Positions 1-64,000 of a DNA stretch of 64,000 nt are shown one piece after another. Positions within the stretch are counted from its first letter, which is position 1; every line of letters begins with the position of its first letter. Both the position numbers and the translations under genes were made by a program. This DNA is from a virus: IMG/VR virus record IMGVR_UViG_3300045284_000214, positions 1 to 64,000 of that record, one strand, 5' to 3'. A model generated the notes under the pieces. That model was not told where the DNA came from. It searched no databases and saw only the letters and a program-made list of their open reading frames with translations.

Positions 1-44
1 AGCTTGGGAACGCGAACTCCGACAATCTATGGCGACCTGCCGCC

Positions 45-1295
45 GTGGCCGCAATACGACGATCACTGGAGCTACCAGATGGCCAAGATGGATCACTGGC
101 AGGAGACCTTAATCCTGAATATCGGGCAAAAGCTATCTCCAACCTCGCCCACAACCTCCATCACCTCGGACGTAACGTCGAAGCCAAGGACCTTGCACTG
201 AAGGCCCTGAAGATGGACGACAAGCTGGCCAATGCATGGCTTACGCTATCGCTGGTGCAGAACGTACAGGGGAACCTCGGCAATGCAGAGATTTCGGCGG
301 CCCGTGCGATGTCACTGGGCAGGACCCCGGCCATCGAGATTGGTTTGGCATTCTCGCAGATGTACCAAGGGAAATACAAAGAGGGTTTGGCACATTTTGA
401 AGCCCGGTACGAATATGTATTACGCCATTTCCTCGAATACCCCTATCCACAGTGGCACGGCGAAGCGGGCGCTACAGTCGCTGTAATGACCGATCAGGGC
501 ATGGGAGACGTGATCTCCTTTGCGCGCTTCCTGCCAGCGCTGATCGAGCGTAGCGCCTTCGTCCACATCCGGGTTCATCCGGAGTTGGTGAAGCTCTTGA
601 AGGTCCAGCTGCAGCGCTACCAGAACATCTCCATCGAGCCGGTGCCGTGCGCCTATCCTCCGGCTGACTTCTGGACGACCTTCATGTCGATTCCCACGGC
701 CCTTGACCTGTCCGACGAGGAGATCAGAGATGCTAAGCCATTGCCTTGTCCTGATTTCCGGACTGACGCTTCTTGGAAATCCCCAGACCGTGACTTCCAC
801 ATCGCTGTTACCTGGACTGGCAGCAACGCCAACTGGATTAACGGCCATCGATCTTTCCCGATGGAACAACTCCTTGAACTGTATCGCATTCCGGGAATAC
901 AGATATATTCCCTGCAGGTCGATGCTGGTCAGCCGGGAGACTCCAGCATGCAAATCCATGAGAAGGGAGCCGCAACCCTGATCCGGGACATGCGGCCCTA
1001 CATCCGGGACGTGACCGACACCATGGCAATCCTGAACGAGATGGACCTCGTCGTGACCTGTGAGAGCATCCTCGGCCACATTGCTGGCTTGATGGGGATC
1101 GATACCTTTATCCCCTACAGCTACAACGGCGGTGACTTCCGGCTGGGACGCAAGGAAGATGGTGCGCTCTGGTACCCCAATCACCGCATCTTCAAGCAGA
1201 CCTCCGAGGCCAAATGGGAACCTGTATTCGAGCGCATCATTCTGGCCATCCGGCAGAAGATGGAAGCCAAGAAGCAGCAGAGGAGGGTGGCATGA
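45..1295 (+). CDS. TPR-linked glycosyltransferase-like protein, 5' end uncertain
   Basis: The first ~100 residues have the Ala/Leu spacing of tetratricopeptide helices. The remainder resembles the glycosyltransferase domain often fused to TPRs (GT9-like), with a DQGMGDVISFARF stretch near residue 149 and VVTCESILGHIAGLMG near residue 345, where the sugar nucleotide would bind. It likely transfers a sugar, and heads a cassette of sugar-nucleotide genes. The only usable in-frame start is a GTG at 45 without a Shine-Dalgarno. In another frame, bases 1-105 encode an aromatic-rich peptide (GDLPPWPQYDDHWSYQM) that reads like a better N-terminus. The real start is probably left of the window and a one-base frameshift near 105 is possible. 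The substrate is unknown. Confidence 0.6.
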   Translation: MAAIRRSLELPDGQDGSLAGDLNPEYRAKAISNLAHNLHHLGRNVEAKDLALKALKMDDKLANAWLTLSLVQNVQGNLGNAEISAARAMSLGRTPAIEIGLAFSQMYQGKYKEGLAHFEARYEYVLRHFLEYPYPQWHGEAGATVAVMTDQGMGDVISFARFLPALIERSAFVHIRVHPELVKLLKVQLQRYQNISIEPVPCAYPPADFWTTFMSIPTALDLSDEEIRDAKPLPCPDFRTDASWKSPDRDFHIAVTWTGSNANWINGHRSFPMEQLLELYRIPGIQIYSLQVDAGQPGDSSMQIHEKGAATLIRDMRPYIRDVTDTMAILNEMDLVVTCESILGHIAGLMGIDTFIPYSYNGGDFRLGRKEDGALWYPNHRIFKQTSEAKWEPVFERIILAIRQKMEAKKQQRRVA

Positions 1296-1534
1296 TGGCT
1301 AGCGTTAGGGTGAAGATTGCGGTCGCCGTGGACCCCACGGGCCGTTGGTATGCCCACAGCTATGGCGATGCCGAAGCCGTGGCTTACCCGGATAATCATG
1401 ACGAAATGCTGGAGTTTGTCGATGTAGTGGAGCAGTGCGGGCCAAGCGAGGCATGGTTCTGGGTTACGGCTGAGCTGCCAATTCCGGAGCCAAAGGAGGT
1501 GGCTGGCGAGATTGTGATGGTCAAGGATGGCTGA
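1292..1534 (+). CDS. hypothetical protein, 80 aa
   Basis: The start overlaps the upstream stop in an ATGA arrangement, with GGAGGG just upstream, so it is translationally coupled. The protein begins MMASVRVKIAVAVDPTG and alternates beta-like stretches (IAVAVD, AWFWVTAELPIP); no membrane segment or catalytic motif is visible. A small soluble beta-rich protein is likely. It sits between the glycosyltransferase and the KTSC protein in a phage sugar cassette. I do not recognise the family. Confidence 0.7.
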   Translation: MMASVRVKIAVAVDPTGRWYAHSYGDAEAVAYPDNHDEMLEFVDVVEQCGPSEAWFWVTAELPIPEPKEVAGEIVMVKDG

Positions 1535-1766
1535 TCAGAAAGGTATAGATTGGCGTAACGTCTTCAGTACTAACATCATCCGCGTAGGCTATGACTTCGA
1601 CACCAACGAGTTGTTAGTGGAATGGAAGCGCACCGGCAAGATATCGGCTTACGGTCCAGACTTCCCCTTCACCGAGTTCGAGAAGGTCTCCAAAGCCCCA
1701 TCTGTGGGCAGCATGGTAAAGAACGATGTGGTTCCGAAGTATTCTCACCGGTATTTGACAGAATGA
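1527..1766 (+). CDS. KTSC-domain-like small protein
   Basis: The 79-residue protein carries the pattern of the KTSC domain: a Ser/Asn-Ile-Ile core strand followed by VGYDFDTNELLVEWKRTG, then a KVSKAPSVGSMVKNDVVPKY tail. KTSC domains are small beta-rich modules, frequent in phages and sometimes fused to nucleic-acid enzymes; their biochemical role is not settled. The gene overlaps its upstream neighbour by 8 bases and its stop overlaps the next start (ATGA), placing it in one operon with the sugar genes. Confidence 0.65.
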   Translation: MADQKGIDWRNVFSTNIIRVGYDFDTNELLVEWKRTGKISAYGPDFPFTEFEKVSKAPSVGSMVKNDVVPKYSHRYLTE

Positions 1767-2548
1767 CAGCGTTTGAAAAATGGCTGACTGAGGCACCTTA
1801 TCCAGCTCCTCCACGCATCCTCGTAGCTGGCTCTGCCTATGTCCATGATGAGGGCCTGCGTGAGCTATGCAAGCTATGGTCAAGGGTAGTCCAGCATCTG
1901 GACCCCAATGTGGACATCGTGATCATCGACAGCGTGTCGCCGTTCGAGCCTGCGGTGTTTCTGGAGTGGCCAGTTACGATAGAAGGTTATGATGATTATA
2001 GGGATGTTCGCGGTCATCAGAAATGGATTTACCGCTTCAAGGAAAACATCGGACACCTCTCCCGTGGCGGTCAGGATGGAGCTGGCCGCACCTTCTGCAA
2101 GAGCATCGAGCTGGGAATCGAGGGCGGGTATGATTATGTGGCAATCATTGAAACTGACCTCATCTTCCTCCGGTCAATTACTGACATATGCAAACGTCTT
2201 CAACGTACAGGAACTCCTATTGCCGCTGTTGGGAATCAGCAATACCAATTTCCTGAATTCGGCGTCTGCTTTGTCGATTGTAGCTGGGCAAAGGAATTCG
2301 ATTTTGTCGGGAAATACAACTGGCTCTCGTCGCAGCCATGGCCCATTCCTGAGATAAGGATCATGAACATCGTGCAGGACTATCTGATGCTCCTGCCGAT
2401 CTACGGAATCCGCGTTGATCAGACTGGTCTTACGGCACAGACTATCCAGAACTACTTTCCTTATTTCGCCCCAGCATGGGTTACCCACGCACAAAGCCTT
2501 GACGTGTATTTCAAGGCCATCATGATGAACAACCTAACTCTTCCTTGA
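1763..2548 (+). CDS. putative glycosyltransferase-like protein
   Basis: The start is the ATG overlapping the previous stop (ATGA); upstream in-frame codons lie inside the KTSC gene and are not used. The 261-residue protein has YDYVAIIETDLIFLRSIT near residue 130, which has the hydrophobic-strand-plus-acidic (ETD) look of a GT-A metal/nucleotide-binding site, followed by a GNQQYQFPEFG segment. There is no signal peptide or transmembrane helix, so it is cytosolic. Its setting among sugar genes supports glycan synthesis. The exact family and donor sugar cannot be named from sequence alone. Confidence 0.5.
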   Translation: MTAFEKWLTEAPYPAPPRILVAGSAYVHDEGLRELCKLWSRVVQHLDPNVDIVIIDSVSPFEPAVFLEWPVTIEGYDDYRDVRGHQKWIYRFKENIGHLSRGGQDGAGRTFCKSIELGIEGGYDYVAIIETDLIFLRSITDICKRLQRTGTPIAAVGNQQYQFPEFGVCFVDCSWAKEFDFVGKYNWLSSQPWPIPEIRIMNIVQDYLMLLPIYGIRVDQTGLTAQTIQNYFPYFAPAWVTHAQSLDVYFKAIMMNNLTLP

Positions 2549-2555
2549 GGTTCAA

Positions 2556-2894
2556 ATGCGCTTCACCATCCCCGCCATCAACAATGACTACTATGACGAG
2601 GACTATCTGCGTGTCTTCGGCTTCAAGAGCCTCGGCAAGAACATCCGTGTTCACCGTTCCGTCGTCTTCATGAAGCCAGCTAACATCAGCATTGCTGACG
2701 ATGTAACGATCATGCCTTACTGCGTCTTCGGTACCGGCAAGACCGATGTTGTGATCGACGTTGATCCGTTCCAGTATTTCGAAGGCAAGCCGGAGGAGTC
2801 GCCGCTCGATGCCGAGAAGCGCATCAAGGAATTGGAGGCTACATTGGCCTCCTATAAGGCCGCCAACAAGGGCAAGACCGGATCAGATCGATGA
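2556..2894 (+). CDS. truncated hexapeptide (left-handed beta-helix) acyltransferase-like protein
   Basis: Residues 20-60 (SLGKNIRVHRSVVFMKPANI [20 residues] then a DDVTIMPYCVFG stretch) look like the opening coils of a left-handed beta-helix acyltransferase. The helix stops after about two turns and is replaced by a charged alpha-helical tail rich in Lys/Glu (KRIKELEATLASYKA). At 112 residues it is about half the usual family length, so it is probably catalytically dead or a structural adaptor. It overlaps the NeuD-type gene by 4 bases. Shine-Dalgarno TGAGG precedes the ATG. Confidence 0.5.
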   Translation: MRFTIPAINNDYYDEDYLRVFGFKSLGKNIRVHRSVVFMKPANISIADDVTIMPYCVFGTGKTDVVIDVDPFQYFEGKPEESPLDAEKRIKELEATLASYKAANKGKTGSDR

Positions 2895-3607
2895 CTGATG
2901 CAGACATCAAGCGTAAACCGACTGCCGTCTTTGGTGCGGGCGGCCACGGCCTTTTGATTGGAGCGCTACTGCTGGCATGCGGTGAGAAAGTGTTCTTCCT
3001 GGATGACCGCATGGATGCCCTGCTGGCAGTCGAGAATATCGGGGCATTGCTGGTTGGTGGTTCGGAGAAGCTGGAAGACTCGCGCTTCCTGCGTAGGCAT
3101 GATCTGTTCATAGGTATAGGTGACAACCAGAAGCGAAGACACTTTAGCGAATTAGCATCCAAATTCGGGGCGCATCACTCCATTCTCATCGATCCCGATG
3201 CTACGGTAATGAATGGTTCCATACTGGATAGCGGCGTAGTTGTCATGGCTGGGGCTGTGGTCTCTCACGATGTAAGATTGGGCCGGTCAGTCATCGTCAA
3301 CACCAGCGCCTCAATTGCCCATGGCTGCATCGTTGGGGACTATGCCAACATATCCGATGGTGCGCGGCTATTGGGTGAAGTCAGGGTGGGCGAGATGGCA
3401 TTCATCGGCGGCGGAGCTATCGTGCTGCCAAAAATCAGGATCGGTGACAGGGCCATTGTCGGTGCTGGTGCGGTCGTAACCAAGGATGTTCCAGATGGGT
3501 TCACAGTCGTCGGCAATCCAGCCCGTACAGTCAGTCATTCCGATAGTGAGGCCGTACTTCCCGGCACTGGAGACAATATCGTCAAGATTATCCCGGGCGC
3601 TAAATGA
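2891..3607 (+). CDS. NeuD/PglD-family sugar O/N-acyltransferase
   Basis: The N-terminus has the Rossmann-like nucleotide-sugar domain of this family (TAVFGAGGHGLLIGALLLAC, about residues 11-30). The second half is a left-handed beta-helix of hexapeptide repeats ending with VVGAGAVVTKDVPDGFTVVGNPAR (shown here by its key GAGAVVTKDVP and VVGNPA motifs). It would acetylate an amino-sugar nucleotide such as UDP-4-amino-sugar. Family members normally end just after the NPAR motif; here ~24 extra residues follow because the frame runs on through the start of the aminotransferase gene. It pairs naturally with the downstream DegT aminotransferase. Confidence 0.85.
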   Translation: MTDADIKRKPTAVFGAGGHGLLIGALLLACGEKVFFLDDRMDALLAVENIGALLVGGSEKLEDSRFLRRHDLFIGIGDNQKRRHFSELASKFGAHHSILIDPDATVMNGSILDSGVVVMAGAVVSHDVRLGRSVIVNTSASIAHGCIVGDYANISDGARLLGEVRVGEMAFIGGGAIVLPKIRIGDRAIVGAGAVVTKDVPDGFTVVGNPARTVSHSDSEAVLPGTGDNIVKIIPGAK

Positions 3608-4658
3608 AGGCTGCATTACCAACAACGGCCCCTACGTTCAGGACTTCGAGGCGCTGCTAGCCAAGTATCTCGGCGCTCCGGTGCTGTGCTTTGGCTCCGG
3701 TCAGGCTGCGCTGACGGCCATGCTGATGGCCAGTGAAATCCAGGGGCAGGAAGTGATCATCCCCTCATTCACTTTCGCCGCCACCCCAAACGCCGTACTT
3801 GCTGCTGGCGGCATCCCCGTATTTGCTGATGTCAGCATCGACACCCTGACCCTCAGTCCCATTGATGTCGAGAAACGGATTACGGAGCAGACGGGTGCTA
3901 TTCTGGCGGTCGATGCTTATGGCATTGGCGCGGATTACCAAATACTCATCAAGATTGCCAAAAAGCACCGAATTAAGCTTCTTCGCGATAGCGCACCAGC
4001 CTTCGGCACCATCTGCTCCGGACAGAACGATGTCACCGGGATTTATTCGTTTCATGCGACAAAGGCCTTTGCGGTTGGTGAGGGTGGTTGTATAGTATCG
4101 CATGACGAAAGCCTGATGGCCAGAGCCAAGTTGATCAGGAACTTCGGCCTCGACAAAAACCATGCATGGCGGCTTCCAGGAATCAATGGCAAGATGACAG
4201 AGATCAGCGCCATTATCGGCATCCAGAGCCTAAAGGGATGGCCTGACAGGCTGAACGAGCGGCAGAAGGTCAAGGCGCGGCTGGATGCTGTCCTGACCGG
4301 TATCGATGGGCTAACGGTGATCATGACGCCTGCTGGACAGTCTGTCTCATGGTGCTACGCCCCTGCTCTCATCGACCCCATAGCGTTCGGATGCTCCCGC
4401 GACGAACTCCAGCGCCAGCTTGAGGCCAATGGCATCTATACCCGCAAGTATTACCCGGCTTGCCACATGGAGAACTTTATTTCGGACAGCGACCCGCTGG
4501 GATCAGACCTCCGGGGAATCGGGTTACCACGAACTGAGCGGTCAGCCAGTCAGGTGCTTGCCCTCCCCTGCTACGAGTCCATGACCATGACCGAATGCCA
4601 GCGCATCGGTGATACCATCCGCAATATCCAGAACATGGTCAGCACGGTATATTCATGA
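3495..4658 (+). CDS. DegT/DnrJ/EryC1/StrS-family sugar aminotransferase
   Basis: This is a PLP enzyme that aminates keto-sugar nucleotides. The family N-terminal signature IPIVRPYFPALE is present at residues 15-26, the glycine-rich GSGQAAL follows near 67, and the PLP lysine is K190 in SFHATKAFAVGEGG; LLRDSAPAFG near 162 supplies the pyridine-nitrogen acid. The ATG at 3495 is chosen because AAGGA lies 8 bases upstream; an in-frame ATG at 3486 is possible. Its first ~37 codons overlap the 3' end of the NeuD gene in another frame, an unusually long overlap that must be real because the signature motif lies inside it. Confidence 0.88.
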   Translation: MGSQSSAIQPVQSVIPIVRPYFPALETISSRLSRALNEGCITNNGPYVQDFEALLAKYLGAPVLCFGSGQAALTAMLMASEIQGQEVIIPSFTFAATPNAVLAAGGIPVFADVSIDTLTLSPIDVEKRITEQTGAILAVDAYGIGADYQILIKIAKKHRIKLLRDSAPAFGTICSGQNDVTGIYSFHATKAFAVGEGGCIVSHDESLMARAKLIRNFGLDKNHAWRLPGINGKMTEISAIIGIQSLKGWPDRLNERQKVKARLDAVLTGIDGLTVIMTPAGQSVSWCYAPALIDPIAFGCSRDELQRQLEANGIYTRKYYPACHMENFISDSDPLGSDLRGIGLPRTERSASQVLALPCYESMTMTECQRIGDTIRNIQNMVSTVYS

Positions 4659-4894
4659 ATTTACAAGATCGGATTGACGACCTTGAGGAAGCGTTGCAGC
4701 GGATCATTCAGTGGTCCGAAGCATATCCGCCCGACATTTTCCATGAGCCATCTGCTGAGGAATGCCGCCGCGCCCACAAATTACTTACAGCTAATGGCAT
4801 GACGCTGGATGCCTTTAGTGCGAGCATGGGAAGACATTGCCTCAAAGGCATTGGTGATATTGCTCGCGGAGTCTTAAAATGCGATGTTTTGTGA
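4655..4894 (+). CDS. hypothetical protein, 79 aa
   Basis: ATG overlaps the aminotransferase stop (ATGA). The protein begins with a short amphipathic helix (DRIDDLEEALQRIIQWSEAY) and ends LDAFSASMGRHCLKGIGDIA, a pattern I have seen in small phage proteins without assigned function. It overlaps the epimerase gene by 16 bases. The helix suggests a small oligomeric or regulatory protein. No function is claimed. Confidence 0.65.
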   Translation: MNLQDRIDDLEEALQRIIQWSEAYPPDIFHEPSAEECRRAHKLLTANGMTLDAFSASMGRHCLKGIGDIARGVLKCDVL

Positions 4895-5883
4895 GCGGGT
4901 CCGGCGGGTATATTGGCATGGTGCTATGCAAACAGCTTGTGAAGGAAGGTCACGATGTCACTGCTTTTGATCGTTACTTTTTTGGTCATAAGCCTGATGG
5001 CTGTCGCATTGTCGTGGGTGATATACGGACTGTCGGGGCCGAGACACTAGAGGGCCATGATGTTGTGGTTGATCTGGCTGGGTTATCGAATGATGCCGCT
5101 TGTGAGATCGACCGCAATTTTACATCTGCTATAAACTTTTATGGGGGCAGGAATCTGGCTTCATGGGCGGTTGGCTCTGGCATTGGCCGTTATGTATATG
5201 CCAGTTCAGCGTCGATATATGGACATGGAGAGAAATCCGGACTCACGGAGACTGATGAAACCAATCCACTGACTGATTATGCCAAAAGCAAACGCTGCAT
5301 GGAGGAGGAATTGTCCGATGACTTTTTCTCCAAAATGGAAATAGTCATCCTGCGCAATGCCACGGTCTTTGGCGTCTCGCCCCGCATGCGCTTCGATCTT
5401 GCTGTCAATGTCATGACCATGCGTGCATGGCGGGACAAGGTGATCTACGTCATGGGCGGTGGCGAGCAGTGGAGGCCCTTCATCCATGTCGAGGACGTGG
5501 CCAGAACCATCATCTGGGCGCTGACAGCCCGCAAGGAGGTGGTGGCAGGCCAGACCTTCAATGTGGGTTCCGCTGACAATCAGGTCACCGTGGGGCATCT
5601 GGCCACCATGGTTGCCAACTACTTTCCGGATGCCAAGATACACCGCATCCCAGACGAGACCGACCAGCGCAGCTACCATCTGTCCTTCGACAAGTTCTTC
5701 AAGGCATCCGATCTGCGCAAGTTCAAGACCATAGATTATGGCATCACCGAGATCATGCGGGCCCTGAACAATGGCTCCATCGATCCTAATGATCCACGCA
5801 CCATCACCCTGAACTGGTACAAATCCATGCTAGAGTGGAAAGATCGGCTGGATACCCTCTCAAAGGATGGACCCATTCTGTGA
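4879..5883 (+). CDS. NAD-dependent sugar epimerase/dehydratase (extended SDR)
   Basis: The Rossmann motif GSGGYIG is at residues 7-13 and the extended-SDR catalytic set is visible: SSASIYG near residue 110 (serine) and DYAKSK near 133 (YxxxK). A GGGEQWRPFIHVEDVA segment near 193 is the typical substrate-loop/HVEDVA motif. It would convert an NDP-sugar to a 4-keto or epimerised form, feeding the DegT aminotransferase and NeuD acyltransferase just upstream, consistent with an acetamido-deoxy-sugar pathway. Length (334 aa) is normal for the family. The exact sugar cannot be deduced. Confidence 0.9.
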   Translation: MRCFVSGSGGYIGMVLCKQLVKEGHDVTAFDRYFFGHKPDGCRIVVGDIRTVGAETLEGHDVVVDLAGLSNDAACEIDRNFTSAINFYGGRNLASWAVGSGIGRYVYASSASIYGHGEKSGLTETDETNPLTDYAKSKRCMEEELSDDFFSKMEIVILRNATVFGVSPRMRFDLAVNVMTMRAWRDKVIYVMGGGEQWRPFIHVEDVARTIIWALTARKEVVAGQTFNVGSADNQVTVGHLATMVANYFPDAKIHRIPDETDQRSYHLSFDKFFKASDLRKFKTIDYGITEIMRALNNGSIDPNDPRTITLNWYKSMLEWKDRLDTLSKDGPIL

Positions 5884-6128
5884 CCCGCGAAGAAATAGCT
5901 GACCGCTTCAGGAAGATGGCCGATCAGATCGAGGCCAACAAGGAGTACCCTTTCGGCGGGGCTTTTGTTATGGTGCCGCCACAGGACCTTGAGCCTGTGG
6001 AACTTCTCATCCTCGATACCCGTCAGAATGCCCACCAGTTCTACGCCAACATCAAGACCTTGGGCGAGGAAAGGGCCATGCTTCTGGGAGAAGAAGAACT
6101 CCGCAGGAAGGCATACGGAGTTAGGTAA
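5880..6128 (+). CDS. hypothetical protein, 82 aa
   Basis: GTG at 5880 overlaps the epimerase stop; an earlier in-frame ATG at 5835 would add 15 residues inside the epimerase gene. The protein has an N-terminal helix (TREEIADRFRKMADQIEAN), then beta strands (GAFVMVPPQD, VELLILDTRQN) and a charged C-terminal helix. The last base is shared with the terminase start. Position immediately before TerL is where a small terminase subunit often sits, but no HTH is obvious, so that role is only a possibility. Confidence 0.6.
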   Translation: MTREEIADRFRKMADQIEANKEYPFGGAFVMVPPQDLEPVELLILDTRQNAHQFYANIKTLGEERAMLLGEEELRRKAYGVR

Positions 6129-8083
6129 TGTACGTTGAGGAAGATGGCGCAACAGGCTGGACACATGGCAAGCGCCTCGCCTTCGAAGACAGCTTCCGCA
6201 CCTTCCTTAACCACGTCACCATCAACTCCAAGGACACCGGCCCCACCATCCTCGGGGAGCATCTCTTTGACGCCCAGGAGCGGTTCATCAAGTTCGTGTT
6301 CGATGGGCTTGAGCATAACATCCATGACTTCTATGTGCTCAAAAGTCGGCAATTGGGCTCGTCTGTTATCTCCAGAGCCTTCTCGGTCTTCTGGCTTGGC
6401 ATGCACCCCGGCCTGACCGGCGGCATCGTGTTTGATACCGACAGCAACAAGTTATCAGCACGCCGCGAGATCGAGAACATGATCCGGGACTTGCCGCCGG
6501 AAATGGGTTTCCCGAAGATTGCCAAAGCCAACCGCAACGGCATCGAACTGTCGAATCAATCAACCATCCTGTTCATGTCGGCCGGTGTGAAGAAAAGCCG
6601 TGGCAGTGGTACTCTGGGCCGGTCGCTGGGGCTATCCTACTCGCACGCCTCAGAACTCTGTTCCTACGATAATCCTGAAGGCTTGGTTGCCTATCGAAAG
6701 GCGCTGTCGCAAGTTCATCCAAATCGACTGTACCTCTACGAATCCACCGCCAGAGGCTACAACGACTGGTACCATATGTGGGTCGAGGCAAAGGCTGATG
6801 CCGCCCAAAAAGCATGCCTGTTTTTGGGATGGTGGAGCAAACCGACGCAGCGGATCAAGAAGACCCATTCTGACTTTTCTCGCTATGGCATCCAGCTTCC
6901 TACCCCAAAGGAAGCCGAAAAAATCAAACAAGTGCGGGAGCAGTACAATCACCAGATCACTCCGGAGCAGTTGGCTTGGATCAGGAAGGACAGCGATCCC
7001 CTTGCCAAGCTGATGGAGGGAGAAAAGGCGGTTGAGTATGAGGCATCATCATACCAATTGGCCGAACAGCCCTGGACGGAAGAAGACAGTTTTCAGCAGA
7101 GCGGATCGACGTTCTTTGCCCCCGAATCACTGAAAGTGCTGACCGATGAGCAAGCCAAAAACCCCAAGAGCTATTACGCCTTCGCTACCTTTGCCGAGTT
7201 CATTGATACCTCTGTCCATCAGGTCACCAATCCAAGAGTCGCTCACCTCAAGGTGTGGGATGAGCCAATCGATGACGGAGCTTACTACGTGGTGGCCGCT
7301 GACCCAGCTTGGGGCATGCGAGAGAAGTCCGACCGCTCCGCCCTTCAAGTGCTACGCTGTTATGCTGACGGATGCGACCAAGTAGCTGAGTATGCGTGGC
7401 CTTTGGTCGGTACAAGGCAGTTCGCGTGGTCCATACTGGCTATCGCGGCTTGGTACGCTGGGCACTCCAACGACGTGCGGCTGATCGTGGAGATGAATGG
7501 CCCTGGTCGCCCGGTCTGGGATGAGGTGAACTCGGTCAAGCGCCACATTGCTTCCGGCTACCAGCCCAAGGAGGTGGACGCGCTGGGGCTGAAGCGGATA
7601 TTCGGCAACGTCCGCAACTACATCTTCACCCGTAATGATTCCCTCGATCAATCCAAGAGCTGGCAATGGATCACGGCAAAGGGTGACGGCCCCTCAAGCA
7701 AGGTGCGCCTGATGGAGCGCATGCGGGATGCTACCTCGACCCAGAAGGTGAGAATCAGGTCCATAGACCTCATCAACGAGATGAAGGGTGTGCAGCGCGG
7801 CGAGGACAACTCCATCGAGGCCCTCGGCAACAGCAAGGACGACCGGGTGCTGGCCATGGCGCTGGCTCTGATGTGCTGGGACGAGCGGCTGGTTCCGGCC
7901 CTGTCCAGCCGCAAGCGGACCCGGGAAGCAGAAGAAAATCGCCGCAAGCTCACACTTCAGGATATGTATTCGCTGTATACGGAGCGCCAGTTCAACGATG
8001 TGCTGCGCCGCAAGACACTGGATCGCAAGGCAACTCTGCGCCAGATGAAGCTGCAGGCACGGCTATATGGGAATCGAAGGTGA
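6128..8083 (+). CDS. terL: terminase large subunit (TerL)
   Basis: ATPase-nuclease motor that cuts concatemeric DNA and pumps it into the prohead. A phage-type Walker A is at residues 71-79 (LKSRQLGSS), followed by the adenine-motif-like FWLGMHPG region; the Walker B area (LGLSYSHASEL, ~167) is degenerate with Ser-Glu rather than Asp-Glu. The C-terminal RNase-H-like nuclease shows VVAADPAWG (~390), LIVEMNGPG (~455) and KDDRVLAMALAL (~570), giving the expected acidic residues. Length 651 aa is normal. It begins the packaging/head operon. Confidence 0.93.
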   Translation: MYVEEDGATGWTHGKRLAFEDSFRTFLNHVTINSKDTGPTILGEHLFDAQERFIKFVFDGLEHNIHDFYVLKSRQLGSSVISRAFSVFWLGMHPGLTGGIVFDTDSNKLSARREIENMIRDLPPEMGFPKIAKANRNGIELSNQSTILFMSAGVKKSRGSGTLGRSLGLSYSHASELCSYDNPEGLVAYRKALSQVHPNRLYLYESTARGYNDWYHMWVEAKADAAQKACLFLGWWSKPTQRIKKTHSDFSRYGIQLPTPKEAEKIKQVREQYNHQITPEQLAWIRKDSDPLAKLMEGEKAVEYEASSYQLAEQPWTEEDSFQQSGSTFFAPESLKVLTDEQAKNPKSYYAFATFAEFIDTSVHQVTNPRVAHLKVWDEPIDDGAYYVVAADPAWGMREKSDRSALQVLRCYADGCDQVAEYAWPLVGTRQFAWSILAIAAWYAGHSNDVRLIVEMNGPGRPVWDEVNSVKRHIASGYQPKEVDALGLKRIFGNVRNYIFTRNDSLDQSKSWQWITAKGDGPSSKVRLMERMRDATSTQKVRIRSIDLINEMKGVQRGEDNSIEALGNSKDDRVLAMALALMCWDERLVPALSSRKRTREAEENRRKLTLQDMYSLYTERQFNDVLRRKTLDRKATLRQMKLQARLYGNRR

Positions 8084-8085
8084 GC

Positions 8086-8634
8086 ATGATCGGAATACGC
8101 TGCCATCTCTGCCGCGAGCGCTTCAGCTGGGACATCATGAAGGGCTATCCAACCCATTGTGAGTGCTGCAAGCAGTTCATCGGCATTGCTGAGGACGCCC
8201 CAGAAGTAGCCACCCCTTACATTTCGACCCAAAAGAAGCGGGGCAATACCGACGCCATCTATCGTGACATGGAGAACAAATCAGTGGCCCGTGCCGAGAT
8301 GGCTGCCGCCGAGACGGGCCAAACCATGGCCGAGGTCTCCCACCTCAAGATGACCGACATGAAGGATAATCTGAAGGAGGGTGATCAGGCCTTCTCGAAT
8401 AATCTCCAGAACAATCCTGTCCATCAGGCCATGCAGCAGGCTCCCGCTGGGGCCACGGGCTTCAGCAGTGCCAAGGCCATGGCTATCCAAGCCAGCGCCG
8501 GAACCAGGGTAGGGCCATTGCCTAATGCCGGAACAAACTTTATTCATGGCATGGGCGGTTTGCGAGACAAGCACTCCAGCAAATACCACGCTCCCGTCTC
8601 CAGTATGCCGGGGAATGGCACAAGGATCAGGTGA
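8086..8634 (+). CDS. zinc-ribbon phage protein of unknown role
   Basis: ATG at 8086 is preferred; a GTG at 8080 overlapping the terminase stop is an alternative. The N-terminal 30 residues hold CHLC and CECC pairs 20 residues apart, a zinc-ribbon. The middle is helical and rich in Met/Ala (MADVSHL-like repeats), and the C-terminus is low-complexity Gly/Ala/Ser. Placement between TerL and portal suggests a packaging or head-assembly accessory. I do not recognise a named family. Confidence 0.65.
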   Translation: MIGIRCHLCRERFSWDIMKGYPTHCECCKQFIGIAEDAPEVATPYISTQKKRGNTDAIYRDMENKSVARAEMAAAETGQTMAEVSHLKMTDMKDNLKEGDQAFSNNLQNNPVHQAMQQAPAGATGFSSAKAMAIQASAGTRVGPLPNAGTNFIHGMGGLRDKHSSKYHAPVSSMPGNGTRIR

Positions 8635-8855
8635 AGATCACGATGGATTGCTCAGACTGGCAACCATACTTCGCGTGGGTACCGGTCTACGTGGATGCCT
8701 ATGAGGTTGGGGAGATCAAGAATGGCAAGACGCGTTACCTAAAATGGGGTAATGTCGAGCGCAGACTGTGCATCAGAGTAGAAACTGAGGATGAGTCCCA
8801 ATTCGGGGTTAAATATCCAGTTTGGCGCTTCCGTCTGGCTAGGAAACCATTATGA
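8631..8855 (+). CDS. hypothetical protein, 74 aa
   Basis: GTG start overlaps the upstream stop by one codon phase (GTGA). The small protein is rich in aromatic and charged residues (DWQPYFAWVPVYVDAYEVG, then KTRYLKWGNVERRL), suggesting a compact beta fold. It lies in a run of three short coupled genes before the portal gene. No catalytic motif or membrane helix is seen. Confidence 0.6.
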   Translation: MKITMDCSDWQPYFAWVPVYVDAYEVGEIKNGKTRYLKWGNVERRLCIRVETEDESQFGVKYPVWRFRLARKPL

Positions 8856-9124
8856 ATTTTGCATCGCACGTTCCGTGGTATCGTCGGTTTGTCTTTGGCG
8901 ACCCGTGGCCTAACAAAACCTCATGGAAGGTTCTAGAGGCTGACGTGCGAGGCTCGTGGTTAATTGTAGAGCGGCATACGCGAGATTGTACCTGTTCCTA
9001 CTGTCGCAATGAACACGGACGCGGGGTGCTTTGGCTACCCCAAGACAGAAAGCGTGGCTGGCGTGTCATCAATCTATTCCACTGGCTATACATCCGCTGG
9101 ATTCCGGGTAGGGAACCAAAATGA
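8852..9124 (+). CDS. hypothetical protein with possible Cys cluster, 90 aa
   Basis: ATG overlaps the upstream stop (ATGA). A CTCSYCRNEHGRG segment near residue 50 could bind a metal together with flanking His, and Trp is unusually frequent (7 residues). The tail FHWLYIRWIPG is hydrophobic but too short for a confident membrane anchor. It belongs to the small-gene run between TerL and portal. Function unknown. Confidence 0.6.
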   Translation: MNFASHVPWYRRFVFGDPWPNKTSWKVLEADVRGSWLIVERHTRDCTCSYCRNEHGRGVLWLPQDRKRGWRVINLFHWLYIRWIPGREPK

Positions 9125-9381
9125 AGTCGGAGATATTCTCCCGAAATCTAGCTCTGGATGATGAGCAGCGGTTAGCCAAGAAAGGTCGATGGCGTTTACT
9201 GTGTCTGGTTTTGCCTCATAATTGGCACCATACTCACCTGTTTGATGAGCCGCCTGACTATAATCTACCTTATGGCATGCATAGAGGCTCATCACACTAT
9301 GCTGGCATCTGTCGGCGTTGCGGTGCTCGCGATCTATTCAGCGGCTCTTACCGGCCCTTGGAAACCAAGGAAGATTTTTAG
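9121..9381 (+). CDS. hypothetical Cys/His-containing protein, 86 aa
   Basis: ATG overlaps the previous stop (ATGA). The segment LVLPHNWHHTHLF (about residues 28-40) and AGICRRCGARDLFSG near residue 60 suggest a half zinc-ribbon. The last codon abuts the portal ATG. It is probably a small structural or regulatory protein expressed with the packaging genes. No family recognised. Confidence 0.6.
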   Translation: MKSEIFSRNLALDDEQRLAKKGRWRLLCLVLPHNWHHTHLFDEPPDYNLPYGMHRGSSHYAGICRRCGARDLFSGSYRPLETKEDF

Positions 9382-11133
9382 ATGCTCAACATACCCAGTG
9401 ACCGGAAGCAGCTAGTCGTCTGGGCGCAGAACCTGATCGAGGCTTGCCGGGCTAGTTCCGGCGACCGGGCTTCGCTCTATCGGTTGCTGGCGACACTGGT
9501 CGAAACCGGCACCGACGATCCTGCCGTCCGCTCCCGCATGAACCTGATGTACCACCATCTGCGCCGCACCGAATCGCATCTGTTCAGCCCGATCCAGATG
9601 CAATTTGCCATCGATTTCGAGCGGGAATATCCACGGGAAATCTATGAGCGCGGTCAGGCGGTTGGCCGGGTTTTGACCCGCAACTGGGCGCTGAACGACA
9701 CCGACCGGGCCTTTGCACAGGGCGTATTCGAGGCGCTGAAGTACGGGGCCTGCATCCTCAAGCAATGGGTTGAGGAATCAGGCCCCAAGCGCACGCCAAG
9801 ATACCGCCGCAAGCTGATCATGCCGTGGCAGTTCGGCGTCTACCGGGAGGACGAGAATGATCTCGATCTCCAGGATGCCATGTGTGAGACGACCTACCTG
9901 TCGATGCCACAGATATGGCAGCGCATCGCCCATCTGCCTGATGCCAGCAACTTGTTTAAACGCATCCAGTCTCATGCCCAGCGCGGTACGGCTCCCGATG
10001 ACCCCTCCAGCTTCCTCGGCAATATCCTATCGACCAACACCATCAATACCTCCGGCAATACGATTGCTGGTGCTGGTTCTCCGGGTGGTGTGGCTATATT
10101 CGGTGCTCCGTCTGCTCCTACGCCGGGAGCATCTGTGGACATTGATCTGGTCAAGTTCCACGAAATCTGGGTCAAGGGTCCGGAAGACTACGTCACCATC
10201 CAGATCATCGACCCCGATGTCCTGATCATGCCGTATTTCTCCGGCGACATCATGACGCGGAAGACCAACGCCCTGATCCCCGGCAAGATCAACAGCGGCA
10301 TTCATCCCTACACCCTGATCCAGCCCAACGAGACCTCGGGCAACTTCTGGGGCCGCAGTGAAATCATTGATCTCATCGAGCCGCAGGTCATGATCACCCA
10401 GACCACCAACGATGCTCGCCGATTGTTCGGGCTTCAGGTGGACAAGTATTTGGCCTTCACCGGGGTCGATGGCGATATCGATGAAGTCTATGACAGCATG
10501 CGTTCGGCTGGTTATTCGAACCTTGGCCAGAATGGTCAGGTCAACGATCTAACACCTAAATTCCCGCCGGAAACACTGCCTTACATCAAGTCGCTGATTG
10601 ACAGCTTCAACATCATCGGCGGCTTCCCGTCCGTGATGCAGGGTGAGGGCGATGCCGGTGTGAGAGCCGGGTCGCACGCCGATACACTGCTGAAGACCGG
10701 TTCGCCGCGTCTACGGAGCATGTCTCTGGCGGTAGAGCGCAACTGTGCCAAGGCTGGCAGCCTGACCCTTGATCTGGCTGAAGCCAAGGACGGCTCAAAT
10801 TACTGGACCAATGGCAAGACGATGGAATCCATCAAGGACACGGAATTCATCCTGAGCGATCTTCCGGATGACCGCCATGTTATTGTCGATTCCCACAGCA
10901 CTTCCCCGATCTTCATGGATGACCATGAGCAACTGGTAGCCTTCGGAGCCAAGCTGGGCTGGATCGGAGCCGAAGAAGGTATCGACATGATGCCGCTCCC
11001 CAACAAGGAGCTGCTGAAGGCCAAGTATGCAGAGCGCCAGGAAGCCGCTGCCAAGGAAAAACAAGAGATGATGCAGCGCTATCCTGACCTTGGAGAGAAG
11101 GTCGCGCTGAAATCCATAACCGGCAGGAAATAA
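9382..11133 (+). CDS. portal protein
   Basis: The 583-residue size, position between terminase and scaffold/capsid, and composition fit the dodecameric portal ring that forms the DNA channel. Features include an N-terminal helical region (SRMNLMYHHLRRTESHLFSP), a clip/wing-like beta region with low-complexity Gly/Ala (about residues 215-250), a long central stem region (FWGRSEIIDLIEPQVMITQ near 333), an LRSMSLAVERNCAK helix, and a basic C-terminal helix. A CGTTTAAACG-like word (GTTTAAACGC at 9954) occurs inside the coding frame. Confidence rests on synteny plus overall pattern. Confidence 0.85.
   Translation: MLNIPSDRKQLVVWAQNLIEACRASSGDRASLYRLLATLVETGTDDPAVRSRMNLMYHHLRRTESHLFSPIQMQFAIDFEREYPREIYERGQAVGRVLTRNWALNDTDRAFAQGVFEALKYGACILKQWVEESGPKRTPRYRRKLIMPWQFGVYREDENDLDLQDAMCETTYLSMPQIWQRIAHLPDASNLFKRIQSHAQRGTAPDDPSSFLGNILSTNTINTSGNTIAGAGSPGGVAIFGAPSAPTPGASVDIDLVKFHEIWVKGPEDYVTIQIIDPDVLIMPYFSGDIMTRKTNALIPGKINSGIHPYTLIQPNETSGNFWGRSEIIDLIEPQVMITQTTNDARRLFGLQVDKYLAFTGVDGDIDEVYDSMRSAGYSNLGQNGQVNDLTPKFPPETLPYIKSLIDSFNIIGGFPSVMQGEGDAGVRAGSHADTLLKTGSPRLRSMSLAVERNCAKAGSLTLDLAEAKDGSNYWTNGKTMESIKDTEFILSDLPDDRHVIVDSHSTSPIFMDDHEQLVAFGAKLGWIGAEEGIDMMPLPNKELLKAKYAERQEAAAKEKQEMMQRYPDLGEKVALKSITGRK
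9954..9963. repeat. GTTTAAACGC copy inside portal gene
   Basis: This copy of the recurring palindromic word reads in frame as Leu-Phe-Lys-Arg. Being intragenic it may be incidental, or a roadblock/stoperator-type site. Confidence 0.4.
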
Positions 11134-11774
11134 TGATTGCAGCGCTCTACGTGGCTAAAAACGGAAGCTATATCGACCTGCCTGATGTTGACCCGTGGAC
11201 TGAGGCTCGTGATGCACGTCTCTATGCTGGTCCACACCCGGTCATCGCTCATCCGCCGTGTCAGCGTTGGGGAAAGATGTGGTTTGGGTCCCCTTTCGCC
11301 GTCAAACGAACAGGTATTCGTAAAATCAAGGGAGATGATGGTGGCTGTTTCGCTGCGGCGCTTGCTTCAGTAAGAAAATGGGGAGGCGTTCTGGAGCATC
11401 CACATGGAAGCCACGCTTGGGCACACTTCGGTCTTAACAAGCCGCCACGGCAGGGCGGCTGGATAGCTGCCGATTTCGAAGGCGGCTGGACTTGTTGCGT
11501 TGAACAGGGGCGCTATGGCCACTATGCACGCAAGCCGACATGGCTTGTCGCCTATCATTGCGAGTTGCCAGAACTCGACTGGGGTGAGAGTGAGCCGAAT
11601 TATGATCCAGAGATCGTTGCGCGGGTGGGATTGCAGCGAGCCAAGCGCCTTGGCGAGGTTTGCGGAAGGGGTGGAGGCGTGGACAGCAAGCCGAGAATTT
11701 CGACGCCAGAACCATTCCGTGACTTACTTCTGTCGGTTGTCCGCACGGCAAACGCCTCGGAACTGGCTGCTTGA
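11133..11774 (+). CDS. PPCQ-motif protein, possible degenerate cytosine methyltransferase relative
   Basis: ATG overlaps the portal stop (TAATG). The segment VIAHPPCQRWGKMWFG near residue 38 contains Pro-Pro-Cys-Gln, the catalytic-loop motif IV of C5-cytosine methyltransferases; GGVLEHPHGSHAW near 85 resembles the ENV-type neighbouring motif in position. A canonical SAM-binding N-terminus (motif I FxGxG) is missing and the protein (213 aa) is shorter than Dcm. It may modify a base with another cofactor, or be a truncated descendant. Its place between portal and scaffold genes is odd for a methyltransferase and suggests a late cargo gene. Confidence 0.5.
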   Translation: MIAALYVAKNGSYIDLPDVDPWTEARDARLYAGPHPVIAHPPCQRWGKMWFGSPFAVKRTGIRKIKGDDGGCFAAALASVRKWGGVLEHPHGSHAWAHFGLNKPPRQGGWIAADFEGGWTCCVEQGRYGHYARKPTWLVAYHCELPELDWGESEPNYDPEIVARVGLQRAKRLGEVCGRGGGVDSKPRISTPEPFRDLLLSVVRTANASELAA

Positions 11775-11813
11775 CAGCGAAATCAAAGCCCTATACCGAT
11801 TGCTTTGCCTAGA

Positions 11814-11823
11814 CGTTTAAACG
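11814..11823. promoter_or_regulatory. CGTTTAAACG palindrome upstream of 11841 gene
   Basis: A perfect 10-base palindrome 17 bases before the ATG at 11841, followed by AGGACG. It is one of five perfect copies in the window and lies at a gene border, as expected for an operator or a boundary/recombination sequence. Confidence 0.5.
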
Positions 11824-11840
11824 AGGACGCTAAGTTAAGC

Positions 11841-12281
11841 ATGGCCCTACCCGGTCTCGCATCCACGATGCCAGCGTCAGCCACTCCTCCCATGGCGGGC
11901 GCTGGTGGCGCTCCGCCGCAGAAGACCCCTCCCTTCGGTTCGTCACCCGCTGTGACCCCGAATGCGAATCAGGGCTTTCAGGTAGCCGGGATGATGAAGG
12001 TCGGTACCGCGCTGAAGATTCTGACCGGCGCATTGAACGATTACGGCCCCACCTCCGAGGAGGGCCAAGGAATTCTGAAGGCGCTTACGTCGCTTTCAAA
12101 ACTGGCCAAGCCGGGTTCTGTCAGCCCGGCGGGTGAAGCTAACCAGCTTCAGAAGGCTCAACTGCAGAACGCGCAGAACAGCTCTCTGATGGCTGCCACG
12201 AAGCAGGGAATGGACCAGCAGCAGGCTGGTGGCCCCGGAGGCGCTCCACCGCCTCCCTCGCCGCCGCCCGGTGTCGGTTAA
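11841..12281 (+). CDS. Pro/Ala/Gly-rich head-assembly-region protein
   Basis: The ATG at 11841 (MALPGLASTMPAS) is preferred over an upstream TTG at 11805, which lies over the CGTTTAAACG site. The 146-residue protein has disordered Pro/Gly-rich ends and a central helical part (MMKVGTALKILTGALNDYG, ALTSLSKLAKPG, ANQLQKAQLQNAQNSSLMA). Such proteins near the scaffold are often assembly factors or minor head proteins. No specific family recognised. Confidence 0.65.
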   Translation: MALPGLASTMPASATPPMAGAGGAPPQKTPPFGSSPAVTPNANQGFQVAGMMKVGTALKILTGALNDYGPTSEEGQGILKALTSLSKLAKPGSVSPAGEANQLQKAQLQNAQNSSLMAATKQGMDQQQAGGPGGAPPPPSPPPGVG

Positions 12282-12295
12282 CAAGGGAGAAGACA

Positions 12296-12463
12296 ATGGC
12301 TGTCGATATCTTCAAGAATTCCACGATGAAGCTGCCCAAGTCCGACAAGCAGATCGTGCGCGTAGACATGGAAGAGGACGAGCTTCAGGGCCGCAAGGAC
12401 CATCTTCCGAACCAGGAGAAGTCCGACATCCTGAGCATTTCCCACGTCACCAGCCGGAAGTGA
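12296..12463 (+). CDS. small hypothetical head-region protein, 55 aa
   Basis: A short gene with a strong AAGGGAGA Shine-Dalgarno and ATG at 12296, ending TGA at 12463, 3 bases before the next ATG. The product starts MAVDIFKNSTMKLPKSDKQI and is highly charged, with a KDHLPNQEKSDI stretch. Its tight packing between two real genes and good ribosome-binding site support it. It might be a scaffold-associated peptide; function unknown. Confidence 0.7.
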   Translation: MAVDIFKNSTMKLPKSDKQIVRVDMEEDELQGRKDHLPNQEKSDILSISHVTSRK

Positions 12464-12466
12464 TCC

Positions 12467-13063
12467 ATGCCCGTCGAGGTCGATGAACACCAGTTAGCCA
12501 ATCTTCAGAACACCGCGAAGATTGTGCAGGGGTTGCTTCAGAACCCGAAGACCCGTGGCAAGGTGCTGGCCGCCTACAAGGAGGCCCATCCCAACGCCCA
12601 CGTTCCCGAGATCGACTCCCAGGTTCCGGTGATGCAGCGCATCCAGGGCATCGAGAATGCCGTGGTGCAGTTCATCAACGAATCCAAGGCCCAGAACCAG
12701 CAGAAGGAAGTCGATCAGCAGATTTCCCGGCTCAAGGCCGACCAGGAGAAGGGTCGCAAGCTTCTGAAGGACAAGGGCTATACGCCAGAAGGCATCAAGG
12801 CTCTGGAAGAGTTCCGCGATACCAAGGGTCTTGTCGAATACGAGGATGCAGTTCGCCTCTACGAACTCGACAACCCTCCGCCCCAGGTCAACGATCCATC
12901 TGGCCTCGGCGGCCACAACTTCTTCGAAGCCATCAAGCACGAAGCCGACCAGAACGATTTCCACAAGCATCTATTCGAGACCCAAGGCAACAACGATGCC
13001 GTGGTGGAACGTGAAGCCATGAATGCGATCAGAGAACTCAGGGGCGCGGGTTCGCGTCGGTAA
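12467..13063 (+). CDS. probable scaffolding protein
   Basis: Directly precedes the major capsid gene. The 198-residue product is strongly helical and charged: AVVQFINESKAQNQQKEVDQ, ISRLKADQEKGRKLLKDKG and a C-terminal basic/helical end (REAMNAIRELRGAGSRR). Gln/Lys/Glu-rich coiled coil plus basic C-terminus is the usual look of phage scaffolds, which bind the coat protein and leave before DNA entry. The call is by position and composition rather than motif. Confidence 0.65.
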   Translation: MPVEVDEHQLANLQNTAKIVQGLLQNPKTRGKVLAAYKEAHPNAHVPEIDSQVPVMQRIQGIENAVVQFINESKAQNQQKEVDQQISRLKADQEKGRKLLKDKGYTPEGIKALEEFRDTKGLVEYEDAVRLYELDNPPPQVNDPSGLGGHNFFEAIKHEADQNDFHKHLFETQGNNDAVVEREAMNAIRELRGAGSRR

Positions 13064-13080
13064 CTAGGAGATAGACCATC

Positions 13081-14130
13081 ATGCCGATCAGCGGTACCGG
13101 GGTTGTCCCGTCAGGGCAATTATATACTGAGTTGGCCGCCGTCACGAGACGGGCTTTTGTTCCTCAATTAGTTGTCCAGCTGTACTATGCCTCCCCGTCC
13201 CTCTTCTACATGATGGGCAATGCGCAGAAGGCGGCGGGCGGCCTCAATCAGGTCACCGTGCCTGTTCAGGGCCAATCCATGGTGCAGGGCAACTTCACCG
13301 GTTATGGTGGTGGTTTCCCGCAGCCCGTGGTCATCCCCGGCGTGCAGGACGGCCAATGGAATCTGGCCTACTGGGTGGTTCCGATCCCGATCCCGTTCGG
13401 TGAGAGTGTGATCCAGTCCACCGAAGCGGTCATCCCGCTGCTCAAGGCCCGCATGAACGACGCTTATGCGGTGACGAAGCAGAAGATGGCTTCGCTGCTC
13501 TACACCAACAACAGCGCCAACCCGCTGTATCCGGACAGTTTCCAGTCCGCGTTCGACAACGGCACCAACTTTGCCACCTACGGCGGCATCAACCGCACCA
13601 CCACCGGCAATTCGTTCTGGCAGGGCCAGTACATCAATCTTGCCGCCACCCCCTACACCGGGTTCTCGATTGCCACGCTGGGCATGAGCAAGACCTCGAT
13701 GTCCACGGTGCTGGCCAAGGTTACCGATACCGCAGGCGGCGAAAAGCCCACGGCGGTCATCATGAACCCCGGCGATTACGCCACGCTGAACAACTCGATC
13801 ACCGGCACCGAGAATGTCTTTGTCGATCCCAACAAGGAATACGGCGGTTCTTCGGCCTCGATCCGGTCTGTGTTCACCAACATCTACATTGCTGGCGTTC
13901 CGATCTTCGCGGACCACTTCTGCCCGCAGGGAAGCATGTTCATCTTCAACGCCAAGTACACCGCGATGTACCTGTCGGAGGATGCGGCATTCGACTTCTC
14001 CGGCTTCCAGAGCCTGATCCCGCTGAACCAGATCGGCCAGCAGGGCATCGTGGTCTGCGGCTATGATCTTCTCTCGACAAAACCGGTGTCAGGCGCTTGG
14101 GCGTATGGCATTGGCAACCCGGCCTTCTGA
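13081..14130 (+). CDS. major capsid protein
   Basis: At 349 residues, beta-rich, without Lys/Arg-rich tracts, it follows the scaffold and precedes a decoration-like gene. Segments such as QVTVPVQGQSMVQGNFTGYG and FADHFCPQGSMFIFNAKYTA have the extended strands and Asn/Gly turns of HK97-fold coat proteins. The gene has the highest GC and most biased codon use in its neighbourhood, typical of a highly expressed coat protein. ATG follows TAGGAGATAG. A terminator lies downstream of the next gene. Confidence 0.88.
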   Translation: MPISGTGVVPSGQLYTELAAVTRRAFVPQLVVQLYYASPSLFYMMGNAQKAAGGLNQVTVPVQGQSMVQGNFTGYGGGFPQPVVIPGVQDGQWNLAYWVVPIPIPFGESVIQSTEAVIPLLKARMNDAYAVTKQKMASLLYTNNSANPLYPDSFQSAFDNGTNFATYGGINRTTTGNSFWQGQYINLAATPYTGFSIATLGMSKTSMSTVLAKVTDTAGGEKPTAVIMNPGDYATLNNSITGTENVFVDPNKEYGGSSASIRSVFTNIYIAGVPIFADHFCPQGSMFIFNAKYTAMYLSEDAAFDFSGFQSLIPLNQIGQQGIVVCGYDLLSTKPVSGAWAYGIGNPAF

Positions 14131-14142
14131 GGAGCACCGACA

Positions 14143-15264
14143 ATGAGCGGAAGAATTTCAGGTTCCGGGGTAGGTCTCCAAATCCCCAGCTACTACTTTC
14201 CAACGGAGATCAATCCGGCCAACACGCCGCTTGATCTTGCCAGCGCCATTCAGGGCCTGTCTCCGGGGGATGCCATTGCGGTGCCCGCCGGTTCGTGGCT
14301 CCTGAACCCGGGTCCGTATTCGGTCATCCAGTTCATGGACCCCGTTACCCAGGTCTGGCGCGGGCTTAGTTCTGCTCTGGTCAAGACCGTCCCGGTCATC
14401 AGCGATGGTTTCAACTATCGGGTTGCCAACCTGACCGGTTGCCCGGTTACGGCGGTGGTCACCACGGGCGGCTCCGGCTACGTTCAGGCCTCCACCACGG
14501 TCACCTCGTCCTCGGGTGGCTCGACGTGGCGCGCGGTCGTGGGCGGCATGTGCTCGATCTCGACCATCTCCAATGCGGGTTCTGGCTACGGCATCCCGCC
14601 GATGGTGTTCATTGCATCCCCGCCGGTAGGTGGCGTGCAGGCATCCGGTTATGCCACCATCCAGACCGGAACCGTGTCAGCAGTTACCTTGACCAACGTA
14701 GGCGGCGGATATGTAACCGCACCGACCGTAGTCATCGTCACCAGCCCCTACGATCCGAACTTCATCGCTGGATCGACCATCGTTCAGGCTGTTGCGGCCA
14801 TTACGCTGGTGGGCTCCGGTTCGATTGCGGCCATCGTCTGCACCGACAACGGTGCCTCGATTGCGGCAGCCCCGACCCTGACCATTGCCGGTGCCGGTAC
14901 TTCCGGTGCGGCGACCGCGCTGCGGATGTCCACCTTCGTCTCGGCCACCGCTGCCTCGGCGGGGACGTGGACCGGTGGTGCCTACATGACCACGGTTGGT
15001 GGCGGTGCCGGTGCAACGGCCCAGTTCGCCAACCCGGCCATCGACGGTACGGCCTTCATTCCGCGACCGGCGCAGGTTCTGCTGTCGGGGGCGTCCTCGA
15101 CCATTGCCAGCGTGGCCACGATCTACGATGGCGGCCTGTTCGTCAGCGCCCCGACCGTGGTGGTTGGTGCAGTCGGCGGCAACCTTACCCCGGCATCGGT
15201 GGTGACTGTCACCGCTACCTACGCTGGCGCGGCCGATACCTGCCTGTTGCAGCCAGCGCCATAG
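14143..15264 (+). CDS. capsid decoration/head-fibre-like protein with GGxGYxxxPTV repeats
   Basis: Follows the capsid gene by 12 bases with a GGAG ribosome site. After an N-terminal ~90-residue domain, it is made of repeating beta units: TTGGSGYVQASTTVT, SNAGSGYGIPPMVFI, TNVGGGYVTAPTVVI and further variants. Gly-x-Gly-Tyr followed by Pro-Thr-Val forms a short hairpin repeat seen in phage fibres. The same motif occurs inside the connector protein at 16703. It probably coats the head or forms head fibres. The coding strand is extremely rich in GC and repeat DNA. Confidence 0.65.
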   Translation: MSGRISGSGVGLQIPSYYFPTEINPANTPLDLASAIQGLSPGDAIAVPAGSWLLNPGPYSVIQFMDPVTQVWRGLSSALVKTVPVISDGFNYRVANLTGCPVTAVVTTGGSGYVQASTTVTSSSGGSTWRAVVGGMCSISTISNAGSGYGIPPMVFIASPPVGGVQASGYATIQTGTVSAVTLTNVGGGYVTAPTVVIVTSPYDPNFIAGSTIVQAVAAITLVGSGSIAAIVCTDNGASIAAAPTLTIAGAGTSGAATALRMSTFVSATAASAGTWTGGAYMTTVGGGAGATAQFANPAIDGTAFIPRPAQVLLSGASSTIASVATIYDGGLFVSAPTVVVGAVGGNLTPASVVTVTATYAGAADTCLLQPAP

Positions 15265-15301
15265 CTACTCCCAACGCAAGCCGTCATGCTTGTGAAACTC
15301 C

Positions 15302-15334
15302 GGCGGCATGGGTATCATCCTGTGCCGCCTTTTT
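15302..15334 (+). terminator. rho-independent terminator after capsid/decoration genes
   Basis: GGCGGCA (15302-15308) pairs with TGCCGCC (15323-15329), loop of 14 bases, followed by five T. It ends the highly expressed capsid unit while the connector gene starts 16 bases later, so it could tune down downstream expression. Confidence 0.8.
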
Positions 15335-15349
15335 CTTATCGGAGTCACG

Positions 15350-16084
15350 ATGCTCGATCAGTACGTTCTCCGTACCCAGCAGCTTTTGCAAGCGCCCGCC
15401 GCCCCGACTGAATTGTACGCGGAAGCAGACATCATCCAGTGGGTCAATCAGGGCCGTGGCCAGCTTGCCGGTGAAGGCAAGTGCATCCGGGCTATCGGCA
15501 CGTTGCCAACCGTGATCGGGCAGCGGGCCTACAACTTCTCCAGCATCAACTTCGGCACCAGCGCCATTACCGGCATTGCAGGCGCAATCAATGTTCGCAG
15601 CATCCAGGTTGGCGTCGGGGATGGGCTGAAATGGATCAATGCCCGTGGCTGGACGTGGTTCAACTTCTACAACATGAGCAACGTGACGCCTCAGCAGGGT
15701 GAGCCTGCAGAGTGGTCCCAACTGGCTCAGGGCACCACAGGTTCATTCTACGTCGATCCCCCACCGGATACCGTTTATACGCTGTCCTGCGACTGTGTGT
15801 GCCAGCCTATCGATCTGGTGGATGACACTACGGTGGAGGCGCTGCCCTATCTGTGGACCGATGCCGTGGCCTACTTTGCGGCCTATCTGGCCTTTCTGTC
15901 GGCGCAGTCTCCGGCTCGACAAAACGATGCAGCCCGCATGTTCGAGCACTACAGCACGTTCGTAGACCGGGCCCGTCAGTTCGCTACCCCGGATGTCAAC
16001 TACACCATGTACCCACAATCAAAAGATCCAGCCCAGCTTGCCAAGCTCGGCCTGTCACCCAAGAGCGCCGCTGGAGGTGGCTAG
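15350..16084 (+). CDS. head-tail adaptor/tail tubular A-like protein, paralogue 1
   Basis: ATG at 15350 has GGAG 5 bases upstream; an earlier ATG at 15308 sits inside the terminator hairpin and is rejected. The N-terminus LDQYVLRTQQLLQAP is followed by a DIIQWVNQGRGQLAGEGKCI helix and the rest is beta-rich with GSFYVDPPPDTVYTLSCDC. The same layout recurs in the gene at 16703, so the pair are paralogues. Such proteins form the ring between portal and tail hub in podoviruses. 244 residues, normal size. Confidence 0.7.
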   Translation: MLDQYVLRTQQLLQAPAAPTELYAEADIIQWVNQGRGQLAGEGKCIRAIGTLPTVIGQRAYNFSSINFGTSAITGIAGAINVRSIQVGVGDGLKWINARGWTWFNFYNMSNVTPQQGEPAEWSQLAQGTTGSFYVDPPPDTVYTLSCDCVCQPIDLVDDTTVEALPYLWTDAVAYFAAYLAFLSAQSPARQNDAARMFEHYSTFVDRARQFATPDVNYTMYPQSKDPAQLAKLGLSPKSAAGGG

Positions 16085-16716
16085 TGGCCGACGACGACTA
16101 TCAGACCCAGCTAACACCGGAGGAGGAAGGCCAGTTCCAGACGTGGAAAGGCCAGAACATGCCGCTGGATTCCGGCGCTGACTACGACCAGCGCGGCGCG
16201 TTCAAGATGGGGCTAACGGCTGGGCCAAACGGGCACTGGCCTGACACCTTCAAGAAGCCGAATCATCCTACCTTTAGCGACCAATCGATGTATTCTAGGT
16301 TTGCCCCTGAAAAGGCAGGACACTGGGAAGGCGAGACCTATATCCCGCCAGCAGGAGCTAACCCAATGGCAGACGAGAAAGAGCCGAAGCCTCAGCCTCA
16401 AAGCAATGCAGCACCAGCCGGGGGCAGTCCTTCCGGCGCAACGGAAGGCCCTGCTGGGACAGTCTCCATCCCTGGTGGATTGGCACAGTTTTTGATCAAG
16501 TTCATGAAGTCCAACCCTGACATTGCCCGTGAGATATCCACCCGCATGAATGCGGTCATCCATGGCCAGCAGCTTCAGGGCCTGAAGGCGGCTAGTGCTC
16601 CGGGACAGCCTCCACAGCCCATGGGAGCGGCTCCTCCGATGGGTGCAGCGCCACAGCCGATGGCTGGCACCCCCGCTCCAATGAGGCCTCCGGGACTTCC
16701 TAATGGCGCTCAATGA
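16084..16716 (+). CDS. structural/connector-region protein with GHWPDTFKKPNHPTFS motif
   Basis: GTG overlaps the upstream stop (TAGTG). Residues ~35-75 contain DYDQRGAFKMGL and GHWPDTFKKPNHPTFSDQS, a conserved pattern of phage minor structural proteins of unknown function. The C-terminal half is Pro/Gly/Ala-rich disorder (PMGAAPPMGAAPQPM) after a FLIKFMKSNPDIAREIS helix. It overlaps the second adaptor gene by 14 bases, which keeps expression coupled within the connector unit. Confidence 0.7.
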   Translation: MADDDYQTQLTPEEEGQFQTWKGQNMPLDSGADYDQRGAFKMGLTAGPNGHWPDTFKKPNHPTFSDQSMYSRFAPEKAGHWEGETYIPPAGANPMADEKEPKPQPQSNAAPAGGSPSGATEGPAGTVSIPGGLAQFLIKFMKSNPDIAREISTRMNAVIHGQQLQGLKAASAPGQPPQPMGAAPPMGAAPQPMAGTPAPMRPPGLPNGAQ

Positions 16717-17635
16717 ATATTTACGCCAGACACAACGCTTCCTGCGAGAAGCCAACCAGGAACTGATCAATCCGGGTGACCTGATCGCTTACGTCAACCG
16801 TGGCCGTCGCGAGATTGCCATGCGGGCGCAGGCGATCCGCATCCTGACGCCGATCTCCGGCTCCATCATTCGCATCGATCTGACAGACGGCGGCACCGGT
16901 TATACCGACACGCCCACCATAGCGATCTCAGCCCCTGACTTTCCCTCCGGGGCCACGCCCTCGCCGCAGGGCGCGCAGGCCACAGCCTTGGCCATCGTCA
17001 ACAATGGCGTCATTCAGGCCATCGACGTGCAGTTCGGCGGCTATGGCTATTTTCAGCCCACTGTGACCATTACCGACGACACCGGCTCTGGAGCTGTCGC
17101 CACGGTCACGGAGATCACCTACATCAATCAAGTCTCACAGGGGCAGGAAGTCTATCCGTTCAGCATGGTCGATCTGTCAGCCTATCCGGGTGTTGAGAGC
17201 GTCTACTGGATCAGGAAGTGCTCGATCATCTTCTCGAACTCGCGCTACACCACCCGGGTCTATTCATTCTCGACCTACAACGCCCAGATCAGGACTTATC
17301 CGTTCCAGTACCAGTACACGCCATTCTTCTGTGCCCAGTTTGGCAGAGGCACCAAGGGCTCATTCTACATGTATCCACAGCCATCACAGGCCTACCAGCT
17401 TGAGTGGGACTGCCAGTGCCTGCCATCGGCCCTGATCGATGACAACAGCCCTGAGGCGCTCCCTGAGCCCTTTACGGATGCTGTGGCGTTCTATGCAGCT
17501 TTCATGGGGTATAACGAGCTGCAGAACTTCAATGCGGCTAACTACTATCTGGGGCTGTTTGACCAATTTATGAAGCGATATCAACAATATACCCAGCCGG
17601 GCGGCTCCATCGATTCATACGGTGGACGCTGGTAG
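16703..17635 (+). CDS. head-tail adaptor paralogue 2 with inserted GGxGY beta domain
   Basis: The N-terminus (NEYLRQTQRFLREANQELIN, then DLIAYVNRGRREIAMRAQAI) and the C-terminal half (GSFYMYPQPSQAYQLEWDCQ) match the layout of the 15350 gene. Between them, about residues 50-140, sits an insert with LTDGGTGYTDTPTIAIS and FGGYGYFQPTVTITDDTG, the same repeat motif as the decoration protein at 14143. The insert may project from the connector ring. Likely an adaptor/tail-tube component. The ribosome site is inside the preceding gene's end. Confidence 0.7.
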   Translation: MALNEYLRQTQRFLREANQELINPGDLIAYVNRGRREIAMRAQAIRILTPISGSIIRIDLTDGGTGYTDTPTIAISAPDFPSGATPSPQGAQATALAIVNNGVIQAIDVQFGGYGYFQPTVTITDDTGSGAVATVTEITYINQVSQGQEVYPFSMVDLSAYPGVESVYWIRKCSIIFSNSRYTTRVYSFSTYNAQIRTYPFQYQYTPFFCAQFGRGTKGSFYMYPQPSQAYQLEWDCQCLPSALIDDNSPEALPEPFTDAVAFYAAFMGYNELQNFNAANYYLGLFDQFMKRYQQYTQPGGSIDSYGGRW

Positions 17636-17643
17636 GTATCATA

Positions 17644-19230
17644 ATGCCAATCCGCTCCCGCCCCATCGAACCGGAAAAGCCGAATCCGTATCTCAATACG
17701 CCCATTCCTCCACTCATCATGGAGCAGTTTCAGGGCATCGACACCTATACGACGCGGCCCGGCGTTGACGACAAGCAGTGCTGGTGGATCGATGGGTTCA
17801 TTTGCCTCAATGAGCGCAACCTGCGGACGCTCTACGGCCCGACGCTGTTCAAGACGTTTGACGACCCGATTGCCTTTTTCGACTTTGCCAATATTGGGGC
17901 TGACCCGTTTGTCATTGTCATCCACAACAATGGCAAGGTGACGGCGGTTAACACCGCGACTGGGCTAACGACTGTCATTGCCCCGGCTGGAACCATCCAG
18001 AACCCGTCCGTGCTCAATACCGATGTTACCCAGTACGGCAGCCAGTACATCCTGATTATCAGCACCCAGACCAATGGATACTTCATCTGGGATGGCACCA
18101 CGTTCTGGTTTCCGGGCGATGTTGCGCCGTTTGGCACAATGCCAACGGGTATCAGCGGCACCGGAATCGAGACCTATCAGGGGCGTGTCTGGATCATAAA
18201 CGGCGCAGACCTGACGTTCTCGGCGCCGGGCTCCGTAGTGCTGTTTGCCAGTGGCGGCGGTGGCAGTGTTACCTCGACCGACAGCTTCCTGCGTGTTCAC
18301 TATACCGCACTGATCCAGACCAATGGCTTCCTGTACCTGATCGGGGATTCGTCCGTCAGCTACATCTCGGGTGTCCAGACCTCTGGCTCACCGCCAGTCA
18401 CGATCTTTACCCAGCTCAACGCTGACCCGGAAGTGGGCACCGCTTGGCCGCCCACGGTGACGACCTTCGGCAGAAGCATTGTCTTTGCGAATGCCTTCGG
18501 GGCACACATCAATTATGGCGCTGCCGTCACCAAGATCAGCGATCCCTTGAACGGCGTCTACAATACCGTTCCTATGTTTGGCGGCCTGATCCCGTCGTCG
18601 GCCAAGTCGATTCTGTTCGGCATCAAGGTTTGGATGCTGTTGCTGCCCATCATCGATCCCATCACGGCCCAGCAGGTCAACAAGCTGATGATCTGGGACG
18701 GCAAGAAGTGGTTTGCCTCGGGGCAGGGCATTCCTCTGACCTACATCCAGCATCAGGAGATCGACTCGATCCTGACGGCATGGGGGACGGACGGCACCAA
18801 TCTCTATACCCTGTTTACCACCCCATCCAACAGCTACGAGAAGATCGTCCAGTCCAAGTTCTGGGACAAGCCGGTGGGCTATCAGGCCACCAAGACGGTG
18901 GGACGAGCCTACGGGATGGCTAAGTACTACAACTTCAACCATCCCAATGTGCTGCTCTATCTCGACAACGAGAATGGATCGGCAGGGCCTGTCACCTTGG
19001 TCCCGCCACAGGTTATCCCGGTGATCAATGCGGCTGGTCATGTCATCCCGACTGTGAATGCCATGGGGGAGGTGATCGTGGTTATCTCGTCATGGGATAT
19101 CGCGCCCTATGCTGCACAGGCCATTGGCCAGCAAGGCAAAGTCATAGGCATGACCGCCAAGACATTTGCCGAGGATATGTCTATAATATCGCTCATGTTC
19201 CAACCGGAAATCGCAAGGGTGGACGGATAA
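17644..19230 (+). CDS. tail hub/nozzle-like protein (beta-propeller type)
   Basis: The 528 residues carry repeated strand-rich blocks (FFDFANIGADPFVIVIHNNG, VTQYGSQYILIISTQTNGYF, TYQGRVWIINGADLTFS, IQTNGFLYLIGDSSVSYIS) with the tryptophan/aspartate spacing of propeller-type podoviral tail hub proteins (T7 gp12/P22 gp10 class). No signal peptide. Its position right after the adaptor pair supports a tail-nozzle role. The last base of its stop is shared with the next ATG. Family call is by fold pattern only. Confidence 0.65.
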   Translation: MPIRSRPIEPEKPNPYLNTPIPPLIMEQFQGIDTYTTRPGVDDKQCWWIDGFICLNERNLRTLYGPTLFKTFDDPIAFFDFANIGADPFVIVIHNNGKVTAVNTATGLTTVIAPAGTIQNPSVLNTDVTQYGSQYILIISTQTNGYFIWDGTTFWFPGDVAPFGTMPTGISGTGIETYQGRVWIINGADLTFSAPGSVVLFASGGGGSVTSTDSFLRVHYTALIQTNGFLYLIGDSSVSYISGVQTSGSPPVTIFTQLNADPEVGTAWPPTVTTFGRSIVFANAFGAHINYGAAVTKISDPLNGVYNTVPMFGGLIPSSAKSILFGIKVWMLLLPIIDPITAQQVNKLMIWDGKKWFASGQGIPLTYIQHQEIDSILTAWGTDGTNLYTLFTTPSNSYEKIVQSKFWDKPVGYQATKTVGRAYGMAKYYNFNHPNVLLYLDNENGSAGPVTLVPPQVIPVINAAGHVIPTVNAMGEVIVVISSWDIAPYAAQAIGQQGKVIGMTAKTFAEDMSIISLMFQPEIARVDG

Positions 19231-20846
19231 TGGCTTGGCCTTTTGCATTCGCTAATGTTTCAACGCTGGCGACCCCGGCAATCGACGCGAACTTCAATGC
19301 GGTCGGGGCACTTACTCCTGTGCCGTGCCTTGTGGCGGGTACGGACTCTCTGACACTTACGCCATTGGCCTCGACCCCAACGGTTGCCGCTTACTCCAAC
19401 TATATGCAATTCACCGGGATTGCAGTTAACACAAATACCTCGTCGGTGTCGGCCGTTGTTGGGACCGCCGGTCTTCTCCCTGTTTACAAGGACACTTCGG
19501 GTAGCCCTGCGCTCCTTACCGGTGGGGAAATCGTAGCGACCTGCGCTTTTGGCCTGCTGTACGACTCGGCGTTGAACTCATCCAACGGCGGCTTCCACCT
19601 GATGCAGATCACCGGAGCCGGTGGTGGGGGCGGCGGGACGGATTACTTTGCGACCTCGGAGACGCTGACGACCGGGGCTAGCCCTGTAGATATCGATCCG
19701 GCGGTGTTCCTGACGAAGATCGTTTCTGGGGGAACGGCAGGCATCGAGGTCGTGAACTTCCCTGACTATACCTTTACTCAAGCAGGCAAACCGCACCTCG
19801 TCATCTTCGACACCCAGACCGACCCTGCGGACGTAATTCATGTTACGGGCACCACCAACATCATCGGCTCGCCCTATGGCCCCGGCGTAAAGCTCGGTGA
19901 TTTCGGCAGCCAGTCCGCCATCTATAGTCCCACCTTGATGGCCATGGATGCTGTCAATCAGGGCTTCAACTTGACGTGGGGCAACAACGCATGGGTGATT
20001 ACAGGGCTGGTTGATAATCCGACCATCACCTATGAGATGGCCTCCGAGGAGTTATGGGGGCCGCCCCCGCCTGACGGTCGCGTGCCGGGCATCCTGTTCC
20101 AGGATACTGATGGCACACTGAATATGGTAATGGACCCGACCAATCCTCAGTTCGAAATAACCATCACTGCAAGCACAGACAGTCTAAACCCGGCGAGAAT
20201 CCCGGGCGGAGTTCGCTCCGTTGTTATTAACTCTACCGGTTTGGGTGGCCCCGGATACATTCACTTTGACGGACCCGCGATTGTGCCGGATGATCTTGGT
20301 GCCACCAACATACAAAAGGTTGTGAGGGCCAACATTGTTGCCGGTGGTGATACCATCGTCAGCAACGACGGCTATATCCGGAACTGGTTTAACAGAAATA
20401 CAGTAGTAACATTTTCATCTACCGGGGAAATTGCGGTTTGCCACTGGGACAATGTGTGGATATTGGAATCACAGACAAACTGTACCACGGTTCCGCTTGT
20501 CTGTGAGCCATTGCAGGGCATCAATGGAACAGCATATGCCAACAATGCCAACACGACGATATCGATCCCTGCGGGTTATGTAATTGGAGGCATCACATTC
20601 TCCAACAGTGCGGCCCACGCAGTAACCGGAGGTGTAAAGATTGGCACGACTTCTGGAGCGGCGGATGTTGTTGCAGCGCAGCCTGTTGGTTCAAATGGCA
20701 TCGGGAAAATACCTGATGCGTCACTTCTCTTGACCGGGTTCTCCAGTTCGGCAGACCAATTGCTCTACATCCAGCCCGTAACTTCGTGGAACGGAGCAGT
20801 TATATCTTTCTACTTTGTCCTGTTCCCAGCATTGGCATTATTCTGA
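19230..20846 (+). CDS. tail structural/fibre-like protein
   Basis: ATG overlaps the upstream stop (TAATG). N-terminal residues MAWPFAFANVSTLATPAIDANFNAVGAL-type (key AIDANFNAVG) resemble the start of phage fibre proteins that define a list of parts. The 538-residue body is Ser/Thr/Gly/Asn-rich beta sequence with no Lys-rich tracts or membrane helix; the C-terminal ~90 residues (ISIPAGYVIGGITFSNSAAH onward) look like a small knob. Likely a fibre or adhesin that attaches to the hub. No enzymatic motif seen. Confidence 0.6.
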   Translation: MAWPFAFANVSTLATPAIDANFNAVGALTPVPCLVAGTDSLTLTPLASTPTVAAYSNYMQFTGIAVNTNTSSVSAVVGTAGLLPVYKDTSGSPALLTGGEIVATCAFGLLYDSALNSSNGGFHLMQITGAGGGGGGTDYFATSETLTTGASPVDIDPAVFLTKIVSGGTAGIEVVNFPDYTFTQAGKPHLVIFDTQTDPADVIHVTGTTNIIGSPYGPGVKLGDFGSQSAIYSPTLMAMDAVNQGFNLTWGNNAWVITGLVDNPTITYEMASEELWGPPPPDGRVPGILFQDTDGTLNMVMDPTNPQFEITITASTDSLNPARIPGGVRSVVINSTGLGGPGYIHFDGPAIVPDDLGATNIQKVVRANIVAGGDTIVSNDGYIRNWFNRNTVVTFSSTGEIAVCHWDNVWILESQTNCTTVPLVCEPLQGINGTAYANNANTTISIPAGYVIGGITFSNSAAHAVTGGVKIGTTSGAADVVAAQPVGSNGIGKIPDASLLLTGFSSSADQLLYIQPVTSWNGAVISFYFVLFPALALF

Positions 20847-21184
20847 TGGCCCTGGCCGCACTTACGAACGTCCCCAGCGACAAGGACGAGTTGGATATGT
20901 GGGGGTTCTGCCACATGGCCCATCACCGCGATATCAATGCGCGGATATTTGAGCTATTGAACGTGCATCTGGACGAATACATTCTCGATCCCCTGAACCC
21001 GAACAATCCCGGCGGATGGGGCAACCAGCATCAGGCCATGCACAATCAGGTCAATCTGATATTGGGTACATCGGGCTTCGACCTGACACAGCCAGATTGG
21101 AAAGACCCGTCCAATTTAGCGGGCTGGGTACAGAGTAACTCGCTGGAACATAGACAATGGGCTGATATCTTGGGGGTTGGCTGA
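20846..21184 (+). CDS. hypothetical virion-region protein, 112 aa
   Basis: ATG overlaps the upstream stop. The product has MAHHRDINARIFELLNVHLD near residue 26, then LDPLNPNNPGGWGNQHQAMHNQVNLILG, a His/Trp-rich helical pattern that recurs in small proteins next to phage tail genes. It may be a short structural or chaperone protein. The function is not known to me. Confidence 0.65.
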   Translation: MALAALTNVPSDKDELDMWGFCHMAHHRDINARIFELLNVHLDEYILDPLNPNNPGGWGNQHQAMHNQVNLILGTSGFDLTQPDWKDPSNLAGWVQSNSLEHRQWADILGVG

Positions 21185-21185
21185 G

Positions 21186-21329
21186 ATGATTGACAGGGAT
21201 AGGCCACCTTCCCCGAGAAGTGGTTTCCGGTGGGAATATCGAGAAGGTTGCGATTGCAAGTCATGTCCATGGAAACCAAATTGTCGTGGACAAACATGGC
21301 CACATTGGATTCAAATCAAGGAAGAATGA
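21186..21329 (+). CDS. small Cys-rich protein, 47 aa
   Basis: Starts one base after the upstream stop and ends in an ATGA overlap with the next gene, which supports it although it is very short. The peptide contains CDCKSCPWKPNCRG (residues 22-35): four cysteines in a compact metal-binding knuckle, flanked by many Trp/Arg. It may be a zinc or iron-sulfur micro-protein. No family recognised. Confidence 0.6.
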   Translation: MIDRDRPPSPRSGFRWEYREGCDCKSCPWKPNCRGQTWPHWIQIKEE

Positions 21330-21808
21330 AAATGGCAGAACCAGCAGTAGCTTTCGACGTTCTTATGGACCCGGCCCAGCACATTGTCAGGGCCTGCGAC
21401 CTTCCGCAGCTTGCCGACCGCGCGGCATGGCTCGCGCCACGTCTGCGCACGCTGTTTCCCGGCTATCAGGACGCCCACATCATGGGATGGCTCCGGACCA
21501 TGGCTGGCACCAACGGCACCAGCAACTACCGGCTGGTCTGCACCGACAATGCCGTCGCCCTGTCCGAACACCGCAACGAAAAGCTCGTCGTCGCCCCCTT
21601 CATCATCGATCACTTCGTCATCGTCAACGAGGGAGCAGACATCAGCGAAGGACAGGCCCTCTACGACGACATGAACCGGTGGGGAATGTCCATCGGGGCT
21701 TCGGAAATCCACATCAACCCCAAATCCGATGTACAGCGCCCTCTGATCGAGGAGCGACTGGGCAAGACCATCGAGCGCAAGATTCTCTGCGCCAAGGTAG
21801 GCAAATGA
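21326..21808 (+). CDS. hypothetical protein, possibly GNAT-like partner, 160 aa
   Basis: ATG at 21326 overlaps the small Cys protein's stop; ATG at 21332 with AAGGAAG 7 bases upstream is an equally good start. The protein contains LFPGYQDAHIMGWLRTMAG, a central beta sheet (YRLVCTDNAVALSE, VAPFIIDHFVIVNEG) and an Asp/Glu-rich stretch, and ends with a basic IERKILCAKVGK. The beta order is like a GNAT half. The adjacent gene is also GNAT-like, so the two may be a pair. Function uncertain. Confidence 0.6.
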   Translation: MKMAEPAVAFDVLMDPAQHIVRACDLPQLADRAAWLAPRLRTLFPGYQDAHIMGWLRTMAGTNGTSNYRLVCTDNAVALSEHRNEKLVVAPFIIDHFVIVNEGADISEGQALYDDMNRWGMSIGASEIHINPKSDVQRPLIEERLGKTIERKILCAKVGK

Positions 21809-22218
21809 ATGCGCTGACCGGCCAGATCAGGGAAGCGAGCCTAGCCGATATCGACTTCATCCTCCGGCTGGGGCGCAAGATGTATCCGGGCGAGCCTATC
21901 CACAATGGCCTGCCATGGGTGATCGAGTGCATGAGGCGTCCAGATCGGCTCGTATTGGTCTCGGACTACGGCGTCGGTATTGCCTCGATCTTCTTCGCGT
22001 ACGGCTTCATCAAGAGGGTCAATATGGACGTTCTGGCCGTTGAATCCGGCCATGGACTGCATGTTTTGGGTTTCCTGCGAGCTATGGTACGGTGGGGCCA
22101 GTTTCAGAAAGCCAGCTCCCTCAGGGTCGGATCGACCACCGGGGTGGACTTTGGGCCTGCAGTCAAAAGATTGGGTGGCAATGCCGCTAAAGCATCATCC
22201 TATCAGATACCTTTATAG
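21805..22218 (+). CDS. GNAT-like acetyltransferase family protein
   Basis: ATG overlaps the upstream stop (ATGA). The N-terminal REASLADIDFILRLGRKMY is the classic opening helix of GNAT-fold proteins, followed by strands RLVLVSDYGVGIASIFF and MDVLAVESGHGLHVLGFLRAMVRWGQ, where GHGLHVLGFLRAM would be the acetyl-CoA pyrophosphate loop/helix. It is 137 aa, close to the minimal GNAT. Phage GNAT-like proteins are common near internal virion proteins; target unknown. Confidence 0.6.
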   Translation: MNALTGQIREASLADIDFILRLGRKMYPGEPIHNGLPWVIECMRRPDRLVLVSDYGVGIASIFFAYGFIKRVNMDVLAVESGHGLHVLGFLRAMVRWGQFQKASSLRVGSTTGVDFGPAVKRLGGNAAKASSYQIPL

Positions 22219-22224
22219 GAGCCT

Positions 22225-23760
22225 ATGATGGGTGAACTTGCTGGTCTTGGTGAGGCCTTGCTACCGGCGGCAGTTGAGGCTGGCAGCGAAGCGGTCCCGG
22301 AGGCGGCTTCTGGAGTAGGCGATTTTTTTGGAAATATAGCCTCCGGGATAGGCGATTTCTTCGGAGGCGGCGGTGGTGAGGCGGCAGGCAATGCCATTGC
22401 CCCTGCTGCGGACTATTCCTTCAATCCCGGATTTGACAAGAGCGTCTTCGATTATCTCGGTGGAGCTGGTGGGGAGGCTGCTGCTGCAGGAGACACAGCA
22501 GGGTTTGGCGGTTCGGCCACCACGACCGGTGGGGCATCGGCATTTGACCCCGGTGCCTATGCCAGCGGTGCAGCCAGCACCCCTGACTGGCTCAATGGCG
22601 GAGCCCTGTTCGATACCGGGGTTGCCGGGGCTGCTCCAGCGGCAGATTTCAGCGGCGGGGTGGGCTCGTTCAGCGCTCCCGGTGTCAGCTCCTTCGCAGA
22701 TACCATGGCTGCGGGCGGCGGTGGTCCTCAAGCCATGTCTTCAGCCTTCGGCCCGGCTCCGGACATGACTGGAGGGGTTTCTGCCTTCACCCCGGGCCCC
22801 GGCATCCAGACCCCTGACATCAATGCCATCGACCCGACTTCGCTGGCGGCTACCGGCGAGAGCAACATCCCGGCCAATGCCACGTTTACCAGTGGCACTG
22901 CGCCGCAGGCCCCCACCGATCTGTCAGGGCTGGATGCTGCCCAGAAGTCCGTGGCTGATCAGTATGCGGCGGTAAATGCCAATTCTGTGCCGACAGCCCC
23001 AGGGGATGTGAGCCCCAATGCGGCTGCTGCCGCTACTCCTGGAACAACTCCGGCCACCCCAGCGGCCTCATCCAGTGGCAAGTTCCTCGGCATGGACATC
23101 GGCAAGCCCACTGTTCTTGGGTCTGCGGGAGCGCTGATTTCCGGCGGCTTACTGGCCAACAACCTACTCAACAAGAGTGTCCCCGGTCAGGCCCAGGTCA
23201 ATGCCATCAACAGCAACATCCCGCAGGTTCAGAGCGTGATCGATAGTGTCAACAAGACGGCAGCCGATCTTCGGGCCAGCACAGAACCGCTGAACGCCGA
23301 TGCCAAGGCCATGATGTCCTACGTCAGTCAGGGCACACTGCCTCCAGCGATGCAAGAACAGGTCAAGGCCGGTGTTGCAGCGGCCAAGACGCAAGCGGCG
23401 TCGATCATGGCCCAACACGGGCTGTCGGCTGATCCGACCAAGAATGCCCAGCTCAAGCAGCAGTTCGATACTATCGATTCCCAAGCCATCCAGATGCAGG
23501 CAACGCTGGCCAACCAGCTCTACCAGTCGGGATTGGCTGCGGTTAACGCCTCCAACCAGACCCAGCAGGTTGCCGCTGGCCTGCAGCAGACCGGCCTCAA
23601 CGCAGTCGGCCTCAACCAGAACACCTATCTGGCGCTGCAGAAGATTTACAGTGATCAGGATACCAAGACGCAGGCTGCCGTCACCAACTTCGCCTCGGCG
23701 CTGGGCAAGATGACGGGCGGCAGTGGTGGTGGCACCACCATCAAGATCGGTGGGACCTGA
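22225..23760 (+). CDS. internal virion protein candidate 1 (Gly/Ala-rich)
   Basis: The N-terminal 250 residues are Ala/Gly/Ser-rich with an imperfectly duplicated GVGDFFGNIASGIGDFFGGG stretch. A membrane-like LGSAGALISGGLLANNLL near residue 293 follows, and then a Gln-rich helical tail (QAQVNAINSNIPQVQSVIDS; AKTQAASIMAQHGL). Three such large proteins in a row before the lysis genes is the usual arrangement of podoviral ejected core proteins, which exit the head with DNA and form a channel through the envelope. The stop overlaps the next ATG. Confidence 0.65.
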   Translation: MMGELAGLGEALLPAAVEAGSEAVPEAASGVGDFFGNIASGIGDFFGGGGGEAAGNAIAPAADYSFNPGFDKSVFDYLGGAGGEAAAAGDTAGFGGSATTTGGASAFDPGAYASGAASTPDWLNGGALFDTGVAGAAPAADFSGGVGSFSAPGVSSFADTMAAGGGGPQAMSSAFGPAPDMTGGVSAFTPGPGIQTPDINAIDPTSLAATGESNIPANATFTSGTAPQAPTDLSGLDAAQKSVADQYAAVNANSVPTAPGDVSPNAAAAATPGTTPATPAASSSGKFLGMDIGKPTVLGSAGALISGGLLANNLLNKSVPGQAQVNAINSNIPQVQSVIDSVNKTAADLRASTEPLNADAKAMMSYVSQGTLPPAMQEQVKAGVAAAKTQAASIMAQHGLSADPTKNAQLKQQFDTIDSQAIQMQATLANQLYQSGLAAVNASNQTQQVAAGLQQTGLNAVGLNQNTYLALQKIYSDQDTKTQAAVTNFASALGKMTGGSGGGTTIKIGGT

Positions 23761-25571
23761 TGACTGATCTGGCCGAACAGGACGATGATGCCGAGGTAAA
23801 GCCGCAGCAGACAGCGGATGCCTCAGCACCCCCGGCGGCCCCAGCCCCACCGCCGGGGCCTTCGGCGTTCAGCCAGAGCCAGGACACATGGAAGAATCCG
23901 TTCGAGTCGATGGCCACGGCTCTGCCCACCCCTGACTACAAGCGTGCTTTGGCCAACAAGCAGTCTGTCGCAGATCAGGAACTTCGCGCTGTTGATGCCC
24001 AGGCAGGTAGGATAGCTGCTGATAACCAGCGTCTTGGTGCTGCTGCCGAAGCAAAGAATGCCCAGCTTCAGGCCGTCGATCCCAACCAGATGACGACATG
24101 GAATGCTGCGGAGAAGCAAAAGCAGTATTCCACCTCCCCATTCGAGGCTTTTGGCTCTGCAGCCATGATTGCCTCGCTGGGCATGGCTGCGTTTACACGC
24201 GCCCCGATGACGGCCTCACTTAATGCCATGGCCGGTGTCATGAACGGCATCAAGGAGGGCAACGATCAGGCTTATGACCGCGATTATGCGTCATGGAAGG
24301 AGAACAACAACGTCTTTCAGAAGCGTTTTGACCTGATGAAGTCGCAGTTGTCATCTGACATGGACATCTGGAAGACCAAGGGTGCCATGGGTAAGGAAGA
24401 CCTGTCGAACACCCTGCTGAAATATGGTCTGTACAAGCAAAAAGCCCTGCTGGATGCCGGTCTGGATGATGTCCTGACGGATTCCCTGACCAAGCAGGCC
24501 CATGCTGTCGATCTCATGTCCTCCGCTTCCCAGAAGATCGAGGACCAGCATGCTCTGGTGGAGGCCGTGAAGGGCGAGCAGATGCGTCGTCAGGCTACTG
24601 GCCAAAAACCCATGGACGGGCAGGAAATTCTTCAGTTCAGAGCTGATGCCGTGCGGTCTGCTACTCCTGAGCAGCGCGAGGCCCAGAAGACATGGCGGGA
24701 GATTTCTAACTCCGAAAAATACCTGAAGGCGGGTCCGGAAGAGAAGGGAACTATATTCAACGACTTCTGGAATGCGCAGAAGACCGGTAGCAATCAGTCC
24801 ATGATTAAGGACCGGTACGATACCGGGGTTAAGGAGTATCTGGCGGCTCATCCAGAGGTCAAGACCGAGGAAGACATTCCGTTCGAGGCCAAGAATGAAA
24901 TTGCTCAGAAAGCCAAGGCCTATAAGGGTGAAAGCAGCAAGGCCAGCGCCGAGAACGATCTGCGCAAGACCTTGACTGCGGAAGCCATTGCGAAGAATGG
25001 CGGGCAGCCGTTGGATGCGGCCCAAAAGAAGCAAATCGAGGACAAGGTCGCACAAAAGCCCATCCCCGGAGGCGTCCGTGAAAGGCTTGGCGAGAGAATC
25101 GAACTTGCCAAGCTCACAACCAAGACCATCGATGATGTAGAGCGCTCCCTGGCAAGGCATGGCTTCCTTGCTGGTATCGGCGGCTCCATCCGGCGGCCAA
25201 TGGAAACCCTTGCCAACAAGGCCCTTCTTAGTGATTCCACTGCGGCCACCGACTTCAGGCAACTGATCTCGGTTCTCCAGCAACTGGAGCCTCGCCTGCT
25301 CACAGGTGGGCCCGGCGGCAGGCCTTTGAAAGCCGAGGCTGATCTGGTCAGCCAAATCATTCCAGGTCTTAATGGTCTGGATACGGTCCAGAATACGGTA
25401 AGCCGCCTGCGAACCTTCAAGAGCATGATCCAGAATCTGGAGGGTGGATGGACACGGATGTATGAAGGCAACTATAATCCGACCGCTCCGCTCGCACCGC
25501 CGGTCATGGGCGGATCACCGGGACAGCCCACAGGTAAACCTCTATGGATGACCGGCAGACCACGGGAATAA
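23760..25571 (+). CDS. internal virion protein candidate 2 (helical)
   Basis: Starts on the last base of the preceding gene. After a Pro/Ala-rich disordered N-terminus (about 45 residues), the 603-residue protein is almost entirely helical and charged, with many Lys/Glu/Gln and repeated AxKxxQ patterns; FGSAAMIASLGMAAFTRAPM near residue 132 could insert in a membrane. Composition and position match ejected helical proteins that line the transient DNA channel. No lytic transglycosylase motif seen. Confidence 0.6.
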   Translation: MTDLAEQDDDAEVKPQQTADASAPPAAPAPPPGPSAFSQSQDTWKNPFESMATALPTPDYKRALANKQSVADQELRAVDAQAGRIAADNQRLGAAAEAKNAQLQAVDPNQMTTWNAAEKQKQYSTSPFEAFGSAAMIASLGMAAFTRAPMTASLNAMAGVMNGIKEGNDQAYDRDYASWKENNNVFQKRFDLMKSQLSSDMDIWKTKGAMGKEDLSNTLLKYGLYKQKALLDAGLDDVLTDSLTKQAHAVDLMSSASQKIEDQHALVEAVKGEQMRRQATGQKPMDGQEILQFRADAVRSATPEQREAQKTWREISNSEKYLKAGPEEKGTIFNDFWNAQKTGSNQSMIKDRYDTGVKEYLAAHPEVKTEEDIPFEAKNEIAQKAKAYKGESSKASAENDLRKTLTAEAIAKNGGQPLDAAQKKQIEDKVAQKPIPGGVRERLGERIELAKLTTKTIDDVERSLARHGFLAGIGGSIRRPMETLANKALLSDSTAATDFRQLISVLQQLEPRLLTGGPGGRPLKAEADLVSQIIPGLNGLDTVQNTVSRLRTFKSMIQNLEGGWTRMYEGNYNPTAPLAPPVMGGSPGQPTGKPLWMTGRPRE

Positions 25572-28500
25572 ATGCTGATCTCGGTCAGAATGAAGACCCG
25601 TATGCAGGCTATGGCCACGATGTTCAGCAAGAGGTCGATGCTGGCACGCCACGGGTGCGCAGCGACATCGATTTCCTGAATCTGCCGGAAGGCAGCGACT
25701 ATCTTGGTCCGGATAACCGCAGGCGAACCAAGCACTATACCGTCACCAACGATGCCGACTTCATGCGGATACCGGAAGGCGCTCCGTACATCGGGCCTGA
25801 CGGGATTCCTCGCGACAAGCCCAATTATGGCGACATCGGATTCACTGCGCAGGCCATGCACGACATGGCCGTCACCCCGGAGGCCAAGACCGAGGCCCTG
25901 CGCCGCAGCTATGGCGACAAGGTCAAGGTAGACGAGGCCGGTCCTTATATTCAGGAGGATGACGGCACCATCCGCCGTCCCGGTGTCCGCAGCCTGAAGT
26001 CTGCCCTTGGCACCTCTGTTGCAGAAACCCTCCCGGCCATTGGCATGGTGGGCGGTGGTCTTCTGGGCGGTGGCCTTGGCGGTGTCGTTGGTACAGCCGC
26101 AGGCCCCCCGGGGACCGTGGCGGGGGCTCTTGCAGGCGGCACTGGCGGCGCTGTTGGCGGGGCCATGGCCGGTAGGCAGGCCAACAATGTCATCCTGAGC
26201 CTTCTGGGCATCCATCAGCCTGTCCTCGATCAACTCCACTCAATGGGCCAAGAGGGCCTCTATACGGCCGGTGGAGAGGTTGTGGGCCGTGGGGTGGGTA
26301 AACTGGCCCAATACGCCAAAGGCCCCTCCAAGGCAGGCACAGGGCTTCCTAATGACTTTACGGCTGGCCTCTCCGATGCTGAGACACCGGCCGCCACCAA
26401 AACCTACGCTACCCGCAAGCAGCAGATTGCGCAGGACCTCGGTGGCGTTCTGGAATCGATGGGAATTACTCCGGAGAAAGGCCCCTTCATTGGAATAACC
26501 CGCAAAGGGAAGGGTTCCGATGTCATCCCGAATGACTTTACGAGGGGGCTGGAAGACATCCCAGCGCCACCGGGCACCAAAATGCCCGATAGTAGCCTGG
26601 ATAATCCCAAGGGAGCCTTCGGAAGCTATGTCGAGCCTGAGGTGAAGAAACACGGCTACCCAACCCCAGGTGCCAGGGAGTTTTTGGGGGTCAATGACGA
26701 GGGCTTGGAGCGTATTGCTTCGGCACAAAAGTCTGGCTTCAAACCGGCTCCTTCCGTGGCCTTCCCGGAAGCTCCAATGCTGACCAAGATCGAGCAGTTC
26801 GATGCGGCATTCAATCCAGATGCTTCAGGGCAGGGACGCTTCGGTCAGTCCTTGCGCGAGGGCTATAACCGTATCGGCGAGAATATCATCACCGCCCCGG
26901 AAATTAAGGGCGTTGTCAAGGAGCCATTGACGTCATCCACCGAGGCGGTTTCCTACAAGGAGGCTGGCGAAAAGGCTGTTGTTAGTGCCAGAATCAAGAT
27001 GGCTCTGGAGGATATCAACCTGGAAGCTTCAATTGCCGAGGGGCCTGAGAGGTGGGCGCAAACCTATATTGATAATGTAGGCGCTGCCCGAAATATGGTT
27101 AAAACAGGGATTGACCAGCTCAGGCTTGATGCCGATGTTGCAATGCAAAACATAGCGACCGGATCAAGGCCGGTATTCCCCGGCCATCTTGTCAATGACA
27201 TTGCTGCTAGTTTCAAGAGTTATGGCACCGCAGTCAGGGCGCGGGCATCTGGCTATTATACCGAATGGGATAGGGTGGCCGGAGCCAAGCCAGTAGATGT
27301 TACCGGTCTGCAGGCTGATGCAGAGCGCTTCTTCGATGCCATGCCGGATGGACTTGCGGGGAAATATCCCCTTGAAGTCAGGCTGTTGAACAAGCTTGTT
27401 GCACCGGAGGGTGAAGAAGCCATCACCATGACTGCCGGTGAGCTACATCATCTCCGCTCATGGATGCGGCATGGAATCGACTATGACGACTTGGCTTCGG
27501 ACATGAGCCAAGGAGCCATGAAGCACTTTGAGGGTAAGGTTAACAGAGTAATACAAGCCCTTCCAGATTCAGACCTTTTGAACAAGGCTGATGCCTTTTA
27601 CAAAGACACCATCCCGTATCTCAACAATGAGATGATCCGGGCTACCATGAAGGCTATCAAGGGCGGCACGGGGATCGACCCGGAAGTAGCTGCCAACATC
27701 TTCTTCAAAGCAGGACGTGCCGAGGATGTGCGGGAAGCCCGCAAGGTGTTGGGACCGAATCTATGGAATGCGATTGAGGCTGCTCATGTTCAGTCTCTTG
27801 TAAACAAGTCCAAGGACTTCAATGGCGTAGATGCAGGTAAATTTTCTGATTATATCCTTAGCGACCACAGAGCAGGAATGCTTAATCTCGGCTATTCAGA
27901 ATCAAAGATGAAAGAATTGCTTCATATTGGCGAGGAAATTCAAAAGCTTGACGGCAAGATTTATATTGATGCATTACCTACAGACAGCATCCCCATGATC
28001 CTCAACAAGGCTAGGGCCAAGGCTCTTGAAGATGCCCGTGTTGCGGCTATTGACCCCCTGAAGGCCTTTGATGAGGCCGCCAAGAAAATGCGGTCCGATG
28101 CAGCGCTTCATCGGAAAAGCGGTCCTCTTAGCGCTCTCTTTGGGACTGATATGTCATTCAAGGGCGAGCAGGCCGCCAGAAACATCCTTAGCAATGAAGA
28201 CAGAATCATCGCCGCTTCCAACTATCTTGATAAGGCCACATTTGATTCTCTTCGTCAGGTGTTCGTCCGTGATTTCCTCCAGCGGGAATTCAAGGCCGTT
28301 GGTGGAATGCGAAAGGAATTGAGTGCAAATCCGCTGATGACGGAGAGGGTTCAGGCCCTCATGTTCCCCGGCAATACTCTCGACCAACTGAAGACCCTTG
28401 CAAAGAATGCGGAATTCCTGTCCGGGGCTGTCTCTATTGGCAATGGCGAGATGAGCGGTGGCTTGGCTGCTGGTGCACAGGTCATGAACCCGTCTCGCCA

Positions 28501-28780
28501 CGTCCCCGGCATGAAGAAATTCTCCAAGATTCCAGGTGTTGATTTTGTCAACCGCATCATTCTCGGCAAGGTCTATGGTGCCCTCATGGAGGGGGTATCA
28601 CATCCGTCTTTTGCGGCTTGGCTGACAAAGAGCCTTGAGAGCGGTAACCCGGCCCAGAGGCTTGCAGCTAGGAATGTTTTGAATGACCGGCTGAAGACCT
28701 CGCCATGGATTGGCCGGGCTCTCGGTCAGGAATCGGTGCCGTCAGCTCCAGACCAGACACAGGATCAATATGCCCAATAA
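25544..28780 (+). CDS. giant internal virion protein candidate 3, 1078 aa
   Basis: ATG at 25544 overlaps the previous gene by 28 bases. An N-terminal region contains two similar repeats (FLNLPEGSDYLGPDNRRR and FMRIPEGAPYIGPDGIPR). Residues ~160-215 form glycine-zipper hydrophobic tracts (GLLGGGLGGVVGTAAG) that could span the envelope. The rest is helical (EDINLEASIAEGPERWAQTY, HLRSWMRHGIDYDDLA). It is the largest protein in the window and probably the DNA-ejection tunnel component. No peptidoglycan-hydrolase domain was recognised. Confidence 0.65.
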   Translation: MDDRQTTGINADLGQNEDPYAGYGHDVQQEVDAGTPRVRSDIDFLNLPEGSDYLGPDNRRRTKHYTVTNDADFMRIPEGAPYIGPDGIPRDKPNYGDIGFTAQAMHDMAVTPEAKTEALRRSYGDKVKVDEAGPYIQEDDGTIRRPGVRSLKSALGTSVAETLPAIGMVGGGLLGGGLGGVVGTAAGPPGTVAGALAGGTGGAVGGAMAGRQANNVILSLLGIHQPVLDQLHSMGQEGLYTAGGEVVGRGVGKLAQYAKGPSKAGTGLPNDFTAGLSDAETPAATKTYATRKQQIAQDLGGVLESMGITPEKGPFIGITRKGKGSDVIPNDFTRGLEDIPAPPGTKMPDSSLDNPKGAFGSYVEPEVKKHGYPTPGAREFLGVNDEGLERIASAQKSGFKPAPSVAFPEAPMLTKIEQFDAAFNPDASGQGRFGQSLREGYNRIGENIITAPEIKGVVKEPLTSSTEAVSYKEAGEKAVVSARIKMALEDINLEASIAEGPERWAQTYIDNVGAARNMVKTGIDQLRLDADVAMQNIATGSRPVFPGHLVNDIAASFKSYGTAVRARASGYYTEWDRVAGAKPVDVTGLQADAERFFDAMPDGLAGKYPLEVRLLNKLVAPEGEEAITMTAGELHHLRSWMRHGIDYDDLASDMSQGAMKHFEGKVNRVIQALPDSDLLNKADAFYKDTIPYLNNEMIRATMKAIKGGTGIDPEVAANIFFKAGRAEDVREARKVLGPNLWNAIEAAHVQSLVNKSKDFNGVDAGKFSDYILSDHRAGMLNLGYSESKMKELLHIGEEIQKLDGKIYIDALPTDSIPMILNKARAKALEDARVAAIDPLKAFDEAAKKMRSDAALHRKSGPLSALFGTDMSFKGEQAARNILSNEDRIIAASNYLDKATFDSLRQVFVRDFLQREFKAVGGMRKELSANPLMTERVQALMFPGNTLDQLKTLAKNAEFLSGAVSIGNGEMSGGLAAGAQVMNPSRHVPGMKKFSKIPGVDFVNRIILGKVYGALMEGVSHPSFAAWLTKSLESGNPAQRLAARNVLNDRLKTSPWIGRALGQESVPSAPDQTQDQYAQ

Positions 28781-28994
28781 CGACCTCCGCACCGAACTGG
28801 ACAAGATGGCTCTTGAGATTGTAGGCGATCTTCAGTCTCGCGAGTGTTCTCTCGATACCAAACTTGATGCCTTCAAGGTATTGAGCGCCTATCACCTCGG
28901 CCTGATGAAGAAGGGCGACAAGGGACCTTCAACGGAAGAGACCGGCAGGCCCACCTTCAAGGACCTTCGCAGCCGCATTGAAGCGGTTAAATAA
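28770..28994 (+). CDS. small helical protein, 74 aa
   Basis: ATG at 28770 overlaps the previous gene by 11 bases; an upstream in-frame start at 28710 is inside that gene and is not preferred. The helical pattern LRTELDKMALEIVGDL...LDTKLDAFKVLSAYHLGL recurs in small phage proteins of unknown role next to virion genes and sometimes in small-terminase-like proteins. No HTH is evident. I make no functional claim. Confidence 0.6.
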   Translation: MPNNDLRTELDKMALEIVGDLQSRECSLDTKLDAFKVLSAYHLGLMKKGDKGPSTEETGRPTFKDLRSRIEAVK

Positions 28995-29034
28995 AACTGC
29001 TACCATATCACTTGAACAATGCAGGGGCTGAAAC

Positions 29035-29358
29035 ATGGCACTTTCTGGCGTCCACATCACCTTCGGCTACTCGAATTCAGGTGGCTCTGAACTGCCGTAC
29101 ACCGCAACATCGAGCGAGCTGATGGCTGCGGCCACGACCTCGACAGTGTTTGCGCCGTCACCTCCGGCACCAAGGTCAGTAGACAGGAACACGACCTACC
29201 TGCCGCTTCTGTCGATCAGCGCTTCGGCGGCTATCTTCTATGCCGTTGGTCCCAACCCGGACTCGACCAATGGCCCGCTCCGCTACATGGACCCGGCCTT
29301 TGGCAGGGAAGACATCTTCGTTAATCCCGGCGACAAGTTTGCTTGGGTTGCTGCGTGA
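29035..29358 (+). CDS. structural protein, 107 aa
   Basis: ATG is preceded by GGGGC and a 40-base gap after the small helical gene. The product is beta-rich (GVHITFGYSNSGGSELPYTA; YLPLLSISASAAIFYAVGPN) and ends with NPGDKFAWVAA. A short beta protein before fibre genes is often a trimerisation or attachment protein. It overlaps the next GTG start by 4 bases (GTGA). No family recognised. Confidence 0.6.
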   Translation: MALSGVHITFGYSNSGGSELPYTATSSELMAAATTSTVFAPSPPAPRSVDRNTTYLPLLSISASAAIFYAVGPNPDSTNGPLRYMDPAFGREDIFVNPGDKFAWVAA

Positions 29359-30476
29359 GCGGCCTGATCCTCCCCAAGCATCTTGAGCTACAGAAAAGCC
29401 TGCACCTCAAGCGCGGGCCAAAAGCGCATGGAGGCGGGGGAGGGGTGCCCGAATGGGTGCCGGTCGACGCCAAGATTTATATCGAGCCACGCATTCTTGA
29501 TGGTTTCCCTGACGGACGCGCATGGACAGAAGAGGGCGGCATCGTTGCGGTAGATACTTTACTTGGGGCCGATCCTAATTCGGATGCTGTACTTCATAAT
29601 AATCATGCGCTCTATGATTCTGCTAATTTGACAGCAGATGGTTATCAGATGGCCTCTCCACTTGCGTTAATTGGCGCAGCTAGAACAATGGTATTGGACG
29701 CAGCTACTTTGGTTATTTCATACACGCAAGTTGGGGTAGCCACGTTAGCGCCTGAAATGTTCTTGGCGGCTACGGACGGTGACGACGCTATAAAGCTGGA
29801 TATCTCCTCCTCTTCTCGTAAAGCTGCTGTTGGTAGTTTTAACGGGGACTTATTTAATGAAACTACTGCCACGTTGAACGTTGGAGAAGGGGCCATAAAC
29901 GGACTTGCCGCAACAACGACATTAACGCGATTTGATATTGCTCTTAACGGTTCTCCTGCGGTCGCCGGGGTAGTCACTGATACTGATAGACCTCCTTCTA
30001 ATCCATTCACAACTGTGCCTTTTGCAGATGCGGGCGGCTCTCCTGTGCCACCAGCAAATATCCGGTTCATTACTATTTATGATGCTCTACCATCCACTGA
30101 TGGTCTTTCAACGTTATCCGATATCGGAGTTTTACCACCTCCACCTGTTTTGTCGAATGCCACAGCTACCGCAACCGGGTCTAACACCGCCGACATTTCT
30201 GTTGATACTGATGTATTGAACGGTTCGCTAGGCTGGATACTAACTATAAACAACGATACACCCTCGGCAACAGCAATTTTTAATGGGCTTGATGGTATAG
30301 GCTCTCCCGCTGCATTTGCGGGACTGATGAACGGCGTATCTTCGTCGCCCATTGTAGATTCGGCCTCATCAGGGCTAGACCCCGACACAACATATTATTT
30401 CTTTGCAGTACAGCGGGACGTAAACTCGCAGTATTCAAATGTCATAGCAGCCGCTCCAATAACGACAGACCCATGA
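29355..30476 (+). CDS. low-GC fibre/adhesin-like protein with FN3-like C-terminus
   Basis: GTG overlaps the upstream stop. After a Gly-rich linker (residues ~28-35), there is a beta sandwich-like region and, in the last ~110 residues, a fibronectin type III pattern: VLSNATATATGSNTADISVD, followed by GLDPDTTYYFFAVQRDVNSQ. The sequence is clearly AT-richer than its neighbours (two sampled 60-base blocks near 29.6 kb give 40-48% GC against ~55% at 29.05 kb). This suggests recent acquisition. Probable surface-exposed appendage, 374 aa. Confidence 0.6.
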   Translation: MSGLILPKHLELQKSLHLKRGPKAHGGGGGVPEWVPVDAKIYIEPRILDGFPDGRAWTEEGGIVAVDTLLGADPNSDAVLHNNHALYDSANLTADGYQMASPLALIGAARTMVLDAATLVISYTQVGVATLAPEMFLAATDGDDAIKLDISSSSRKAAVGSFNGDLFNETTATLNVGEGAINGLAATTTLTRFDIALNGSPAVAGVVTDTDRPPSNPFTTVPFADAGGSPVPPANIRFITIYDALPSTDGLSTLSDIGVLPPPPVLSNATATATGSNTADISVDTDVLNGSLGWILTINNDTPSATAIFNGLDGIGSPAAFAGLMNGVSSSPIVDSASSGLDPDTTYYFFAVQRDVNSQYSNVIAAAPITTDP

Positions 30477-30550
30477 CCAGCGCCACCACAAGCCCTAGCG
30501 ACTGAGCCCATTGCTGGACAAATCAAGGAACTGCAGATAGTCTCTTCCGG

Positions 30551-30560
30551 CGTTTAAACG
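30551..30560. promoter_or_regulatory. CGTTTAAACG palindrome 11 bases before holin-like gene
   Basis: Perfect palindrome followed at once by CAGGAG (Shine-Dalgarno) and ATG 12 bases beyond. Identical surroundings (GTTTAAACGCAGGAG) precede the holin at 33301. Confidence 0.6.
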
Positions 30561-30571
30561 CAGGAGAACCC

Positions 30572-30880
30572 ATGGCCTTAAGCCCGCACCCCCTGTTTTC
30601 CGTCGAGCCACTGGAAGAACTGGAACCGCGTCCTGCTCCCGCACCGCACCAGCCCGGTCAGGACAAGGCCGTAGGAGCCCTGATGCTGGGGCTCAAGGCT
30701 CTGTCCCAGGGGGCGGTCATAGCCGCAGGCCGGTTCACCAATCTGGCTATGGTGGCTAGCGTCTTCTGGCTGTTCATGTCGATCTCTAACCCAAGCCAGT
30801 TCCAGATCGTGTGGGGCGGAATGTATAGTGCATTTATACTGACAGCCCTGTATTTTATCAATCGAGGACGCCGCGCATGA
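30572..30880 (+). CDS. holin-like membrane protein, 102 aa
   Basis: A disordered acidic/Pro-rich N-terminus (PLEELEPRPAPAPHQPG) precedes an amphipathic stretch (ALMLGLKALSQGAVIAAGRF) and two hydrophobic segments (NLAMVASVFWLFMSIS; VWGGMYSAFILTALYFI) ending in NRGRRA. Small two-helix protein with basic tail right before the endolysin region fits a holin or antiholin. The gene directly follows the CGTTTAAACG site and overlaps the next ATG (ATGA). Confidence 0.55.
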   Translation: MALSPHPLFSVEPLEELEPRPAPAPHQPGQDKAVGALMLGLKALSQGAVIAAGRFTNLAMVASVFWLFMSISNPSQFQIVWGGMYSAFILTALYFINRGRRA

Positions 30881-32655
30881 TCAGGTATCTCTGGGCAGCG
30901 TTCCTGCTGCTCTCGGTGACAGCGGCCTCTGCCCAATCCGGGTCAAGCGTCCGGCAGTCAGGCAACGTGACGCCACAACACGCCCCTTCGTGGACAACGA
31001 ATGGCGTGATTCAGGACGGTGGTACCGCAGCCGACAGCCCCATCACCAGCTTCGGCGTTACCAGCAACACCACGGCAGGCATCTGCGTTTCCAGTGGCAG
31101 GGCCACGGCTGCAGGCCGCCAGCAGATTTGTCTGGGAGCGCCATTAAATGGCCCCGGCATCCTTAGCGTCCAAAACTACGGCACGGCCACCCCGCAGGGC
31201 CTCAGCTTCAACATCAATGGAACGCTTGTGACTCTGCCGACCGGAGGTGGCGATTTCGTCTTCGGAATGGGTCCATACGCCGCTGGCGGGATGTCATGCT
31301 TCACCGGAACCACCGCCGTTATCCAGGATTGCGGACTGACGGCTAGCTCCGGCACGATCACGGCAGGGACTTGGGCTGGCACAACCATAGCCCTCACCCA
31401 TGGCGGTACCGGTGCCACCACCGCCTCTGCCGCGCGGACCAATCTCGGTCTCGGAACAATGGCCATCCAGAACGCTTCTGGAGTAGCCGTTACCGGCGGC
31501 AGCATCACCGGCATGCCAAATCCTACCGTTTCTACCGATGTAGCGACCAAGGCCTATGTCGATGCCAATGCCAGCGGCTTGTTTCTATTAGCTCCAAGCA
31601 CCCTGGCAACTGCTGCCGTTCTGCCCAACTCACCCACCTATGACAATGGTACGTTGGGCGTCGGCGCTACGCTGACTGCTGGCTCAAACACCACGCTAAC
31701 GGTCGATGGGACGGCCGCTCCACTCAATACCGTAGTGTTGGTGAAGAATCAGGCTTCAACCTTCCAGAACGGCATCTACACGGTGACCCAAGCTGGCTCC
31801 GGCTCGGTGCCGTGGATTTTAACCCGCGCTACCTACTTCGATCAGGCTGCTGAGATGCAGGCCGGTTCCTACACTTTCGTTACCAATGGCAGCGCCAACG
31901 CCAATTCATCCTATGCCTTGCAAACCGACGTAGCTGTTGTCGGCACCGATCCCCTTGTTTGGGTTCTGTTCTCGGCGGCCAGCGGAACGGTTAACTCAGC
32001 TGCTCTGGATTCGGCCTTCGGCAATACCCAAGGTAATATTCTCTTCCGTAACGCTAGTGCATGGACAGTGCTTGCCCCGGGAACATCCGGGCAGACGCTG
32101 ACCAGCGGTGGGGCTGCTGCCAATGTTTCATGGACGACAATAACTTCCCTCAGCTCCGCTCTGATGGACTCAACCTTCGGAGCCTCTCAGGGTGGCGTTC
32201 TGGCAAGATTTTCCAGCACATGGGCCAATGCAGGCACCGGAACATCCGGTTTCATCCTTACCTCTCAGGGGGCCACGGGGGTTGTCTGGTCAAACCCGGC
32301 CTCTCTTACAGTTTCCTCGGCACAGCTTGACGCGACCTTCGGGGCCACGGTCGGCGGGATCATGGTCAGAAGTCCCGGCGGCTGGGTGAATATGGGTGTT
32401 GGGGTGGCTGGCCAAGTGCTGCAAAGCAATGGTGCGACAACGCCTTCGTGGGTCAATATATCTGGTCTTGTGCCAGGAGCTGGAGCTGTTGGCTCTTGGG
32501 GTGTCAGCAATTGCAGCAGCGGAGCCTTTAATGCTGCTGGGTCTGGCATATTGCCCGGTGGATGGACCGTTGTTTCTCAAAACACCACGACGGTACAGAG
32601 CTTCGATGGACAAGCCGTCAGTGTAGCGTTTTGCATAGTGCAGCGCACGTCCTGA
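30877..32655 (+). CDS. fibre-like protein with N-terminal signal peptide
   Basis: The first ~20 residues, MIRYLWAAFLLLSVTAASAQ, are a textbook Sec signal peptide with an AxA cleavage site, which is unusual for a virion protein because it should leave the cytosol. The 592-residue body is Ser/Thr/Gly/Asn-rich fibre sequence with repeats such as AWTVLAPGTSGQTLTSGGAA and WANAGTGTSGFILTSQGATG (20-residue unit repeated about three times). It sits inside the lysis genes. It might be a secreted or periplasmic adhesin rather than a tail component. Confidence 0.6.
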   Translation: MIRYLWAAFLLLSVTAASAQSGSSVRQSGNVTPQHAPSWTTNGVIQDGGTAADSPITSFGVTSNTTAGICVSSGRATAAGRQQICLGAPLNGPGILSVQNYGTATPQGLSFNINGTLVTLPTGGGDFVFGMGPYAAGGMSCFTGTTAVIQDCGLTASSGTITAGTWAGTTIALTHGGTGATTASAARTNLGLGTMAIQNASGVAVTGGSITGMPNPTVSTDVATKAYVDANASGLFLLAPSTLATAAVLPNSPTYDNGTLGVGATLTAGSNTTLTVDGTAAPLNTVVLVKNQASTFQNGIYTVTQAGSGSVPWILTRATYFDQAAEMQAGSYTFVTNGSANANSSYALQTDVAVVGTDPLVWVLFSAASGTVNSAALDSAFGNTQGNILFRNASAWTVLAPGTSGQTLTSGGAAANVSWTTITSLSSALMDSTFGASQGGVLARFSSTWANAGTGTSGFILTSQGATGVVWSNPASLTVSSAQLDATFGATVGGIMVRSPGGWVNMGVGVAGQVLQSNGATTPSWVNISGLVPGAGAVGSWGVSNCSSGAFNAAGSGILPGGWTVVSQNTTTVQSFDGQAVSVAFCIVQRTS

Positions 32656-32658
32656 CAA

Positions 32659-33285
32659 ATGGCCTTCATAAACACCCTCTACAATCTATGGCCCAACGGC
32701 GATGAGAGAATGCCGGGGCTGCGGGATGGGATCGCAGCCTCAGCTCCGGAGGTCTTCGACCGCTTTCATATCGATACCCCTCTGCTGGTGGCCCACTACA
32801 TGGCGCAGGCGAGCCACGAATGTGGAGCCGGGCATGACATCATCGAGAACCTGAACTACTCGGCCACCCGCATGACCCAGGTCTGGCCATCTCGATTCCC
32901 TACAATAGCCAGTGCCAGACCCTACGAGCACAACCCGCAGGCCTTGGCTAACAAAGTATATAACGGTCGAATGCAGAACAGGATGGGGACCGACGACGGC
33001 TGGAATTATCGGGGTCGCGGTGCTTCCCAGACCACCGGTAGAGAAGGCTATCAGCGCGTGCAGGACGCCACCAAAATTCCAGTTTTGTCAAATCCAGATT
33101 TACTTATCGATCCCAAATACTTCCTGCTGTGCGGGGTTTCGGACTTCATCAACTGCGGCTGCCTGCCATTCGCCCAGCAAGACAACATCACCATGGTCAC
33201 AAAGCGGCTGAATGGTGGCCTGATCGGGCTTCCGGAGCGCAAGGTATGGTTGTCAAAGTGGAAGAAGGCCCTTAATGTGGTTTAA
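32659..33285 (+). CDS. GH19-type endolysin (chitinase/lysozyme fold)
   Basis: ATG starts 3 bases after the upstream stop. The motif MAQASHECGAGHDIIENLNY (residues 48-67) has the conserved HE with catalytic Glu54 and the second-acid region of GH19 hydrolases; YRGRGASQTTGREGYQ near 117 is the substrate-binding G-x-G motif of the same family. It would cut peptidoglycan glycan strands. There is no signal peptide, so it needs a holin. The TAA stop lies inside the GTTTAAAC site at 33280. Confidence 0.85.
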   Translation: MAFINTLYNLWPNGDERMPGLRDGIAASAPEVFDRFHIDTPLLVAHYMAQASHECGAGHDIIENLNYSATRMTQVWPSRFPTIASARPYEHNPQALANKVYNGRMQNRMGTDDGWNYRGRGASQTTGREGYQRVQDATKIPVLSNPDLLIDPKYFLLCGVSDFINCGCLPFAQQDNITMVTKRLNGGLIGLPERKVWLSKWKKALNVV

Positions 33286-33289
33286 ACGC
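33280..33289. promoter_or_regulatory. GTTTAAACGC site overlapping endolysin stop
   Basis: The word uses the endolysin stop codon and continues CAGGAGGG, the ribosome site of the TTG-start holin at 33301, so border sequence and translation signals are merged. Confidence 0.5.
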
Positions 33290-33300
33290 AGGAGGGTCTC

Positions 33301-33651
33301 TTGAGCAGCATCACCAGAACCCAGTGGTTTGCCATCGGTATTCTGTTCTGCACGGTCATTACCGGCGGCACAGCCCAGCTTGTCGATCTCGTCGGCCCCT
33401 CCACTACCAAGATCATGGTTTCCCTCTGCACGCTCACCACCGGTTTTTTGGCTGGTATCCAGATCATTCTCGGCGGTCAGGCCCAGCAGATCAAGGACGT
33501 GGCTGCGATGCCCGGGGTTGACAGGATCGCCCTGAATGCCAACGCCTCCCTCGCCGCAGCTCAGGTCGCTACCGATCCAGCCCAACAGAAGGTAGGAGCT
33601 ACTGACCCCGGAACCCGACAGGCGCTTCAAGCCACTGTCGCGAAAGGATAA
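33301..33651 (+). CDS. holin-like two-helix membrane protein
   Basis: TTG start, justified by CAGGAGGG 6-7 bases upstream. Two hydrophobic helices are visible: WFAIGILFCTVITGGTAQLV and KIMVSLCTLTTGFLAGIQII. The C-terminal half (AQQIKDVAAMPGVDRIALNA onward) is Ala-rich and ends in TRQALQATVAKG. Small size, position next to the endolysin and two transmembrane segments suggest the main holin. The antiholin/holin split with the gene at 30572 is unresolved. Confidence 0.65.
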   Translation: MSSITRTQWFAIGILFCTVITGGTAQLVDLVGPSTTKIMVSLCTLTTGFLAGIQIILGGQAQQIKDVAAMPGVDRIALNANASLAAAQVATDPAQQKVGATDPGTRQALQATVAKG

Positions 33652-33655
33652 TGAG

Positions 33656-34048
33656 ATGAAGAAGCTATTAGCTATTGCGCTATTGACCTTGACGCTTGGG
33701 GGCTGTGCTACCCAGTTTGGCACCCGGGTTGAGACAGCGTGGCAGGTAATCACCCAGACCTCGGTCAGCCCCACCCAGATCGTGATTGCTGGCAACGCCT
33801 TCGATGCCGTCGAGGTCACCGCCACCAACTATCTGGTCTACTGCAAGCAGAACGTAAACCCCCAGCCCCAGTGCGCTCTGGTAACCCGCCAACGGGTGAT
33901 CTCATCGGTGCGGGCGGGGCGCGTAGCCCGCGATGCGCTGGAGCCCTACGTGGTCTCCGGCAAGGCTGGTCCCATCGTGATCTATAATTCCCTGATCGAG
34001 GCCATCAAGGCCGTCAAGGGCAACACCCCACTCGTAGGAGCTTCGTGA
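33656..34048 (+). CDS. small lipoprotein (possible outer-membrane spanin partner)
   Basis: The start MKKLLAIALLTLTLGGCATQ (20 residues) is a lipobox signal peptide: positively charged start, hydrophobic core and LGGC cleavage site with Cys17. The mature part carries CKQNVNPQPQC with a possible disulphide pair and a helical end. At 130 residues it is larger than a typical o-spanin. Neighbouring TM/coiled-coil genes make a spanin-like role plausible. Could also be an exclusion or host-surface lipoprotein. Confidence 0.6.
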   Translation: MKKLLAIALLTLTLGGCATQFGTRVETAWQVITQTSVSPTQIVIAGNAFDAVEVTATNYLVYCKQNVNPQPQCALVTRQRVISSVRAGRVARDALEPYVVSGKAGPIVIYNSLIEAIKAVKGNTPLVGAS

Positions 34049-34344
34049 TGATCGGTATAGCCGTACAGGTTCTCAGCCTGATCGAAACCTATCTGCTGCC
34101 GCTGGTGCTGTCCGGAGGCAATGCCGCATTGGTTACCTCGATCATCCAGACGCTGACCAAGATGTTGCCATTGATAGTAACGGAAATAGCCGACCTCAAG
34201 GACCCCGTGAAGAACATCATCTCTGTCCTGAGCGATGCTCCCGGCACCACTGACGAACAGCTTGCCAGCCTGAAGACGCTGGATGCCAAGGCTGACGCAG
34301 CGTTCGAGGCCATAGCGGCTGAGACCGATGCCGAAGCTGGCTGA
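34048..34344 (+). CDS. small hydrophobic protein, 98 aa
   Basis: ATG at 34048 with GGAG 7 bases upstream; a GTG at 34045 is close. Residues 1-45 are hydrophobic (IGIAVQVLSLIETYLLPLVL; ALVTSIIQTLTKMLPLIV) and the remainder acidic (EIADLKDPVKNIISVLSDAP). One or two membrane segments are likely. It is in the lysis region between the lipoprotein and a TM/coiled-coil protein, so a holin/antiholin or envelope role is possible. Confidence 0.55.
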   Translation: MIGIAVQVLSLIETYLLPLVLSGGNAALVTSIIQTLTKMLPLIVTEIADLKDPVKNIISVLSDAPGTTDEQLASLKTLDAKADAAFEAIAAETDAEAG

Positions 34345-34360
34345 GAGGTAGTGCAAGGGA

Positions 34361-34654
34361 ATGCCATTCGATTCCACTGTGAGGCTGGGAGACATTATCA
34401 CCCTGCTGGCCTTTCTGGTGGGTGGGTTTGGTTTTGTCTGGACCATGCGAGGTGAAATACGCATGCTCGCCAAAGACGTGCAAAGGCAGGGGGACAAGAT
34501 CGAAAAGCTAGAGGCAGTCATTACGCATCAGGCCGTTCAGGACCAAAGACTGATCGACTTGGAACGGCGCATAGAGGATTTGCGCCATGGCCGGGGCTTT
34601 GTGCAGCGCGACATAGACGGTCTGTGGGGCGTTGCTGGGAAGGTTAAGGATTAG
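34361..34654 (+). CDS. TM plus coiled-coil protein (i-spanin-like)
   Basis: AAGGGA precedes the ATG. A short N-terminal helix (LGDIITLLAFLVGGFGFVWT) spans the membrane and is followed by an uninterrupted charged coiled coil (VQRQGDKIEKLEAVITHQAV, DLERRIEDLRHG). This is the arrangement of inner-membrane spanins, which join the inner and outer membranes at the final lysis step; the lipoprotein at 33656 could be the partner. The gene order is reversed relative to the usual Rz/Rz1, which lowers confidence. Confidence 0.55.
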   Translation: MPFDSTVRLGDIITLLAFLVGGFGFVWTMRGEIRMLAKDVQRQGDKIEKLEAVITHQAVQDQRLIDLERRIEDLRHGRGFVQRDIDGLWGVAGKVKD

Positions 34655-34656
34655 CC

Positions 34657-35043
34657 ATGACAATGCAATATTCCACCACCATGCGGAACAACAAGCTCGA
34701 TCAGGTCGAGAGCACGGTCGGCGTATCGGCGGTGCTGAAGATATTCTCCGGAGCCCAGCCAGCCAACTGTGCGGCATCCGACCCCTCTGGCCTTCTGGTC
34801 ACGATGACACTGCCAAGTGACTGGATGAACGCGGCATCAGGCGGCACCAAGACCAAGCTCGGCACATGGTCAGCCACGGCATCTGGCAGCGGTACGGCGG
34901 CGTGCTGGCGCATCTATGACAGTACGGCAACTACCTGCGGCGTCCAGGGCAATACGACCGACATGGTCTTCGATAATACCTCGATAGCCAGCGGACAGAC
35001 GGTCACAGTCACGACCTTCACTCTGACGGCGGGGAATCCGTAA
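34657..35043 (+). CDS. structural/fibre-base protein, 128 aa
   Basis: Starts 3 bases after the previous stop. Beta-rich with Ser/Thr/Ala content (TMQYSTTMRNNKLDQVESTV; GTAACWRIYDSTATTCGVQG), ending TVTVTTFTLTAGNP. Two cysteines might pair. It precedes the first spike gene by 5 bases with no terminator, so it is probably a fibre-attachment or neck-region protein. Family not recognised. Confidence 0.55.
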   Translation: MTMQYSTTMRNNKLDQVESTVGVSAVLKIFSGAQPANCAASDPSGLLVTMTLPSDWMNAASGGTKTKLGTWSATASGSGTAACWRIYDSTATTCGVQGNTTDMVFDNTSIASGQTVTVTTFTLTAGNP

Positions 35044-35047
35044 GTGA

Positions 35048-36790
35048 ATGGCCTTTCCCGGCAACCAATGGTATGTTAACTCAGTTGGCTATGCTGCGAT
35101 TACGGCGTGGGCAGCACTTACCGCACAAGCCGCCGGGGTACTACGTCGCCAGTTAGCCGCACCAGCGGTAGGTAGCGAGCGTATATTTGTTTGCATTATT
35201 GCCGGTACTACATTGGCTTCTGAGCCAACATGGGTCATTACCAGAGGGGGTAAGACCGCAGAAGCGGCAGGTCCTACGTGGCAGGAATGTACCGGTCAAG
35301 CTGGCGTCAATGGAGACCTAACTAACTGTCCCAACTGGACAGCGGCCAAAGTCGTCAACGCGGTGACGCTTGGCACCATCATCAAGAACAACGCCGCAAC
35401 ACACCTGTTCATCCTGTCCACTTCAAGCGGCAACCTTTCTGCGTCTCAACCATCATTCAATACGACAACCGGCGCTACTACGGCGGATGCCTCCAATGTG
35501 TGGACTTGCATCGGAGCAGTCGGCAGTTTCACTGGCGGATTGGCTCCGCACGCCCGCATTCTGAATGCCATGACATCCACATGGCAGGCCGCTGGTGATA
35601 AAATCTGCGTGGGAGACAATCACGCCGAGAGTCAATCCACTGCGCAGACGATTACGGGTCTAGGGACATCCTCGAACCCAAACATCATCCTCTGCCATAA
35701 TCATTCTGGAAATTACCCGCCGACAAGCTCTGATCTCACGACAGGGGCAACAGTGACGGGAAGTGGCAACAATTCGCTCATTCCTGCAGGCTTCTCGGAG
35801 TGGAACGGAATAACCTTTATCAACTCCGCTGCGACTGGGACAATAGGTCTCGGCAATAATGGCGTACTCTCTAAATTCAAGAACTGCTCTTTCCAGCTCT
35901 CGAATAATAGCGCCACTGCTCGGTTTGTGCTCGCATCGCAATCGAATAGTGGGGCTGTCATAACCGACAACTGCACATTCTCTTTCGCCAACGCGAGTCA
36001 GGTAATCCAGCACGGCCTGACCGTCTGGCGCTGGTATAATACAGCCAGCGCTATTCTCGGCACCGTCCCTACCGTGTTGTTCTCGACCACCACTGGAGAG
36101 ATCAGCGATGTTCAGATTAGTGGTGTCGATCTCAGCGCCCTAGGTAGCGGGAAGACAATATTCGGGAATGTTGCGACTTTAGCTGGCACTTTTTCTCTTA
36201 TAGGTTGTAAGCTTGGCGCTTCCGTGGCGGTATCGGCAACTATAACCAGCCCTAATTACCGGATTTTTCTGGTCGATTGTGACAGCGGCAATACCAACTA
36301 CCGCAATGAGATTTACGACTTCCGAGGTGCGCTGACGACCGAGACCACCATCGTGAGAACCGGCGGTGAGAATGACGGCACCACTGCGCTGTCAAGAAAG
36401 ATGGTCTCCACTGCCAATACGAACTGGTCATTTCCATTCGATGGCTTTGTCATTGAGCAGTGGGTCAACGGAGGCTCCCAGGTTACCTTGACACTGTTTG
36501 GCATCTGGGGTGGCGGGGCCGTCCCCAACAACGATGACTTCTGGATCGATGTGGATTACCAAAGCTCTGGCTCCACGCCTCTCTACTCTCGCGTGACCAG
36601 CACCAAGGCCAATATTCTGGCGTCCAACTCGCCGCTATCCACCGACACTTCGGTCTGGGGCGGATCAACCACGCCGTTCAAGACCTCCGTGGTGTTTACG
36701 CCGCTGCAGAACGGGTATGTCTATATCTACCCACGGCTGGGTGATGCAACAACCACGCTATATTACGATACGAAAGTTACGGTGGTGTGA
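35048..36790 (+). CDS. tail spike/fibre with beta-helix-like body
   Basis: The 580 residues are Ser/Thr/Asn/Gly-rich with repeated short strands, e.g. GLGNNGVLSKFKNCSFQLSN and GTFSLIGCKLGASVAVSATI (C-x-F/L turns), the ladder look of right-handed beta helices. The C-terminal part (TLFGIWGGGAVPNNDDFWID) resembles a small receptor-binding or folding domain. No signal peptide. It is the first of three consecutive large surface proteins in the late operon. Enzymatic activity is not evident. Confidence 0.6.
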   Translation: MAFPGNQWYVNSVGYAAITAWAALTAQAAGVLRRQLAAPAVGSERIFVCIIAGTTLASEPTWVITRGGKTAEAAGPTWQECTGQAGVNGDLTNCPNWTAAKVVNAVTLGTIIKNNAATHLFILSTSSGNLSASQPSFNTTTGATTADASNVWTCIGAVGSFTGGLAPHARILNAMTSTWQAAGDKICVGDNHAESQSTAQTITGLGTSSNPNIILCHNHSGNYPPTSSDLTTGATVTGSGNNSLIPAGFSEWNGITFINSAATGTIGLGNNGVLSKFKNCSFQLSNNSATARFVLASQSNSGAVITDNCTFSFANASQVIQHGLTVWRWYNTASAILGTVPTVLFSTTTGEISDVQISGVDLSALGSGKTIFGNVATLAGTFSLIGCKLGASVAVSATITSPNYRIFLVDCDSGNTNYRNEIYDFRGALTTETTIVRTGGENDGTTALSRKMVSTANTNWSFPFDGFVIEQWVNGGSQVTLTLFGIWGGGAVPNNDDFWIDVDYQSSGSTPLYSRVTSTKANILASNSPLSTDTSVWGGSTTPFKTSVVFTPLQNGYVYIYPRLGDATTTLYYDTKVTVV

Positions 36791-37737
36791 TGGCGTCGTT
36801 CCAGCGAACGCGCTTCACCATATTCGGCACCACGGATATCAGCGAAACCGGAGGGCGGCAGGCCTCATCCGGTGCTACCGACATCAATGAAACAATATCC
36901 ATCTCTGCTTCCGCTACCATTACCGAGGCGGATGATACTGTTGCCGGTGCCGCCACCGTATTGGTCTCTCTCACAGCCTCAATCACCGAGGGTGCCGATA
37001 CAGTCTCTGGTGCTTCGACTGTTCTTGTCTCGCTCACAGCCACCATAACCGAGGCAGATGATACTCTAGCCGGAGCAGCAACCGGCACCACTTTTGCTTC
37101 GGCAAACATCACGGAAGCTGATGATGCCGTTGCTGGTGCAGTTAGCGGAGCAATCACTGCAAGTGCCAATATCACCGAGGCCAATGATACCGTCAGTAGT
37201 GCCTCAACCGTCCAGATTACGGTCACACTCAATGTCACGGAGGAAGACGATACCCTCAGCGCCACTGCGACTGCGGCATTCGGGACCATCACAGCTAATG
37301 CCGATATCCGCGAAGAGGACGACACGCTTGAGGCCTCCACAAGGACGTTCTACTTCATTACCCGTGGCGAGATCGTCTATGTGGACCTTGTTACCTCGAC
37401 CACCACGGGTTCTGTCCCCAGCGCCTCATCCGGCTACGGCTTTTCCCTTCTCTTCAACATCGGGACAGCGTATCCTGCAGGCACTCCATTTAGCGCATCC
37501 CTGATCTCCCCAAGCGGAGAGGAAACGATTATAACCGCCAACAGCAGGCAGTTGAAGCTGGGTAGGGTTGCGGTCAAGACCGGTGGGTATCTGCCTGCGG
37601 GCAATATCATGCTACCCAACGAGTACGTCCTCTACCAGACAGCACCTGATGACTTCGACGCGCAGGGTATCTGGCAGATCGCCATGACCAGCGGGAACTA
37701 CTTCTCCCGATACGGAGATGTCAGGATCGCAGCTTAG
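36790..37737 (+). CDS. repeat-rich tail protein A with C-terminal knob
   Basis: ATG at 36790 overlaps the upstream stop (a GTG at 36787 is also possible). After ~35 residues, seven copies of a 21-residue repeat (consensus ITEADDTVAGAAT) occupy residues 44-180. A ~130-residue C-terminal domain follows, starting FYFITRGEIVYVDLVTS, with GSVPSASSGYGFSLLFNIG and ending YGDVRIAA. The same domain closes the next gene. Acidic repeats with TxxxD pattern suggest a flexible, perhaps metal-binding, stalk carrying a receptor-binding knob. Confidence 0.65.
   Translation: MASFQRTRFTIFGTTDISETGGRQASSGATDINETISISASATITEADDTVAGAATVLVSLTASITEGADTVSGASTVLVSLTATITEADDTLAGAATGTTFASANITEADDAVAGAVSGAITASANITEANDTVSSASTVQITVTLNVTEEDDTLSATATAAFGTITANADIREEDDTLEASTRTFYFITRGEIVYVDLVTSTTTGSVPSASSGYGFSLLFNIGTAYPAGTPFSASLISPSGEETIITANSRQLKLGRVAVKTGGYLPAGNIMLPNEYVLYQTAPDDFDAQGIWQIAMTSGNYFSRYGDVRIAA
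36913..37332 (+). repeat. 21-residue (63-bp) tandem repeats in tail protein A
   Basis: Seven copies with acid-rich core (ITEADDT or variants ITEGAD, ITEAND, VTEEDD, IREEDDT) spaced 21 residues, with the last interval 24. A diverged set of five copies recurs at about 39675-39990 in the following gene. Confidence 0.85.
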
Positions 37738-37746
37738 GAGCAACCA

Positions 37747-40401
37747 ATGCCAACGGTAGACATCGTAAGCCCCGGCGGAGCATTCAGCCCAGCCGCTGTT
37801 GGCGACGGCGTAACAGACGACGCTCCCGCTTTTCAGGCGTTCAATACCTGGGCGCAGGCCCAGGTAAGTCCGGTCACGCTTACTCTGGGAAGTGGTGCCA
37901 AGACCTTCCTGTTCGCCAGCCTAGACAGCAATGGTGAGCGCGCCAATTCCCCCGCATGGAAAGTGACGCAGCCGCTGACTGTTGTCGGCAATGGGCCGGC
38001 CACGTCGATTTTAAAAGGCGGGGTTGGTGCCGGGTTTGCGTTGGGTGCGATTGCCTCTATCAAATCCGGCAATGGACACTATGGATCGTCATCCATATTC
38101 ACTGCGCGGCTTGATTCTGTAGCGGCTGGCAGCACCCATATTACCTGCAAGACTATAGCCGACGCGGCGCTGTTTACGGTCAATACATGGGCCCTTCTCA
38201 CCGGCATTGATATGCAGGCTGGCGGCTTTCCCCCAAACGCCTACTTCTATGAGTATGTGTTTATAACCGGCGTAAACACAGGCACTGGCGTGATCACATT
38301 TTCCGCCGGAGTAACCAACGAATATCTGGACTCGTGGCCTAATTTTGATCCCGGCACTCCTGGCTCCGGCGCAGATGAGGGCGGTCCTGCTACACTTTAT
38401 GTGCTGGACTCGGCTTGGAATGTTGACGTTACCTATCAGTCGCTGGGCATAGACCAAAGCCTTAACACCGCTCAGACCTACGCCCCGGGCCGTAGCGTTC
38501 AGTATGTCGATGTCCAATGCTTTGACGCTTACGGCATGATCCCGACCAACAACGGGCTGATGTCGTTCACCGACTGCGATCTTACATCCTACCAGATGGA
38601 GGTCGATAAACTAAATGACACTATAATTTTTGACAATTCCGTAACCGGACAATTGCTATTCCAGAGCACAAACAACAACCTTGTAATCAGGAATGGATCA
38701 ACCGTCTCTCTCAACGGCTTGGCACGGTTCACAGAGATTACCGATTCAACTGTTACCGACACTGAATTTGGGGCGTTGTTCTTTGGAAGAGCGGATTCAT
38801 TCACTACCACCAACAGCACCTTTACAGGCAGCTTTGTTTTTGCATTTAATATCGACAGCGGCGGCATTACCGGTACCGGCATTCAAGTTGACTACACCAT
38901 GTCGGCAGGCGTTATCCGCATCCCCAGAGCTGGTCTGCAATACGGCTGTCACTGGGAAATACCGGGGACGCGCTGTTTTTTCCGAGGCCAAAATGGTGGT
39001 GGAATTAACATAGACGTTGGCCCAAGCTTTACTGTTACCTCGGTAACAAGTGACGCGACATATATCTATGTAACCACGGATTGGGCATATGGAGGTTTCC
39101 CGTCTTGGGCCAAGTCCATCATAGTACATCCGTGCCCAAGTGCCAGCTTTGCCTCCAACACAACCAGCACGATCCCGGATGTTGTTAACCTTAAAGCGGC
39201 AACCGCTGCTGGTTATCCAGCGGTTGGGACCTATACAACATACACAGTCAACGGGAGTGACTTAGGTTCTGATCCGGGTGGGCTGCCGGTGTTTCCTCCT
39301 GCGGTTTATGGGGAGCTGGTATCCTTCGTTGTCAACGTCTCGACGGCTTATACGGGCGTACATAATCCGCTGTTCTGGCATGCTGCTGCGGAGTTTGACA
39401 ATCAACCCACGCTAGATTCCAGTCTGGTCGTTCAATCCTATGGCCCACACATCGATCTTAGAACGTCTGGCACCCGAACCATTACTCTGACGACGGCCAA
39501 TCCACTAGGTTCCGACGCCAATCTTGTGCCCGGTGCGGGTACTCTTTGGTTCCCGCCATTTCAAAGCGGCGTCTGCGCCAACCAGAACATCACAGCGGAA
39601 TATGCCGGTAACCCAGCCGTAGGTCCCGTTGTAAACGTGACCATCATTACAGATCAGGGGTTTTCAGATATTACAGCATCGGCCTCGATCACCGAGGCTA
39701 ATGACACGGTTTCCGGTTTAGCTACAGTGGCAGTCCATGCCACGGTCTCAAAAACTGAAGCCAACGACACGGTTTCAGCAACGGTGGGCGATGTCATCAG
39801 GCTCTCAGCCAGCATCACTGAAGCTAACGACGCGGTCTCTTCTACGGTCACCCTAGCCATCCACCTTACGGCCTCGATAATCGAGGGCCGCGATACCGTA
39901 AGCTCCACCGCCATTGTGGGATCGTCAGCTGTCATCACGGCCACGGTCAATATTACCGAAGCCAGCGACAGGGTATCGGCTACCGCGCATGTGCCGGTTA
40001 CTCCCGTGACCTTCCACTTCGTCACCCGGGGAGAAGTTGTCTACGTCGATGCGGTTACCCAAATCACCACCGGATCGATTCCATCGGCCTCTTCAGGCTA
40101 CGGATTCTCTCTGCTTTTCAATCTGGGAATGGTGTTTCCTCCCCAGACGGAGTTCAAGGCCTCGCTGATCTCCCCCGGCGGGCTACAGAAAATCATTCTG
40201 GCCAGCAACGGACAGATCAAGCTGGGGAAGACCAGGGTCAAAACCGGTGGCTACAGACCAGTCAGTGGTGTCTGGGCCCCCTACGAATATGTCATTTACC
40301 AGACAGCCCCCGGCGACTTTAACACTCCCGGGGTGTGGAAGGTGGCCATGTCCAGCGGGGCTCCATTCTCGGGATATCAGGACGTTCGGATCGCTGCCTG
40401 A
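37747..40401 (+). CDS. tailspike with pectate-lyase-type beta helix plus repeat and knob
   Basis: The start MPTVDIVSPGGAFSPAAVGD is followed by AVGDGVTDDAPAFQAFNTWA (about residue 17), the hallmark N-terminus of phage beta-helix tailspikes of the pectate lyase superfamily, which usually degrade or bind host polysaccharides. The helix continues through FDAYGMIPTNNGLMSFTDCD. From about residue 640 come five TEAND-type 21-residue repeats and the same C-terminal domain as in the gene at 36790 (VTFHFVTRGEVVYVDAVTQI ... DVRIAA). 884 aa, AGGAG ribosome site. Confidence 0.75.
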   Translation: MPTVDIVSPGGAFSPAAVGDGVTDDAPAFQAFNTWAQAQVSPVTLTLGSGAKTFLFASLDSNGERANSPAWKVTQPLTVVGNGPATSILKGGVGAGFALGAIASIKSGNGHYGSSSIFTARLDSVAAGSTHITCKTIADAALFTVNTWALLTGIDMQAGGFPPNAYFYEYVFITGVNTGTGVITFSAGVTNEYLDSWPNFDPGTPGSGADEGGPATLYVLDSAWNVDVTYQSLGIDQSLNTAQTYAPGRSVQYVDVQCFDAYGMIPTNNGLMSFTDCDLTSYQMEVDKLNDTIIFDNSVTGQLLFQSTNNNLVIRNGSTVSLNGLARFTEITDSTVTDTEFGALFFGRADSFTTTNSTFTGSFVFAFNIDSGGITGTGIQVDYTMSAGVIRIPRAGLQYGCHWEIPGTRCFFRGQNGGGINIDVGPSFTVTSVTSDATYIYVTTDWAYGGFPSWAKSIIVHPCPSASFASNTTSTIPDVVNLKAATAAGYPAVGTYTTYTVNGSDLGSDPGGLPVFPPAVYGELVSFVVNVSTAYTGVHNPLFWHAAAEFDNQPTLDSSLVVQSYGPHIDLRTSGTRTITLTTANPLGSDANLVPGAGTLWFPPFQSGVCANQNITAEYAGNPAVGPVVNVTIITDQGFSDITASASITEANDTVSGLATVAVHATVSKTEANDTVSATVGDVIRLSASITEANDAVSSTVTLAIHLTASIIEGRDTVSSTAIVGSSAVITATVNITEASDRVSATAHVPVTPVTFHFVTRGEVVYVDAVTQITTGSIPSASSGYGFSLLFNLGMVFPPQTEFKASLISPGGLQKIILASNGQIKLGKTRVKTGGYRPVSGVWAPYEYVIYQTAPGDFNTPGVWKVAMSSGAPFSGYQDVRIAA
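39675..39990 (+). repeat. TEAND-type 21-residue repeats in tailspike
   Basis: About five repeats (ITEANDTVSG, KTEANDTVSA, ITEANDAVSS, IIEGRDTVSS, ITEASDRVSA) matching those of the gene at 36790, followed by the shared C-terminal knob. Confidence 0.8.
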
Positions 40402-40476
40402 TCCGTGAAAGTCAAGCCCTTTTCTACCCTCGATTGATCGGATAGCCTCCCTGACCTTTAGACAGGGGGACTGACC

Positions 40477-40884
40477 ATGTTGCGCATCACCGCAGCCATC
40501 GCTCTACTTGTGTGCCTGATCTCGACCGACGCTGAGGCCCGCCGCTATAGACACCACCACCATCGCCATTACGTGGCCGCTGGCGGGACTTTCCTGAGCC
40601 ACCCTTCTGGATGCCCTGCCCGTGCATTCTGCGGCTGTGGAGCCGCCGTAGAGGTTTTTGGCAGGCCTGTACGTGACCTCTGGTTGGCCGCCAACTGGCT
40701 TCGATTCCCAAGGGCCAACCCAGCCCCTGGTATGGTGGCTGCCCGGAGAGGCCATGTCTTCGTCCTGAAGCATGAGATATCCCCCGGCATCTGGATGGTG
40801 GCTGATTACAACAGCGGAGGCCACCGGTCGCGTTTGCATGCACGTCCCCTCCGAGGTTATGCCGTGGTCAATCCTCGTGCGTAG
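40477..40884 (+). CDS. secreted Cys/His-rich protein, CHAP/peptidase-like relative
   Basis: A 21-residue signal peptide (MLRITAAIALLVCLISTDAE) is followed by a His-rich RRYRHHHHRHY stretch and then GCPARAFCGCGAAVEVFGRP and MVAARRGHVFVLKHEI. The CGCGAA plus a later His suggests a Cys/His pair as in CHAP-type amidases, though a full catalytic set is not proven. I recall similar secreted proteins in Bradyrhizobium genomes, hinting at host kinship. A strong GGGGGA ribosome site follows an 75-base gap from the tailspike. Confidence 0.55.
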   Translation: MLRITAAIALLVCLISTDAEARRYRHHHHRHYVAAGGTFLSHPSGCPARAFCGCGAAVEVFGRPVRDLWLAANWLRFPRANPAPGMVAARRGHVFVLKHEISPGIWMVADYNSGGHRSRLHARPLRGYAVVNPRA

Positions 40885-41092
40885 GGCCTTCCTGCTGATC
40901 CTGCTGGCGCTCCCTGCCTCAGGGGCTGCAGCTGATCTGCTGCCGCCACGGCTGCCAGTACCCTACACCTGCGAGGATGTGCGGTTCTATGTGGGGCAGC
41001 ATGGCAAGATTGTAGCATGGACATGGGCCAAGCTGCATGGCTATAGCCGTGCAGACATTATCGAGGCTAGGAAGTGCCTGCGGTCCCCATAG
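40859..41092 (+). CDS. small secreted protein, 77 aa
   Basis: ATG at 40859 has GAGG just upstream; an in-frame ATG at 40772 lies well inside the previous gene. A signal peptide (ILVRRAFLLILLALPASGAA, about residues 4-23) is followed by LPVPYTCEDVRFYVGQHGKI, with a cysteine pair (TCED...KCLRS). It overlaps the upstream gene by 26 bases and ends the rightward late transcription block facing the leftward operon. Function unknown. Confidence 0.6.
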   Translation: MPWSILVRRAFLLILLALPASGAAADLLPPRLPVPYTCEDVRFYVGQHGKIVAWTWAKLHGYSRADIIEARKCLRSP

Positions 41093-41110
41093 CGCGCGCC
41101 GTTGTCAATC

Positions 41111-41293
41111 CTAGATATCCCAATACGGACGCTTCCTGGAAAAGAGAACGTCCACAGGCCTGACGACAAGGCCCTTCTCCGTCATCAGAACCGTGATCTC
41201 ATAGGACTGCTGTTTGGCCATCTTCTCGTTGATGGCCCAGCCCAGAAAGCCTGCAGCGCTCAGGACGAATATCGAGGTGAGGGCTATTTTCAT
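41111..41293 (-). CDS. small membrane-anchored protein, 60 aa
   Basis: Reading leftward, MKIALTSIFVLSAAGFLGWA is a signal/anchor helix and the remainder is soluble (EKMAKQQSYEITVLMTEKG). It starts 2 bases after the stop of a 30-residue membrane peptide, so they are co-translated. It lies at the 3' end of the leftward operon, convergent with the late genes. Role unknown. Confidence 0.6.
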   Translation of the reverse strand: MKIALTSIFVLSAAGFLGWAINEKMAKQQSYEITVLMTEKGLVVRPVDVLFSRKRPYWDI

Positions 41294-41295
41294 AG

Positions 41296-41388
41296 CTATG
41301 TTCCTACAAGGTATAGATAGAACGTAACCGTAATAGCTGCTGCCATGCTAAGAGAAGCAAGCAGAAAGACAAGATCGGTATTGCTCAT
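41296..41388 (-). CDS. single-TM micro-peptide, 30 aa
   Basis: Not a shadow: its ATG overlaps the upstream stop (ATGA), GAGG is nearby, and the peptide MSNTDLVFLLASLSMAAAIT (first 20) is a clean membrane helix continuing to FYLYLVGT. It is one of three such micro-peptides in the window (also 44853 and 61952). Possibly a membrane modulator of host or phage lysis or exclusion. Confidence 0.55.
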   Translation of the reverse strand: MSNTDLVFLLASLSMAAAITVTFYLYLVGT

Positions 41389-41699
41389 AGCCTCGCTGCC
41401 GTTCTTTCATTGGCCTGTTCGGATTGCCATTCCGCAAATCTTGCACGGAGATACTCATGGCGAAACTTGGCATTGTCGGCCTCGCGGCGAGCTTCTACAA
41501 TCGAGGTGACATGGATTACCCACTCATTGGAAGCCTTGACCTTCATCTCAGCCTTGTTGACGGCCATTTCGCCAAGGGCCGCCATCATCCTGGATAGAAC
41601 GGACGACTTCAAGTCCTCAAGAAGGCTGGCCGCAGCGTTCTTGTCGCTGTAGTCCAGCCCAGCTTCATAAGCCTGTTCAGATAGAGGGCGGTTGTCCAT
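41385..41699 (-). CDS. helical hypothetical protein, 104 aa
   Basis: Leftward gene overlapping the micro-peptide start by 4 bases. The protein is charged and helical throughout (ASLLEDLKSSVLSRMMAALG; ARREADNAKFRHEYLRARFA), without a membrane segment, suggesting a coiled-coil oligomer. It lies after the SSB-like gene in the leftward operon, so a replication-accessory role is possible. No family recognised. Confidence 0.6.
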   Translation of the reverse strand: MDNRPLSEQAYEAGLDYSDKNAAASLLEDLKSSVLSRMMAALGEMAVNKAEMKVKASNEWVIHVTSIVEARREADNAKFRHEYLRARFAEWQSEQANERTAARL

Positions 41700-41708
41700 G
41701 ACGGTATC

Positions 41709-42173
41709 CTAGAAAGGTATCGAATCCCCGTCCATATCCGCATTCTTCACCGGCTTCCCGTCCTTGCCGAAGGTATCGTCCCACACCAGCCGGAAGATGT
41801 TGACCAGATTGGTGACATGCTCGGTATTAAGATCGACATGGCCACCGCTGATAGCCGCATTGAGGGCTCCGCAGACAAAAATGCGCTCGGCGGTCACGTC
41901 ATCGGTTTTGCCGTACTTGCCGTAGCTGGCGCCAGCGCCGTTGGCAGCTGCAGCGGGAGCATCCTCGACCTTCTTGACTGACGTGACGGTCTTGTAGGTC
42001 TGGCCGTTGAACTCGCGAGACGAAAACTCGATATCATAGGTCTTCTTCTGCTCGAACAGCGCCAGCATGTCAGGCTTGACGCCATAGAGCTGGTCGTCCT
42101 TGGTCTTGATGGTGCCGTTGGTCTTGCCGGGCTTGGGCTGGTTGATGAAGCTAACCTGGATGCGGGTGGTCAT
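41709..42173 (-). CDS. single-stranded DNA-binding protein-like
   Basis: An OB-fold-compatible protein of 154 residues: N-terminal strands (TRIQVSFINQPKPGKTNGTI; TYDIEFSSREFNGQTYKTVT), a Gly/Ala/Ser linker, and the acidic C-terminal tip DMDGDSIPF. The DxxIPF tip is the landmark of SSB proteins, through which they contact partner proteins. It would protect phage replication intermediates. Neighbouring genes (HNH, RusA, helicase elsewhere) fit a replication/recombination role. Confidence 0.75.
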   Translation of the reverse strand: MTTRIQVSFINQPKPGKTNGTIKTKDDQLYGVKPDMLALFEQKKTYDIEFSSREFNGQTYKTVTSVKKVEDAPAAAANGAGASYGKYGKTDDVTAERIFVCGALNAAISGGHVDLNTEHVTNLVNIFRLVWDDTFGKDGKPVKNADMDGDSIPF

Positions 42174-42406
42174 GAGTGATTTCCCTCTGGGGGGTTGATG
42201 ATGGGTGGACTTGCATAGGGAGATTCCATGGTTTTTAGATAATCTCTAGCTACCCGATGCCAATTCCTTGGCGTCATAACAATGACGTGGCCGCCGCAGT
42301 TAATGCCAATCCCGCCATTCTCAGTGACATGGATGGAATCCGAATAAAAGTCCCCCTTCCGCTCTCGCCAGATTTCGCGGTCAGTGTTCTGTGCAGCTGG
42401 CCCCAT
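42170..42406 (-). CDS. hypothetical protein, 78 aa
   Basis: Overlaps the SSB start by 4 bases. Leftward reading starts with a polar N-terminus (MGPAAQNTDREIWRERKGDF), then IGINCGGHVIVMTPRNWHRV and Pro-rich end. A short beta hairpin around GGHVIVMT is likely. No enzymatic motif recognised. Co-expressed with the SSB. Confidence 0.6.
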   Translation of the reverse strand: MGPAAQNTDREIWRERKGDFYSDSIHVTENGGIGINCGGHVIVMTPRNWHRVARDYLKTMESPYASPPIINPPEGNHS

Positions 42407-43167
42407 CAGAGCTTCCTTTCAAAGGTGGCTTCGATGCCATCAGGCAGATCGCTAGTGGCAGCGCGGTAAGCCCGAGCAGCTGTGAGAATAGCATCCTTCA
42501 CACCATCAGTCAATCCCATATTTACAATAGCTGCACAGGCATCCTTCACAATGAGCACCTCGACGGTACGCACCGATACCGATCTGCCAAAGCCTCCAGC
42601 GAGCTTCACGTTATCTGCTTCTCGGTCTGCCCTGTAAGCCTCACGGCTGGCTTTACTGAAGGCACCAAAGGCTTCATCTGCGGTTCTGGTCACCGCAGCC
42701 ACATCCACCCCGATCTCGCCAACAGCCGCATTGGCCATGGCTTCCTTCTCCAGCCTCTCGGCCAGTAAGGCGGCCTCCCGGGCGGCATCTGCGGCAGCCT
42801 GCTTCTCCTCGGCAATGCGGCGGCGCTTGGATTCCTCCGCCAGCAGATAGGACTGCAGGCGCTGCTTCAGGATCAGCACCACGCGATCCAGGGTTCCCGG
42901 CTTCTTGGCATCGGTATTGTGAGCTGCTTTGTAGAGGCCATTGATCTCGGTGACCTGATCGTTCAGCGGCTTGACTTTGGCCACCCGCTCCCGTTCGACA
43001 TCCTCCAGTGCTGCCTTGGCCCTGTCCAGCAGCAGCTTGGCATGGCGAGATTGATCTTCGGTCTGGATGACGGGGGCCTCATTGGCCATCCAGCCGGATA
43101 GCTCGCCTATAACCTCCTTGGCATAGTCGATGGGAGATGGTGGCTCGTTATGTCCAATATGTTTCAT
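42406..43167 (-). CDS. coiled-coil protein next to SSB, 253 aa
   Basis: Start shares a base with the next gene. The N-terminal half has a long charged coiled coil (QSRHAKLLLDRAKAALEDVE; LAEESKRRRIAEEKQAAADA) with a basic arginine patch, then a beta/helix C-terminus (VDVAAVTRTADEAFGAFSKA; VRTVEVLIVKDACAAIVNMG). It is of the kind found near phage recombination and SSB genes (Gp157/recombination-accessory-like), though I cannot match a named family. Probably a replication or recombination mediator. Confidence 0.6.
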   Translation of the reverse strand: MKHIGHNEPPSPIDYAKEVIGELSGWMANEAPVIQTEDQSRHAKLLLDRAKAALEDVERERVAKVKPLNDQVTEINGLYKAAHNTDAKKPGTLDRVVLILKQRLQSYLLAEESKRRRIAEEKQAAADAAREAALLAERLEKEAMANAAVGEIGVDVAAVTRTADEAFGAFSKASREAYRADREADNVKLAGGFGRSVSVRTVEVLIVKDACAAIVNMGLTDGVKDAILTAARAYRAATSDLPDGIEATFERKL

Positions 43168-43475
43168 GCCTTCTCCACCGGCTTTTCCTGAAACTGTTTA
43201 TAGGCCGCCAGCAATGCCACCTTGGCCCTGTCGATATTGACAATGGCGTCGAGCAGATCGTCCTCAGCCGCCGTCTTGAAGTCTGGCCGCTGCTGGATCA
43301 CCTCAATATCATGCTTGGCCCATGTGGCGCGGGTATAGATCGTGAAACAATAGTCTTGGACGTTCTTCAGCATCCGGGTGGTTTCTTCTGATGGCATGGT
43401 TACCTCTCTCGGCTCTAAGGGCAGGGCATCTGCATCCTGCATGGATTGATCAAATTCCTGCCAATTGTTTCTCAT
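43164..43475 (-). CDS. helical hypothetical protein, 103 aa
   Basis: ATGA overlap at both ends. N-terminal acidic, then helices (VTMPSEETTRMLKNVQDYCF; LDAIVNIDRAKVALLAAYKQ). It may be an assembly partner of the coiled-coil protein downstream in the operon. No family recognised. Confidence 0.6.
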   Translation of the reverse strand: MRNNWQEFDQSMQDADALPLEPREVTMPSEETTRMLKNVQDYCFTIYTRATWAKHDIEVIQQRPDFKTAAEDDLLDAIVNIDRAKVALLAAYKQFQEKPVEKA

Positions 43476-43840
43476 CTTTTAACTACCGTTCCGTCCATCT
43501 TCTTCTTCCAGCCCGAATCCTTGGACCCAGGAAACCTTGATGGCTTGCGAATCCCTAAATGCTTCTTGCGCTTGCGGGCTACCTTGGCTCTCTCGGCTAC
43601 ATCTTCGGCGGTTTTAGCCTTGTGCTGATCGGTCAGGATCGGTGCAAGATTCGACTCACGATGAAGCCCGCCATTAACGAGAGCAACAACGTGGTCGCAT
43701 TGCCAGCCATCTCCAGCCCTGATTTTGCGCCCGCTGCGATGACATATACCGTTATGGCGATCAAACACACGGAGCCTAACGCGATCAGGAATTTTAGCAT
43801 CATCTGTCTTTCCCCGCCACTCCACCACGGTACGAGCCAT
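43472..43840 (-). CDS. HNH endonuclease
   Basis: The HNH core is CDHVVALVNGGLHRESNLAP (residues 48-67), with CHRSGRKI upstream providing the C-x-x-G/S metal loop, and a QHKAK helix after it. The rest is Lys/Arg-rich DNA-contacting sequence. Such HNH nucleases are common near phage replication genes and may act on packaging, host DNA, or intron/mobile functions. Overlaps the upstream gene by one base. No fused domain seen. Confidence 0.8.
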   Translation of the reverse strand: MARTVVEWRGKTDDAKIPDRVRLRVFDRHNGICHRSGRKIRAGDGWQCDHVVALVNGGLHRESNLAPILTDQHKAKTAEDVAERAKVARKRKKHLGIRKPSRFPGSKDSGWKKKMDGTVVKR

Positions 43841-44166
43841 TATTCGCCCTTATCGCCGCCCTGCGTGGGGTGGGCGGATAGCTCAGCTTCAAGTTCGTGA
43901 ATGCGGAGTTCGTTTTCTCCGCGCTTTGCCGCCTCATCCAGAGCGGTTTGATACCAAGTCTTTCCGTCAGGAGCGAAAATCGGGTCGCGGTTGCGCCCAG
44001 TTTGGGCAGCACCGCGTAGCTCATCAATTACAAGCCTGGCAATGTGCTCCGTATCCGCCGGGGACAGATAAAGACCGTCCGTATTATAGATTGCGTACAC
44101 CAGTCGCTGCACCAGTTCCTCGGTCACACTGTCAGATCGCGTGTCCGTCATCGAAACATCTCCCAA
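43840..44166 (-). CDS. hypothetical protein, 108 aa
   Basis: ATG at 44166 used; an in-frame ATG at 44151 (MTDTRSDSV) is an alternative. The protein contains LVQRLVYAIYNTDGLYLSPA, an acidic helix, and FAPDGKTWYQTALDEAAKRG, which looks like a short beta hairpin plus helix seen in phage early proteins. It overlaps the HNH start by one base. Function unknown. Confidence 0.6.
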   Translation of the reverse strand: MGDVSMTDTRSDSVTEELVQRLVYAIYNTDGLYLSPADTEHIARLVIDELRGAAQTGRNRDPIFAPDGKTWYQTALDEAAKRGENELRIHELEAELSAHPTQGGDKGE

Positions 44167-44178
44167 ATCTGGCTTTGC

Positions 44179-44346
44179 TCATTTCCAATCCATTCGATGG
44201 TTTGCACCGTTTGGGCTGTCACCATCGAACCAAATCAAAATCTTGATGTACCAAGGGGCCGCGCGCCAGCGGTTACGCCGCCCGGTATCGCGCGTCTCGG
44301 CAATCTCGGTTTTCCGGTCCAACCAACCGGGATCAATCCAGGGCAT
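44179..44346 (-). CDS. Trp-rich micro-protein, 55 aa
   Basis: ATG at 44346 (MPWIDPGWLDRKTEI) is chosen over a longer in-frame start that would run through the neighbouring 44333-44509 gene. It is rich in Trp and Arg (WRAAPWYIKILIWFDGDSPN) and short; it overlaps the neighbouring gene by 14 bases. Part of the micro-gene run, function unknown. Confidence 0.5.
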   Translation of the reverse strand: MPWIDPGWLDRKTEIAETRDTGRRNRWRAAPWYIKILIWFDGDSPNGANHRMDWK

Positions 44347-44509
44347 TTGGCACTCCGTTAAGCGCGTGATAAATGCGCTCAACCAGATCGCGGGGCACAA
44401 GTTGGCATTTACCGCATTTGCAGTCTCCGGCGTACTTCATCGCCGTATATTCGCGAAGCTCTTCGGCAAGGGCTTGCGTGGTGCCACTGGATGATTGCTG
44501 GTCCGTCAT
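44333..44509 (-). CDS. zinc-knuckle micro-protein, 58 aa
   Basis: ATG at 44509 and TGA at 44333-44335. The segment GDCKCGKCQLVPRDL has three closely spaced cysteines, and the end is a helix LVERIYHALNG. It is one of five Cys-rich micro-genes in 1.4 kb with overlapping or adjacent ends. A metal-binding DNA- or protein-contact role is likely. Not recognised as a named family. Confidence 0.6.
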   Translation of the reverse strand: MTDQQSSSGTTQALAEELREYTAMKYAGDCKCGKCQLVPRDLVERIYHALNGVPNALD

Positions 44510-44512
44510 CGG

Positions 44513-44656
44513 TCAGTCCTCAACTTCAACATCGGTTTCGGTGAAGGCATCACATGGCTTACAATACCAGCCGCCACGCGGCGGAAATTCGGCCGGGTTA
44601 TCGTCAACCCATTTGCAAGGTTGTCCACAAACTGCGCAGTTGATGGTGTCGCTCAT
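44513..44656 (-). CDS. zinc-ribbon micro-protein, 47 aa
   Basis: Start overlaps the preceding gene's stop (ATGA). CxxC pairs NCAVCGQPC (residues 6-14) and WYCKPC (about 30-35) make a complete four-cysteine zinc ribbon, followed by an acidic tail (FTETDVEVED). The size is close to the minimal zinc ribbon. Likely an RNA-polymerase or DNA-associated regulator, but the target is unknown. Confidence 0.65.
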   Translation of the reverse strand: MSDTINCAVCGQPCKWVDDNPAEFPPRGGWYCKPCDAFTETDVEVED

Positions 44657-44856
44657 GGCTTCCGCACCTCTGCGCCGTCGTGAGAGTTCACCGAGGATGC
44701 CAGCTTTGCGGCGGCACTCTCTAATGCCGCTGCTTCGCGCGCTTCCTTTTTGGTGTCTCGATCCGAACCATCACCCTCCCATGGCCATTCCCCGGCCATG
44801 ACAAATTGCGCGGCGCGGTGGAGCATTTGCTTTTCGAATTTGGTTAGTCGCGTCAT
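44653..44856 (-). CDS. hypothetical protein, 67 aa
   Basis: ATG at 44856 (MTRLTKFEKQMLHRAAQFVM) is preferred; a longer in-frame start at 44988 would run through the 28-residue membrane peptide and neighbouring genes. Helical with charged residues (DTKKEAREAAALESAAAKLA). Coupled by ATGA overlaps on both sides. Function unknown. Confidence 0.6.
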   Translation of the reverse strand: MTRLTKFEKQMLHRAAQFVMAGEWPWEGDGSDRDTKKEAREAAALESAAAKLASSVNSHDGAEVRKP

Positions 44857-44939
44857 GGTTGCGCCTTTGCCACTTCGATAAGAAGAAGGATGACTGCTAG
44901 AACGGAGAAAAACCCCAATGTGAAATCGCCCTCGGTCAT
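44853..44939 (-). CDS. single-TM micro-peptide, 28 aa
   Basis: Peptide MTEGDFTLGFFSVLAVILLL (first 20) then IEVAKAQP: one hydrophobic helix. Start and stop form ATGA overlaps with its neighbours on both sides, strong evidence for a real gene despite the length. Confidence 0.55.
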   Translation of the reverse strand: MTEGDFTLGFFSVLAVILLLIEVAKAQP

Positions 44940-44969
44940 TTGGGGTTACTCGCTGTTCTCGCCAGACCG

Positions 44970-45155
44970 CTAGACTCGGAAACACCACGGGCGGCCGGCG
45001 TGGCCCATGGCGGGTGTTCCCGAGAGTTTGCTTTGCTCCAGCACGGGGTCAATATGCTCAATCCATCGGAACGGCGACTTCGCCGTGAACTGCGCAATAC
45101 CAAACCGGAATAGGATGCGGTTGCGCGCATGTGCATTTGGCTCCAAAATCCTCAC
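44970..45155 (-). CDS. doubtful small protein overlapping a zinc-ribbon gene
   Basis: An ORF in another frame that overlaps the zinc-ribbon gene (45058-45243) by 98 bases. Its non-overlapping end (FRWIEHIDPVLEQSKLSGTP) looks protein-like, so there may be a shorter gene downstream or an overlapping start; no Shine-Dalgarno is clear. Keep as low-confidence. Confidence 0.3.
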   Translation of the reverse strand: MRILEPNAHARNRILFRFGIAQFTAKSPFRWIEHIDPVLEQSKLSGTPAMGHAGRPWCFRV

Positions 45156-45243
45156 TGCGCCCCATGTGGCCGCAATGGTTGCAATCGATGCCGTTGTTGG
45201 AATAACGGCTAACGCTTTCCGATCCGCATTCAGGGCACTTCAT
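45058..45243 (-). CDS. zinc-ribbon micro-protein, 61 aa
   Basis: ATG at 45243 is preferred over a longer in-frame start (45369) that would span the neighbouring gene. MKCPECGSESVSRYSNNGID (first 20) and CNHCGHMG give a classic two-knuckle zinc ribbon (CPEC/CNHC). A second cluster, GAKCTCAQPHP, follows, then WYCAVHGE. Starts in an ATGA overlap with the preceding gene (45240). Likely a nucleic-acid-binding regulator of phage or host transcription; no specific family recognised. Confidence 0.7.
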   Translation of the reverse strand: MKCPECGSESVSRYSNNGIDCNHCGHMGRSEDFGAKCTCAQPHPIPVWYCAVHGEVAVPMD

Positions 45244-45407
45244 GGCTTCCCCGCATCTCTCGCCAGATCGCCAGCGCGCGGCAGTTTGACCTGAACTACC
45301 AAGGTGCATTTCTCGCACCATGTAAATGCTCGGTTGAACTGATCGATGCCGCGCACGGTCCCGCCGCATTCACATTTGCAAATCTTGTTGCCCTGCGGTT
45401 TGCTCAT
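45240..45407 (-). CDS. zinc-ribbon micro-protein, 55 aa
   Basis: ATG at 45407, stop 45240, with ATGA overlap at both ends. Contains KICKCECGG (residues 9-16) and WCEKC (about 30-34), a CxCxC...CxxC zinc-binding layout, and a basic tail. Similar in size to its neighbours; may be part of a series of co-expressed nucleic-acid modulators. Confidence 0.65.
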   Translation of the reverse strand: MSKPQGNKICKCECGGTVRGIDQFNRAFTWCEKCTLVVQVKLPRAGDLARDAGKP

Positions 45408-45745
45408 CGCCCCACCTCACCGGGCCGGGCAACACGGTTGGCACAGCCCTTTCGACATTTATCTTCGTGCGGGCAAAATGCATTTACACAGTGCATCTCT
45501 TTGCCGTCTTTGTCTCTGTAGCCAAGGAAAGTTCCGCTGTGCATTGTTGATGACTGCCCCACCTCACTGGCGGGCTGGAGGGCGGCGTCAAGTCCGCATG
45601 TGCATGATTGGCCCGGCTCTTCGAATATGCCGCAATCTTCGTGATGTCCTCCATATATCTTCAACGCCTTCTCCATCGCCTCGCAGCGGGCGGTGAGGGA
45701 GGCGATCTCGGCCATTAGGTCCGCTACTTCAAGATGATGTGTCAT
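45404..45745 (-). CDS. Cys-rich protein with two metal-type clusters, 113 aa
   Basis: Starts ATGA-overlapping at 45745. An N-terminal helix (LEVADLMAEIASLTARCEAM) precedes HHEDCGIFEEPGQSCTCGLD, and later FCPHEDKCRKGCANRVA. Both are Cys/His knots of the kind found in small phage/alphaproteobacterial proteins. The two clusters could hold two zinc ions. Located in the middle of the micro-ribbon operon. Confidence 0.6.
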   Translation of the reverse strand: MTHHLEVADLMAEIASLTARCEAMEKALKIYGGHHEDCGIFEEPGQSCTCGLDAALQPASEVGQSSTMHSGTFLGYRDKDGKEMHCVNAFCPHEDKCRKGCANRVARPGEVGR

Positions 45746-46011
45746 CAGATATTCTCAAAGCTGGCGCTGAATGCGGTCAATGGGCGATTTTTCTTGCCGT
45801 CATCCCGCAGCGGTCTCGTTACCGATTGGGTTTGCCAGAGCTTAATTGCTTCCATAGCATCGGTGAAGACCATGGCTTCCTTGATATGCCTGGTGAACAG
45901 GGCTTCGCCACGGCCATCATGGGCTTCGGGATCGAAGGACTTGAGGTACTCGCCCTTGATCGGCTCCTTGAGATCGTGAGCAGGCCCCCAGCATTTGATG
46001 ACTGCGCCCAT
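45745..46011 (-). CDS. hypothetical protein, 88 aa
   Basis: ATG at 46011 (MGAVIKCWGPAHDLKEPIKG) is preferred over a longer in-frame ATG at 46155. The product is mixed alpha/beta with a basic C-terminus (RPLRDDGKKNRPLTAFSASF). It shares its end base with the next gene. Function unknown. Confidence 0.6.
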   Translation of the reverse strand: MGAVIKCWGPAHDLKEPIKGEYLKSFDPEAHDGRGEALFTRHIKEAMVFTDAMEAIKLWQTQSVTRPLRDDGKKNRPLTAFSASFENI

Positions 46012-46012
46012 G

Positions 46013-46576
46013 TTAGCACGCGCATGAGAAGTAAGTATCGCGGTCACCACGCTCGCCCGTAATCGCCTCCCAGTGTGACCACCATTCGCTGTCAATATGA
46101 TCGCGCGCATCTTCGTAGGGGCCGACGCTGTTGCGGCGTCCGGCGTCGATTGCAAAAGCGTAGGCGGCCTCCGGGCTCCGTTTCCCCTCGTCGCCGTCGC
46201 CGTAGTAATCGTCGCTCATGTGTTCTACGGCCCATTCCCGCATCCAGTGCTCCGACGCGATCTTGGAGATATCGGAAGACTCCGCGGCAACCGGAAATGC
46301 CGGATGCGTCCAATTGTGCTTGAGCGACGTGATCGTGTTTGGCATCAGGAATAGAAAGAATGTCTGACCCGGCTGAACGGCACGTATCAGAAACGGGTCA
46401 ACGATTCCTAGGGCCAGAACTCCGCCGGGTTCGGCCTTCCCCGCATCATTCAAGCCGATGCGCTGACCCGGAGACAGCTTCTGCGCGGCTGTAACTGCCA
46501 CCACAGCAATATGTACGGCATCCCTCTCGGGGCTACCCTCGACAAGCTTGCCAAGCAAGAATTGAGTATCGGACAT
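46013..46576 (-). CDS. phage protein with DAVHIAV/VDPFL patterns, 187 aa
   Basis: AAGGGAAG lies just upstream of the ATG at 46576. The N-terminal half has beta motifs (DAVHIAVVAVTAAQKLSPGQ; GIVDPFLIRAVQPGQTFFLF) and an NTITSLKHNWTHP segment. This arrangement recurs in phage early or structural proteins I have seen but cannot name. The C-terminal half is helical and acidic (WAVEHMSDDYYGDGDEGKRS). It heads the leftward operon after the XRE gene. Function unknown. Confidence 0.6.
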   Translation of the reverse strand: MSDTQFLLGKLVEGSPERDAVHIAVVAVTAAQKLSPGQRIGLNDAGKAEPGGVLALGIVDPFLIRAVQPGQTFFLFLMPNTITSLKHNWTHPAFPVAAESSDISKIASEHWMREWAVEHMSDDYYGDGDEGKRSPEAAYAFAIDAGRRNSVGPYEDARDHIDSEWWSHWEAITGERGDRDTYFSCAC

Positions 46577-46650
46577 CGCGCGCTTCCCTTTTCTGGTTCG
46601 ATGGAATTAAGCGTGGCGTTAGGAGCTACCTTCCAGATTTCTGGATCATG

Positions 46651-46881
46651 CTACCACCAAATTCCCCTCAGCAAATGCTTCGGAGTCGTGCCAAGTGCGG
46701 TAGCGTAGCGCTCAACTCCGTCTAGCAAGAGGCGCTGCCGCCCAATCTCGGTATTGGTAACGGATGCGCGTTTAAGCCCGACACGTTTGGCCAAGTCGTC
46801 TTGAGACATGCCAAGTGTCTCGCGGATCATACGAATGCGAACGCCGACCGAAATATGACAGGCTTCAATTGGGCTGTTCAT
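46651..46881 (-). CDS. XRE-family HTH repressor candidate
   Basis: ATG at 46881 (MNSPIEACHISVGVRIRMIR) is used; an upstream in-frame ATG at 46944 crosses the divergent promoter zone. The HTH is clear: TLGMSQDDLAKRVGLKRASV (about residues 22-41) followed by VTNTEIGRQRLLLDGVERYA. It resembles cI/Cro-type DNA-binding proteins that act as dimers on inverted repeats. It is divergent from the gene at 46961, forming a switch-like locus. Confidence 0.8.
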   Translation of the reverse strand: MNSPIEACHISVGVRIRMIRETLGMSQDDLAKRVGLKRASVTNTEIGRQRLLLDGVERYATALGTTPKHLLRGIWW

Positions 46882-46891
46882 TTGGCGACCT

Positions 46892-46925
46892 TTGCATTTC
46901 TGTTGATCTGGTGTTACCATACACC
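46892..46925. promoter_or_regulatory. divergent promoter/operator region of the switch
   Basis: Rightward: TTGCAT (46892) - 17 bases - TACCAT (46915). Leftward a TTGCGT-N17-TATGGT pair is readable in the same intergenic stretch. An inverted repeat GGTGT-TACCAT-ACACC (46910-46925) overlaps the rightward -10 region and is a plausible operator for the adjacent XRE protein. Elements are partial matches. Confidence 0.4.
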
Positions 46926-46960
46926 CGACGCAGACCCAACGCAAGGATTATTGTTGACCC

Positions 46961-47296
46961 ATGGCAAACAATGTGTCAAGACACCATGCAGAGCTACCCA
47001 CATCCCACCCCTTGCGGCAATGGAGAAAGACCCAACCAGACAAGGTAACGCTGGAGCAGATCGCACAGTCACTGGACTGCACCAGGGCTCACGTTTCGTT
47101 GATCGAGCACTACAAGCTGATGCCGGGGCTGCTGCTGGCATTCAAGCTCAATGTCCTGACCGGGGTACCGATGGAGAAATTCGTAGGCCCCACAGATTTC
47201 CTCAGAAAGGTTTCCAATGGTGTCAAGCTGGCCGATCACCATCAAGTACGCCGGGAAGCCGCTCGGCAAAGGAAGACCGCGCTTCGGCAAGGGTAG
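46961..47296 (+). CDS. HTH regulator, divergent partner (Cro-like or activator)
   Basis: A 111-residue protein with an HTH-like stretch TLEQIAQSLDCTRAHVSLIE (about residues 30-49). It is basic, with a QAARQRKTALRQG end, and its 3' 80 bases overlap the RusA gene. The divergent arrangement with 46651-46881 is a Cro/cI-like layout. The protein could be the antirepressor or early activator. No signature separates these roles. Confidence 0.6.
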   Translation: MANNVSRHHAELPTSHPLRQWRKTQPDKVTLEQIAQSLDCTRAHVSLIEHYKLMPGLLLAFKLNVLTGVPMEKFVGPTDFLRKVSNGVKLADHHQVRREAARQRKTALRQG

Positions 47297-47606
47297 GGTC
47301 TACACTCCCAAGAAAACCTCTGATTACGAGACTGGCTTGGCTTGGGCTGCCAAGACCGCGATGAAGGGACGGCTGCCGCTCAAGGGGCCTGTTGGGGTCG
47401 ATATAAAGCTAAGATTTAGCTCTAAGAAAGGCTTCTATCATATTGGAAAACCTGACGCTGACAACTGCATTAAGTGCTTGGACGCCCTCAATGGTATCGT
47501 TTTCGAGGATGATAGCCAGATTGCCTTCGGCACCTTCGTCAAGCTCTGTGGAGATGAGGAATATATCTCGGTCGATATCTGGCCGCTTCAGGAGCCAGCA
47601 TTATGA
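47217..47606 (+). CDS. rusA: RusA-type Holliday-junction resolvase
   Basis: The family N-terminus GKPLGKGRPRFGKGRVYTPK (residues 13-32) and the acidic core KPDADNCIKCLDALNGIVFE (about 78-97) are present. The catalytic aspartates are D80, D82 and D99 or D100 in the FEDDSQ segment. RusA cuts branched DNA during late replication or recombination. AGAAAGG 7 bases before the ATG confirms the start. It overlaps the upstream regulator by 80 bases, and the methyltransferase ATG follows in an ATGA overlap. Confidence 0.88.
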   Translation: MVSSWPITIKYAGKPLGKGRPRFGKGRVYTPKKTSDYETGLAWAAKTAMKGRLPLKGPVGVDIKLRFSSKKGFYHIGKPDADNCIKCLDALNGIVFEDDSQIAFGTFVKLCGDEEYISVDIWPLQEPAL

Positions 47607-48121
47607 GCCAGCGCCCCAGCGGCTATGAACGCAAACCGCACGACCTCTACGTCACCCCAGCGTGGGTCACCCAGGTTCTTATCCCGCACATCCCCTATCG
47701 CATCAGGACGATCTGGGAGCCTGCAGCAGGCGAAGGCAAGATGGTAAAAGTGCTGGAGGATGCAGGATATACGGTCAGAAGCTCAGACCTCACTTCAGGG
47801 GAAGACTTCCTCGATAACAAGACACATACGCTCTCCTATAACGAGGCCATCGTCACCAATCCACCCTACAGCCTCGCCAAAGAGTTCATCGAGTGCTCAC
47901 TGCAGCGAGCTGGCTTCGTGGCCATGCTGCTACGGGCTGACTATGACCACGCCAAGACGCGCCAGCATCTGTTCCTCGATACAAGGTTTGCCAAGAAGAT
48001 CATTCTGACCAAGCGAATCAGATGGTTCGAGGGCACCAAGGGTGGGCCTTCCTTCAACCATTGTTGGTTTCTCTGGGACACGGAGCACAAGGGGCCACCG
48101 GTTATTTCATATGGCCCTTGA
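47603..48121 (+). CDS. small N6-adenine-type DNA methyltransferase
   Basis: ATG overlaps RusA's stop. Motif I EPAAGEGKMVKVLEDAG (residues 39-55) binds AdoMet and the catalytic NPPY is at 86-89 in VTNPPYSLAKEF. At 172 aa it lacks an obvious target-recognition domain, so it may act as a stand-alone orphan methyltransferase or with a partner. Together with the phage GcrA homologue it could influence methylation-dependent regulation. Target sequence unknown. Confidence 0.8.
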   Translation: MSQRPSGYERKPHDLYVTPAWVTQVLIPHIPYRIRTIWEPAAGEGKMVKVLEDAGYTVRSSDLTSGEDFLDNKTHTLSYNEAIVTNPPYSLAKEFIECSLQRAGFVAMLLRADYDHAKTRQHLFLDTRFAKKIILTKRIRWFEGTKGGPSFNHCWFLWDTEHKGPPVISYGP

Positions 48122-48151
48122 CGGTATGTCGGCTTCGTGACACAAAAAGAA

Positions 48152-48186
48152 GCCCCGGGTCCAGAACCTTTCTGGCGCACCGGGGC
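48152..48186 (-). terminator. stem-loop, good terminator in leftward direction
   Basis: GCCCCGG/CCGGGGC outer stem with an inner CCAGAA/TTCTGG stem. Read leftward it is followed by TTCTTTTT, an intrinsic terminator; rightward, only a weak T-run occurs 14 bases later. Leftward use implies leftward transcription of the gap, which has no clear gene. Confidence 0.5.
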
Positions 48187-48535
48187 GTCTATCGCTATGC
48201 TTTTTGCCGGGCTAGCGACGAGGATCAACATCTAGCGGCTTGATGTGGTTCCGTCAACCTCCCCCAGCAAAAATCTCAGCGGTCATATGGTAGTCTGGCC
48301 TCGGTAACACCCGCCCCCGGACCCTGATGTGGGAACATGACCGCATGGGACACCGAGTACGCCACGGGACCTGTGTGATTCAAATGCAGCAAGGGTTGGC
48401 CTCTGCGGTCTTAGTCCCTCCAGCGGTTCGAATGGCACATTAAACGTAAGAGATGCTGGCCTTTTGAGGACCAGCGCGGGGCGGATGTCAGTGGGTTGGC
48501 ACCTAACCCCCGCCGTTGTGCAGGCGTGCTTGCAG
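48187..48535. other. intergenic stretch with hairpins, no clear gene
   Basis: No convincing gene is seen. There are several self-complementary segments: GCTGG...CCAGC around 48450 and GGGTT...AACCC around 48493. It might encode a structured RNA, or a decayed gene. A TTCGAAT motif near 48432 is not part of a tRNA because the flanking stems fail. Confidence 0.35.
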
Positions 48536-48691
48536 ATGAGAGGTGGACACATAACCAACCTCACAATCCCGGAAAGGGCTCTGCAAATCCACTGTGACCA
48601 AGGTCACATGCTCGTTTCGGTACGGCGCACTATGCCCAAAGCAAGAGGAGGGAATCGATGGAGACAGACAGGGAAGACAGGAAGTTTCTAA
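48536..48691 (+). CDS. possible small leader ORF, 51 aa
   Basis: An in-frame ORF with LTIPERALQIHCDQGHMLVS, preceded by a weak ribosome site. It may be real, or the leader of the gene at 48791. A second 16-codon ORF (48658-48708) with an excellent GAGGAGGG Shine-Dalgarno overlaps it in another frame, so one of these is likely translated. No family recognised. Confidence 0.3.
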   Translation: MRGGHITNLTIPERALQIHCDQGHMLVSVRRTMPKARGGNRWRQTGKTGSF

Positions 48692-48708
48692 TCAAGAAGG
48701 ACGCCTAA
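48658..48708 (+). CDS. possible 16-residue leader peptide
   Basis: METDREDRKFLIKKDA preceded by AGGAGGG 5 bases before the ATG, the best ribosome site in this gap. Could act as a translational leader of the downstream gene. Too short for certainty. Confidence 0.3.
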   Translation: METDREDRKFLIKKDA

Positions 48709-48723
48709 CATGGTAATAGATGC

Positions 48724-48747
48724 TTGACAACGGATTTTACCTATGCT
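48724..48747 (+). promoter_or_regulatory. TTGACAACGG promoter-like element
   Basis: TTGACA at 48724 with ACGG following. The best -10 candidate (TATGCT at 48742) is only 12 bases away, too short for a sigma-70 spacing, so this may be an activator-type or unusual promoter. The same ten bases occur at 55876 (promoter) and, on the other strand, at 41099-41108. Confidence 0.3.
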
Positions 48748-48790
48748 CTCTGCACCATGTTCAGTTTTAACCCTTGATAGGAACATCACT

Positions 48791-49558
48791 ATGGCAAAGA
48801 AGAATGCAGAGACGATAGTCGAACAGGTTGCGAGCGACACTCCGGTCAAGCTGGGAGCTATCCTGTCGAAGAAGGCTCAGTTCCAACGCTTCGGCATTTG
48901 GCTGGTTGGCGATACACCGCTGATTACGCATGCGTGGTCGGAGAAGGCCCGCAGAGAGATGCTCTCCAAGCAGGTCAAGGCGACCAAGGGTGGCAAGGAA
49001 GCCCGCGATCCCCATGCTGATTTCGTTTCGTCGCTCTACGAGATGGGGGACGGCACCTATGGCTTCCCGGCGACTGGCATCAAGAACTGCATCCTGAGTG
49101 CCGCCCACAAGGACAAGGGCATCCCCAGGACGGCTGTTATGTCGGCGCTGTGGATCGACGCCGATATGGTCCGGACACGCCCAGCGCTAGCTGGAGCGGT
49201 CTGTGACATGCCTTTGGTGCGGATCACGGGCAGCAAGCCGGAAATGCGGGAGGACATGGTCAAGATCGGCTCTGGCTTGAACAAAGTTGCCAATCTGGCT
49301 TACCGGGCTCAATTCACGGTTTGGGCGATGCGAATCACTGGCCGGTTTAATTCATCGATTATCACGCCGGAAGCGCTGGCTTTCCTGATCCAGGAAGCTG
49401 GTTTGGCTTCTGGGCTAGGGGAATGGCGGAACGAGCGCAAGGGTATGTTTGGCTCCTGCCATTTGGCCGATCCAGAGGAAGAGGCCGCATGGGATGCCTA
49501 TGAGTCTGGCAAAGGCCAGCTCCCGGTTCCCGAGAATTATCGCATGGCAGCGGAGTAA
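48791..49558 (+). CDS. phage protein of unknown role, possible RAMP-like fold, 255 aa
   Basis: ATG at 48791 is chosen over an in-frame ATG at 48743 that would run through the leader region. Motifs: FGIWLVGDTPLITHAWSEKA (about residue 33) and GTYGFPATGIKNCILSAAHK (about 83), a Gly-then-Thr-Pro-Leu opening and a small-residue loop before a helix that loosely recall RAMP proteins (Cas7/Cas5 type). This is only a pattern resemblance. The gene is paired with 49564-50067 and precedes the G-rich array. Not recognised with confidence. Confidence 0.45.
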   Translation: MAKKNAETIVEQVASDTPVKLGAILSKKAQFQRFGIWLVGDTPLITHAWSEKARREMLSKQVKATKGGKEARDPHADFVSSLYEMGDGTYGFPATGIKNCILSAAHKDKGIPRTAVMSALWIDADMVRTRPALAGAVCDMPLVRITGSKPEMREDMVKIGSGLNKVANLAYRAQFTVWAMRITGRFNSSIITPEALAFLIQEAGLASGLGEWRNERKGMFGSCHLADPEEEAAWDAYESGKGQLPVPENYRMAAE

Positions 49559-49563
49559 TAATC

Positions 49564-50067
49564 ATGGTCAAATACATCTTCAGGGATGGCCCACTTACCA
49601 TCCCGAATGCCAAGAAAGCCAGTGCTCAGAAGATCGGAACTGCGCTGGCTCAGATTGCGGAACAACAGAAAGGGAGGCTAACGCCTCCAGCCGTTGTTGA
49701 AGCCGCCCGCAGCAATCGGCATCCCCTGCATCAATACTTTGAATGGGACAACGATGTAGCAGCTGAAGCCTATAGGCTGGATCAGGCCCGGACACTGATT
49801 CGGTCGGTCGCAGTTGTTGATGACAACGAGGACTCCAAACCCGCCTACCTGTCGATTTCCGACAAGGCAGGAACCAGCTATCGGGCCGTCGAGGAAGTGC
49901 TTGACAGTGCTGAATTGCAAAGCGCTGTTCTGGCTGCGGCAGAGCGCGATCTAATTGCGTTCGAGAAGCGATACCGCCAGCTTCAGGACATCTGTGAAAT
50001 CATTAGCAGCGCTAGGAGCAAGATTGCTGCTCGTCGCAACAAACATGAAAGCAGACTCGCAAGTTGA
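49564..50067 (+). CDS. unknown partner protein, 167 aa
   Basis: Follows the previous gene by 5 bases. N-terminal basic helix (IPNAKKASAQKIGTALAQIA), then LTPPAVVEAARSNRHPLHQYFEWDN (key VVEAAR...HPLHQYFEW) which I have seen in paired phage genes, then Glu/Gln-rich helices. Likely acts with the upstream protein. Function unknown. It ends just before the non-coding G-rich region. Confidence 0.5.
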   Translation: MVKYIFRDGPLTIPNAKKASAQKIGTALAQIAEQQKGRLTPPAVVEAARSNRHPLHQYFEWDNDVAAEAYRLDQARTLIRSVAVVDDNEDSKPAYLSISDKAGTSYRAVEEVLDSAELQSAVLAAAERDLIAFEKRYRQLQDICEIISSARSKIAARRNKHESRLAS

Positions 50068-50094
50068 GCCTGTGAGAGCCAGGGACAAGAGGAG

Positions 50095-50650
50095 CTAGTC
50101 AGAGACAGTCGATGCGCAGAGCGTTCGTGTAAGTTAAGGCAGGCTTGGAGTGGCAGTTCCGAGAGATGCAGGCCAAGGCCTGGAACGGCAAGTTAAGGCA
50201 GGCGTGGTGAAGATTGGAACTGAGGTCGGAGCAGGCAAGGAGCAGCAAGTCCTGTACAGTCACGGACAGGCAATGCAAGGCCGGATAGGACAGGCTTGTA
50301 TAATCACGGCCCGTAATGTTCGGGGGTTGTCTGGATTGGTATGGCAGGCAGGGCTGGTCCCGTAAGTGATCGGTTGTGTGCGTTATCGCGTGGCAAAGCC
50401 GCGTTGGTCAAGGCAGGAGGAGAGTGGCATGGACCGTAATGGTTGGTTTTGGCAGGGCGCGTTGCGTCCTGTAGCGGTTCTGTAAGGCAGGATGTGTGTG
50501 GAAGTGCTGAGGCGTGGAAGTTCATATCTGTGCCCATTAAGGCAGGAGCGGTGTGGATAGTCGCGGCCCGTTCGGGTCTGGCAATGCCCAGTTAGGCAAG
50601 TCAGGAATGGAGTGGCAGAGATTGTCTGAGACGGTTTCTGAACTGTAAAG
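50095..50650 (+). repeat. G-rich non-coding region with degenerate TTAAGGCAGG repeats
   Basis: A 0.55-kb stretch without a convincing gene. In 50101-50640 my hand count gives G 38%, C 18%, A 21%, T 22%, an extreme GC skew. The word (G)TTAAGGCAGG or close variants occurs at 50133, 50192, 50407 (gTCAAGGCAGG), 50482 (gTAAGGCAGG) and 50536 (aTTAAGGCAGG), each near AGTGGCA/GGAG-type words. Short hairpins also recur: AGGCCAAGGCCT at 50169-50180, and GCGTGGCAAAGCCGCG. It could be a structured RNA, a replication origin, or a decayed tandem array. Confidence 0.55.
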
Positions 50651-50807
50651 AGAAGAGTGGCTTGGTGAGGCTGGCTTGGCGTTGTTGAGCGCGGTTCTTC
50701 TGGTTTCGGCCCCGTCATGTGGGAAACGGCCCGGCGCTGCTTTGCTGGCAAACAAAAATAGTGGCGGGAGAAATCCCGCTGCTAACTTTTCTGTTGGGGA
50801 GGGTTCA

Positions 50808-52268
50808 TTGAGAGAACTGAGGCAAGATCAGATCGAGTTATTGGTCGAGATAGAGGAGGCTATCGAGTCTGGGTTGCGGCGGTTAATGATCCAGGCTCCA
50901 TGCGGGTTTGGGAAAACACTGGTAGCTTCGACATTGCTCAAGAAATATTGCGATGAAGGCAAGCGGGTCATGTTTGTGGTCCCGGCTATCAGCTTAATCA
51001 GCCAGACAATTGAAGTATTCAACAGCGAGGGATTAGAAGATATTGGCGTAATGCAAGCTTATCACATGATGACTAACTGGGACATGCCAATACAAATTTG
51101 TAGTATTCAAACACTTTCAAGAAGAAATCTTCCAAAGTCCGATATCGTTATTATAGATGAAGCTCATATTTGGTTTAAATTCTTCGAAAAATGGATGCTG
51201 GACCCTGAATGGAAAGATATTCCATTTGTTGGACTTTCGGCAACGCCATGGGCGAAAGGTTTGGGCGCTTGGTACCAAAAACTGATCATAGGCAGCACCA
51301 TTGGCGAAGCTATAGACCAGGGCATTTTGTCTCGTTTCAAAGTATTCGCGCCCGCCCATCCAGATTTAACAAAGGTTAGGACTCTCGCTGGCGATTTTCA
51401 TGAAGGCGACCTCGAAAAGGTAATGAACCAAAAACGCCTTGTCGCGGATATTGTTAGCACATGGCTTTTACGAGCTAAAGACTTGCCAACACTTTGTTTT
51501 TGCGTGAACCGCGCTCACGCGAAACAGGTTCAAGAGCAATTTATTGCCGCTGGGATAAATGCTGGCTACCAAGATTCCTTTACTAGGGATGACGAGCGAA
51601 CAGCCATCAAGATCAAGTTCCACAACGGCGAAATGCCTGTCGTTTGCTCGGTAAATACAATGATTTTGGGCATCGACTGGAAAATCAAGTGTTTGATTTG
51701 GGCGTGCCCGACAAAATCCGAGATGAAGTACGTTCAGGGCACTGGTCGAGGGTTGAGAACAGATGAAGGCAAGGACGAGTGCCTTATCCTCGATCATTCG
51801 GACAACACATTGCGCCTCGGATTCGTGGATTCCATCCATCACGCAGAATTGAACACGGGAAAAAAACCTTTAGCTGCCTCGGTCAGTCCGATCCGCCTTC
51901 CCAAGGAATGCCCGCAATGTACTTTCCTGAAACCGCCCAAGACGCTGGAGTGCCCGAACTGCGGCTTTGCCACCAAGCCGGTGGTCGATGTGGTGGTCGA
52001 GAAGGGCGAACTAGTTGAGTTTACCAAGAGGGGAAAGCCAAAGGATTTGTTCGAGAAACCAGATACTTACGCCGGTCTTCTGTGGTACGGACAGCAGAAG
52101 AATTACAAGGCTGGCTGGGCATTCCATAAATATTTTGAGCTTTTTCAAGAATATCCTCAAGGACTTGGCGTGGTGCCGAAGCCACCAAGCACGGAATTGG
52201 CAAAATGGATCAAATCACGAACCATAGCTTGGGCACACTCCAAATACCGGACTCCGCTTCGCCCATAA
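50808..52268 (+). CDS. DEAH-box superfamily II helicase
   Basis: TTG at 50808 with GGGGAGGG just upstream is the likely start; the frame stays open upstream to 50676 but that part lies in the G-rich region. Walker A PCGFGKT (31-37), DEAH (117-120), SAT (144-146), a helicase C-terminal domain with QGTGRGLR near 314, and CPQC/CPNC zinc cysteines near 370-390. SSL2-type helicases unwind DNA in phage replication or repair. The first half has GC down to 32-45% in sampled lines, much lower than the neighbours, suggesting horizontal acquisition. Confidence 0.88.
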   Translation: MRELRQDQIELLVEIEEAIESGLRRLMIQAPCGFGKTLVASTLLKKYCDEGKRVMFVVPAISLISQTIEVFNSEGLEDIGVMQAYHMMTNWDMPIQICSIQTLSRRNLPKSDIVIIDEAHIWFKFFEKWMLDPEWKDIPFVGLSATPWAKGLGAWYQKLIIGSTIGEAIDQGILSRFKVFAPAHPDLTKVRTLAGDFHEGDLEKVMNQKRLVADIVSTWLLRAKDLPTLCFCVNRAHAKQVQEQFIAAGINAGYQDSFTRDDERTAIKIKFHNGEMPVVCSVNTMILGIDWKIKCLIWACPTKSEMKYVQGTGRGLRTDEGKDECLILDHSDNTLRLGFVDSIHHAELNTGKKPLAASVSPIRLPKECPQCTFLKPPKTLECPNCGFATKPVVDVVVEKGELVEFTKRGKPKDLFEKPDTYAGLLWYGQQKNYKAGWAFHKYFELFQEYPQGLGVVPKPPSTELAKWIKSRTIAWAHSKYRTPLRP

Positions 52269-53068
52269 GCGACCATCCCTGCCCCCATTGCGGACCCGAC
52301 TGTCGGTCCACATTCAATCGCAGGCGTAAGACCTTGCGAATATGGAACAATGATGGTTTCATCAGCTGGAGATGTGCCCGCTGCGATACCACGGGATGGA
52401 AGAAGGGTAACAAGACGGACCATACCGCGCCCAGTCGGCAGCAGCCACAGCAGCCTCCCCAGAGCCGTACAGGAGCCGCCCGTGCGCTTTGGGCTGCGTC
52501 CTTGCCTCTGAAGGGCAGCCTCGCGGAAACCTACCTGCGGAGCCGCCAGTGCTTCCTGGATACCCCCAACCTTCGATTTCTCGAAGGCGGCAAGCATCCT
52601 CCAGCCATGATCGGGCGCTTTAGCTCCGGCGCGGTACATCTTACTCGTTTAAACGCAGACGGAACCGGGAAGGCAGGCACGGAGAACGATAAGCTGATGT
52701 TCGGGCGGGTTGCGAGTTCTCCACTAGTCATCGGCCACGCAGGGCCAGACACGCCGCTGATCATCTGCGAGGGAATCGAGGATGGATTGTCGATGGTGTT
52801 GGCTACCGGCTTCTTGGTCTGGGTGGCTGGTTCGGCCTCGATGATGCCGAAGCTAATTCCGGCGTCCACGACACATCGAACGGTGTACTTTGCGCTCGAT
52901 CTCGACAAGGCAGGCTTCCGCGCCTATCGCAGGGCACTGGAGCTGCGGACGGATATTCATTCCGTGAGATTTCCGAAACAACTTGACGCCAACGCCATCA
53001 TTCGACAACCTGAGGGCACCAAACGCTTGAGAGAATTAGTGCTTCGCCGCCCCACCTTTCACAGGTGA
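52205..53068 (+). CDS. zinc-binding TOPRIM primase-like protein
   Basis: Overlaps the helicase by 64 bases. Zinc site: CPHC (26-29) and CARC (57-60) with a short loop, as in DnaG-type primases. TOPRIM: LIICEGIEDGLSMVLATGF with catalytic Glu189, then ALDLDKAGFRAY with Asp-Leu-Asp 232-234. It lacks an obvious separate helicase domain, so the adjacent DEAH helicase may supply that. It probably primes phage DNA synthesis. Contains an in-frame CGTTTAAACG word (52646). Confidence 0.82.
   Translation: MDQITNHSLGTLQIPDSASPISDHPCPHCGPDCRSTFNRRRKTLRIWNNDGFISWRCARCDTTGWKKGNKTDHTAPSRQQPQQPPQSRTGAARALWAASLPLKGSLAETYLRSRQCFLDTPNLRFLEGGKHPPAMIGRFSSGAVHLTRLNADGTGKAGTENDKLMFGRVASSPLVIGHAGPDTPLIICEGIEDGLSMVLATGFLVWVAGSASMMPKLIPASTTHRTVYFALDLDKAGFRAYRRALELRTDIHSVRFPKQLDANAIIRQPEGTKRLRELVLRRPTFHR
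52646..52655. repeat. CGTTTAAACG copy inside TOPRIM gene
   Basis: Perfect palindrome in frame as Arg-Leu-Asn(-Ala), followed by CAGACGG. Confidence 0.4.
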
Positions 53069-53176
53069 GTAGGGGCATCTGGAGAGATAGCTTGCGGGGG
53101 GCGGCCATGGCGCAAGTCATGATAGTGAACCGTAAAAAGGCTATCGATCCCTACATAAATTCAGGAGCTAAACTAG

Positions 53177-54778
53177 ATGGGTGATGGAAGCGGCGGCGGA
53201 GATGGTGGCGGTGGCGGCTCGGACAGCAGTTCTGACAGCGCCAACGATACCGGTGGCTTTACCGGTGTAGCTCCCGGCGATCCCAGCGCCGTAAGCGGCT
53301 TCAGTGTAGGCACAGGCTTTGGCGATAGCTCGCAGTCAGGATCTTCACTGAGCGGCGAAGGGTTCGGCCCGGATGCGGATGCTGCTGCCGCAGCCGCTGC
53401 GGTTACTGGTCTTGCCACCGGTCTTGGTAGCGTGAGCGATGCCAATATCGGGACAGGCATCGGGAGTCTTGGGTTTGGAACCTCCAGCCCAAGCACTCCA
53501 GCCCCCGGTGAAGGCGCTGGCTTTGGCGCACCCGGCAATCCGGGCATTGGGGCGCAGACAGATGCAGGCTTCGGTATAGCTGGCATTGGCCCGACTGCTG
53601 CTGGGCAGGGCTTGGGCCCGGCTGACAGCACCACTAACGATACTGCCAACCTCGGGCAGTCCATTGGCGCGGCGCTTAGTCAAAACAGCGACCCCAGCAC
53701 TTCGGTTAGTCCATCCCTTGCGGCTGCTCTTGCTTCATTAGGCCAGACGAGTGCACCTGCGGCAGCGGCTGCGCCCGGCGCCGCACCGCCAGGAATAGCG
53801 GGAATCACCGGCGTAGCCAGCCCTGATCCTACATCACAAGCTGCACAGCCGGATGCTGTTAGCGCGGTCACGGGAGTTGCGCCTCCGGGCCTGAGCAACA
53901 GTACGCCATCCTCTCCGTTTGGCACGATTGCAGCGCCACCTACCAGCATGGACGCAGAGCTTGGCATAGATGTCCCCGGCATCGATCAGGACATGGCGGT
54001 CAATGCGCCACCCCCTCCGGGCGTAACAATGGGCTTCCAAGGTTTCAGCCCCAGCCCTACCGGCGTAGTGGGAGTAACCTCGCCAACGTCGATTTCGGAC
54101 CAAGCTTTGGCTAATACCGTCGCGACCAAAGGCGATGCTGAGGCGATGCAGGATGCAAAGGATCAAGCTGAGGCTAACGCCATAGCTGGGAAACTAGGCT
54201 TGCTAGGCCCCAACGCAATCACCACTAACCAAGGCCCGGTATCGGCGCTTCCTGCTTCGGTTTCGTCACCGCCGTCCGCGCCCAGCGCTACACTGGGAAT
54301 TGGGGCTGACGCCGGATTCGGAGCACCGGGACAGCCGTCCATTGGCACCAGTCCGCCAAGCCCAGCTGCCATTGCCGCTGGATATGGTGCATTAGCTGAG
54401 GGGATGTCCACTCCCGCCGCAACTCCGGCAACCTTGGGCATCGCGTCAGACGCCATAGGAGCACCCAACCAGCCAAGCCTAGCCGCACAACAGAGCATCA
54501 ACGACGCTAATATTTCCCTTGCTGCGCAAAACAATCAGCCAAACATTGCTCCAGCCCCAGCGCTCTCGCAGATCGCAACTGCGCCCCCTGCGCCAGCCGT
54601 TACCTCACCTGCGCCTGCATTAGGTGTGCCTGCCGCTACCCCCGCCTTATCGCCTGTCGCAGCTCCTGTCGCAGAGCAATCCATTACCAATCCTGATGGT
54701 ACGCTGAACTTTGCGGCTCTGATGGCGAACTATCCCGGACTGCGTCAGCAGCTTACCAACATACTCCAAACATCATGA
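53177..54778 (+). CDS. Gly/Ala/Pro/Ser-rich low-complexity protein, 533 aa
   Basis: After MGDGSGGGDGGGGGSDSSSD (first 20 residues), repeats such as GAGFGAPGNPGIGAQTDAGF and LGIGADAGFGAPGQPSIGTS occur, plus Pro/Thr linkers. No catalytic motif or membrane helix; likely disordered. Similar Gly/Ala-rich composition to the internal virion protein at 22225, hence possibly a structural or phase-forming protein. Extremely biased sequence could also be an adhesin. AGGAGC precedes the ATG. No family recognised. Confidence 0.5.
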   Translation: MGDGSGGGDGGGGGSDSSSDSANDTGGFTGVAPGDPSAVSGFSVGTGFGDSSQSGSSLSGEGFGPDADAAAAAAAVTGLATGLGSVSDANIGTGIGSLGFGTSSPSTPAPGEGAGFGAPGNPGIGAQTDAGFGIAGIGPTAAGQGLGPADSTTNDTANLGQSIGAALSQNSDPSTSVSPSLAAALASLGQTSAPAAAAAPGAAPPGIAGITGVASPDPTSQAAQPDAVSAVTGVAPPGLSNSTPSSPFGTIAAPPTSMDAELGIDVPGIDQDMAVNAPPPPGVTMGFQGFSPSPTGVVGVTSPTSISDQALANTVATKGDAEAMQDAKDQAEANAIAGKLGLLGPNAITTNQGPVSALPASVSSPPSAPSATLGIGADAGFGAPGQPSIGTSPPSPAAIAAGYGALAEGMSTPAATPATLGIASDAIGAPNQPSLAAQQSINDANISLAAQNNQPNIAPAPALSQIATAPPAPAVTSPAPALGVPAATPALSPVAAPVAEQSITNPDGTLNFAALMANYPGLRQQLTNILQTS

Positions 54779-54796
54779 CCTAGGGGAGAGAGCTTA

Positions 54797-54961
54797 ATGC
54801 CAAGCAAGACTCCAAAGCAAAAGAAGCTGATGGCGATCGCGGCGCATACCAAGGGTGGCTATGGCGGAGTGCCGCAGAAAGTCGGCAAGGAGTTTCACAA
54901 CGAGGATCGCGGAAAGTATGGGCACAAGACCGGCAAAAAGAAAATGAAAGGGAAGTATTGA
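54797..54961 (+). CDS. small basic protein, 54 aa
   Basis: Short gene with AGGGGAGAG ribosome site. Starts MPSKTPKQKKLMAIAAHTKG, then VGKEFHNEDRGKYG and a Lys/Gly-rich end. The PSK-KQKKLM-H pattern recurs in small phage proteins next to virion genes. Net strongly positive, so it may bind DNA. It sits 18 bases downstream of the Gly/Ala-rich gene. Confidence 0.65.
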   Translation: MPSKTPKQKKLMAIAAHTKGGYGGVPQKVGKEFHNEDRGKYGHKTGKKKMKGKY

Positions 54962-54963
54962 TC

Positions 54964-55125
54964 ATGGCAAAGAAACATCCAGGATTTAAAGCGGTCAAGG
55001 GGAAGATCGAGAAGGAGGGCTATTCGCCCAAAGCAGCTGGCGCAATTCTCGCTTCATCGACTCGTCATGCTTCGGCTAAGGCCAAGAAGGCCAACCCGCA
55101 TTTGAAGCGCGTCAAAGGCAAGTAG
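54964..55125 (+). CDS. small basic protein, 53 aa
   Basis: Starts 3 bases after the previous stop. Begins MAKKHPGFKAVKGKIEKEGY, continues PKAAGAILASSTRHASAKAK and ends in KANPHLKRVKGK. It is very basic, with an AGAILAS helix, and reads like the phage-associated 'KHPGFKAV...AGAILA' small protein type. Likely a DNA-binding or packaged minor protein, tandem with the similar basic protein upstream. Confidence 0.65.
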   Translation: MAKKHPGFKAVKGKIEKEGYSPKAAGAILASSTRHASAKAKKANPHLKRVKGK

Positions 55126-55230
55126 CCGGAACTATCCCGTCGCAAAACTGTTGCAGGCGTGCTATAGGGGATCGTCATGAACCTATTCTGCCGTCACAGC
55201 CGACAACTTACCAGAATGGAGCTACTGCTT

Positions 55231-55485
55231 ATGGCCCTCGACCAGAACGTACAGACCCTTATCGATGAAGTCGCCAACAACAGCAATCTCGTCGCCTCGG
55301 CTATCGCAGGCCTCAAGGTAGAGAGCGACCAGATCACAGCCCTTCAAGCTCAGATCGCCGCCATCCCGCCCTCGCAGCCTATCGACGCCGAAGACCTCGC
55401 TGCACTGCAAAAGGCTGTGGGCGATCTCAAGGACACCAATGCGCAGCTACAAACCGCTGTACCTGCATCGATTCCGGGCGTATAA
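55231..55485 (+). CDS. small coiled-coil protein, 84 aa
   Basis: ATG at 55231 with GGAG 9 bases upstream is preferred to a start at 55177. The protein is helical (ALDQNVQTLIDEVANNSNLV; SDQITALQAQIAAIPPS), with Gln/Asp repeats, of the type seen as small phage structural or tape-measure-like accessories. It ends before a terminator at 55562. Function unknown. Confidence 0.6.
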   Translation: MALDQNVQTLIDEVANNSNLVASAIAGLKVESDQITALQAQIAAIPPSQPIDAEDLAALQKAVGDLKDTNAQLQTAVPASIPGV

Positions 55486-55561
55486 GACCAGCGCCTCTGG
55501 GGAGCCAACTTTTCTGGCGGCGGTCTCGCTCACCAAGCTAGCATAATCCTACTAGGGAAAG

Positions 55562-55583
55562 CCCGCCTTAACCGGCGGGTTTT
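55562..55583. terminator. intrinsic terminator between convergent genes
   Basis: CCCGCC (55562-55567) - TTAACC - GGCGGG (55574-55579), then TTTTCTTTT. It ends the rightward block at 55485; the leftward gene stops at 55592 on the far side. Confidence 0.8.
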
Positions 55584-55591
55584 CTTTTGCC

Positions 55592-55807
55592 CTAGCGCCA
55601 GTGCAGCGTAGGAAAGGCCGTTCCCGCCCCTAGCAGCCCTGCTAGGGCGTTTATGATGACAAGGGCTATGATCACCACCAAGATGACGTTGACCACCTGT
55701 ACAATGGGCGCAGGCAGGGGAATCAGCCCTATCAATTGCATGAATGCCCAGTAAATAACGCCCACGATTAATAGCGTTATCAGCAAACCAATAAGCGAGC
55801 CGACCAT
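55592..55807 (-). CDS. small two-TM protein, 71 aa
   Basis: Leftward gene. Two hydrophobic helices (LIGLLITLLIVGVIYWAFMQ; QVVNVILVVIIALVIINALA) separated by IPLPAP. The overall pattern resembles small 'Thivi_2564-type' membrane proteins seen in alphaproteobacteria. The ribosome site GGAGG is sequestered in a hairpin (see 55816). May modulate the envelope. Function unknown. Confidence 0.65.
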   Translation of the reverse strand: MVGSLIGLLITLLIVGVIYWAFMQLIGLIPLPAPIVQVVNVILVVIIALVIINALAGLLGAGTAFPTLHWR

Positions 55808-55815
55808 AGCTATGG

Positions 55816-55833
55816 CCTCCAGTCAGATGGAGG
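55816..55833 (-). promoter_or_regulatory. hairpin sequestering Shine-Dalgarno of the 55807 gene
   Basis: In the leftward mRNA, CCTCC-ATCTGACT-GGAGG forms a hairpin whose 3' arm is the Shine-Dalgarno (GGAGG, 8 bases before ATG 55807). This would inhibit translation until unfolded. It is a visible structure, but function is inference. Confidence 0.45.
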
Positions 55834-55838
55834 ACAAG

Positions 55839-55848
55839 CGTTTAAACA
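55839..55848. promoter_or_regulatory. CGTTTAAACA site, left of promoter
   Basis: Lies 27 bases before the -35 at 55876 and in the 5' leader of the leftward gene. With the perfect copy at 55934 it brackets the promoter. Confidence 0.5.
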
Positions 55849-55875
55849 CACTAATGTTCCTTAAAACGCAACCTA

Positions 55876-55904
55876 TTGACAACGGCCCATATGTTAGCTT
55901 ATGT
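55876..55904 (+). promoter_or_regulatory. promoter TTGACA-N17-TTATGT
   Basis: A -35 TTGACA at 55876 and TTATGT at 55899. A tandem direct repeat ATGTTAGCTT twice (55891-55910) overlaps the -10 region. Expected to drive the gene at 55960. Flanked by CGTTTAAACA/CGTTTAAACG sites. Confidence 0.65.
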
Positions 55905-55933
55905 TAGCTTGCGGAACCCTAAACCGCTATCCT

Positions 55934-55943
55934 CGTTTAAACG
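55934..55943. promoter_or_regulatory. CGTTTAAACG site, right of promoter
   Basis: Perfect palindrome about 25 bases after the predicted transcript start, followed by CAGAAAGGGA ribosome site and ATG at 55960. Confidence 0.55.
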
Positions 55944-55959
55944 CAGAAAGGGAACCATC

Positions 55960-56163
55960 ATGAGCAAAACCCTGGAACATATCTACATCTCGCAGTCCTG
56001 TGAGGACTACGGCAACCATGCCTTGGCGTTGCTGCATCTCAATGCTGCGGCGGTATTTGCGGCCTGCGAATCCCCGGAGCACGTCCCCATGATCCGCCAG
56101 ACCATCGACCATTACCGGCGCGCCTATCAGATCAGCCGCAGGCAGGGCTTGGAAAGCCATTAG
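55960..56163 (+). CDS. small helical protein, 67 aa
   Basis: ATG at 55960; AAAGGGA 6-10 bases upstream. MSKTLEHIYISQSCEDYGNH, then ALALLHLNAAAVFAACESPE and a basic helix. The first part resembles a short regulator of the TPR/helix-pair type, but no family is recognised. Single gene with its own promoter (55876) and terminator (56189), so it is likely expressed early or constitutively. May be a repressor-type or exclusion factor. Confidence 0.6.
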   Translation: MSKTLEHIYISQSCEDYGNHALALLHLNAAAVFAACESPEHVPMIRQTIDHYRRAYQISRRQGLESH

Positions 56164-56188
56164 CGCCTCGCCCATGCGGCAAAAGAGA

Positions 56189-56215
56189 AGCCCGGCGGGT
56201 TAGGCCGGGCTTTTT
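56189..56215 (+). terminator. intrinsic terminator
   Basis: AGCCCGGC (56189-56196) - 7-base loop - GCCGGGCT (56204-56211), then TTTTT. Ends the single-gene transcript from 55876. Confidence 0.85.
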
Positions 56216-56237
56216 GCTGTCGTGCTGTAGGGGCTTG

Positions 56238-56462
56238 CTAGAGCGGTCTTTCGTGGCTGGATGCGGCCTCATCCTCGGCATCACCAAGCCAGACGACCGG
56301 GAACCCGTCTAGTTCCGCCGCATCCTGCACGCCGTCAAGGAATGCTATGATGCCGTCAATGGCTGGATTATCTTTCTTCCATACCAGCTTCAAAAGTCCC
56401 AGCTTTTGCTCGGAAAGCAATTGCCAATCGATATTTTCAAAGACTGTGCGGAGATTATTCAT
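56238..56462 (-). CDS. hypothetical protein, 74 aa
   Basis: Leftward, with AAAGG Shine-Dalgarno shared with the block. MNNLRTVFENIDWQLLSEQK, then KKDNPAIDGIIAFLDGVQDA. Acidic, helical; ends DEAASSHERPL. No family recognised. Confidence 0.6.
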   Translation of the reverse strand: MNNLRTVFENIDWQLLSEQKLGLLKLVWKKDNPAIDGIIAFLDGVQDAAELDGFPVVWLGDAEDEAASSHERPL

Positions 56463-56490
56463 GATCTTTTACCTTTCCATTGTTTGAGTG

Positions 56491-56640
56491 TTAGCGCCGC
56501 AGAGCAAATGCCGCGCGACGGTTTAGGATGGTATTGCGCCAATAGCGGGTTGATACGGCATGGCCGATAGCGAATCCGATACTGACTCCGACTAGCAGAA
56601 CGCCGCTCAGGAACATGAAAAAGACGACTGTGAAGGACAT
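56491..56640 (-). CDS. single-TM small protein, 49 aa
   Basis: ATG at 56640 (MSFTVVFFMFLSGVLLVGVS) is preferred; AAAAGGAA precedes it. One strong TM helix, then a basic tail (RYWRNTILNRRAAFALRR) which would face the cytosol. May be an exclusion-type membrane peptide or a lysis timing factor. Confidence 0.55.
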   Translation of the reverse strand: MSFTVVFFMFLSGVLLVGVSIGFAIGHAVSTRYWRNTILNRRAAFALRR

Positions 56641-56660
56641 GGCTTTATTCCTTTTCGTTG

Positions 56661-56846
56661 CTATTGAAAGTCGCTTTCTGTGTGGTCGTTTGAAGGTACG
56701 CCTTCCCACTCGCAGCAAAAGCGATAATCCGTTTGCGCGCCAACCTTATCGGGGAATTCGCAAACTGTTTTGGAGTGTGTCCAATTTCCGTTCGATAATT
56801 GTTCGATTTGGCCGCTGCAATAGCGTCTCATGATTTTTGCGCTCAT
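56661..56846 (-). CDS. small Cys-containing protein, 61 aa
   Basis: MSAKIMRRYCSGQIEQLSNG, then TVCEFPDKVGAQTDYRFCCE, ending acidic. Three or four cysteines suggest metal or disulphide binding. AAAGG-type ribosome site. No family recognised. Confidence 0.55.
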   Translation of the reverse strand: MSAKIMRRYCSGQIEQLSNGNWTHSKTVCEFPDKVGAQTDYRFCCEWEGVPSNDHTESDFQ

Positions 56847-56900
56847 GTCTCTAACCTTTCGAGTTGCCGATTGATGTAGCGGTAATTCACCGGGTTGATA

Positions 56901-57089
56901 TTAGTATGGTTGAACGATTGCATAACCCTTGACGCGGTTATGGTGATCTTTCACGGTTTCGATATGGACGCCCTCGCCCGGCAATGCGTCGCCGGTAGCA
57001 TACATATCCTCAAGCACCTCGTTAGCCTTGTCGTGGGACTTGTAAGGGCCAGCATAGATGAATCCGCCGTTTGCTGTAAACCGTGACAT
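56901..57089 (-). CDS. small protein, 62 aa
   Basis: MSRFTANGGFIYAGPYKSHD, helix KANEVLEDMYATGDALPGEG and a beta strand HIETVKDHHNRVKGYAIVQ. Independent AAAGG ribosome site. No family recognised. Part of the small leftward gene set. Confidence 0.6.
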   Translation of the reverse strand: MSRFTANGGFIYAGPYKSHDKANEVLEDMYATGDALPGEGVHIETVKDHHNRVKGYAIVQPY

Positions 57090-57161
57090 AGGATTAACCT
57101 TTCCGATAGTGGCTTGCGTTTAGTCCATTGTTTGTGATTTGATGCCGTGCCCACATGGCGT

Positions 57162-57413
57162 TTAGAACGTCTTATATTTTAGATCGTCCTCGATCCGCAT
57201 GACAATCACGCGCAAGAATTGCTCACGCGTTAGTGGTTTATCGTCGTCACTGACGTATGGCACAAGCGATGCGGCCAGTCCGTATTGAACGCCAGAATAT
57301 GAAGCAAAACGGCGATGCGCCCAATCGGCGGCTTGCGTATTTCTAAGTGCGCCGTGTCGATCCCGCTTGTCATCGGGATAGGTGCTATAATTCATTGAAT
57401 GCTTGTCTGTCAT
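57162..57413 (-). CDS. small protein, 83 aa
   Basis: MTDKHSMNYSTYPDDKRDRH, then a helical region (GLAASLVPYVSDDDKPLTRE; FLRVIVMRIEDDLKYKTF). An ATG at 57395 is possible as an alternative start. GAAAGG ribosome site. Function unknown. Confidence 0.55.
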   Translation of the reverse strand: MTDKHSMNYSTYPDDKRDRHGALRNTQAADWAHRRFASYSGVQYGLAASLVPYVSDDDKPLTREQFLRVIVMRIEDDLKYKTF

Positions 57414-57416
57414 GGT

Positions 57417-58061
57417 CTAGCCTTTCTTGAAAGTTTGCCCGCACGAAATATGCGTAGCCTCAAACGTGTCAGACGATACGCGTACCTTGCACCCGCACCC
57501 GCAGACATACAGACGCAAGCGGGAACCACTACCTTTACCACGCGATGTGCCGCCGCGCGTACCAATCCCCGCGCCACATGGGCGAGGTGCAGCTCCGCCA
57601 GCCATATTGCCCAAGGCTGTTACGGGTTGCCCCTCGGTAGGCTTAGGGAGGGCAGCTATGGCTGTTCTGAGATCGGGCGCAAACATGGCGAGCCGGTATT
57701 CCGTCCCCGCCGCCTTGATGCTACGCAAACCTAGGGCAGCACATGCGGCGTGCCATGGCTTCTTGTGGCCCGCTGCAAAGCCAGCTGCCACGTGGCCTAG
57801 TTCGTGAACCACGGTCCCGGCGATCTGGACCCATGATTCCTGGTTAAAGGCGCTAATCTCCACAAAGGGAACCGGCTGATCCTTATCCCCGTTGCGCTTC
57901 CATTTAGAGAAATAAGTAACGCCGCGAACGCCGCTTTCGCCCGCGCCATACACAAGCTTGATGGAATCGAGTTGGGATCGGATATCACCGGCCGGGATGC
58001 GAGCAATGGCGAGGGCAGCAACGGCGCTCACAAAGGATTCATGGGTGACAATGGCTGGCAT
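57417..58061 (-). CDS. SprT-like zinc metalloprotease domain protein
   Basis: HELGH at residues 86-90 inside AGTVVHELGHVAAGFAAGHK is the Zn-peptidase signature used by SprT/Spartan-type proteins, with a later SprT-type C-terminal zinc ribbon (YVCGCGCKVRVSSDTFE) supplying cysteines. In cells, Spartan proteases cut DNA-protein crosslinks. A phage version might remove host proteins bound to DNA. It lacks a membrane anchor. 214 residues, normal size for SprT domain proteins. Confidence 0.8.
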   Translation of the reverse strand: MPAIVTHESFVSAVAALAIARIPAGDIRSQLDSIKLVYGAGESGVRGVTYFSKWKRNGDKDQPVPFVEISAFNQESWVQIAGTVVHELGHVAAGFAAGHKKPWHAACAALGLRSIKAAGTEYRLAMFAPDLRTAIAALPKPTEGQPVTALGNMAGGAAPRPCGAGIGTRGGTSRGKGSGSRLRLYVCGCGCKVRVSSDTFEATHISCGQTFKKG

Positions 58062-58065
58062 GGGA

Positions 58066-58404
58066 TCAATACCCCATAGCTTCGGCGCTATGGTCGCGCT
58101 GATGTTCCTCGCTCGTTTGCCAAGCGGGGAAAGTCACGCCCATATCGGGATCGACATATCCGCTGGCGAGTTGATCGACATGGCAAACGGTCAGGCCGCT
58201 GTGTTGCATTCTGCCATCGCAGTCACGGGCATCGCTATCCCATTCGCACGTGACCGTTTTGCCGTCGAATGAATAGGTAAGGACTGTCCAGCTATAGCCC
58301 TCATCGGTGGGTCCACCATAGGAATGAGAAAGGGTTTGACCGGCAGTGATCTTGAGTTTGACGATATCGCCGTTGTGGTCGGTCCAGAAACGAGCTTGTG
58401 CCAT
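58066..58404 (-). CDS. beta-rich hypothetical protein, 112 aa
   Basis: Extended beta pattern (FWTDHNGDIVKLKITAGQTL; YSWTVLTYSFDGKTVTCEWD) with Cys pairs (DARDCDGRM, GLTVCHVD). Starts with an AAAGG-type site. It may be a carbohydrate- or nucleic-acid-binding beta domain, but no named family is recognised. Confidence 0.55.
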   Translation of the reverse strand: MAQARFWTDHNGDIVKLKITAGQTLSHSYGGPTDEGYSWTVLTYSFDGKTVTCEWDSDARDCDGRMQHSGLTVCHVDQLASGYVDPDMGVTFPAWQTSEEHQRDHSAEAMGY

Positions 58405-58444
58405 AGCTAAGGCCTTTCATTTGGTGATAGTAGAGGATTAGTGA

Positions 58445-58660
58445 TTAAGCCAAATACTGCTCAACATAGGCGCGGGCGTCATCAGTCAGACGACCTGCTT
58501 TGAGCATAAGGCGCGCCATTGATTGGTCTAATCCAGCGTTTTTGCCCTTGGCGCGAGCCTTGCAGGCAGCCAGATCAGCCTTGACCATATCGAATGACCG
58601 CATCGGGATACCCCTCCTTGCAGCCTCTGTATGAAGCCATTGTATCGTTGTTTGTGCCAT
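58445..58660 (-). CDS. small helical protein, 71 aa
   Basis: Start at 58660 has AAAGGA with proper spacing; the in-frame ATG at 58669 is too close to it. MAQTTIQWLHTEAARRGIPM, then VKADLAACKARAKGKNAGLD and a C-terminal helix LTDDARAYVEQYL. Basic middle part suggests nucleic-acid contact. Function unknown. Confidence 0.6.
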   Translation of the reverse strand: MAQTTIQWLHTEAARRGIPMRSFDMVKADLAACKARAKGKNAGLDQSMARLMLKAGRLTDDARAYVEQYLA

Positions 58661-58686
58661 GACGTGCATTCCTTTCGGTTTAGGGG

Positions 58687-58923
58687 TTAGACGGTTTCAA
58701 TTTTGGTGACTGTGCAAGCATGATCGTTGAACAGGCCATTAATCGCCCGTTCTGCGGTGCTGTAATTCTTGCCACAGCCAAGATTTGATGGGCCATGGTC
58801 AATATCATCAGCATAGAATGTTTCATCATAATCCTGCGAGACCTTGACCGGCTTGCGGTCGAAGCAATAGGCCGGATGGGGATGGGTTGCGGTGACATAA
58901 TAAACGGTGCGGGATCGGGGCAT
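58687..58923 (-). CDS. small protein, 78 aa
   Basis: ATG at 58923 (MPRSRTVYYVTATHPHPAYC) with GAAAGG upstream. Contains DYDETFYADDIDHGPSNLG and CGKNYSTAERAINGLFNDH; beta strands then helix. No family recognised. First translated gene of the leftward block. Confidence 0.55.
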   Translation of the reverse strand: MPRSRTVYYVTATHPHPAYCFDRKPVKVSQDYDETFYADDIDHGPSNLGCGKNYSTAERAINGLFNDHACTVTKIETV

Positions 58924-59125
58924 TTGAGACCTTTCTTTTGGACGGAATACGGGCGGTTTGAGTGTTAGATCACTATTAGCTAACAGCATCAATCATTATC
59001 AGCGCTTAAACGATGAAAGGGCTAACTTTGGAAGATTATTCTCTCTTAACAATCTGGCATGGTTTATGCTACGCGCGCGCTAGTCCTCCGGCGCAAAATA
59101 CCGTGGTATCGAAGGGAACAATCTG

Positions 59126-59548
59126 CTAGGGTTTGAGCGCGTGATTTGCGGCGTCATCAGCTGCTTTCGCCTTCCGCGCTTTCGCTCCGGACAGGTGAGT
59201 TGACGGGTTCCGCTCCGGGCGTTTTGCGTGCTCCAATTCTGCCAGGACGGCAGCACCACTTTCAAGCCGGTTCCGGATAGTGGCGATCAGGATCAGTCTG
59301 ACACGTTCTGGCATTTCCCTTCGACCACTAAGCCAATGTTTCAGGCTGCCCACTGAGCACGTCAGCATAACCGTTAGAGAGGCATACAGACCGGGACTAT
59401 GGTCAAGGTAAGGGAAGAGCCAAACTACAGCCCGCCGCATCACGGGCCAGCGCAGGGGCTTAGGGGCTACGTTGGCAAGCTTGCGGCGTTGGTAGAGAAT
59501 ATGGCCCGCTTGCCTCTCGCGCTCGCGCTGGCGCGCATTTGGCTGCAC
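59126..59548 (-). CDS. putative HTH DNA-binding regulator, 140 aa
   Basis: GTG start with AAGGG 9 bases upstream. The segment TCSVGSLKHWLSGRREMPER (about residues 64-83) has the S-x-x-x-L-x-x-W-L-S-G-R turn of HTH repressors, then a long helix (VRLILIATIRNRLESGAAVL). N-terminal basic region (RERERQAGHILYQRRKLAN). A dyad GCTTTAGTGCTAAAGC (59593-59608) lies just upstream and is a plausible operator. A second switch-like locus. Confidence 0.6.
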   Translation of the reverse strand: MQPNARQRERERQAGHILYQRRKLANVAPKPLRWPVMRRAVVWLFPYLDHSPGLYASLTVMLTCSVGSLKHWLSGRREMPERVRLILIATIRNRLESGAAVLAELEHAKRPERNPSTHLSGAKARKAKAADDAANHALKP

Positions 59549-59592
59549 CGCGTTATCCCTTTATTCCGCTAACAGCTATCGCTTTGCTCAAT

Positions 59593-59608
59593 GCTTTAGT
59601 GCTAAAGC
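59593..59608. promoter_or_regulatory. inverted repeat GCTTTAGTGCTAAAGC
   Basis: Near-perfect 16-base palindrome (7-base arms) 45 bases upstream of the regulator gene (leftward) in a gap that also contains CGCTGT...ACAGCG (around 59615-59650). Probable operator. Confidence 0.45.
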
Positions 59609-59665
59609 CCGTCACGCTGTTACAACGCCCCTGTCGATAGCGTCACAGCGTATGGGCCTTGGGCT

Positions 59666-59860
59666 GTGACTAGGCTGGCAGCATGGCATAGGGCGTTTAA
59701 ACGCGCAAGGCAGATGGACCGCGTGGAAGTGTTTTTATCGGTACTAGCCCGGACACGCTCCCCAAAAATAATTAGCCATGGCCCCTCCCTCCAGCCTGAC
59801 CTCCCTGCCTATGTGGCTTGTAGGCTCCTCTGGAGCCGTCTACGACGATTTGATCGATGA
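59666..59860 (+). CDS. possible truncated paralogue of HNH gene N-terminus
   Basis: GTG start; first ~25 residues (MTRLAAWHRAFKRARQMDRV) match the spacing of the next gene's MSKDRLKEWHRAWLAHRIDR: W-H-R-A and M/I-D-R-x-E. After that the peptide has no HNH motif. It contains the CGTTTAAACG palindrome at 59694-59703 (Ala-Phe-Lys-Arg), so a regulatory function may also apply. Low-confidence gene. Confidence 0.35.
   Translation: MTRLAAWHRAFKRARQMDRVEVFLSVLARTRSPKIISHGPSLQPDLPAYVACRLLWSRLRRFDR
59694..59703. promoter_or_regulatory. CGTTTAAACG site
   Basis: Perfect palindrome, inside a doubtful ORF (59666-59860), upstream of the HNH gene at 59948. Confidence 0.4.
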
Positions 59861-59947
59861 TGTCGGCTGACCGACGCCATTAAGTGCTTGATTTAGACGA
59901 CAGGAATTCTATTATTGTTAAGCCGCCACGAGCAAATTGAGGACTGA

Positions 59948-60289
59948 ATGTCAAAAGATCGCTTGAAGGAATGGCACCGGGCATGGCTGGCCCACAGGAT
60001 AGACCGCACCGAGGATTGGCTGCTGGCCATGATGGACCAGGGGTTCCATATCCATCACATCGATGAAGACCGGAAGAACAACCACCCGTCGAACCTGATA
60101 CTGATCGAGGGTGGCGACCATATGCGGCTTCATGGCATGGGCTATGTCCGTGTTGGCTGGAGGCTCAAGAAGCCGAAATACCGGGTGAAAGCCATCACCG
60201 TCCGGACAGGGCCAAAGCCACTACCCAACAACCCGAGCATGATGGACAGCATCCCGCCAAAGGACTTCGCCTCTCTTTTCGTGTCTTGA
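59948..60289 (+). CDS. HNH endonuclease-like protein
   Basis: HNH core: HIHHIDEDRKNNHPSNLILI (residues 34-53) with H36/H37, Asn48 (HPSNL) and the third HNH residue in GGDHMRLHG (H58). Basic C-terminus (KKPKYRVKAITVRTGPKPLP). 113 aa, a typical free-standing phage HNH nuclease, perhaps working with RusA or packaging. It is followed at once by a strong promoter (60286). Confidence 0.75.
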   Translation: MSKDRLKEWHRAWLAHRIDRTEDWLLAMMDQGFHIHHIDEDRKNNHPSNLILIEGGDHMRLHGMGYVRVGWRLKKPKYRVKAITVRTGPKPLPNNPSMMDSIPPKDFASLFVS

Positions 60290-60314
60290 CCCCGCCCTCT
60301 CCCTGCTGTATATT
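60286..60314 (+). promoter_or_regulatory. promoter TTGACC-N17-TATATT
   Basis: Clear -35 TTGACC (60286) and -10 TATATT (60309) with 17-base spacing, overlapping the last codon of the HNH gene; fits alphaproteobacterial consensus CTTGAC-N17-CTATAT. Drives the small-gene operon at 60338. Confidence 0.75.
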
Positions 60315-60337
60315 GCTCCTCAACAACAGGAGTTCCC

Positions 60338-60574
60338 ATGGCTGACATGCTGACGGAGATCGAATACCTGCGCCGGAGGGTGGAATTGCTGCAGAGGCTC
60401 CGGGATTGCGCCCTGAGCATCAATGACGGCATGGAGCGATCAAAACCAGGAGACTGCTTCACCTACGAGGGCGGAATGAATGCCGTGGAATGCTTTCGTG
60501 ACCTTGAAGCGCAGATTGTCTCATTCGATTATCACCACAAACCACCTCGGGAACCACGCTGGAGGGCTGCCTGA
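60338..60574 (+). CDS. small helical protein, 78 aa
   Basis: ACAGGAG ribosome site. MADMLTEIEYLRRRVELLQR is a helix with heptad pattern (coiled coil), then FTYEGGMNAVECFRDLEAQI. Probably a DNA-associated early protein. First gene downstream of promoter 60286. Overlaps the next ATG by one base. Confidence 0.6.
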   Translation: MADMLTEIEYLRRRVELLQRLRDCALSINDGMERSKPGDCFTYEGGMNAVECFRDLEAQIVSFDYHHKPPREPRWRAA

Positions 60575-60768
60575 TGGCCAAGCTGACACGGGACGAACTC
60601 ATCGAGCGGGTGGCTGATGCCATCAAGCTTTTCGAAGGATATACCTGTCGGGAGGTAGCCAAGGTCGCCATCGAGACCTACGAGGAACTGACGACTGCCG
60701 ACGCCTATGGAACCGAAGCCCGCAACAGGCTGCTGCGGGGGCTTCATGGTGGCGTGGGCGGCAAATGA
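60574..60768 (+). CDS. small protein, 64 aa
   Basis: MAKLTRDELIERVADAIKLF, then YTCREVAKVAIETYEELTTA; short helical protein with basic C-terminus RNRLLRGLHGGVGGK. ATGA-overlap with the HTH gene after it. Function unknown. Confidence 0.55.
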   Translation: MAKLTRDELIERVADAIKLFEGYTCREVAKVAIETYEELTTADAYGTEARNRLLRGLHGGVGGK

Positions 60769-60974
60769 AGGTCGGTGAGCTGATTGCTGTCGCAAGAGAA
60801 TGCAAAGGATGGACTTTGCGCGATCTCGAAAAGCGCACGGGCATTACGAACGCGCTACTCTCACAAATCGAGACCGGACATATCAGATCGCCCAGTTGGC
60901 GGAATGTCGTTAAGATAGCTAGGGCGCTAAATCTAAAGCTGGACCGCTTAGCGGCATGCGAGGAAGAGAAATGA
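60765..60974 (+). CDS. XRE-family HTH protein, 69 aa
   Basis: MKVGELIAVARECKGWTLRD, then LEKRTGITNALLSQIETGHI (the HTH, about residues 21-40), then RSPSWRNVVKIARALNLKLD. Typical XRE (SinR/cI-like) DNA-binding fold. ATGA overlaps on both sides. Third HTH regulator in the window; it may control the early operon. Confidence 0.8.
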   Translation: MKVGELIAVARECKGWTLRDLEKRTGITNALLSQIETGHIRSPSWRNVVKIARALNLKLDRLAACEEEK

Positions 60975-61213
60975 AGGTTTTTGGAGCCGATGAAGTCGTA
61001 ACTCTCGACAAATACCAGCGAGAAGGGCGAATGCATCCATTTACCTGTACCAATCGTGGCGACGGCAACCATCGGGATATGGGCGGTGATCTGGGTGCCT
61101 TAATCCCGACCGTGCGCGGCTGGATATGCCCATTTTGCGATTACACCCAGAATTGGGCTCACGGCTTCATGAAGCAGCCATTACCTGATGAAACATTAAA
61201 GGAGCCCACATGA
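60971..61213 (+). CDS. CxHxC/zinc-ribbon phage protein, 80 aa
   Basis: ATG overlaps the HTH stop. The pattern MHPFTCTNRGDGNHRDMGGD and GWICPFCDYTQNWAHGFMKQ is a small zinc-binding fold (C-x-n-H and CPFC-D-Y-x-Q-x-W-A-H). I have seen this in alphaproteobacterial phage and prophage genes. It may be a DNA- or transcription-linked protein. No function assigned. Confidence 0.65.
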   Translation: MKVFGADEVVTLDKYQREGRMHPFTCTNRGDGNHRDMGGDLGALIPTVRGWICPFCDYTQNWAHGFMKQPLPDETLKEPT

Positions 61214-61440
61214 GCCGCGATCCCGATGGCAAGACCCACTGCTGCGAACAATGCCGCAAGGTGACTGATCTGTTCTACAACGATGATCAGGATGCCTGCC
61301 TCTGTGAGACCTGCATCGACAATGCCAATGAGGCGGCTTACCAGCGCCAGCAGGAAGCCGATCTGGAGAGTCCACCGGAATCATCCCGCGAGACACAGCT
61401 GCGGACCTGGGATGAGCATCAGCGACTACACAGGCGGTAA
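61210..61440 (+). CDS. Cys-rich protein, 76 aa
   Basis: ATGA overlap with the previous gene. THCCEQCRKVTDLFYNDDQD then ACLCETCIDNANEAAYQRQQ holds five or six cysteines in a zinc-finger layout. The C-terminus is acidic and disordered. Probably a small metal-binding regulator similar in style to the leftward micro-ribbons. Family not recognised. Confidence 0.6.
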   Translation: MSRDPDGKTHCCEQCRKVTDLFYNDDQDACLCETCIDNANEAAYQRQQEADLESPPESSRETQLRTWDEHQRLHRR

Positions 61441-61441
61441 C

Positions 61442-61771
61442 ATGGCTCTCCACTTCACCGTACCGCTCTATCCAGCTGTCACCGGCCTTCAAAGCCCCTC
61501 AGAGTGGCCGGAGATCGATGCCAAGACCGTGGAACAGTTCAATGCATGGTTGCGGCACGAGATACAGGCCGAGATCAAGCGTCGGGCTTCGGTACCAGAC
61601 GATGCCTCGGAATCCATGTCGGGGTCCTATGGCGATGAAATATGGTTCGCCCACATGCGAGCGGCGGCCATCCTGGAGATGGTGAAGCTGGCCAGAGCCA
61701 ACCGTGGCAAGTCTATTTCCGTCGATCTCTATGGTGGATTGGGTTATCGTGGCGGGATGAGGCTGGGATGA
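61442..61771 (+). CDS. hypothetical protein, 109 aa
   Basis: ATG at 61442, the usual 'AGGCGG' site upstream; an ATG at 61412 is possible. Contains LHFTVPLYPAVTGLQSPSEW, then EQFNAWLRHEIQAEIKRRAS, a long charged helix and GLGYRGGMRLG at the end. The stop overlaps the next ATG (ATGA). Function unknown. Confidence 0.55.
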   Translation: MALHFTVPLYPAVTGLQSPSEWPEIDAKTVEQFNAWLRHEIQAEIKRRASVPDDASESMSGSYGDEIWFAHMRAAAILEMVKLARANRGKSISVDLYGGLGYRGGMRLG

Positions 61772-61887
61772 CCGACAAGGAACTGGAAGCAAGGCTGAGG
61801 GCATTGCTGGACCTTGACGCGCTGCTGCAGTTCGAGCGTGAGACGGTCAAGGCCGCTATCGAGCGATTGAGGAAAAAGGCGCAATGA
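61768..61887 (+). CDS. small coiled-coil peptide, 39 aa
   Basis: Coupled by ATGA overlap. MTDKELEARLRALLDLDALL, then QFERETVKAAIERLRKKAQ, one continuous amphipathic helix. Probably a dimeric helical protein. Ends 14 bases before the next promoter. Confidence 0.55.
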   Translation: MTDKELEARLRALLDLDALLQFERETVKAAIERLRKKAQ

Positions 61888-61900
61888 ACTAACATTTCCC

Positions 61901-61929
61901 TTTACAGGCACCCCTCCATGGTGTATATC
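61901..61929 (+). promoter_or_regulatory. promoter TTTACA-N17-TATATC
   Basis: TTTACA (61901) and TATATC (61924), spacing 17. Preceded by CCC and followed by GGC, a context shared with the promoter at 63684 (CCCTTTACAGGC). Drives the gene at 61952. Confidence 0.7.
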
Positions 61930-61951
61930 CACGCATAACAAGGGGAACCCC

Positions 61952-62044
61952 ATGCCAGACCTCATTTTCGACATCCTGATGCTGATTGCTGCGGTCATTG
62001 CCCTTGGTGGTGCCATCATTATGGCGTGGAACAGGATTTTTTGA
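61952..62044 (+). CDS. single-TM micro-peptide, 30 aa
   Basis: MPDLIFDILMLIAAVIALGG then AIIMAWNRIF: one hydrophobic helix with an Arg near the C-terminus. AGGGGA ribosome site, its own promoter at 61901, and a TGATGA overlap with the next gene make it real. Confidence 0.6.
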   Translation: MPDLIFDILMLIAAVIALGGAIIMAWNRIF

Positions 62045-62421
62045 TGAGCAACCGCCAGATAGAGCAGAACGAGGCCATCATCCTGATAAGGAAGCTGGAA
62101 GACCGCGTTGTGAGGTTGGAAGCGGCACTGCGATCATGCCATACCGTTCTTCTTGGGCGTGGAGTTGATCCAGACAGCCGCATTATTGGCATAATCAATA
62201 CCGCCCTCGCACCGGAGGGGGCGGAAGAATGGAAGCCACCGCTTGGGCCAAGTGCAGGACCATTACTGGACCGTATCGAGAAGCTGGAAAGAGCGTTGCT
62301 GGACATAACTGATTGCTACACTCTGCGGTTTGGTGGGAATGTAACTGCGCTGAAGCCAGACCTTGGAATCAGTAAGCCTTTCGATATTGCTCTTGCCGCT
62401 CTTGCATCGGGACAGGAATGA
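62044..62421 (+). CDS. helical protein, 125 aa
   Basis: Overlaps the micro-peptide stop. MSNRQIEQNEAIILIRKLED, then VRLEAALRSCHTVLLGRGVD, LLDRIEKLERALLDITDCYT; charged coiled-coil-like. No membrane segment. ATGA overlap with the next gene. Function unknown. Confidence 0.55.
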   Translation: MSNRQIEQNEAIILIRKLEDRVVRLEAALRSCHTVLLGRGVDPDSRIIGIINTALAPEGAEEWKPPLGPSAGPLLDRIEKLERALLDITDCYTLRFGGNVTALKPDLGISKPFDIALAALASGQE

Positions 62422-62843
62422 AATCTGTCAATGACCTTCTCATCGAAATCAATGCTGCATCACGCCGAACACGAGACGCAGCATTGCTAGCCCTTCTTTC
62501 GGACCTCAAGGAATTCCTGGAAAGCAAACCCCCAGCCCATCAGGAAAAGCCCATCCTTGAACCGAGAGAAGGGCGACCTAAGCGACCGCGCCGTGCCAGA
62601 GGGAAGATGCCCGAGCGCGAAGCCCAGATTCGCAAGAACAAATACATGAAGCGGTACATGAAAGAGCGTCGTCACAAACAGAAGGAAGCCAGACTTGCCA
62701 GCCCCCCATCGCATTCTGATCGAGATTGTAGTCAGGTCTCACATGCCGGAAGGTCTTCCGAACCTGCTGACGCTGACAAGGCCTTGGCCCAAGCAGAGGC
62801 GCATACCCAAAGCCAAGGCAAGCCGCCGTGGGAAGACGAGTAA
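62418..62843 (+). CDS. basic protein, 141 aa
   Basis: ATGA overlap. MKSVNDLLIEINAASRRTRD, then a Lys/Arg-rich stretch around residues 53-92 (RPKRPRRARGKMPEREAQIR; KNKYMKRYMKERRHKQKEAR), then a disordered end. Nucleic-acid-binding is likely. Overlaps the next gene by about 100 bases in another frame. Confidence 0.55.
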   Translation: MKSVNDLLIEINAASRRTRDAALLALLSDLKEFLESKPPAHQEKPILEPREGRPKRPRRARGKMPEREAQIRKNKYMKRYMKERRHKQKEARLASPPSHSDRDCSQVSHAGRSSEPADADKALAQAEAHTQSQGKPPWEDE

Positions 62844-62952
62844 GGCCAAGGCCTCCACCAAGGCGGAGAGAGCTTTCCTGAAGAAGCGGATTTATCAGCG
62901 TATTTTTATGAGGAAATATCGCGCCCGCAAGAAGAAGGAAGCCAAAGCGTGA
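62743..62952 (+). CDS. small basic protein, 69 aa
   Basis: ATG at 62743 is assumed; a TTG at 62695 with GAAGGA upstream would extend it. The C-terminus AFLKKRIYQRIFMRKYRARK echoes the KNKYMKRYMKERRHK stretch of the preceding gene, so the two may be duplicated. Real extent uncertain because of the overlap. Confidence 0.45.
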   Translation: MPEGLPNLLTLTRPWPKQRRIPKAKASRRGKTSKAKASTKAERAFLKKRIYQRIFMRKYRARKKKEAKA

Positions 62953-63239
62953 GCCTCATTGACCTGTCGATCAAAATAGCCATTGCCATCATCGGCATCA
63001 GCATCGGGTTCTCACTGGTGTCCTACGCGCTTGCCGAAGACTGCCCCAAGGGTGCCTCGTCCTGCAAGGTCGTGGTCATGACCCCTGAGGAGATCGCAAC
63101 CCTGATCCAGCCCGGCGGCGTCTTCGACCAGTCCACTTGGGCTAACCGAAGTGGCATGACCTCCATTGTCGAGGCATGGAAGAAGAAAATCGAGACTTCA
63201 CCCAATGGTACGGTGAAGGCGGATGAGCCGAAGCAATGA
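62949..63239 (+). CDS. small membrane-anchored or secreted protein, 96 aa
   Basis: GTG start (ATG-type overlap with the previous stop). SLIDLSIKIAIAIIGISIGF then SLVSYALAEDCPKGASSCKV: a membrane helix followed by a possible signal cleavage after ALA, and a Cys pair. The rest is Ala/Thr/Pro-rich. Function unknown. Confidence 0.55.
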   Translation: MSLIDLSIKIAIAIIGISIGFSLVSYALAEDCPKGASSCKVVVMTPEEIATLIQPGGVFDQSTWANRSGMTSIVEAWKKKIETSPNGTVKADEPKQ

Positions 63240-63703
63240 ACACACCGAGAGTAGAGCGTAAACAGGTCTCATTCTGGAACGATGAAAACAAGGAGACAGC
63301 GCGCCGTATGTATTTAGACGAGGACAAGTCATCCTCAATAGTCGGGGCCTATCTGGGTGTAACCAGGAACTCCGTGATAGGCATCATCAACCGAATGGGA
63401 CTGAAGAAGGACAAGAAGGTCGTGGTCAAGGGACCAAAGAGAGAGCGCAAGAAGTATGTACGGGCAAGGACCGCTGCCGACAGGGTAGAGCGCCGGGCTG
63501 AAGGGCCTGCGCCTGTGCTGATCCACGGTGAAGCCATCCCGCCTCTACTGAACTCCGTGCTGGACCTGACCTATTGGAGCTGCAACTATCCATACGGAGC
63601 CCACAGCTTCCAGTTCTGCGGCAGGCCGAAGGTTCGCGGCGCATTTTGCAGACAGCATGCAACGATTTGTTATCAGGACCCCCTTTACAGGCGTGTTAGT
63701 TGA
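63236..63703 (+). CDS. GcrA-family cell-cycle regulator homologue
   Basis: Two hallmark parts of the alphaproteobacterial GcrA family are visible: an N-terminal HTH-like YLGVTRNSVIGIINRMGLKK (about residues 38-57) preceded by FWNDENKETARRMYL, and a C-terminal Cys/His part CNYPYGAHSFQFCGRPKVRG with CRQHATICYQ. GcrA binds sigma-70 RNA polymerase and CcrM-methylated promoters. A phage copy may redirect host transcription. 155 aa, close to family size. ATGA overlap with the previous gene. Confidence 0.8.
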   Translation: MNTPRVERKQVSFWNDENKETARRMYLDEDKSSSIVGAYLGVTRNSVIGIINRMGLKKDKKVVVKGPKRERKKYVRARTAADRVERRAEGPAPVLIHGEAIPPLLNSVLDLTYWSCNYPYGAHSFQFCGRPKVRGAFCRQHATICYQDPLYRRVS

Positions 63704-63712
63704 TGTTAGATT
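63684..63712 (+). promoter_or_regulatory. promoter TTTACA-N17-TAGATT
   Basis: TTTACA (63684) and TAGATT (63707), same CCCTTTACAGGC context as at 61898. It overlaps the end of the GcrA gene and would drive the gene at 63736. Confidence 0.65.
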
Positions 63713-63735
63713 AACAACGACCTGAGAGGTGGCCC

Positions 63736-64000
63736 ATGCGCGTGTTGGTATGTGGAGGGAGACATTATAACGATGAAGAGCGAGTAAACGCTGAGCTTGA
63801 CGCTCTGGTTAAGGAGCACGGCTGGATAATTGTTATCGAGGGCGGAGCGACCGGAGCGGATACGCTAGCGCGTAACTGGGCCACATTACACCGAGGCGAA
63901 GACGTTGCATTAAAGACATTTGAAGCGGAATGGCGTTTGCATGGCAGAAAAGCTGGGCCGATTCGTAATCGCAGAATGCTGATAGAGGGTCAGCCGGATT
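63736..64000 (+). CDS. DUF2493/YspA-like SLOG-type protein, 3' end cut by the window
   Basis: MRVLVCGGRHYNDEERVNAE, then IVIEGGATGADTLARNWATL, then AGPIRNRRMLIEG: the classic RVLVCGGRxY...GGAxGADxLAxxWA...AGPxRNxxML pattern of DUF2493, a Rossmann-type nucleotide-sensing (SLOG) family. Function in phages is not settled; SLOG proteins are linked to nucleotide signalling and defence. 88 codons are visible; the gene continues beyond the window. Confidence 0.85.
   Translation, partial: MRVLVCGGRHYNDEERVNAELDALVKEHGWIIVIEGGATGADTLARNWATLHRGEDVALKTFEAEWRLHGRKAGPIRNRRMLIEGQPD

Follow-up and report, generated by a model that had tools for sequence, protein, structure and literature searches.

Why does one short palindrome recur across this phage genome, and which protein reads it? 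An earlier note on the 64,000-nucleotide stretch analysed here (the window; positions 1 to 64,000 of record IMGVR_UViG_3300045284_000214) listed eight copies of the word GTTTAAAC where fewer than one was expected. It proposed an operator or stoperator network, or alternatively a boundary used for module exchange. The eight copies are where the note placed them, at 9954, 11815, 30552, 33280, 52647, 55840, 55935 and 59695. We compute an expectation of 0.32, and none of 100 dinucleotide shuffles reaches eight. Under an order-3 Markov model, GTTTAAAC and GTTTAAACG are the most over-represented 8-mer and 9-mer of the window. The full form CGTTTAAACG occurs five times, again as claimed (11814, 30551, 52646, 55934 and 59694). 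The entire record (65,061 bases) holds the same five and no copy of the reversed word. With one mismatch tolerated in CGTTTAAACG, the window has 11 sites against 1.0 expected. The consensus is approximately YGTKTAMACR, its conserved core is a palindrome of 8 to 10 bp, and GTGTAAAC is a one-letter variant. The word in the window has no RNA-family match in Rfam.

Six of the eight copies of GTTTAAAC lie in the 7.6% of the window that is non-coding by a hand-picked gene list, on which this count depends (binomial P = 4.6e-6). A mechanical list of longest ORFs leaves two of eight non-coding against 0.8 expected, a low count because spurious ORFs cover the 5′ gaps. One genic copy (9954..9961) falls within the gene in the portal position (9382-11133), which is conserved in capsid relatives, and another (52646..52655) within a primase-like gene (52205-53068). 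The intergenic copy at 11814..11823 sits about 23 nt 5′ of the ATG at 11847, the start of a gene upstream of the head genes. Three copies lead into ribosome sites, as previously described. At 30551..30560, also intergenic, TAGTCT (−10-like by eye) stands before the word and CAGGAG-ATG after it, opening gene 30572-30880. At 33279..33288, at the end of the endolysin gene, GGTTTAAACG is preceded by TTGTCA-17-TAATGT, a promoter by eye, and followed by CAGGAGG-TTG and gene 33301-33651. At 55934..55943 the word is preceded by TATCCT, noted by eye, and an ATG at 55960 lies 16 nt further on. In the neighbouring divergent gap, CGTTTAAACA (55839..55848) lies about 32 nt 5′ of a minus-strand gene (55592-55807), with TAGTGT directly upstream on the minus strand, again by eye. 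The copy at 59694..59703 occupies a gap with no convincing gene. The degenerate minus-strand copy reported earlier lies at 59003..59012 (CGCTTAAACG on the plus strand, CGTTTAAGCG on the minus strand, one mismatch), 5′ of a minus-strand block running from 58923 to 57162 that includes an sprT-like gene.

The word does not follow the virion genes. Among 80 phages with the window's capsid gene, GTTTAAAC is present in 4 and absent from 76, so the structural module is not the explanation. Frequencies are thus far from equal in related genomes, most capsid relatives having zero copies, and we rejected the word as a property of the phage family. Nor does each relative have a private word: nine complete relatives lack a comparable dispersed 8-mer, with weak candidates in G012 and G026. 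Unrelated environmental phages carry GTTTAAAC at up to 4.45 copies per kb. In these word-rich phages the majority of copies are intragenic and the word recurs without common flanks, which speaks against the proposed module-exchange boundary. Because most copies in the dense phages are intragenic, a simple promoter operator does not account for them.

What unrelated word-rich environmental phages have in common is a SprT-like zinc-metallopeptidase/zinc-ribbon protein. A SprT profile matches 61 contigs, all word-rich, and none of 305 word-poor contigs. One scan of 120 loci found SprT in 16 of 25 rich and 0 of 95 poor loci (Fisher 7e-14); contigs overlap (L283 lies within G093, L293 within G094, L418 within G085) and many are kin, so this P is nominal and the contig counts are non-independent. 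The SprT searches of W01-W04 covered parts of those records. Forty-two word-rich contigs lack SprT, mostly short loci, although G099 (32.6 kb) and G116 (23.5 kb) are long. A sample of 41 records drawn by capsid or portal kinship, among them L179 and L182, whose richness was known beforehand, and L191, for which one copy was known, gave SprT in three, all word-rich: G025 (6 copies and 17 variants), G104 (38) and G115 (25). The other 38 have 0 to 6 copies, except the fragment G116 with 11. Several copies of GTTTACAC in G025 encode Val-Tyr-Thr, so codon choice may account for some of the copies there; the occurrence of GTGTAAAC in six other SprT phages speaks against coding as the cause. When the proteins of 16 representative word-bearing genomes were clustered, SprT was the most widely shared family, in a clustering that missed divergent small proteins. 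Two other candidate partners failed. The window's methyltransferase (47603-48121) is not common to word-rich phages, and the 11133-11774 protein is shared among them with Persinger only.

We examined 17 named phages with SprT. Sixteen were picked solely by SprT homology: 15 for host diversity out of 163 SprT matches, 60 of them listed, and one from a separate homology search. Persinger had entered earlier through homology to the 11133-11774 protein. Enrichment for GTTTAAAC or GTGTAAAC is seen in 14 of the 17. Copies of GTTTAAAC (expected in brackets) number 17 in R5C (0.52), 16 in Pan1 (0.20), 9 in ctDrO704 (0.42), 7 in Mica (0.12), 7 in Arya (0.79), 5 in ECO1230-10 (0.70), 4 in Mano (0.13) and 4 in Persinger (0.09). 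GTGTAAAC is the top 8-mer of UtzChips (23; 0.34), Zeta1847 (22; 0.57), Marky (35; 1.25), Phives (21; 0.49), Emotion (17; 0.30) and 4A (13; 0.65). Dismas, Epa5 and FP1 have neither form. The word also stands in front of sprT itself. Within 100 nt upstream of the gene it occurs in 11 of 15 named phages against 0.34 expected, 4A and Epa5 being excluded as their records lack an sprT annotation. In several of these promoters it lies, by eye, just 3′ of a −10-like hexamer. In Zeta1847 and R5C no site precedes the annotated sprT start by 100 nt or less, and the window's sprT has no exact site directly before it.

The window's sprT-like gene (57417-58061, minus strand), the proposed DNA-binding partner of the word, encodes a HELGH...GH zincin motif (HExxH...GH; HELGHVAAGFAAGH) and a C-terminal Cys-rich ribbon. 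Its product matches SprT-family profiles (E 4.8e-5 and 1.1e-6), is assigned to phrog_6361, and is 43.5% identical to the 'sprT-like family protein' of ctDrO704 (E 6e-28). It is divergent, with 15-23% identity to the other SprTs in our alignment. A PDB sequence search found no relative. The predicted structure has a mean pLDDT of 71, and Foldseek against the PDB gave nothing significant, the best SprT-like match being 6mdw (E 2.3, probability 0.21). Every protein in the alignment keeps a C-terminal Arg and two Cys. By contrast, 10 of the 29 SprTs, among them those of very dense phages, have lost HExxH, which is intact in many members.

We consider it probable that GTTTAAAC is the operator of the SprT-like protein, which would control its own and other promoters. 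The presence of the word in many unrelated SprT phages, usually in the sprT promoter, suggests a widespread and undescribed DNA-binding regulator. The phage-encoded protein would bind GTTTAAAC or GTGTAAAC through its conserved C-terminal Arg/zinc-ribbon region, with a dimer probably occupying the palindrome. Binding at or near transcription start sites would repress or tune the sprT promoter along with further promoters of the phage. Putative targets in the window, with sites just 3′ of promoter-like sequences, are the head block (11847), a tail/host-interaction block (30572), the block that follows the endolysin gene (33301) and small early genes (55592 on the minus strand, 55960 on the plus strand, and the minus-strand block from 58923 with sprT). 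Other phages may have expanded the system to tens of sites across the early region or the whole genome. The shape of the network first proposed thus holds, with dispersed palindromes, an intergenic bias, sites 3′ of promoter-like sequences and 11 of 15 sprT promoters; the XRE protein proposed as its binder is not supported. More tentatively, and with rather less confidence, phage SprT-like proteins may form a very widespread and hitherto unnoticed class of DNA-binding regulators with sequence specificity, which arose from DNA-associated metallopeptidases and in some lineages are no longer proteases. They would share a near-universal palindrome (GTKTAMAC) in phages of proteobacteria, actinobacteria and cyanobacteria, and in some phages would cover the early region at intervals of about 225 bp, forming a layer of control akin to chromatin.

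The word could instead be the operator of another phage regulator, with SprT a member of the regulon or a protease that cleaves that regulator, as ImmA cuts ImmR. Intact HExxH is common among SprTs, HTH or DNA-binding genes adjoin sprT in UtzChips, Zeta1847, Phives and Dismas, and two HTH_3 genes are present in the window (60792-60950 and 46678-46836). We still think this unlikely. The best XRE gene of the window (60765-60974) is absent from the other word-rich sequences tested, where the SprT-like gene is shared instead. No family was as widely shared as SprT in the 16 clustered genomes, divergent small proteins aside, and 10 of 29 SprTs are without the protease motif. An unchanging binder is also needed for a word that stays the same from cyanophage Pan1 to coliphage ECO1230-10.

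A less probable reading keeps SprT as the binder and gives the sites a role in genome maintenance (DNA-protein-crosslink repair, nucleoid-like organisation, replication or recombination), with the site in the sprT promoter serving feedback only. Passages of PMC5127644 describe SPRTN as a DNA-dependent protease that resolves DNA-protein crosslinks, which favours this reading. Several phages carry dense, mostly intragenic sites, and in R5C and Pan1 the sites span the whole genome. Spacing is more even than random in G097, G098 and weakly in G088; it is irregular in most genomes tested, so we rejected regular spacing as a general rule. The window's strong intergenic bias, the dispensable protease motif and the site-free late structural genes of L417 and L422 all weigh against maintenance.

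We had at first favoured a host-driven iterated palindrome like HIP1, written into phages through a host bias in mutation or methylation. The word does reach about 1 per kb, lies in coding DNA in several frames and is missing from near structural kin. Site localisation and the SprT link now make this very unlikely: the word tracks sprT among phages whose hosts are unrelated, occupies only a portion of some genomes, and is lacking in Streptomyces phage Immanuel3, taken as without SprT. The Verrucomicrobia MAG with the one capsid match shows no enrichment (34 copies, against 131 of the reversed word), and we found no host genome for the word. A translation-start element or module boundary, for which the three window copies running into ribosome sites and many L318 copies exactly between Shine-Dalgarno and ATG could be cited, is the most improbable of all, the word being palindromic, on both strands, mostly intragenic and without shared flanks.

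Among the matches listed in the open-licence PMC literature, we recognised nothing linking the word to phages or SprT. In many phages the only annotation given to SprT-like genes is 'protease' or 'transcription elongation protein'. Should their products be site-specific DNA binders whose 8-bp operator can be recognised, hundreds of phage regulons could be read off the sequence and a conserved phage gene would gain a testable function. It would also be an unexpected turn of evolution for a metallopeptidase fold to serve as a DNA-binding regulator and, in some lineages, to do so with its catalytic motif gone. Cultured phages of Arthrobacter, Microbacterium, Streptomyces, Burkholderia, Enterobacter, E. 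coli and Pseudomonas have the system, which makes testing straightforward.

How does this system compare with known ones? Like SprT/SPRTN, most members have the HExxH zincin and a Cys-rich C-terminus, and named phages annotate them as 'SprT-like protease'; unlike SprT/SPRTN, many members in word-rich phages lack HExxH. The literature passages on SprT that we saw describe no sequence-specific DNA binding by a phage SprT, and those of PMC7824862 suggest host-protein cleavage for a jumbo-phage SprT. Cluster K mycobacteriophages encode a SprT relative too, and their start-associated sequences are likewise repeats near gene starts in non-structural regions, with no SprT link proposed in the passages of PMC3203893 concerned. 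As described there, those sequences are 13 nt, non-palindromic, in one orientation and just before the ATG, whereas our word is palindromic and occurs on both strands and in coding DNA too. HIP1 (GCGATCGC) of cyanobacteria, in passages of PMC4390886 a cellular genome feature associated with methyltransferases, is similarly an 8-bp palindrome at about 1 per kb. Unlike HIP1, the word tracks a phage gene and not the host, and the methyltransferases tested are not common to word-rich phages. The stoperators of mycobacteriophage L5 are bound by an HTH repressor; the window has a candidate XRE, not common to other word-rich phages. As with the stoperators of L5 and cluster A phages, many short sites are dispersed over the genome, above chance in the window (8 against 0.32), and a single DNA-binding protein of the phage is proposed to recognise them. 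Passages of PMC3203893 give stoperators a length of 13 bp and a role in regulating transcription. In contrast to those of L5, the sites described here are palindromes of 8 to 10 bp, occur in phages of many hosts and are linked to a SprT-like gene.

By an order-3 Markov model, the palindrome GTTTAAAC exceeds its expected count more strongly than any other 8-mer in the window. All eight copies listed in the earlier note were recovered (starts 9954, 11815, 30552, 33280, 52647, 55840, 55935, and 59695). The shuffle count it proposed gave 0.32 copies expected, and none of 100 dinucleotide shuffles contained eight. The full form, CGTTTAAACG, occurs at 11 sites when up to one mismatch is allowed, against 1.0 expected. 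By a hand-picked gene list, six of the eight copies of GTTTAAAC are intergenic, with non-coding DNA making up 7.6% of the window (P = 4.6e-6). A mechanical ORF list leaves only two of eight outside genes, because spurious ORFs cover the gaps. By eye, -10-like hexamers directly precede several sites: TTGTCA-17-TAATGT at 33280, TATCCT at 55935, TAGTGT at 55840 (minus strand), and TAGTCT at 30552. This would place the sites at transcription starts or immediately beyond them, ahead of ribosome sites.

The window comes from the record of an uncultured phage, 65,061 bases long, and spans most of it. Among the IMG/VR matches listed, 80 are relatives of the window's capsid gene, mostly at 60-68% identity; the named phage collection has no close relative. 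Ten relatives were compared; they have the structural half in common with the window and almost nothing of the replication/regulation half (about 33-64 kb). GTTTAAAC is not a family trait, being found in 4 of the 80 records of listed capsid relatives. Only one of the 80, the environmental record G025, has many copies (6 GTTTAAAC and 17 GTGTAAAC/GTTTACAC, the latter its top 8-mer). Several other features of the window were recorded. Aminotransferase and nucleotide-sugar epimerase genes at 3486-5883, possibly for sugar modification, are best shared, among relatives, with G001. Two adjacent large genes carry 63-nt coding repeats (36901-37328 and 39670-39974). The protein encoded at 11133-11774 was not found in the capsid relatives compared and is 55% identical to a protein of Pseudomonas phage Persinger, whose gene adjoins a ParB-like gene with GTTTAAAC at its start.

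The word also occurs in unrelated phages. Scanning viral contigs for CGTTTAAACGCAGGAG returned 42 stretches, most of them one conserved coding stretch common to similar sequences. Some came from phages dense in GTTTAAAC (for example 43 copies in 56 kb, 37 in 37 kb, and 37 in 46 kb), where the reversed word occurs 0-2 times. In most of these phages the most clearly enriched one-mismatch neighbor is GTGTAAAC, with Y...R flanks, the same variant as in G025. Further scans used GGAGGTTTAAACATG (at least 120 loci) and three spaced copies, the second of which added 53 loci, every one enriched, at densities of up to 4.45 copies per kb. In two contigs, L417 and L422, the early region is full of sites, with none in terminase, portal, and following genes; in other word-rich contigs the sites are spread over the whole contig. 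Intergenic clusters of five GTTTAAAC copies lie in G085 (41691-41975, within 285 nt) and G086 (25706-25896, within 190 nt), each possibly a replication or packaging locus.

Richness in the word follows the presence of sprT. Of the 47 contigs matched by a SprT-like protein of contig G088 (zincin plus Cys-rich C-terminus), nearly all were already known for their richness in the word. When contigs were sorted by a fixed rule into word-rich and word-poor, the 61 contigs matched by an iterated profile were all in the word-rich class, with no match among 305 word-poor contigs. The profile found no match in 42 word-rich contigs, mostly short loci, some of which belong to records that do carry sprT. 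We also used a kinship sample not chosen for the word, 41 records taken by capsid or portal (two already known to be rich and another known to have one copy). Three carry SprT, and all three are rich: G025, G104 (38 copies), and G115 (25 copies). The other 38 have at most six copies each, except for G116, a fragment closely related to a rich phage, which has 11 (Fisher 4e-4). In the window, the sprT-like gene lies at 57417-58061 on the minus strand (HELGH...GH and a profile match). Its product is divergent, the weakest match of the third profile iteration (E 4.8e-5), and is 43.5% identical to the annotated "sprT-like family protein" of Manatee Spring phage ctDrO704; in that phage GTTTAAAC occurs nine times, once at 19 nt upstream of the sprT start.

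Named phages, 15 taken from 163 SprT-homology records plus ctDrO704 and Persinger, were then considered. Across these 17 SprT-bearing phages, GTTTAAAC is enriched in eight, moderately in Arya (7 vs 0.79) and ECO1230-10 (5 vs 0.70), and GTGTAAAC in six, being the top 8-mer in all six (UtzChips, Zeta1847, Marky, Phives, Emotion, and 4A). Dismas, Epa5, and FP1 have neither word. Epa5 (W19) is strongly enriched instead for CCCTGGGC (57 vs 9.7) and FP1 (W20) for AACCTAAG (6 vs 0.05), possibly alternative specificities. The two words together number 0-5 in phages taken as SprT-less: Immanuel3, ct2KA10, and four HTVC023P-like relatives, the last checked for SprT over part of their sequence. The 100 nt preceding the annotated sprT start contain a site in 11 of the 15 named phages examined, against 0.34 expected; the same stretch contains none in R5C, Zeta1847, Dismas, or FP1. 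By eye, the upstream site falls 6-8 nt past a -10-like hexamer in Arya, Mano, Mica, and ECO1230-10, and directly after one in Phives and Emotion.

A host factor is unlikely to bind the word, since hosts of word-bearing phages span proteobacteria, actinobacteria, and a cyanobacterium. The main rival is a second DNA-binding protein that SprT merely accompanies or cleaves, and HTH or DNA-binding genes do adjoin sprT in several actinophages. By simple clustering of 16 representative word-bearing genomes, the most widely shared family is SprT itself (9 of 16; runner-up, 5), and SprT is annotated or profile-detected in the rest. Across 29 aligned SprTs, an N-terminal Glu, a Pro, a C-terminal Arg, and two Cys are invariant. 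HExxH is missing in 10 of the 29, including phages at 2-4 sites per kb. This pattern fits conserved binding with dispensable proteolysis, and the sequence comparisons point to SprT as the likely binder. SprT-like proteins without HExxH occur in the very site-dense contigs L404, L419, L425, L431, L436, and L437. The structure model of the window SprT is moderate (mean pLDDT 71) and has no significant match in the PDB, its sole SprT match being weak (6mdw, E 2.3).

With SprT as binder, the protein would be produced from the leftward early block, which has the degenerate site 59003 upstream. It could then occupy promoter sites: 55840 and 55935 for small early genes, 11815 for the head block, and 30552 and 33280 for the tail and lysis-proximal blocks. 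The predicted outcome is negative autoregulation plus timing control. Copies within the portal (9954) and primase (52647) genes may be roadblocks or tolerated by-products. Separately, TATGTTAGCT is repeated across a TTGACA-18-TATGTT promoter (55890-55912) and a TTAGATCACTATTAGCTAA stretch lies at 58960-58990, close to the 59003 site; these elements are a possible second operator. At 46651-47296, an HTH_3 gene (46678-46836, minus, E 1e-9) faces a weaker HTH_3 match (47012-47182, plus), in what looks like a CI/Cro-type divergent switch.

Within open-licence PMC text, no link between GTTTAAAC and SprT was recognized. The operator/stoperator network suggested earlier holds in form, as a putative operator-like system, and not as stoperators, which are defined by a 13-bp sequence that the word does not match. 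HIP1 is alike in density; the difference is that the word tracks a phage gene, not a host. In cluster K mycobacteriophages, passages of one report (PMC3203893) describe start-associated repeats alongside a SprT relative, an arrangement that may parallel the pairing of the word with SprT.

Follow-up and report, generated by a model that had tools for sequence, protein, structure and literature searches.

What is encoded by a G-rich stretch without recognisable genes that lies between a gene pair of unknown function and a DEAH helicase gene in a phage? This question was raised by positions 50095–50650 of a 64,000-nucleotide stretch of DNA (the window), which is nearly all of the 65,061-base virus record IMGVR_UViG_3300045284_000214. 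An earlier interpretation made from the letters alone (the sequence-only reading) had suggested an array of small RNA hairpins, a replication origin or a decayed tandem repeat, and had linked it to no named family. A named family, VIPR (Viral Interference Programmable Repeat), does match, and the stretch is almost certainly the array of guide RNAs (vrRNAs) of such a system. VIPR was described as CRISPR-related and phage-borne in a 2026 preprint that is not peer reviewed (PMC13142463). As set out there, the system has three components: the RAMP protein Vipr, a vap gene and vrRNAs, each with 9–16 YNNGG repeats in which the NN pairs recognise DNA with one base skipped per step. Seven types are published, array architecture differs between them, and VIPR is presented as a possible forerunner of CRISPR (PMC13142463).

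Composition and period of the G-rich stretch

A recount of 50095–50650 gave 37.8% G and 18.3% C, which bore out the base skew described by the sequence-only reading, and neither strand contained a convincing gene, as it had also said. The GC skew of approximately +0.3 was the strongest in the window and unique within it. The word AAGGCAGG occurred 11 times on the + strand of the whole window and its reverse complement 0 times; the copies listed earlier were present, each one base later than had been given (50134, 50193, 50408, 50483 and 50537). The repeat unit itself had been misread, as the actual unit is a pentamer and the TTAAGGCAGG words taken for it are unit ends, located at CAGG separators.

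Local Fourier analysis of G in the window array revealed a period-5 power of 1.21 (z = +19.9), which none of 500 dinucleotide shuffles reached. The controls, two coding stretches flanking the array, gave z = −1.2 and +2.4. The signal was detected from about 50120 and continued beyond 50650, placing the array between approximately 50115 and about 50740. The recurrent hairpins were weak, with RNA folding against 20 shuffles giving z = −2.2. The suggestion of a structured RNA holds in so far as this is a regulatory non-coding RNA array, and fails for the small hairpins, since the order is that of a pentamer lattice. Searches of the stretch revealed no Rfam match, no tRNA and no DNA similarity to phages.

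Structure of the array

A simple Viterbi parse showed the array to be composed of units of mostly 9–14 (Y)NNGG pentamers, each closed by CAGG or a close variant (Table 1). In the window array, 71% of pentamers had G at position 4 and 69% at position 5, compared to 47% and 52% respectively in a shuffled control read by the same parser. Both scaffold Gs occurred together in only 44% of the pentamers, and positions 2–3 (NN) were near-uniform in composition. As each CAGG moves the pentamer register by one base, the distances from one CAGG to the next were mostly 4 modulo 5; this is supporting but non-independent evidence because the parser favours such spacing.

Table 1. Positions in the window of the array, its units and the neighbouring features
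Feature	Position	Strand	Basis
vipr, 255 aa, phrog_4652, predicted RAMP/Cas7-like guide-RNA-binding protein	48791..49558	+	Profile match, fold model
vap (accessory), 167 aa, phrog_15946	49564..50067	+	Adjoins vipr in almost every relative
vrRNA array, (Y)NNGG pentamer units with CAGG between them	50115..50740	+	Period 5, extent, decoding
Unit G1: TT GT AG CG GA AG AA CT AC AA AA + CAGG	50144..50202	+	Parse
Unit G2, short and irregular	50203..50235	+	Parse
Unit G3	50236..50284	+	Parse
Unit G4, probable target zinc ribbon of an IS1595-type transposase	50285..50348	+	18/20 in 3 genomes
Unit G5, putative target ImmA/IrrE peptidase motif RFTLAHELGHL	50349..50417	+	21/22
Unit G6	50418..50491	+	Parse
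Unit G7, ambiguous register	50492..50546	+	Parse
Unit G8, putative target Tle1-like/DUF2235 hydrolase motif GFSRGAYTA	50547..50605	+	18/18, 15 contigs
Unit G9, putative target IS1-family transposase motif TSFVERQNLTM	50606..50674	+	18/18 in 10 contigs; 22/22 in several
Unit G10, last of array	50675..50740	+	Parse
Intrinsic terminator, 11 pairs then T-rich	50759..50784	+	Between array and helicase

Genes adjacent to the array

The array was found directly 3′ of the vipr–vap pair, and both genes were intact. The phrog_4652-family profile matched PDB entry 36pp_D, 'SUSP1 Vipr protein' (E = 9.6e-15), and a single-sequence phmmer comparison of the first gene's protein with SUSP1 Vipr gave E = 0.001. 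The same profile picked out vipr in the SUSP1 genome, beside the period-5 vrRNAs of that phage. The AlphaFold model of the window Vipr (pLDDT 82) was nearest to Csm3/Cas7 chains (Foldseek E about 7e-5, probability 1.00, TM 0.35–0.45). The locus was assigned to VIPR because of the profile match to 36pp, the recovery of SUSP1 vipr with its period-5 vrRNAs and the Csm3/Cas7-like predicted fold.

Vap was modelled with confidence (pLDDT 93.7); its fold matches were weak and winged-helix-like (best E = 0.13), and as these are the only matches a DNA-binding role for Vap is a guess. The phrog_15946 profile had no hit in the 45-kb portion of SUSP1 containing vipr and vap of that phage, and Pfam, NCBIfam and PADLOC returned nothing above threshold for either window gene. 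The start of the DEAH helicase gene was taken as TTG at 50808, and the strong terminator separates it from the array. Further downstream, after the primase gene, a 533-aa open frame rich in Gly, Ala, Ser and Pro (53177–54778) was without a match in PHROG and Pfam.

Guide decoding and putative targets

The units were decoded by the published 1-nt skip rule, unadjusted. Four window guides (G1, G6, G8 and G9; 18 bases each) and one order-reversed G8 control were scanned for exact matches in IMG/VR. G8 was matched at 18/18 in 15 contigs, all at the GFSRGAYTA motif of Tle1-like/DUF2235 proteins, which Pfam confirmed for three. G9 was matched at 18/18 in 10 contigs, all in one transposase frame with the motif [T]SFVERQNLTM, and the two of these that were tested belonged to the IS1 family by Pfam and NCBIfam. 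This exact scan gave no target for G1 and G6 and 0 matches for the order-reversed control.

The 22-base form of G9 matched four of 189 Hyphomicrobiales genomes, two of them exactly (22/22), and in this set G5 matched one ImmA/IrrE gene at RFTLAHELGHL (21/22). The number expected by chance was ~0.006 for each of these guides, and backward-pattern controls gave 0. G4 aligned at 18/20 (two mismatches) in three genomes, where 2.5 were expected by chance. As all three (3/3) lay in one motif, the IS1595-type zinc ribbon STRIG[VT]YKCY, and the backward control gave 0, an IS1595-type transposase was considered the probable target of G4 despite the chance-level count. The window guides tested showed no good match to their own phage.

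In every target case (G4, G5, G8 and G9) the skipped base was the wobble base, so that guides of this kind can cover a whole protein family. Part of this apparent family-wide coverage may be artefactual, because a conserved motif is found more readily than a unique site. All four targeted guides (window 50285–50670) were antisense to the target gene, which with n = 4 may be chance; in this orientation the vrRNA could also pair with mRNA.

When 292 distinct guides were scanned locally against the collected loci, 17 guides had matches compared to 13 order-shuffled ones, barely above the control. Most of the 16/18 local matches are attributed to chance, since order-shuffled guides gave similar numbers, and the case for the putative targets is based on the strong individual matches and not on this all-guide scan. 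A skip-3 excess was also seen in the local scan, perhaps from array sequence left unmasked. The vipr gene of relative L015 contained a 16/18 match to G6, which was rejected because it is out of frame and overlaps the constant end of the unit.

Relatives of the locus

A search of IMG/VR with the first protein revealed 47 loci, and the second gene was adjacent in nearly all of them. Among the ~45 IMG/VR loci carrying the gene pair, nearly all had a G-skewed array directly after the pair, and the DEAH helicase was found in 0 of about 45 within the fetched flank. The arrays of the relatives read as NNGGC pentamers in most loci, and period 5 was present in 9/9 relatives tested (z = 17–41). A relaxed GG pattern like that of the window was also found in L010, L013 and L057, which are relatives with separate arrays. 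Of these, L057 is a bacterial relative, located in Corticibacterium sp. UT-5YL-CI-8 (Phyllobacteriaceae); G5 had no match in the Corticibacterium genome.

One guide of a relative aligned with the vipr genes of other relatives. Read with the 1-nt skip, the guide at L010:6281-6330, the first after CAGG, matched the L021 vipr gene at 18/18 (AHKDKGVAR codons) and the vipr genes of L057, L018, L015, L014 and L012 at 17/18. The vipr gene of L010 itself had three mismatches to this guide.

Alternative explanations

A replication origin for this module, either as an R-loop-prone G-rich leader or as iterons bound by an initiator, would suit the position of the array just upstream of the helicase and primase genes and its strong GC skew, and some phage gaps upstream of the helicase are also G-rich. 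This is nevertheless highly improbable, since it is the vipr–vap pair that the array accompanies in ~45 loci, none of them with the helicase in the fetched flank. The terminator lies between array and helicase, and the variable bases encode targets. Additionally, in Pseudomonas phage PS-1 (L006:3388-4000) and a Klebsiella phage (L007:3640-3920), the non-coding, G-rich gaps that precede a helicase gene of this family had no strong period 5 or comparable five-base order, which indicates that the helicase is not the partner of the array. A decayed tandem repeat, or low-complexity sequence without function, is less credible still. The consensus is relaxed and looks degenerate by eye, but the NN positions were near-uniform while the GG positions were held, and decoding of the NN pairs led to coherent targets, with exact in-frame guide matches to conserved protein motifs where controls gave 0.

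Decay could instead have affected a genuine VIPR array in the window phage, leaving some guides readable on a scaffold too loose to be bound by Vipr. The retention of GG in only 44% of pentamers is in keeping with this, as are the short, irregular unit G2 and the ambiguous unit G7. We consider it unlikely, as neither vipr nor vap is disrupted, long and exact matches to targets persist, and the relaxed pattern, being shared by L010, L013 and L057, looks like a trait of the clade.

Comparison with known VIPR and CRISPR systems

The best comparison for the window locus, read as a VIPR system, was that of Escherichia phage SUSP1 (type II; PDB 36pp). Both have a Vipr of the RAMP lineage and a minimal phage locus of vipr and vap, with long flanking intergenic sequence in the window virus record. 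Both have GGY alternating with hypervariable NN, in the window with a relaxed consensus and with mostly 9–14 pentamers per unit, within the published 9–16 repeats per vrRNA. In both, targeting follows a 1-nt skip at wobble positions (bioinformatically, for the window) and is directed at rival mobile elements, sometimes at rival vipr genes. SUSP1 units, however, have a leader and a shared structured tail, whereas the window array is continuous and its tail-less units abut through CAGG tetramers. This lack of the invariable structured 3′ tail of SUSP1-type vrRNAs counts against type II and not against VIPR, since architecture varies by type according to PMC13142463. The window scaffold also keeps GG in only ~44% of pentamers, with GT, AG and TG frequent, against the published GGY; the window Vipr has 255 aa compared to 202 aa for the SUSP1 chain; the window vap has no detectable homology to the SUSP1 neighbour gene; and the predicted window targets are transposase and Tle1-like genes.

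Class 1 CRISPR RAMPs (Csm3/Cas7 of types III and VII) resemble the window Vipr in predicted fold, and share a regular interruption of guide–target pairing. They differ in that TM-scores were only 0.35–0.45 and that the window guide is gapped every third base, with a pentamer as its unit. The array contained no CRISPR-type direct repeats, which sets it apart from class 1 CRISPR-Cas, and no Cas match was found among the neighbouring genes scanned.

The locus is an ordinary VIPR in kind; relative to the main text of the preprint, the novelty lies in its putative targets, in the relaxed motif and in an array that has CAGG punctuation but no tails. More tentatively, and with considerable doubt, the clade might be a distinct form of VIPR, defined by the tail-less CAGG array, the loosened GG and its own vap, with guides selected for codon positions 1–2 of the most conserved motifs of whole protein families (transposases, ImmA/IrrE, Tle1-like). 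If so, a single guide would read a family nearly as amino acids and would not be limited to one rival.

Proposed mode of action and implications

The phage would transcribe vipr, vap and the array together as a single operon transcript ending at 50784. As we infer from PMC13142463, Vipr subunits would coat the vrRNA, taking the GG of the scaffold as their landmark; the two N bases of each pentamer would pair with DNA in two-base steps, one base being skipped. A guide would start directly after CAGG and use 9–11 dinucleotides, with the ends of the RNA presumptive, and the last one or two pentamers before the next CAGG would form a semi-constant end. The guides would be aimed at genes of rival mobile elements, namely those for transposases (IS1 and, probably, IS1595), for a peptidase of the ImmA/IrrE type and for a Tle1-like lipase. 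The complex would most likely block transcription of the target, as is suggested by PMC13142463.

The published VIPR code is backed here by independent sequence, in that the unchanged skip rule turned a G-rich stretch into exact mobile-element addresses. The list of putative VIPR targets gains transposases and a Tle1-like lipase, and the array shows that a scaffold much more relaxed than GGY is possible. The CAGG punctuation aids in finding arrays and in cutting them into guides.

Other scaffolds and other carriers were also observed. The array beside a distant vipr at L033:6290-6660 had mostly GGA in its scaffold where others had GGC or GGY. Both genes were present in 33 phage records (H21–H86; Mycobacterium and Gordonia phages and Cyanophage Cy-LDV1), in which they are annotated as hypothetical protein.
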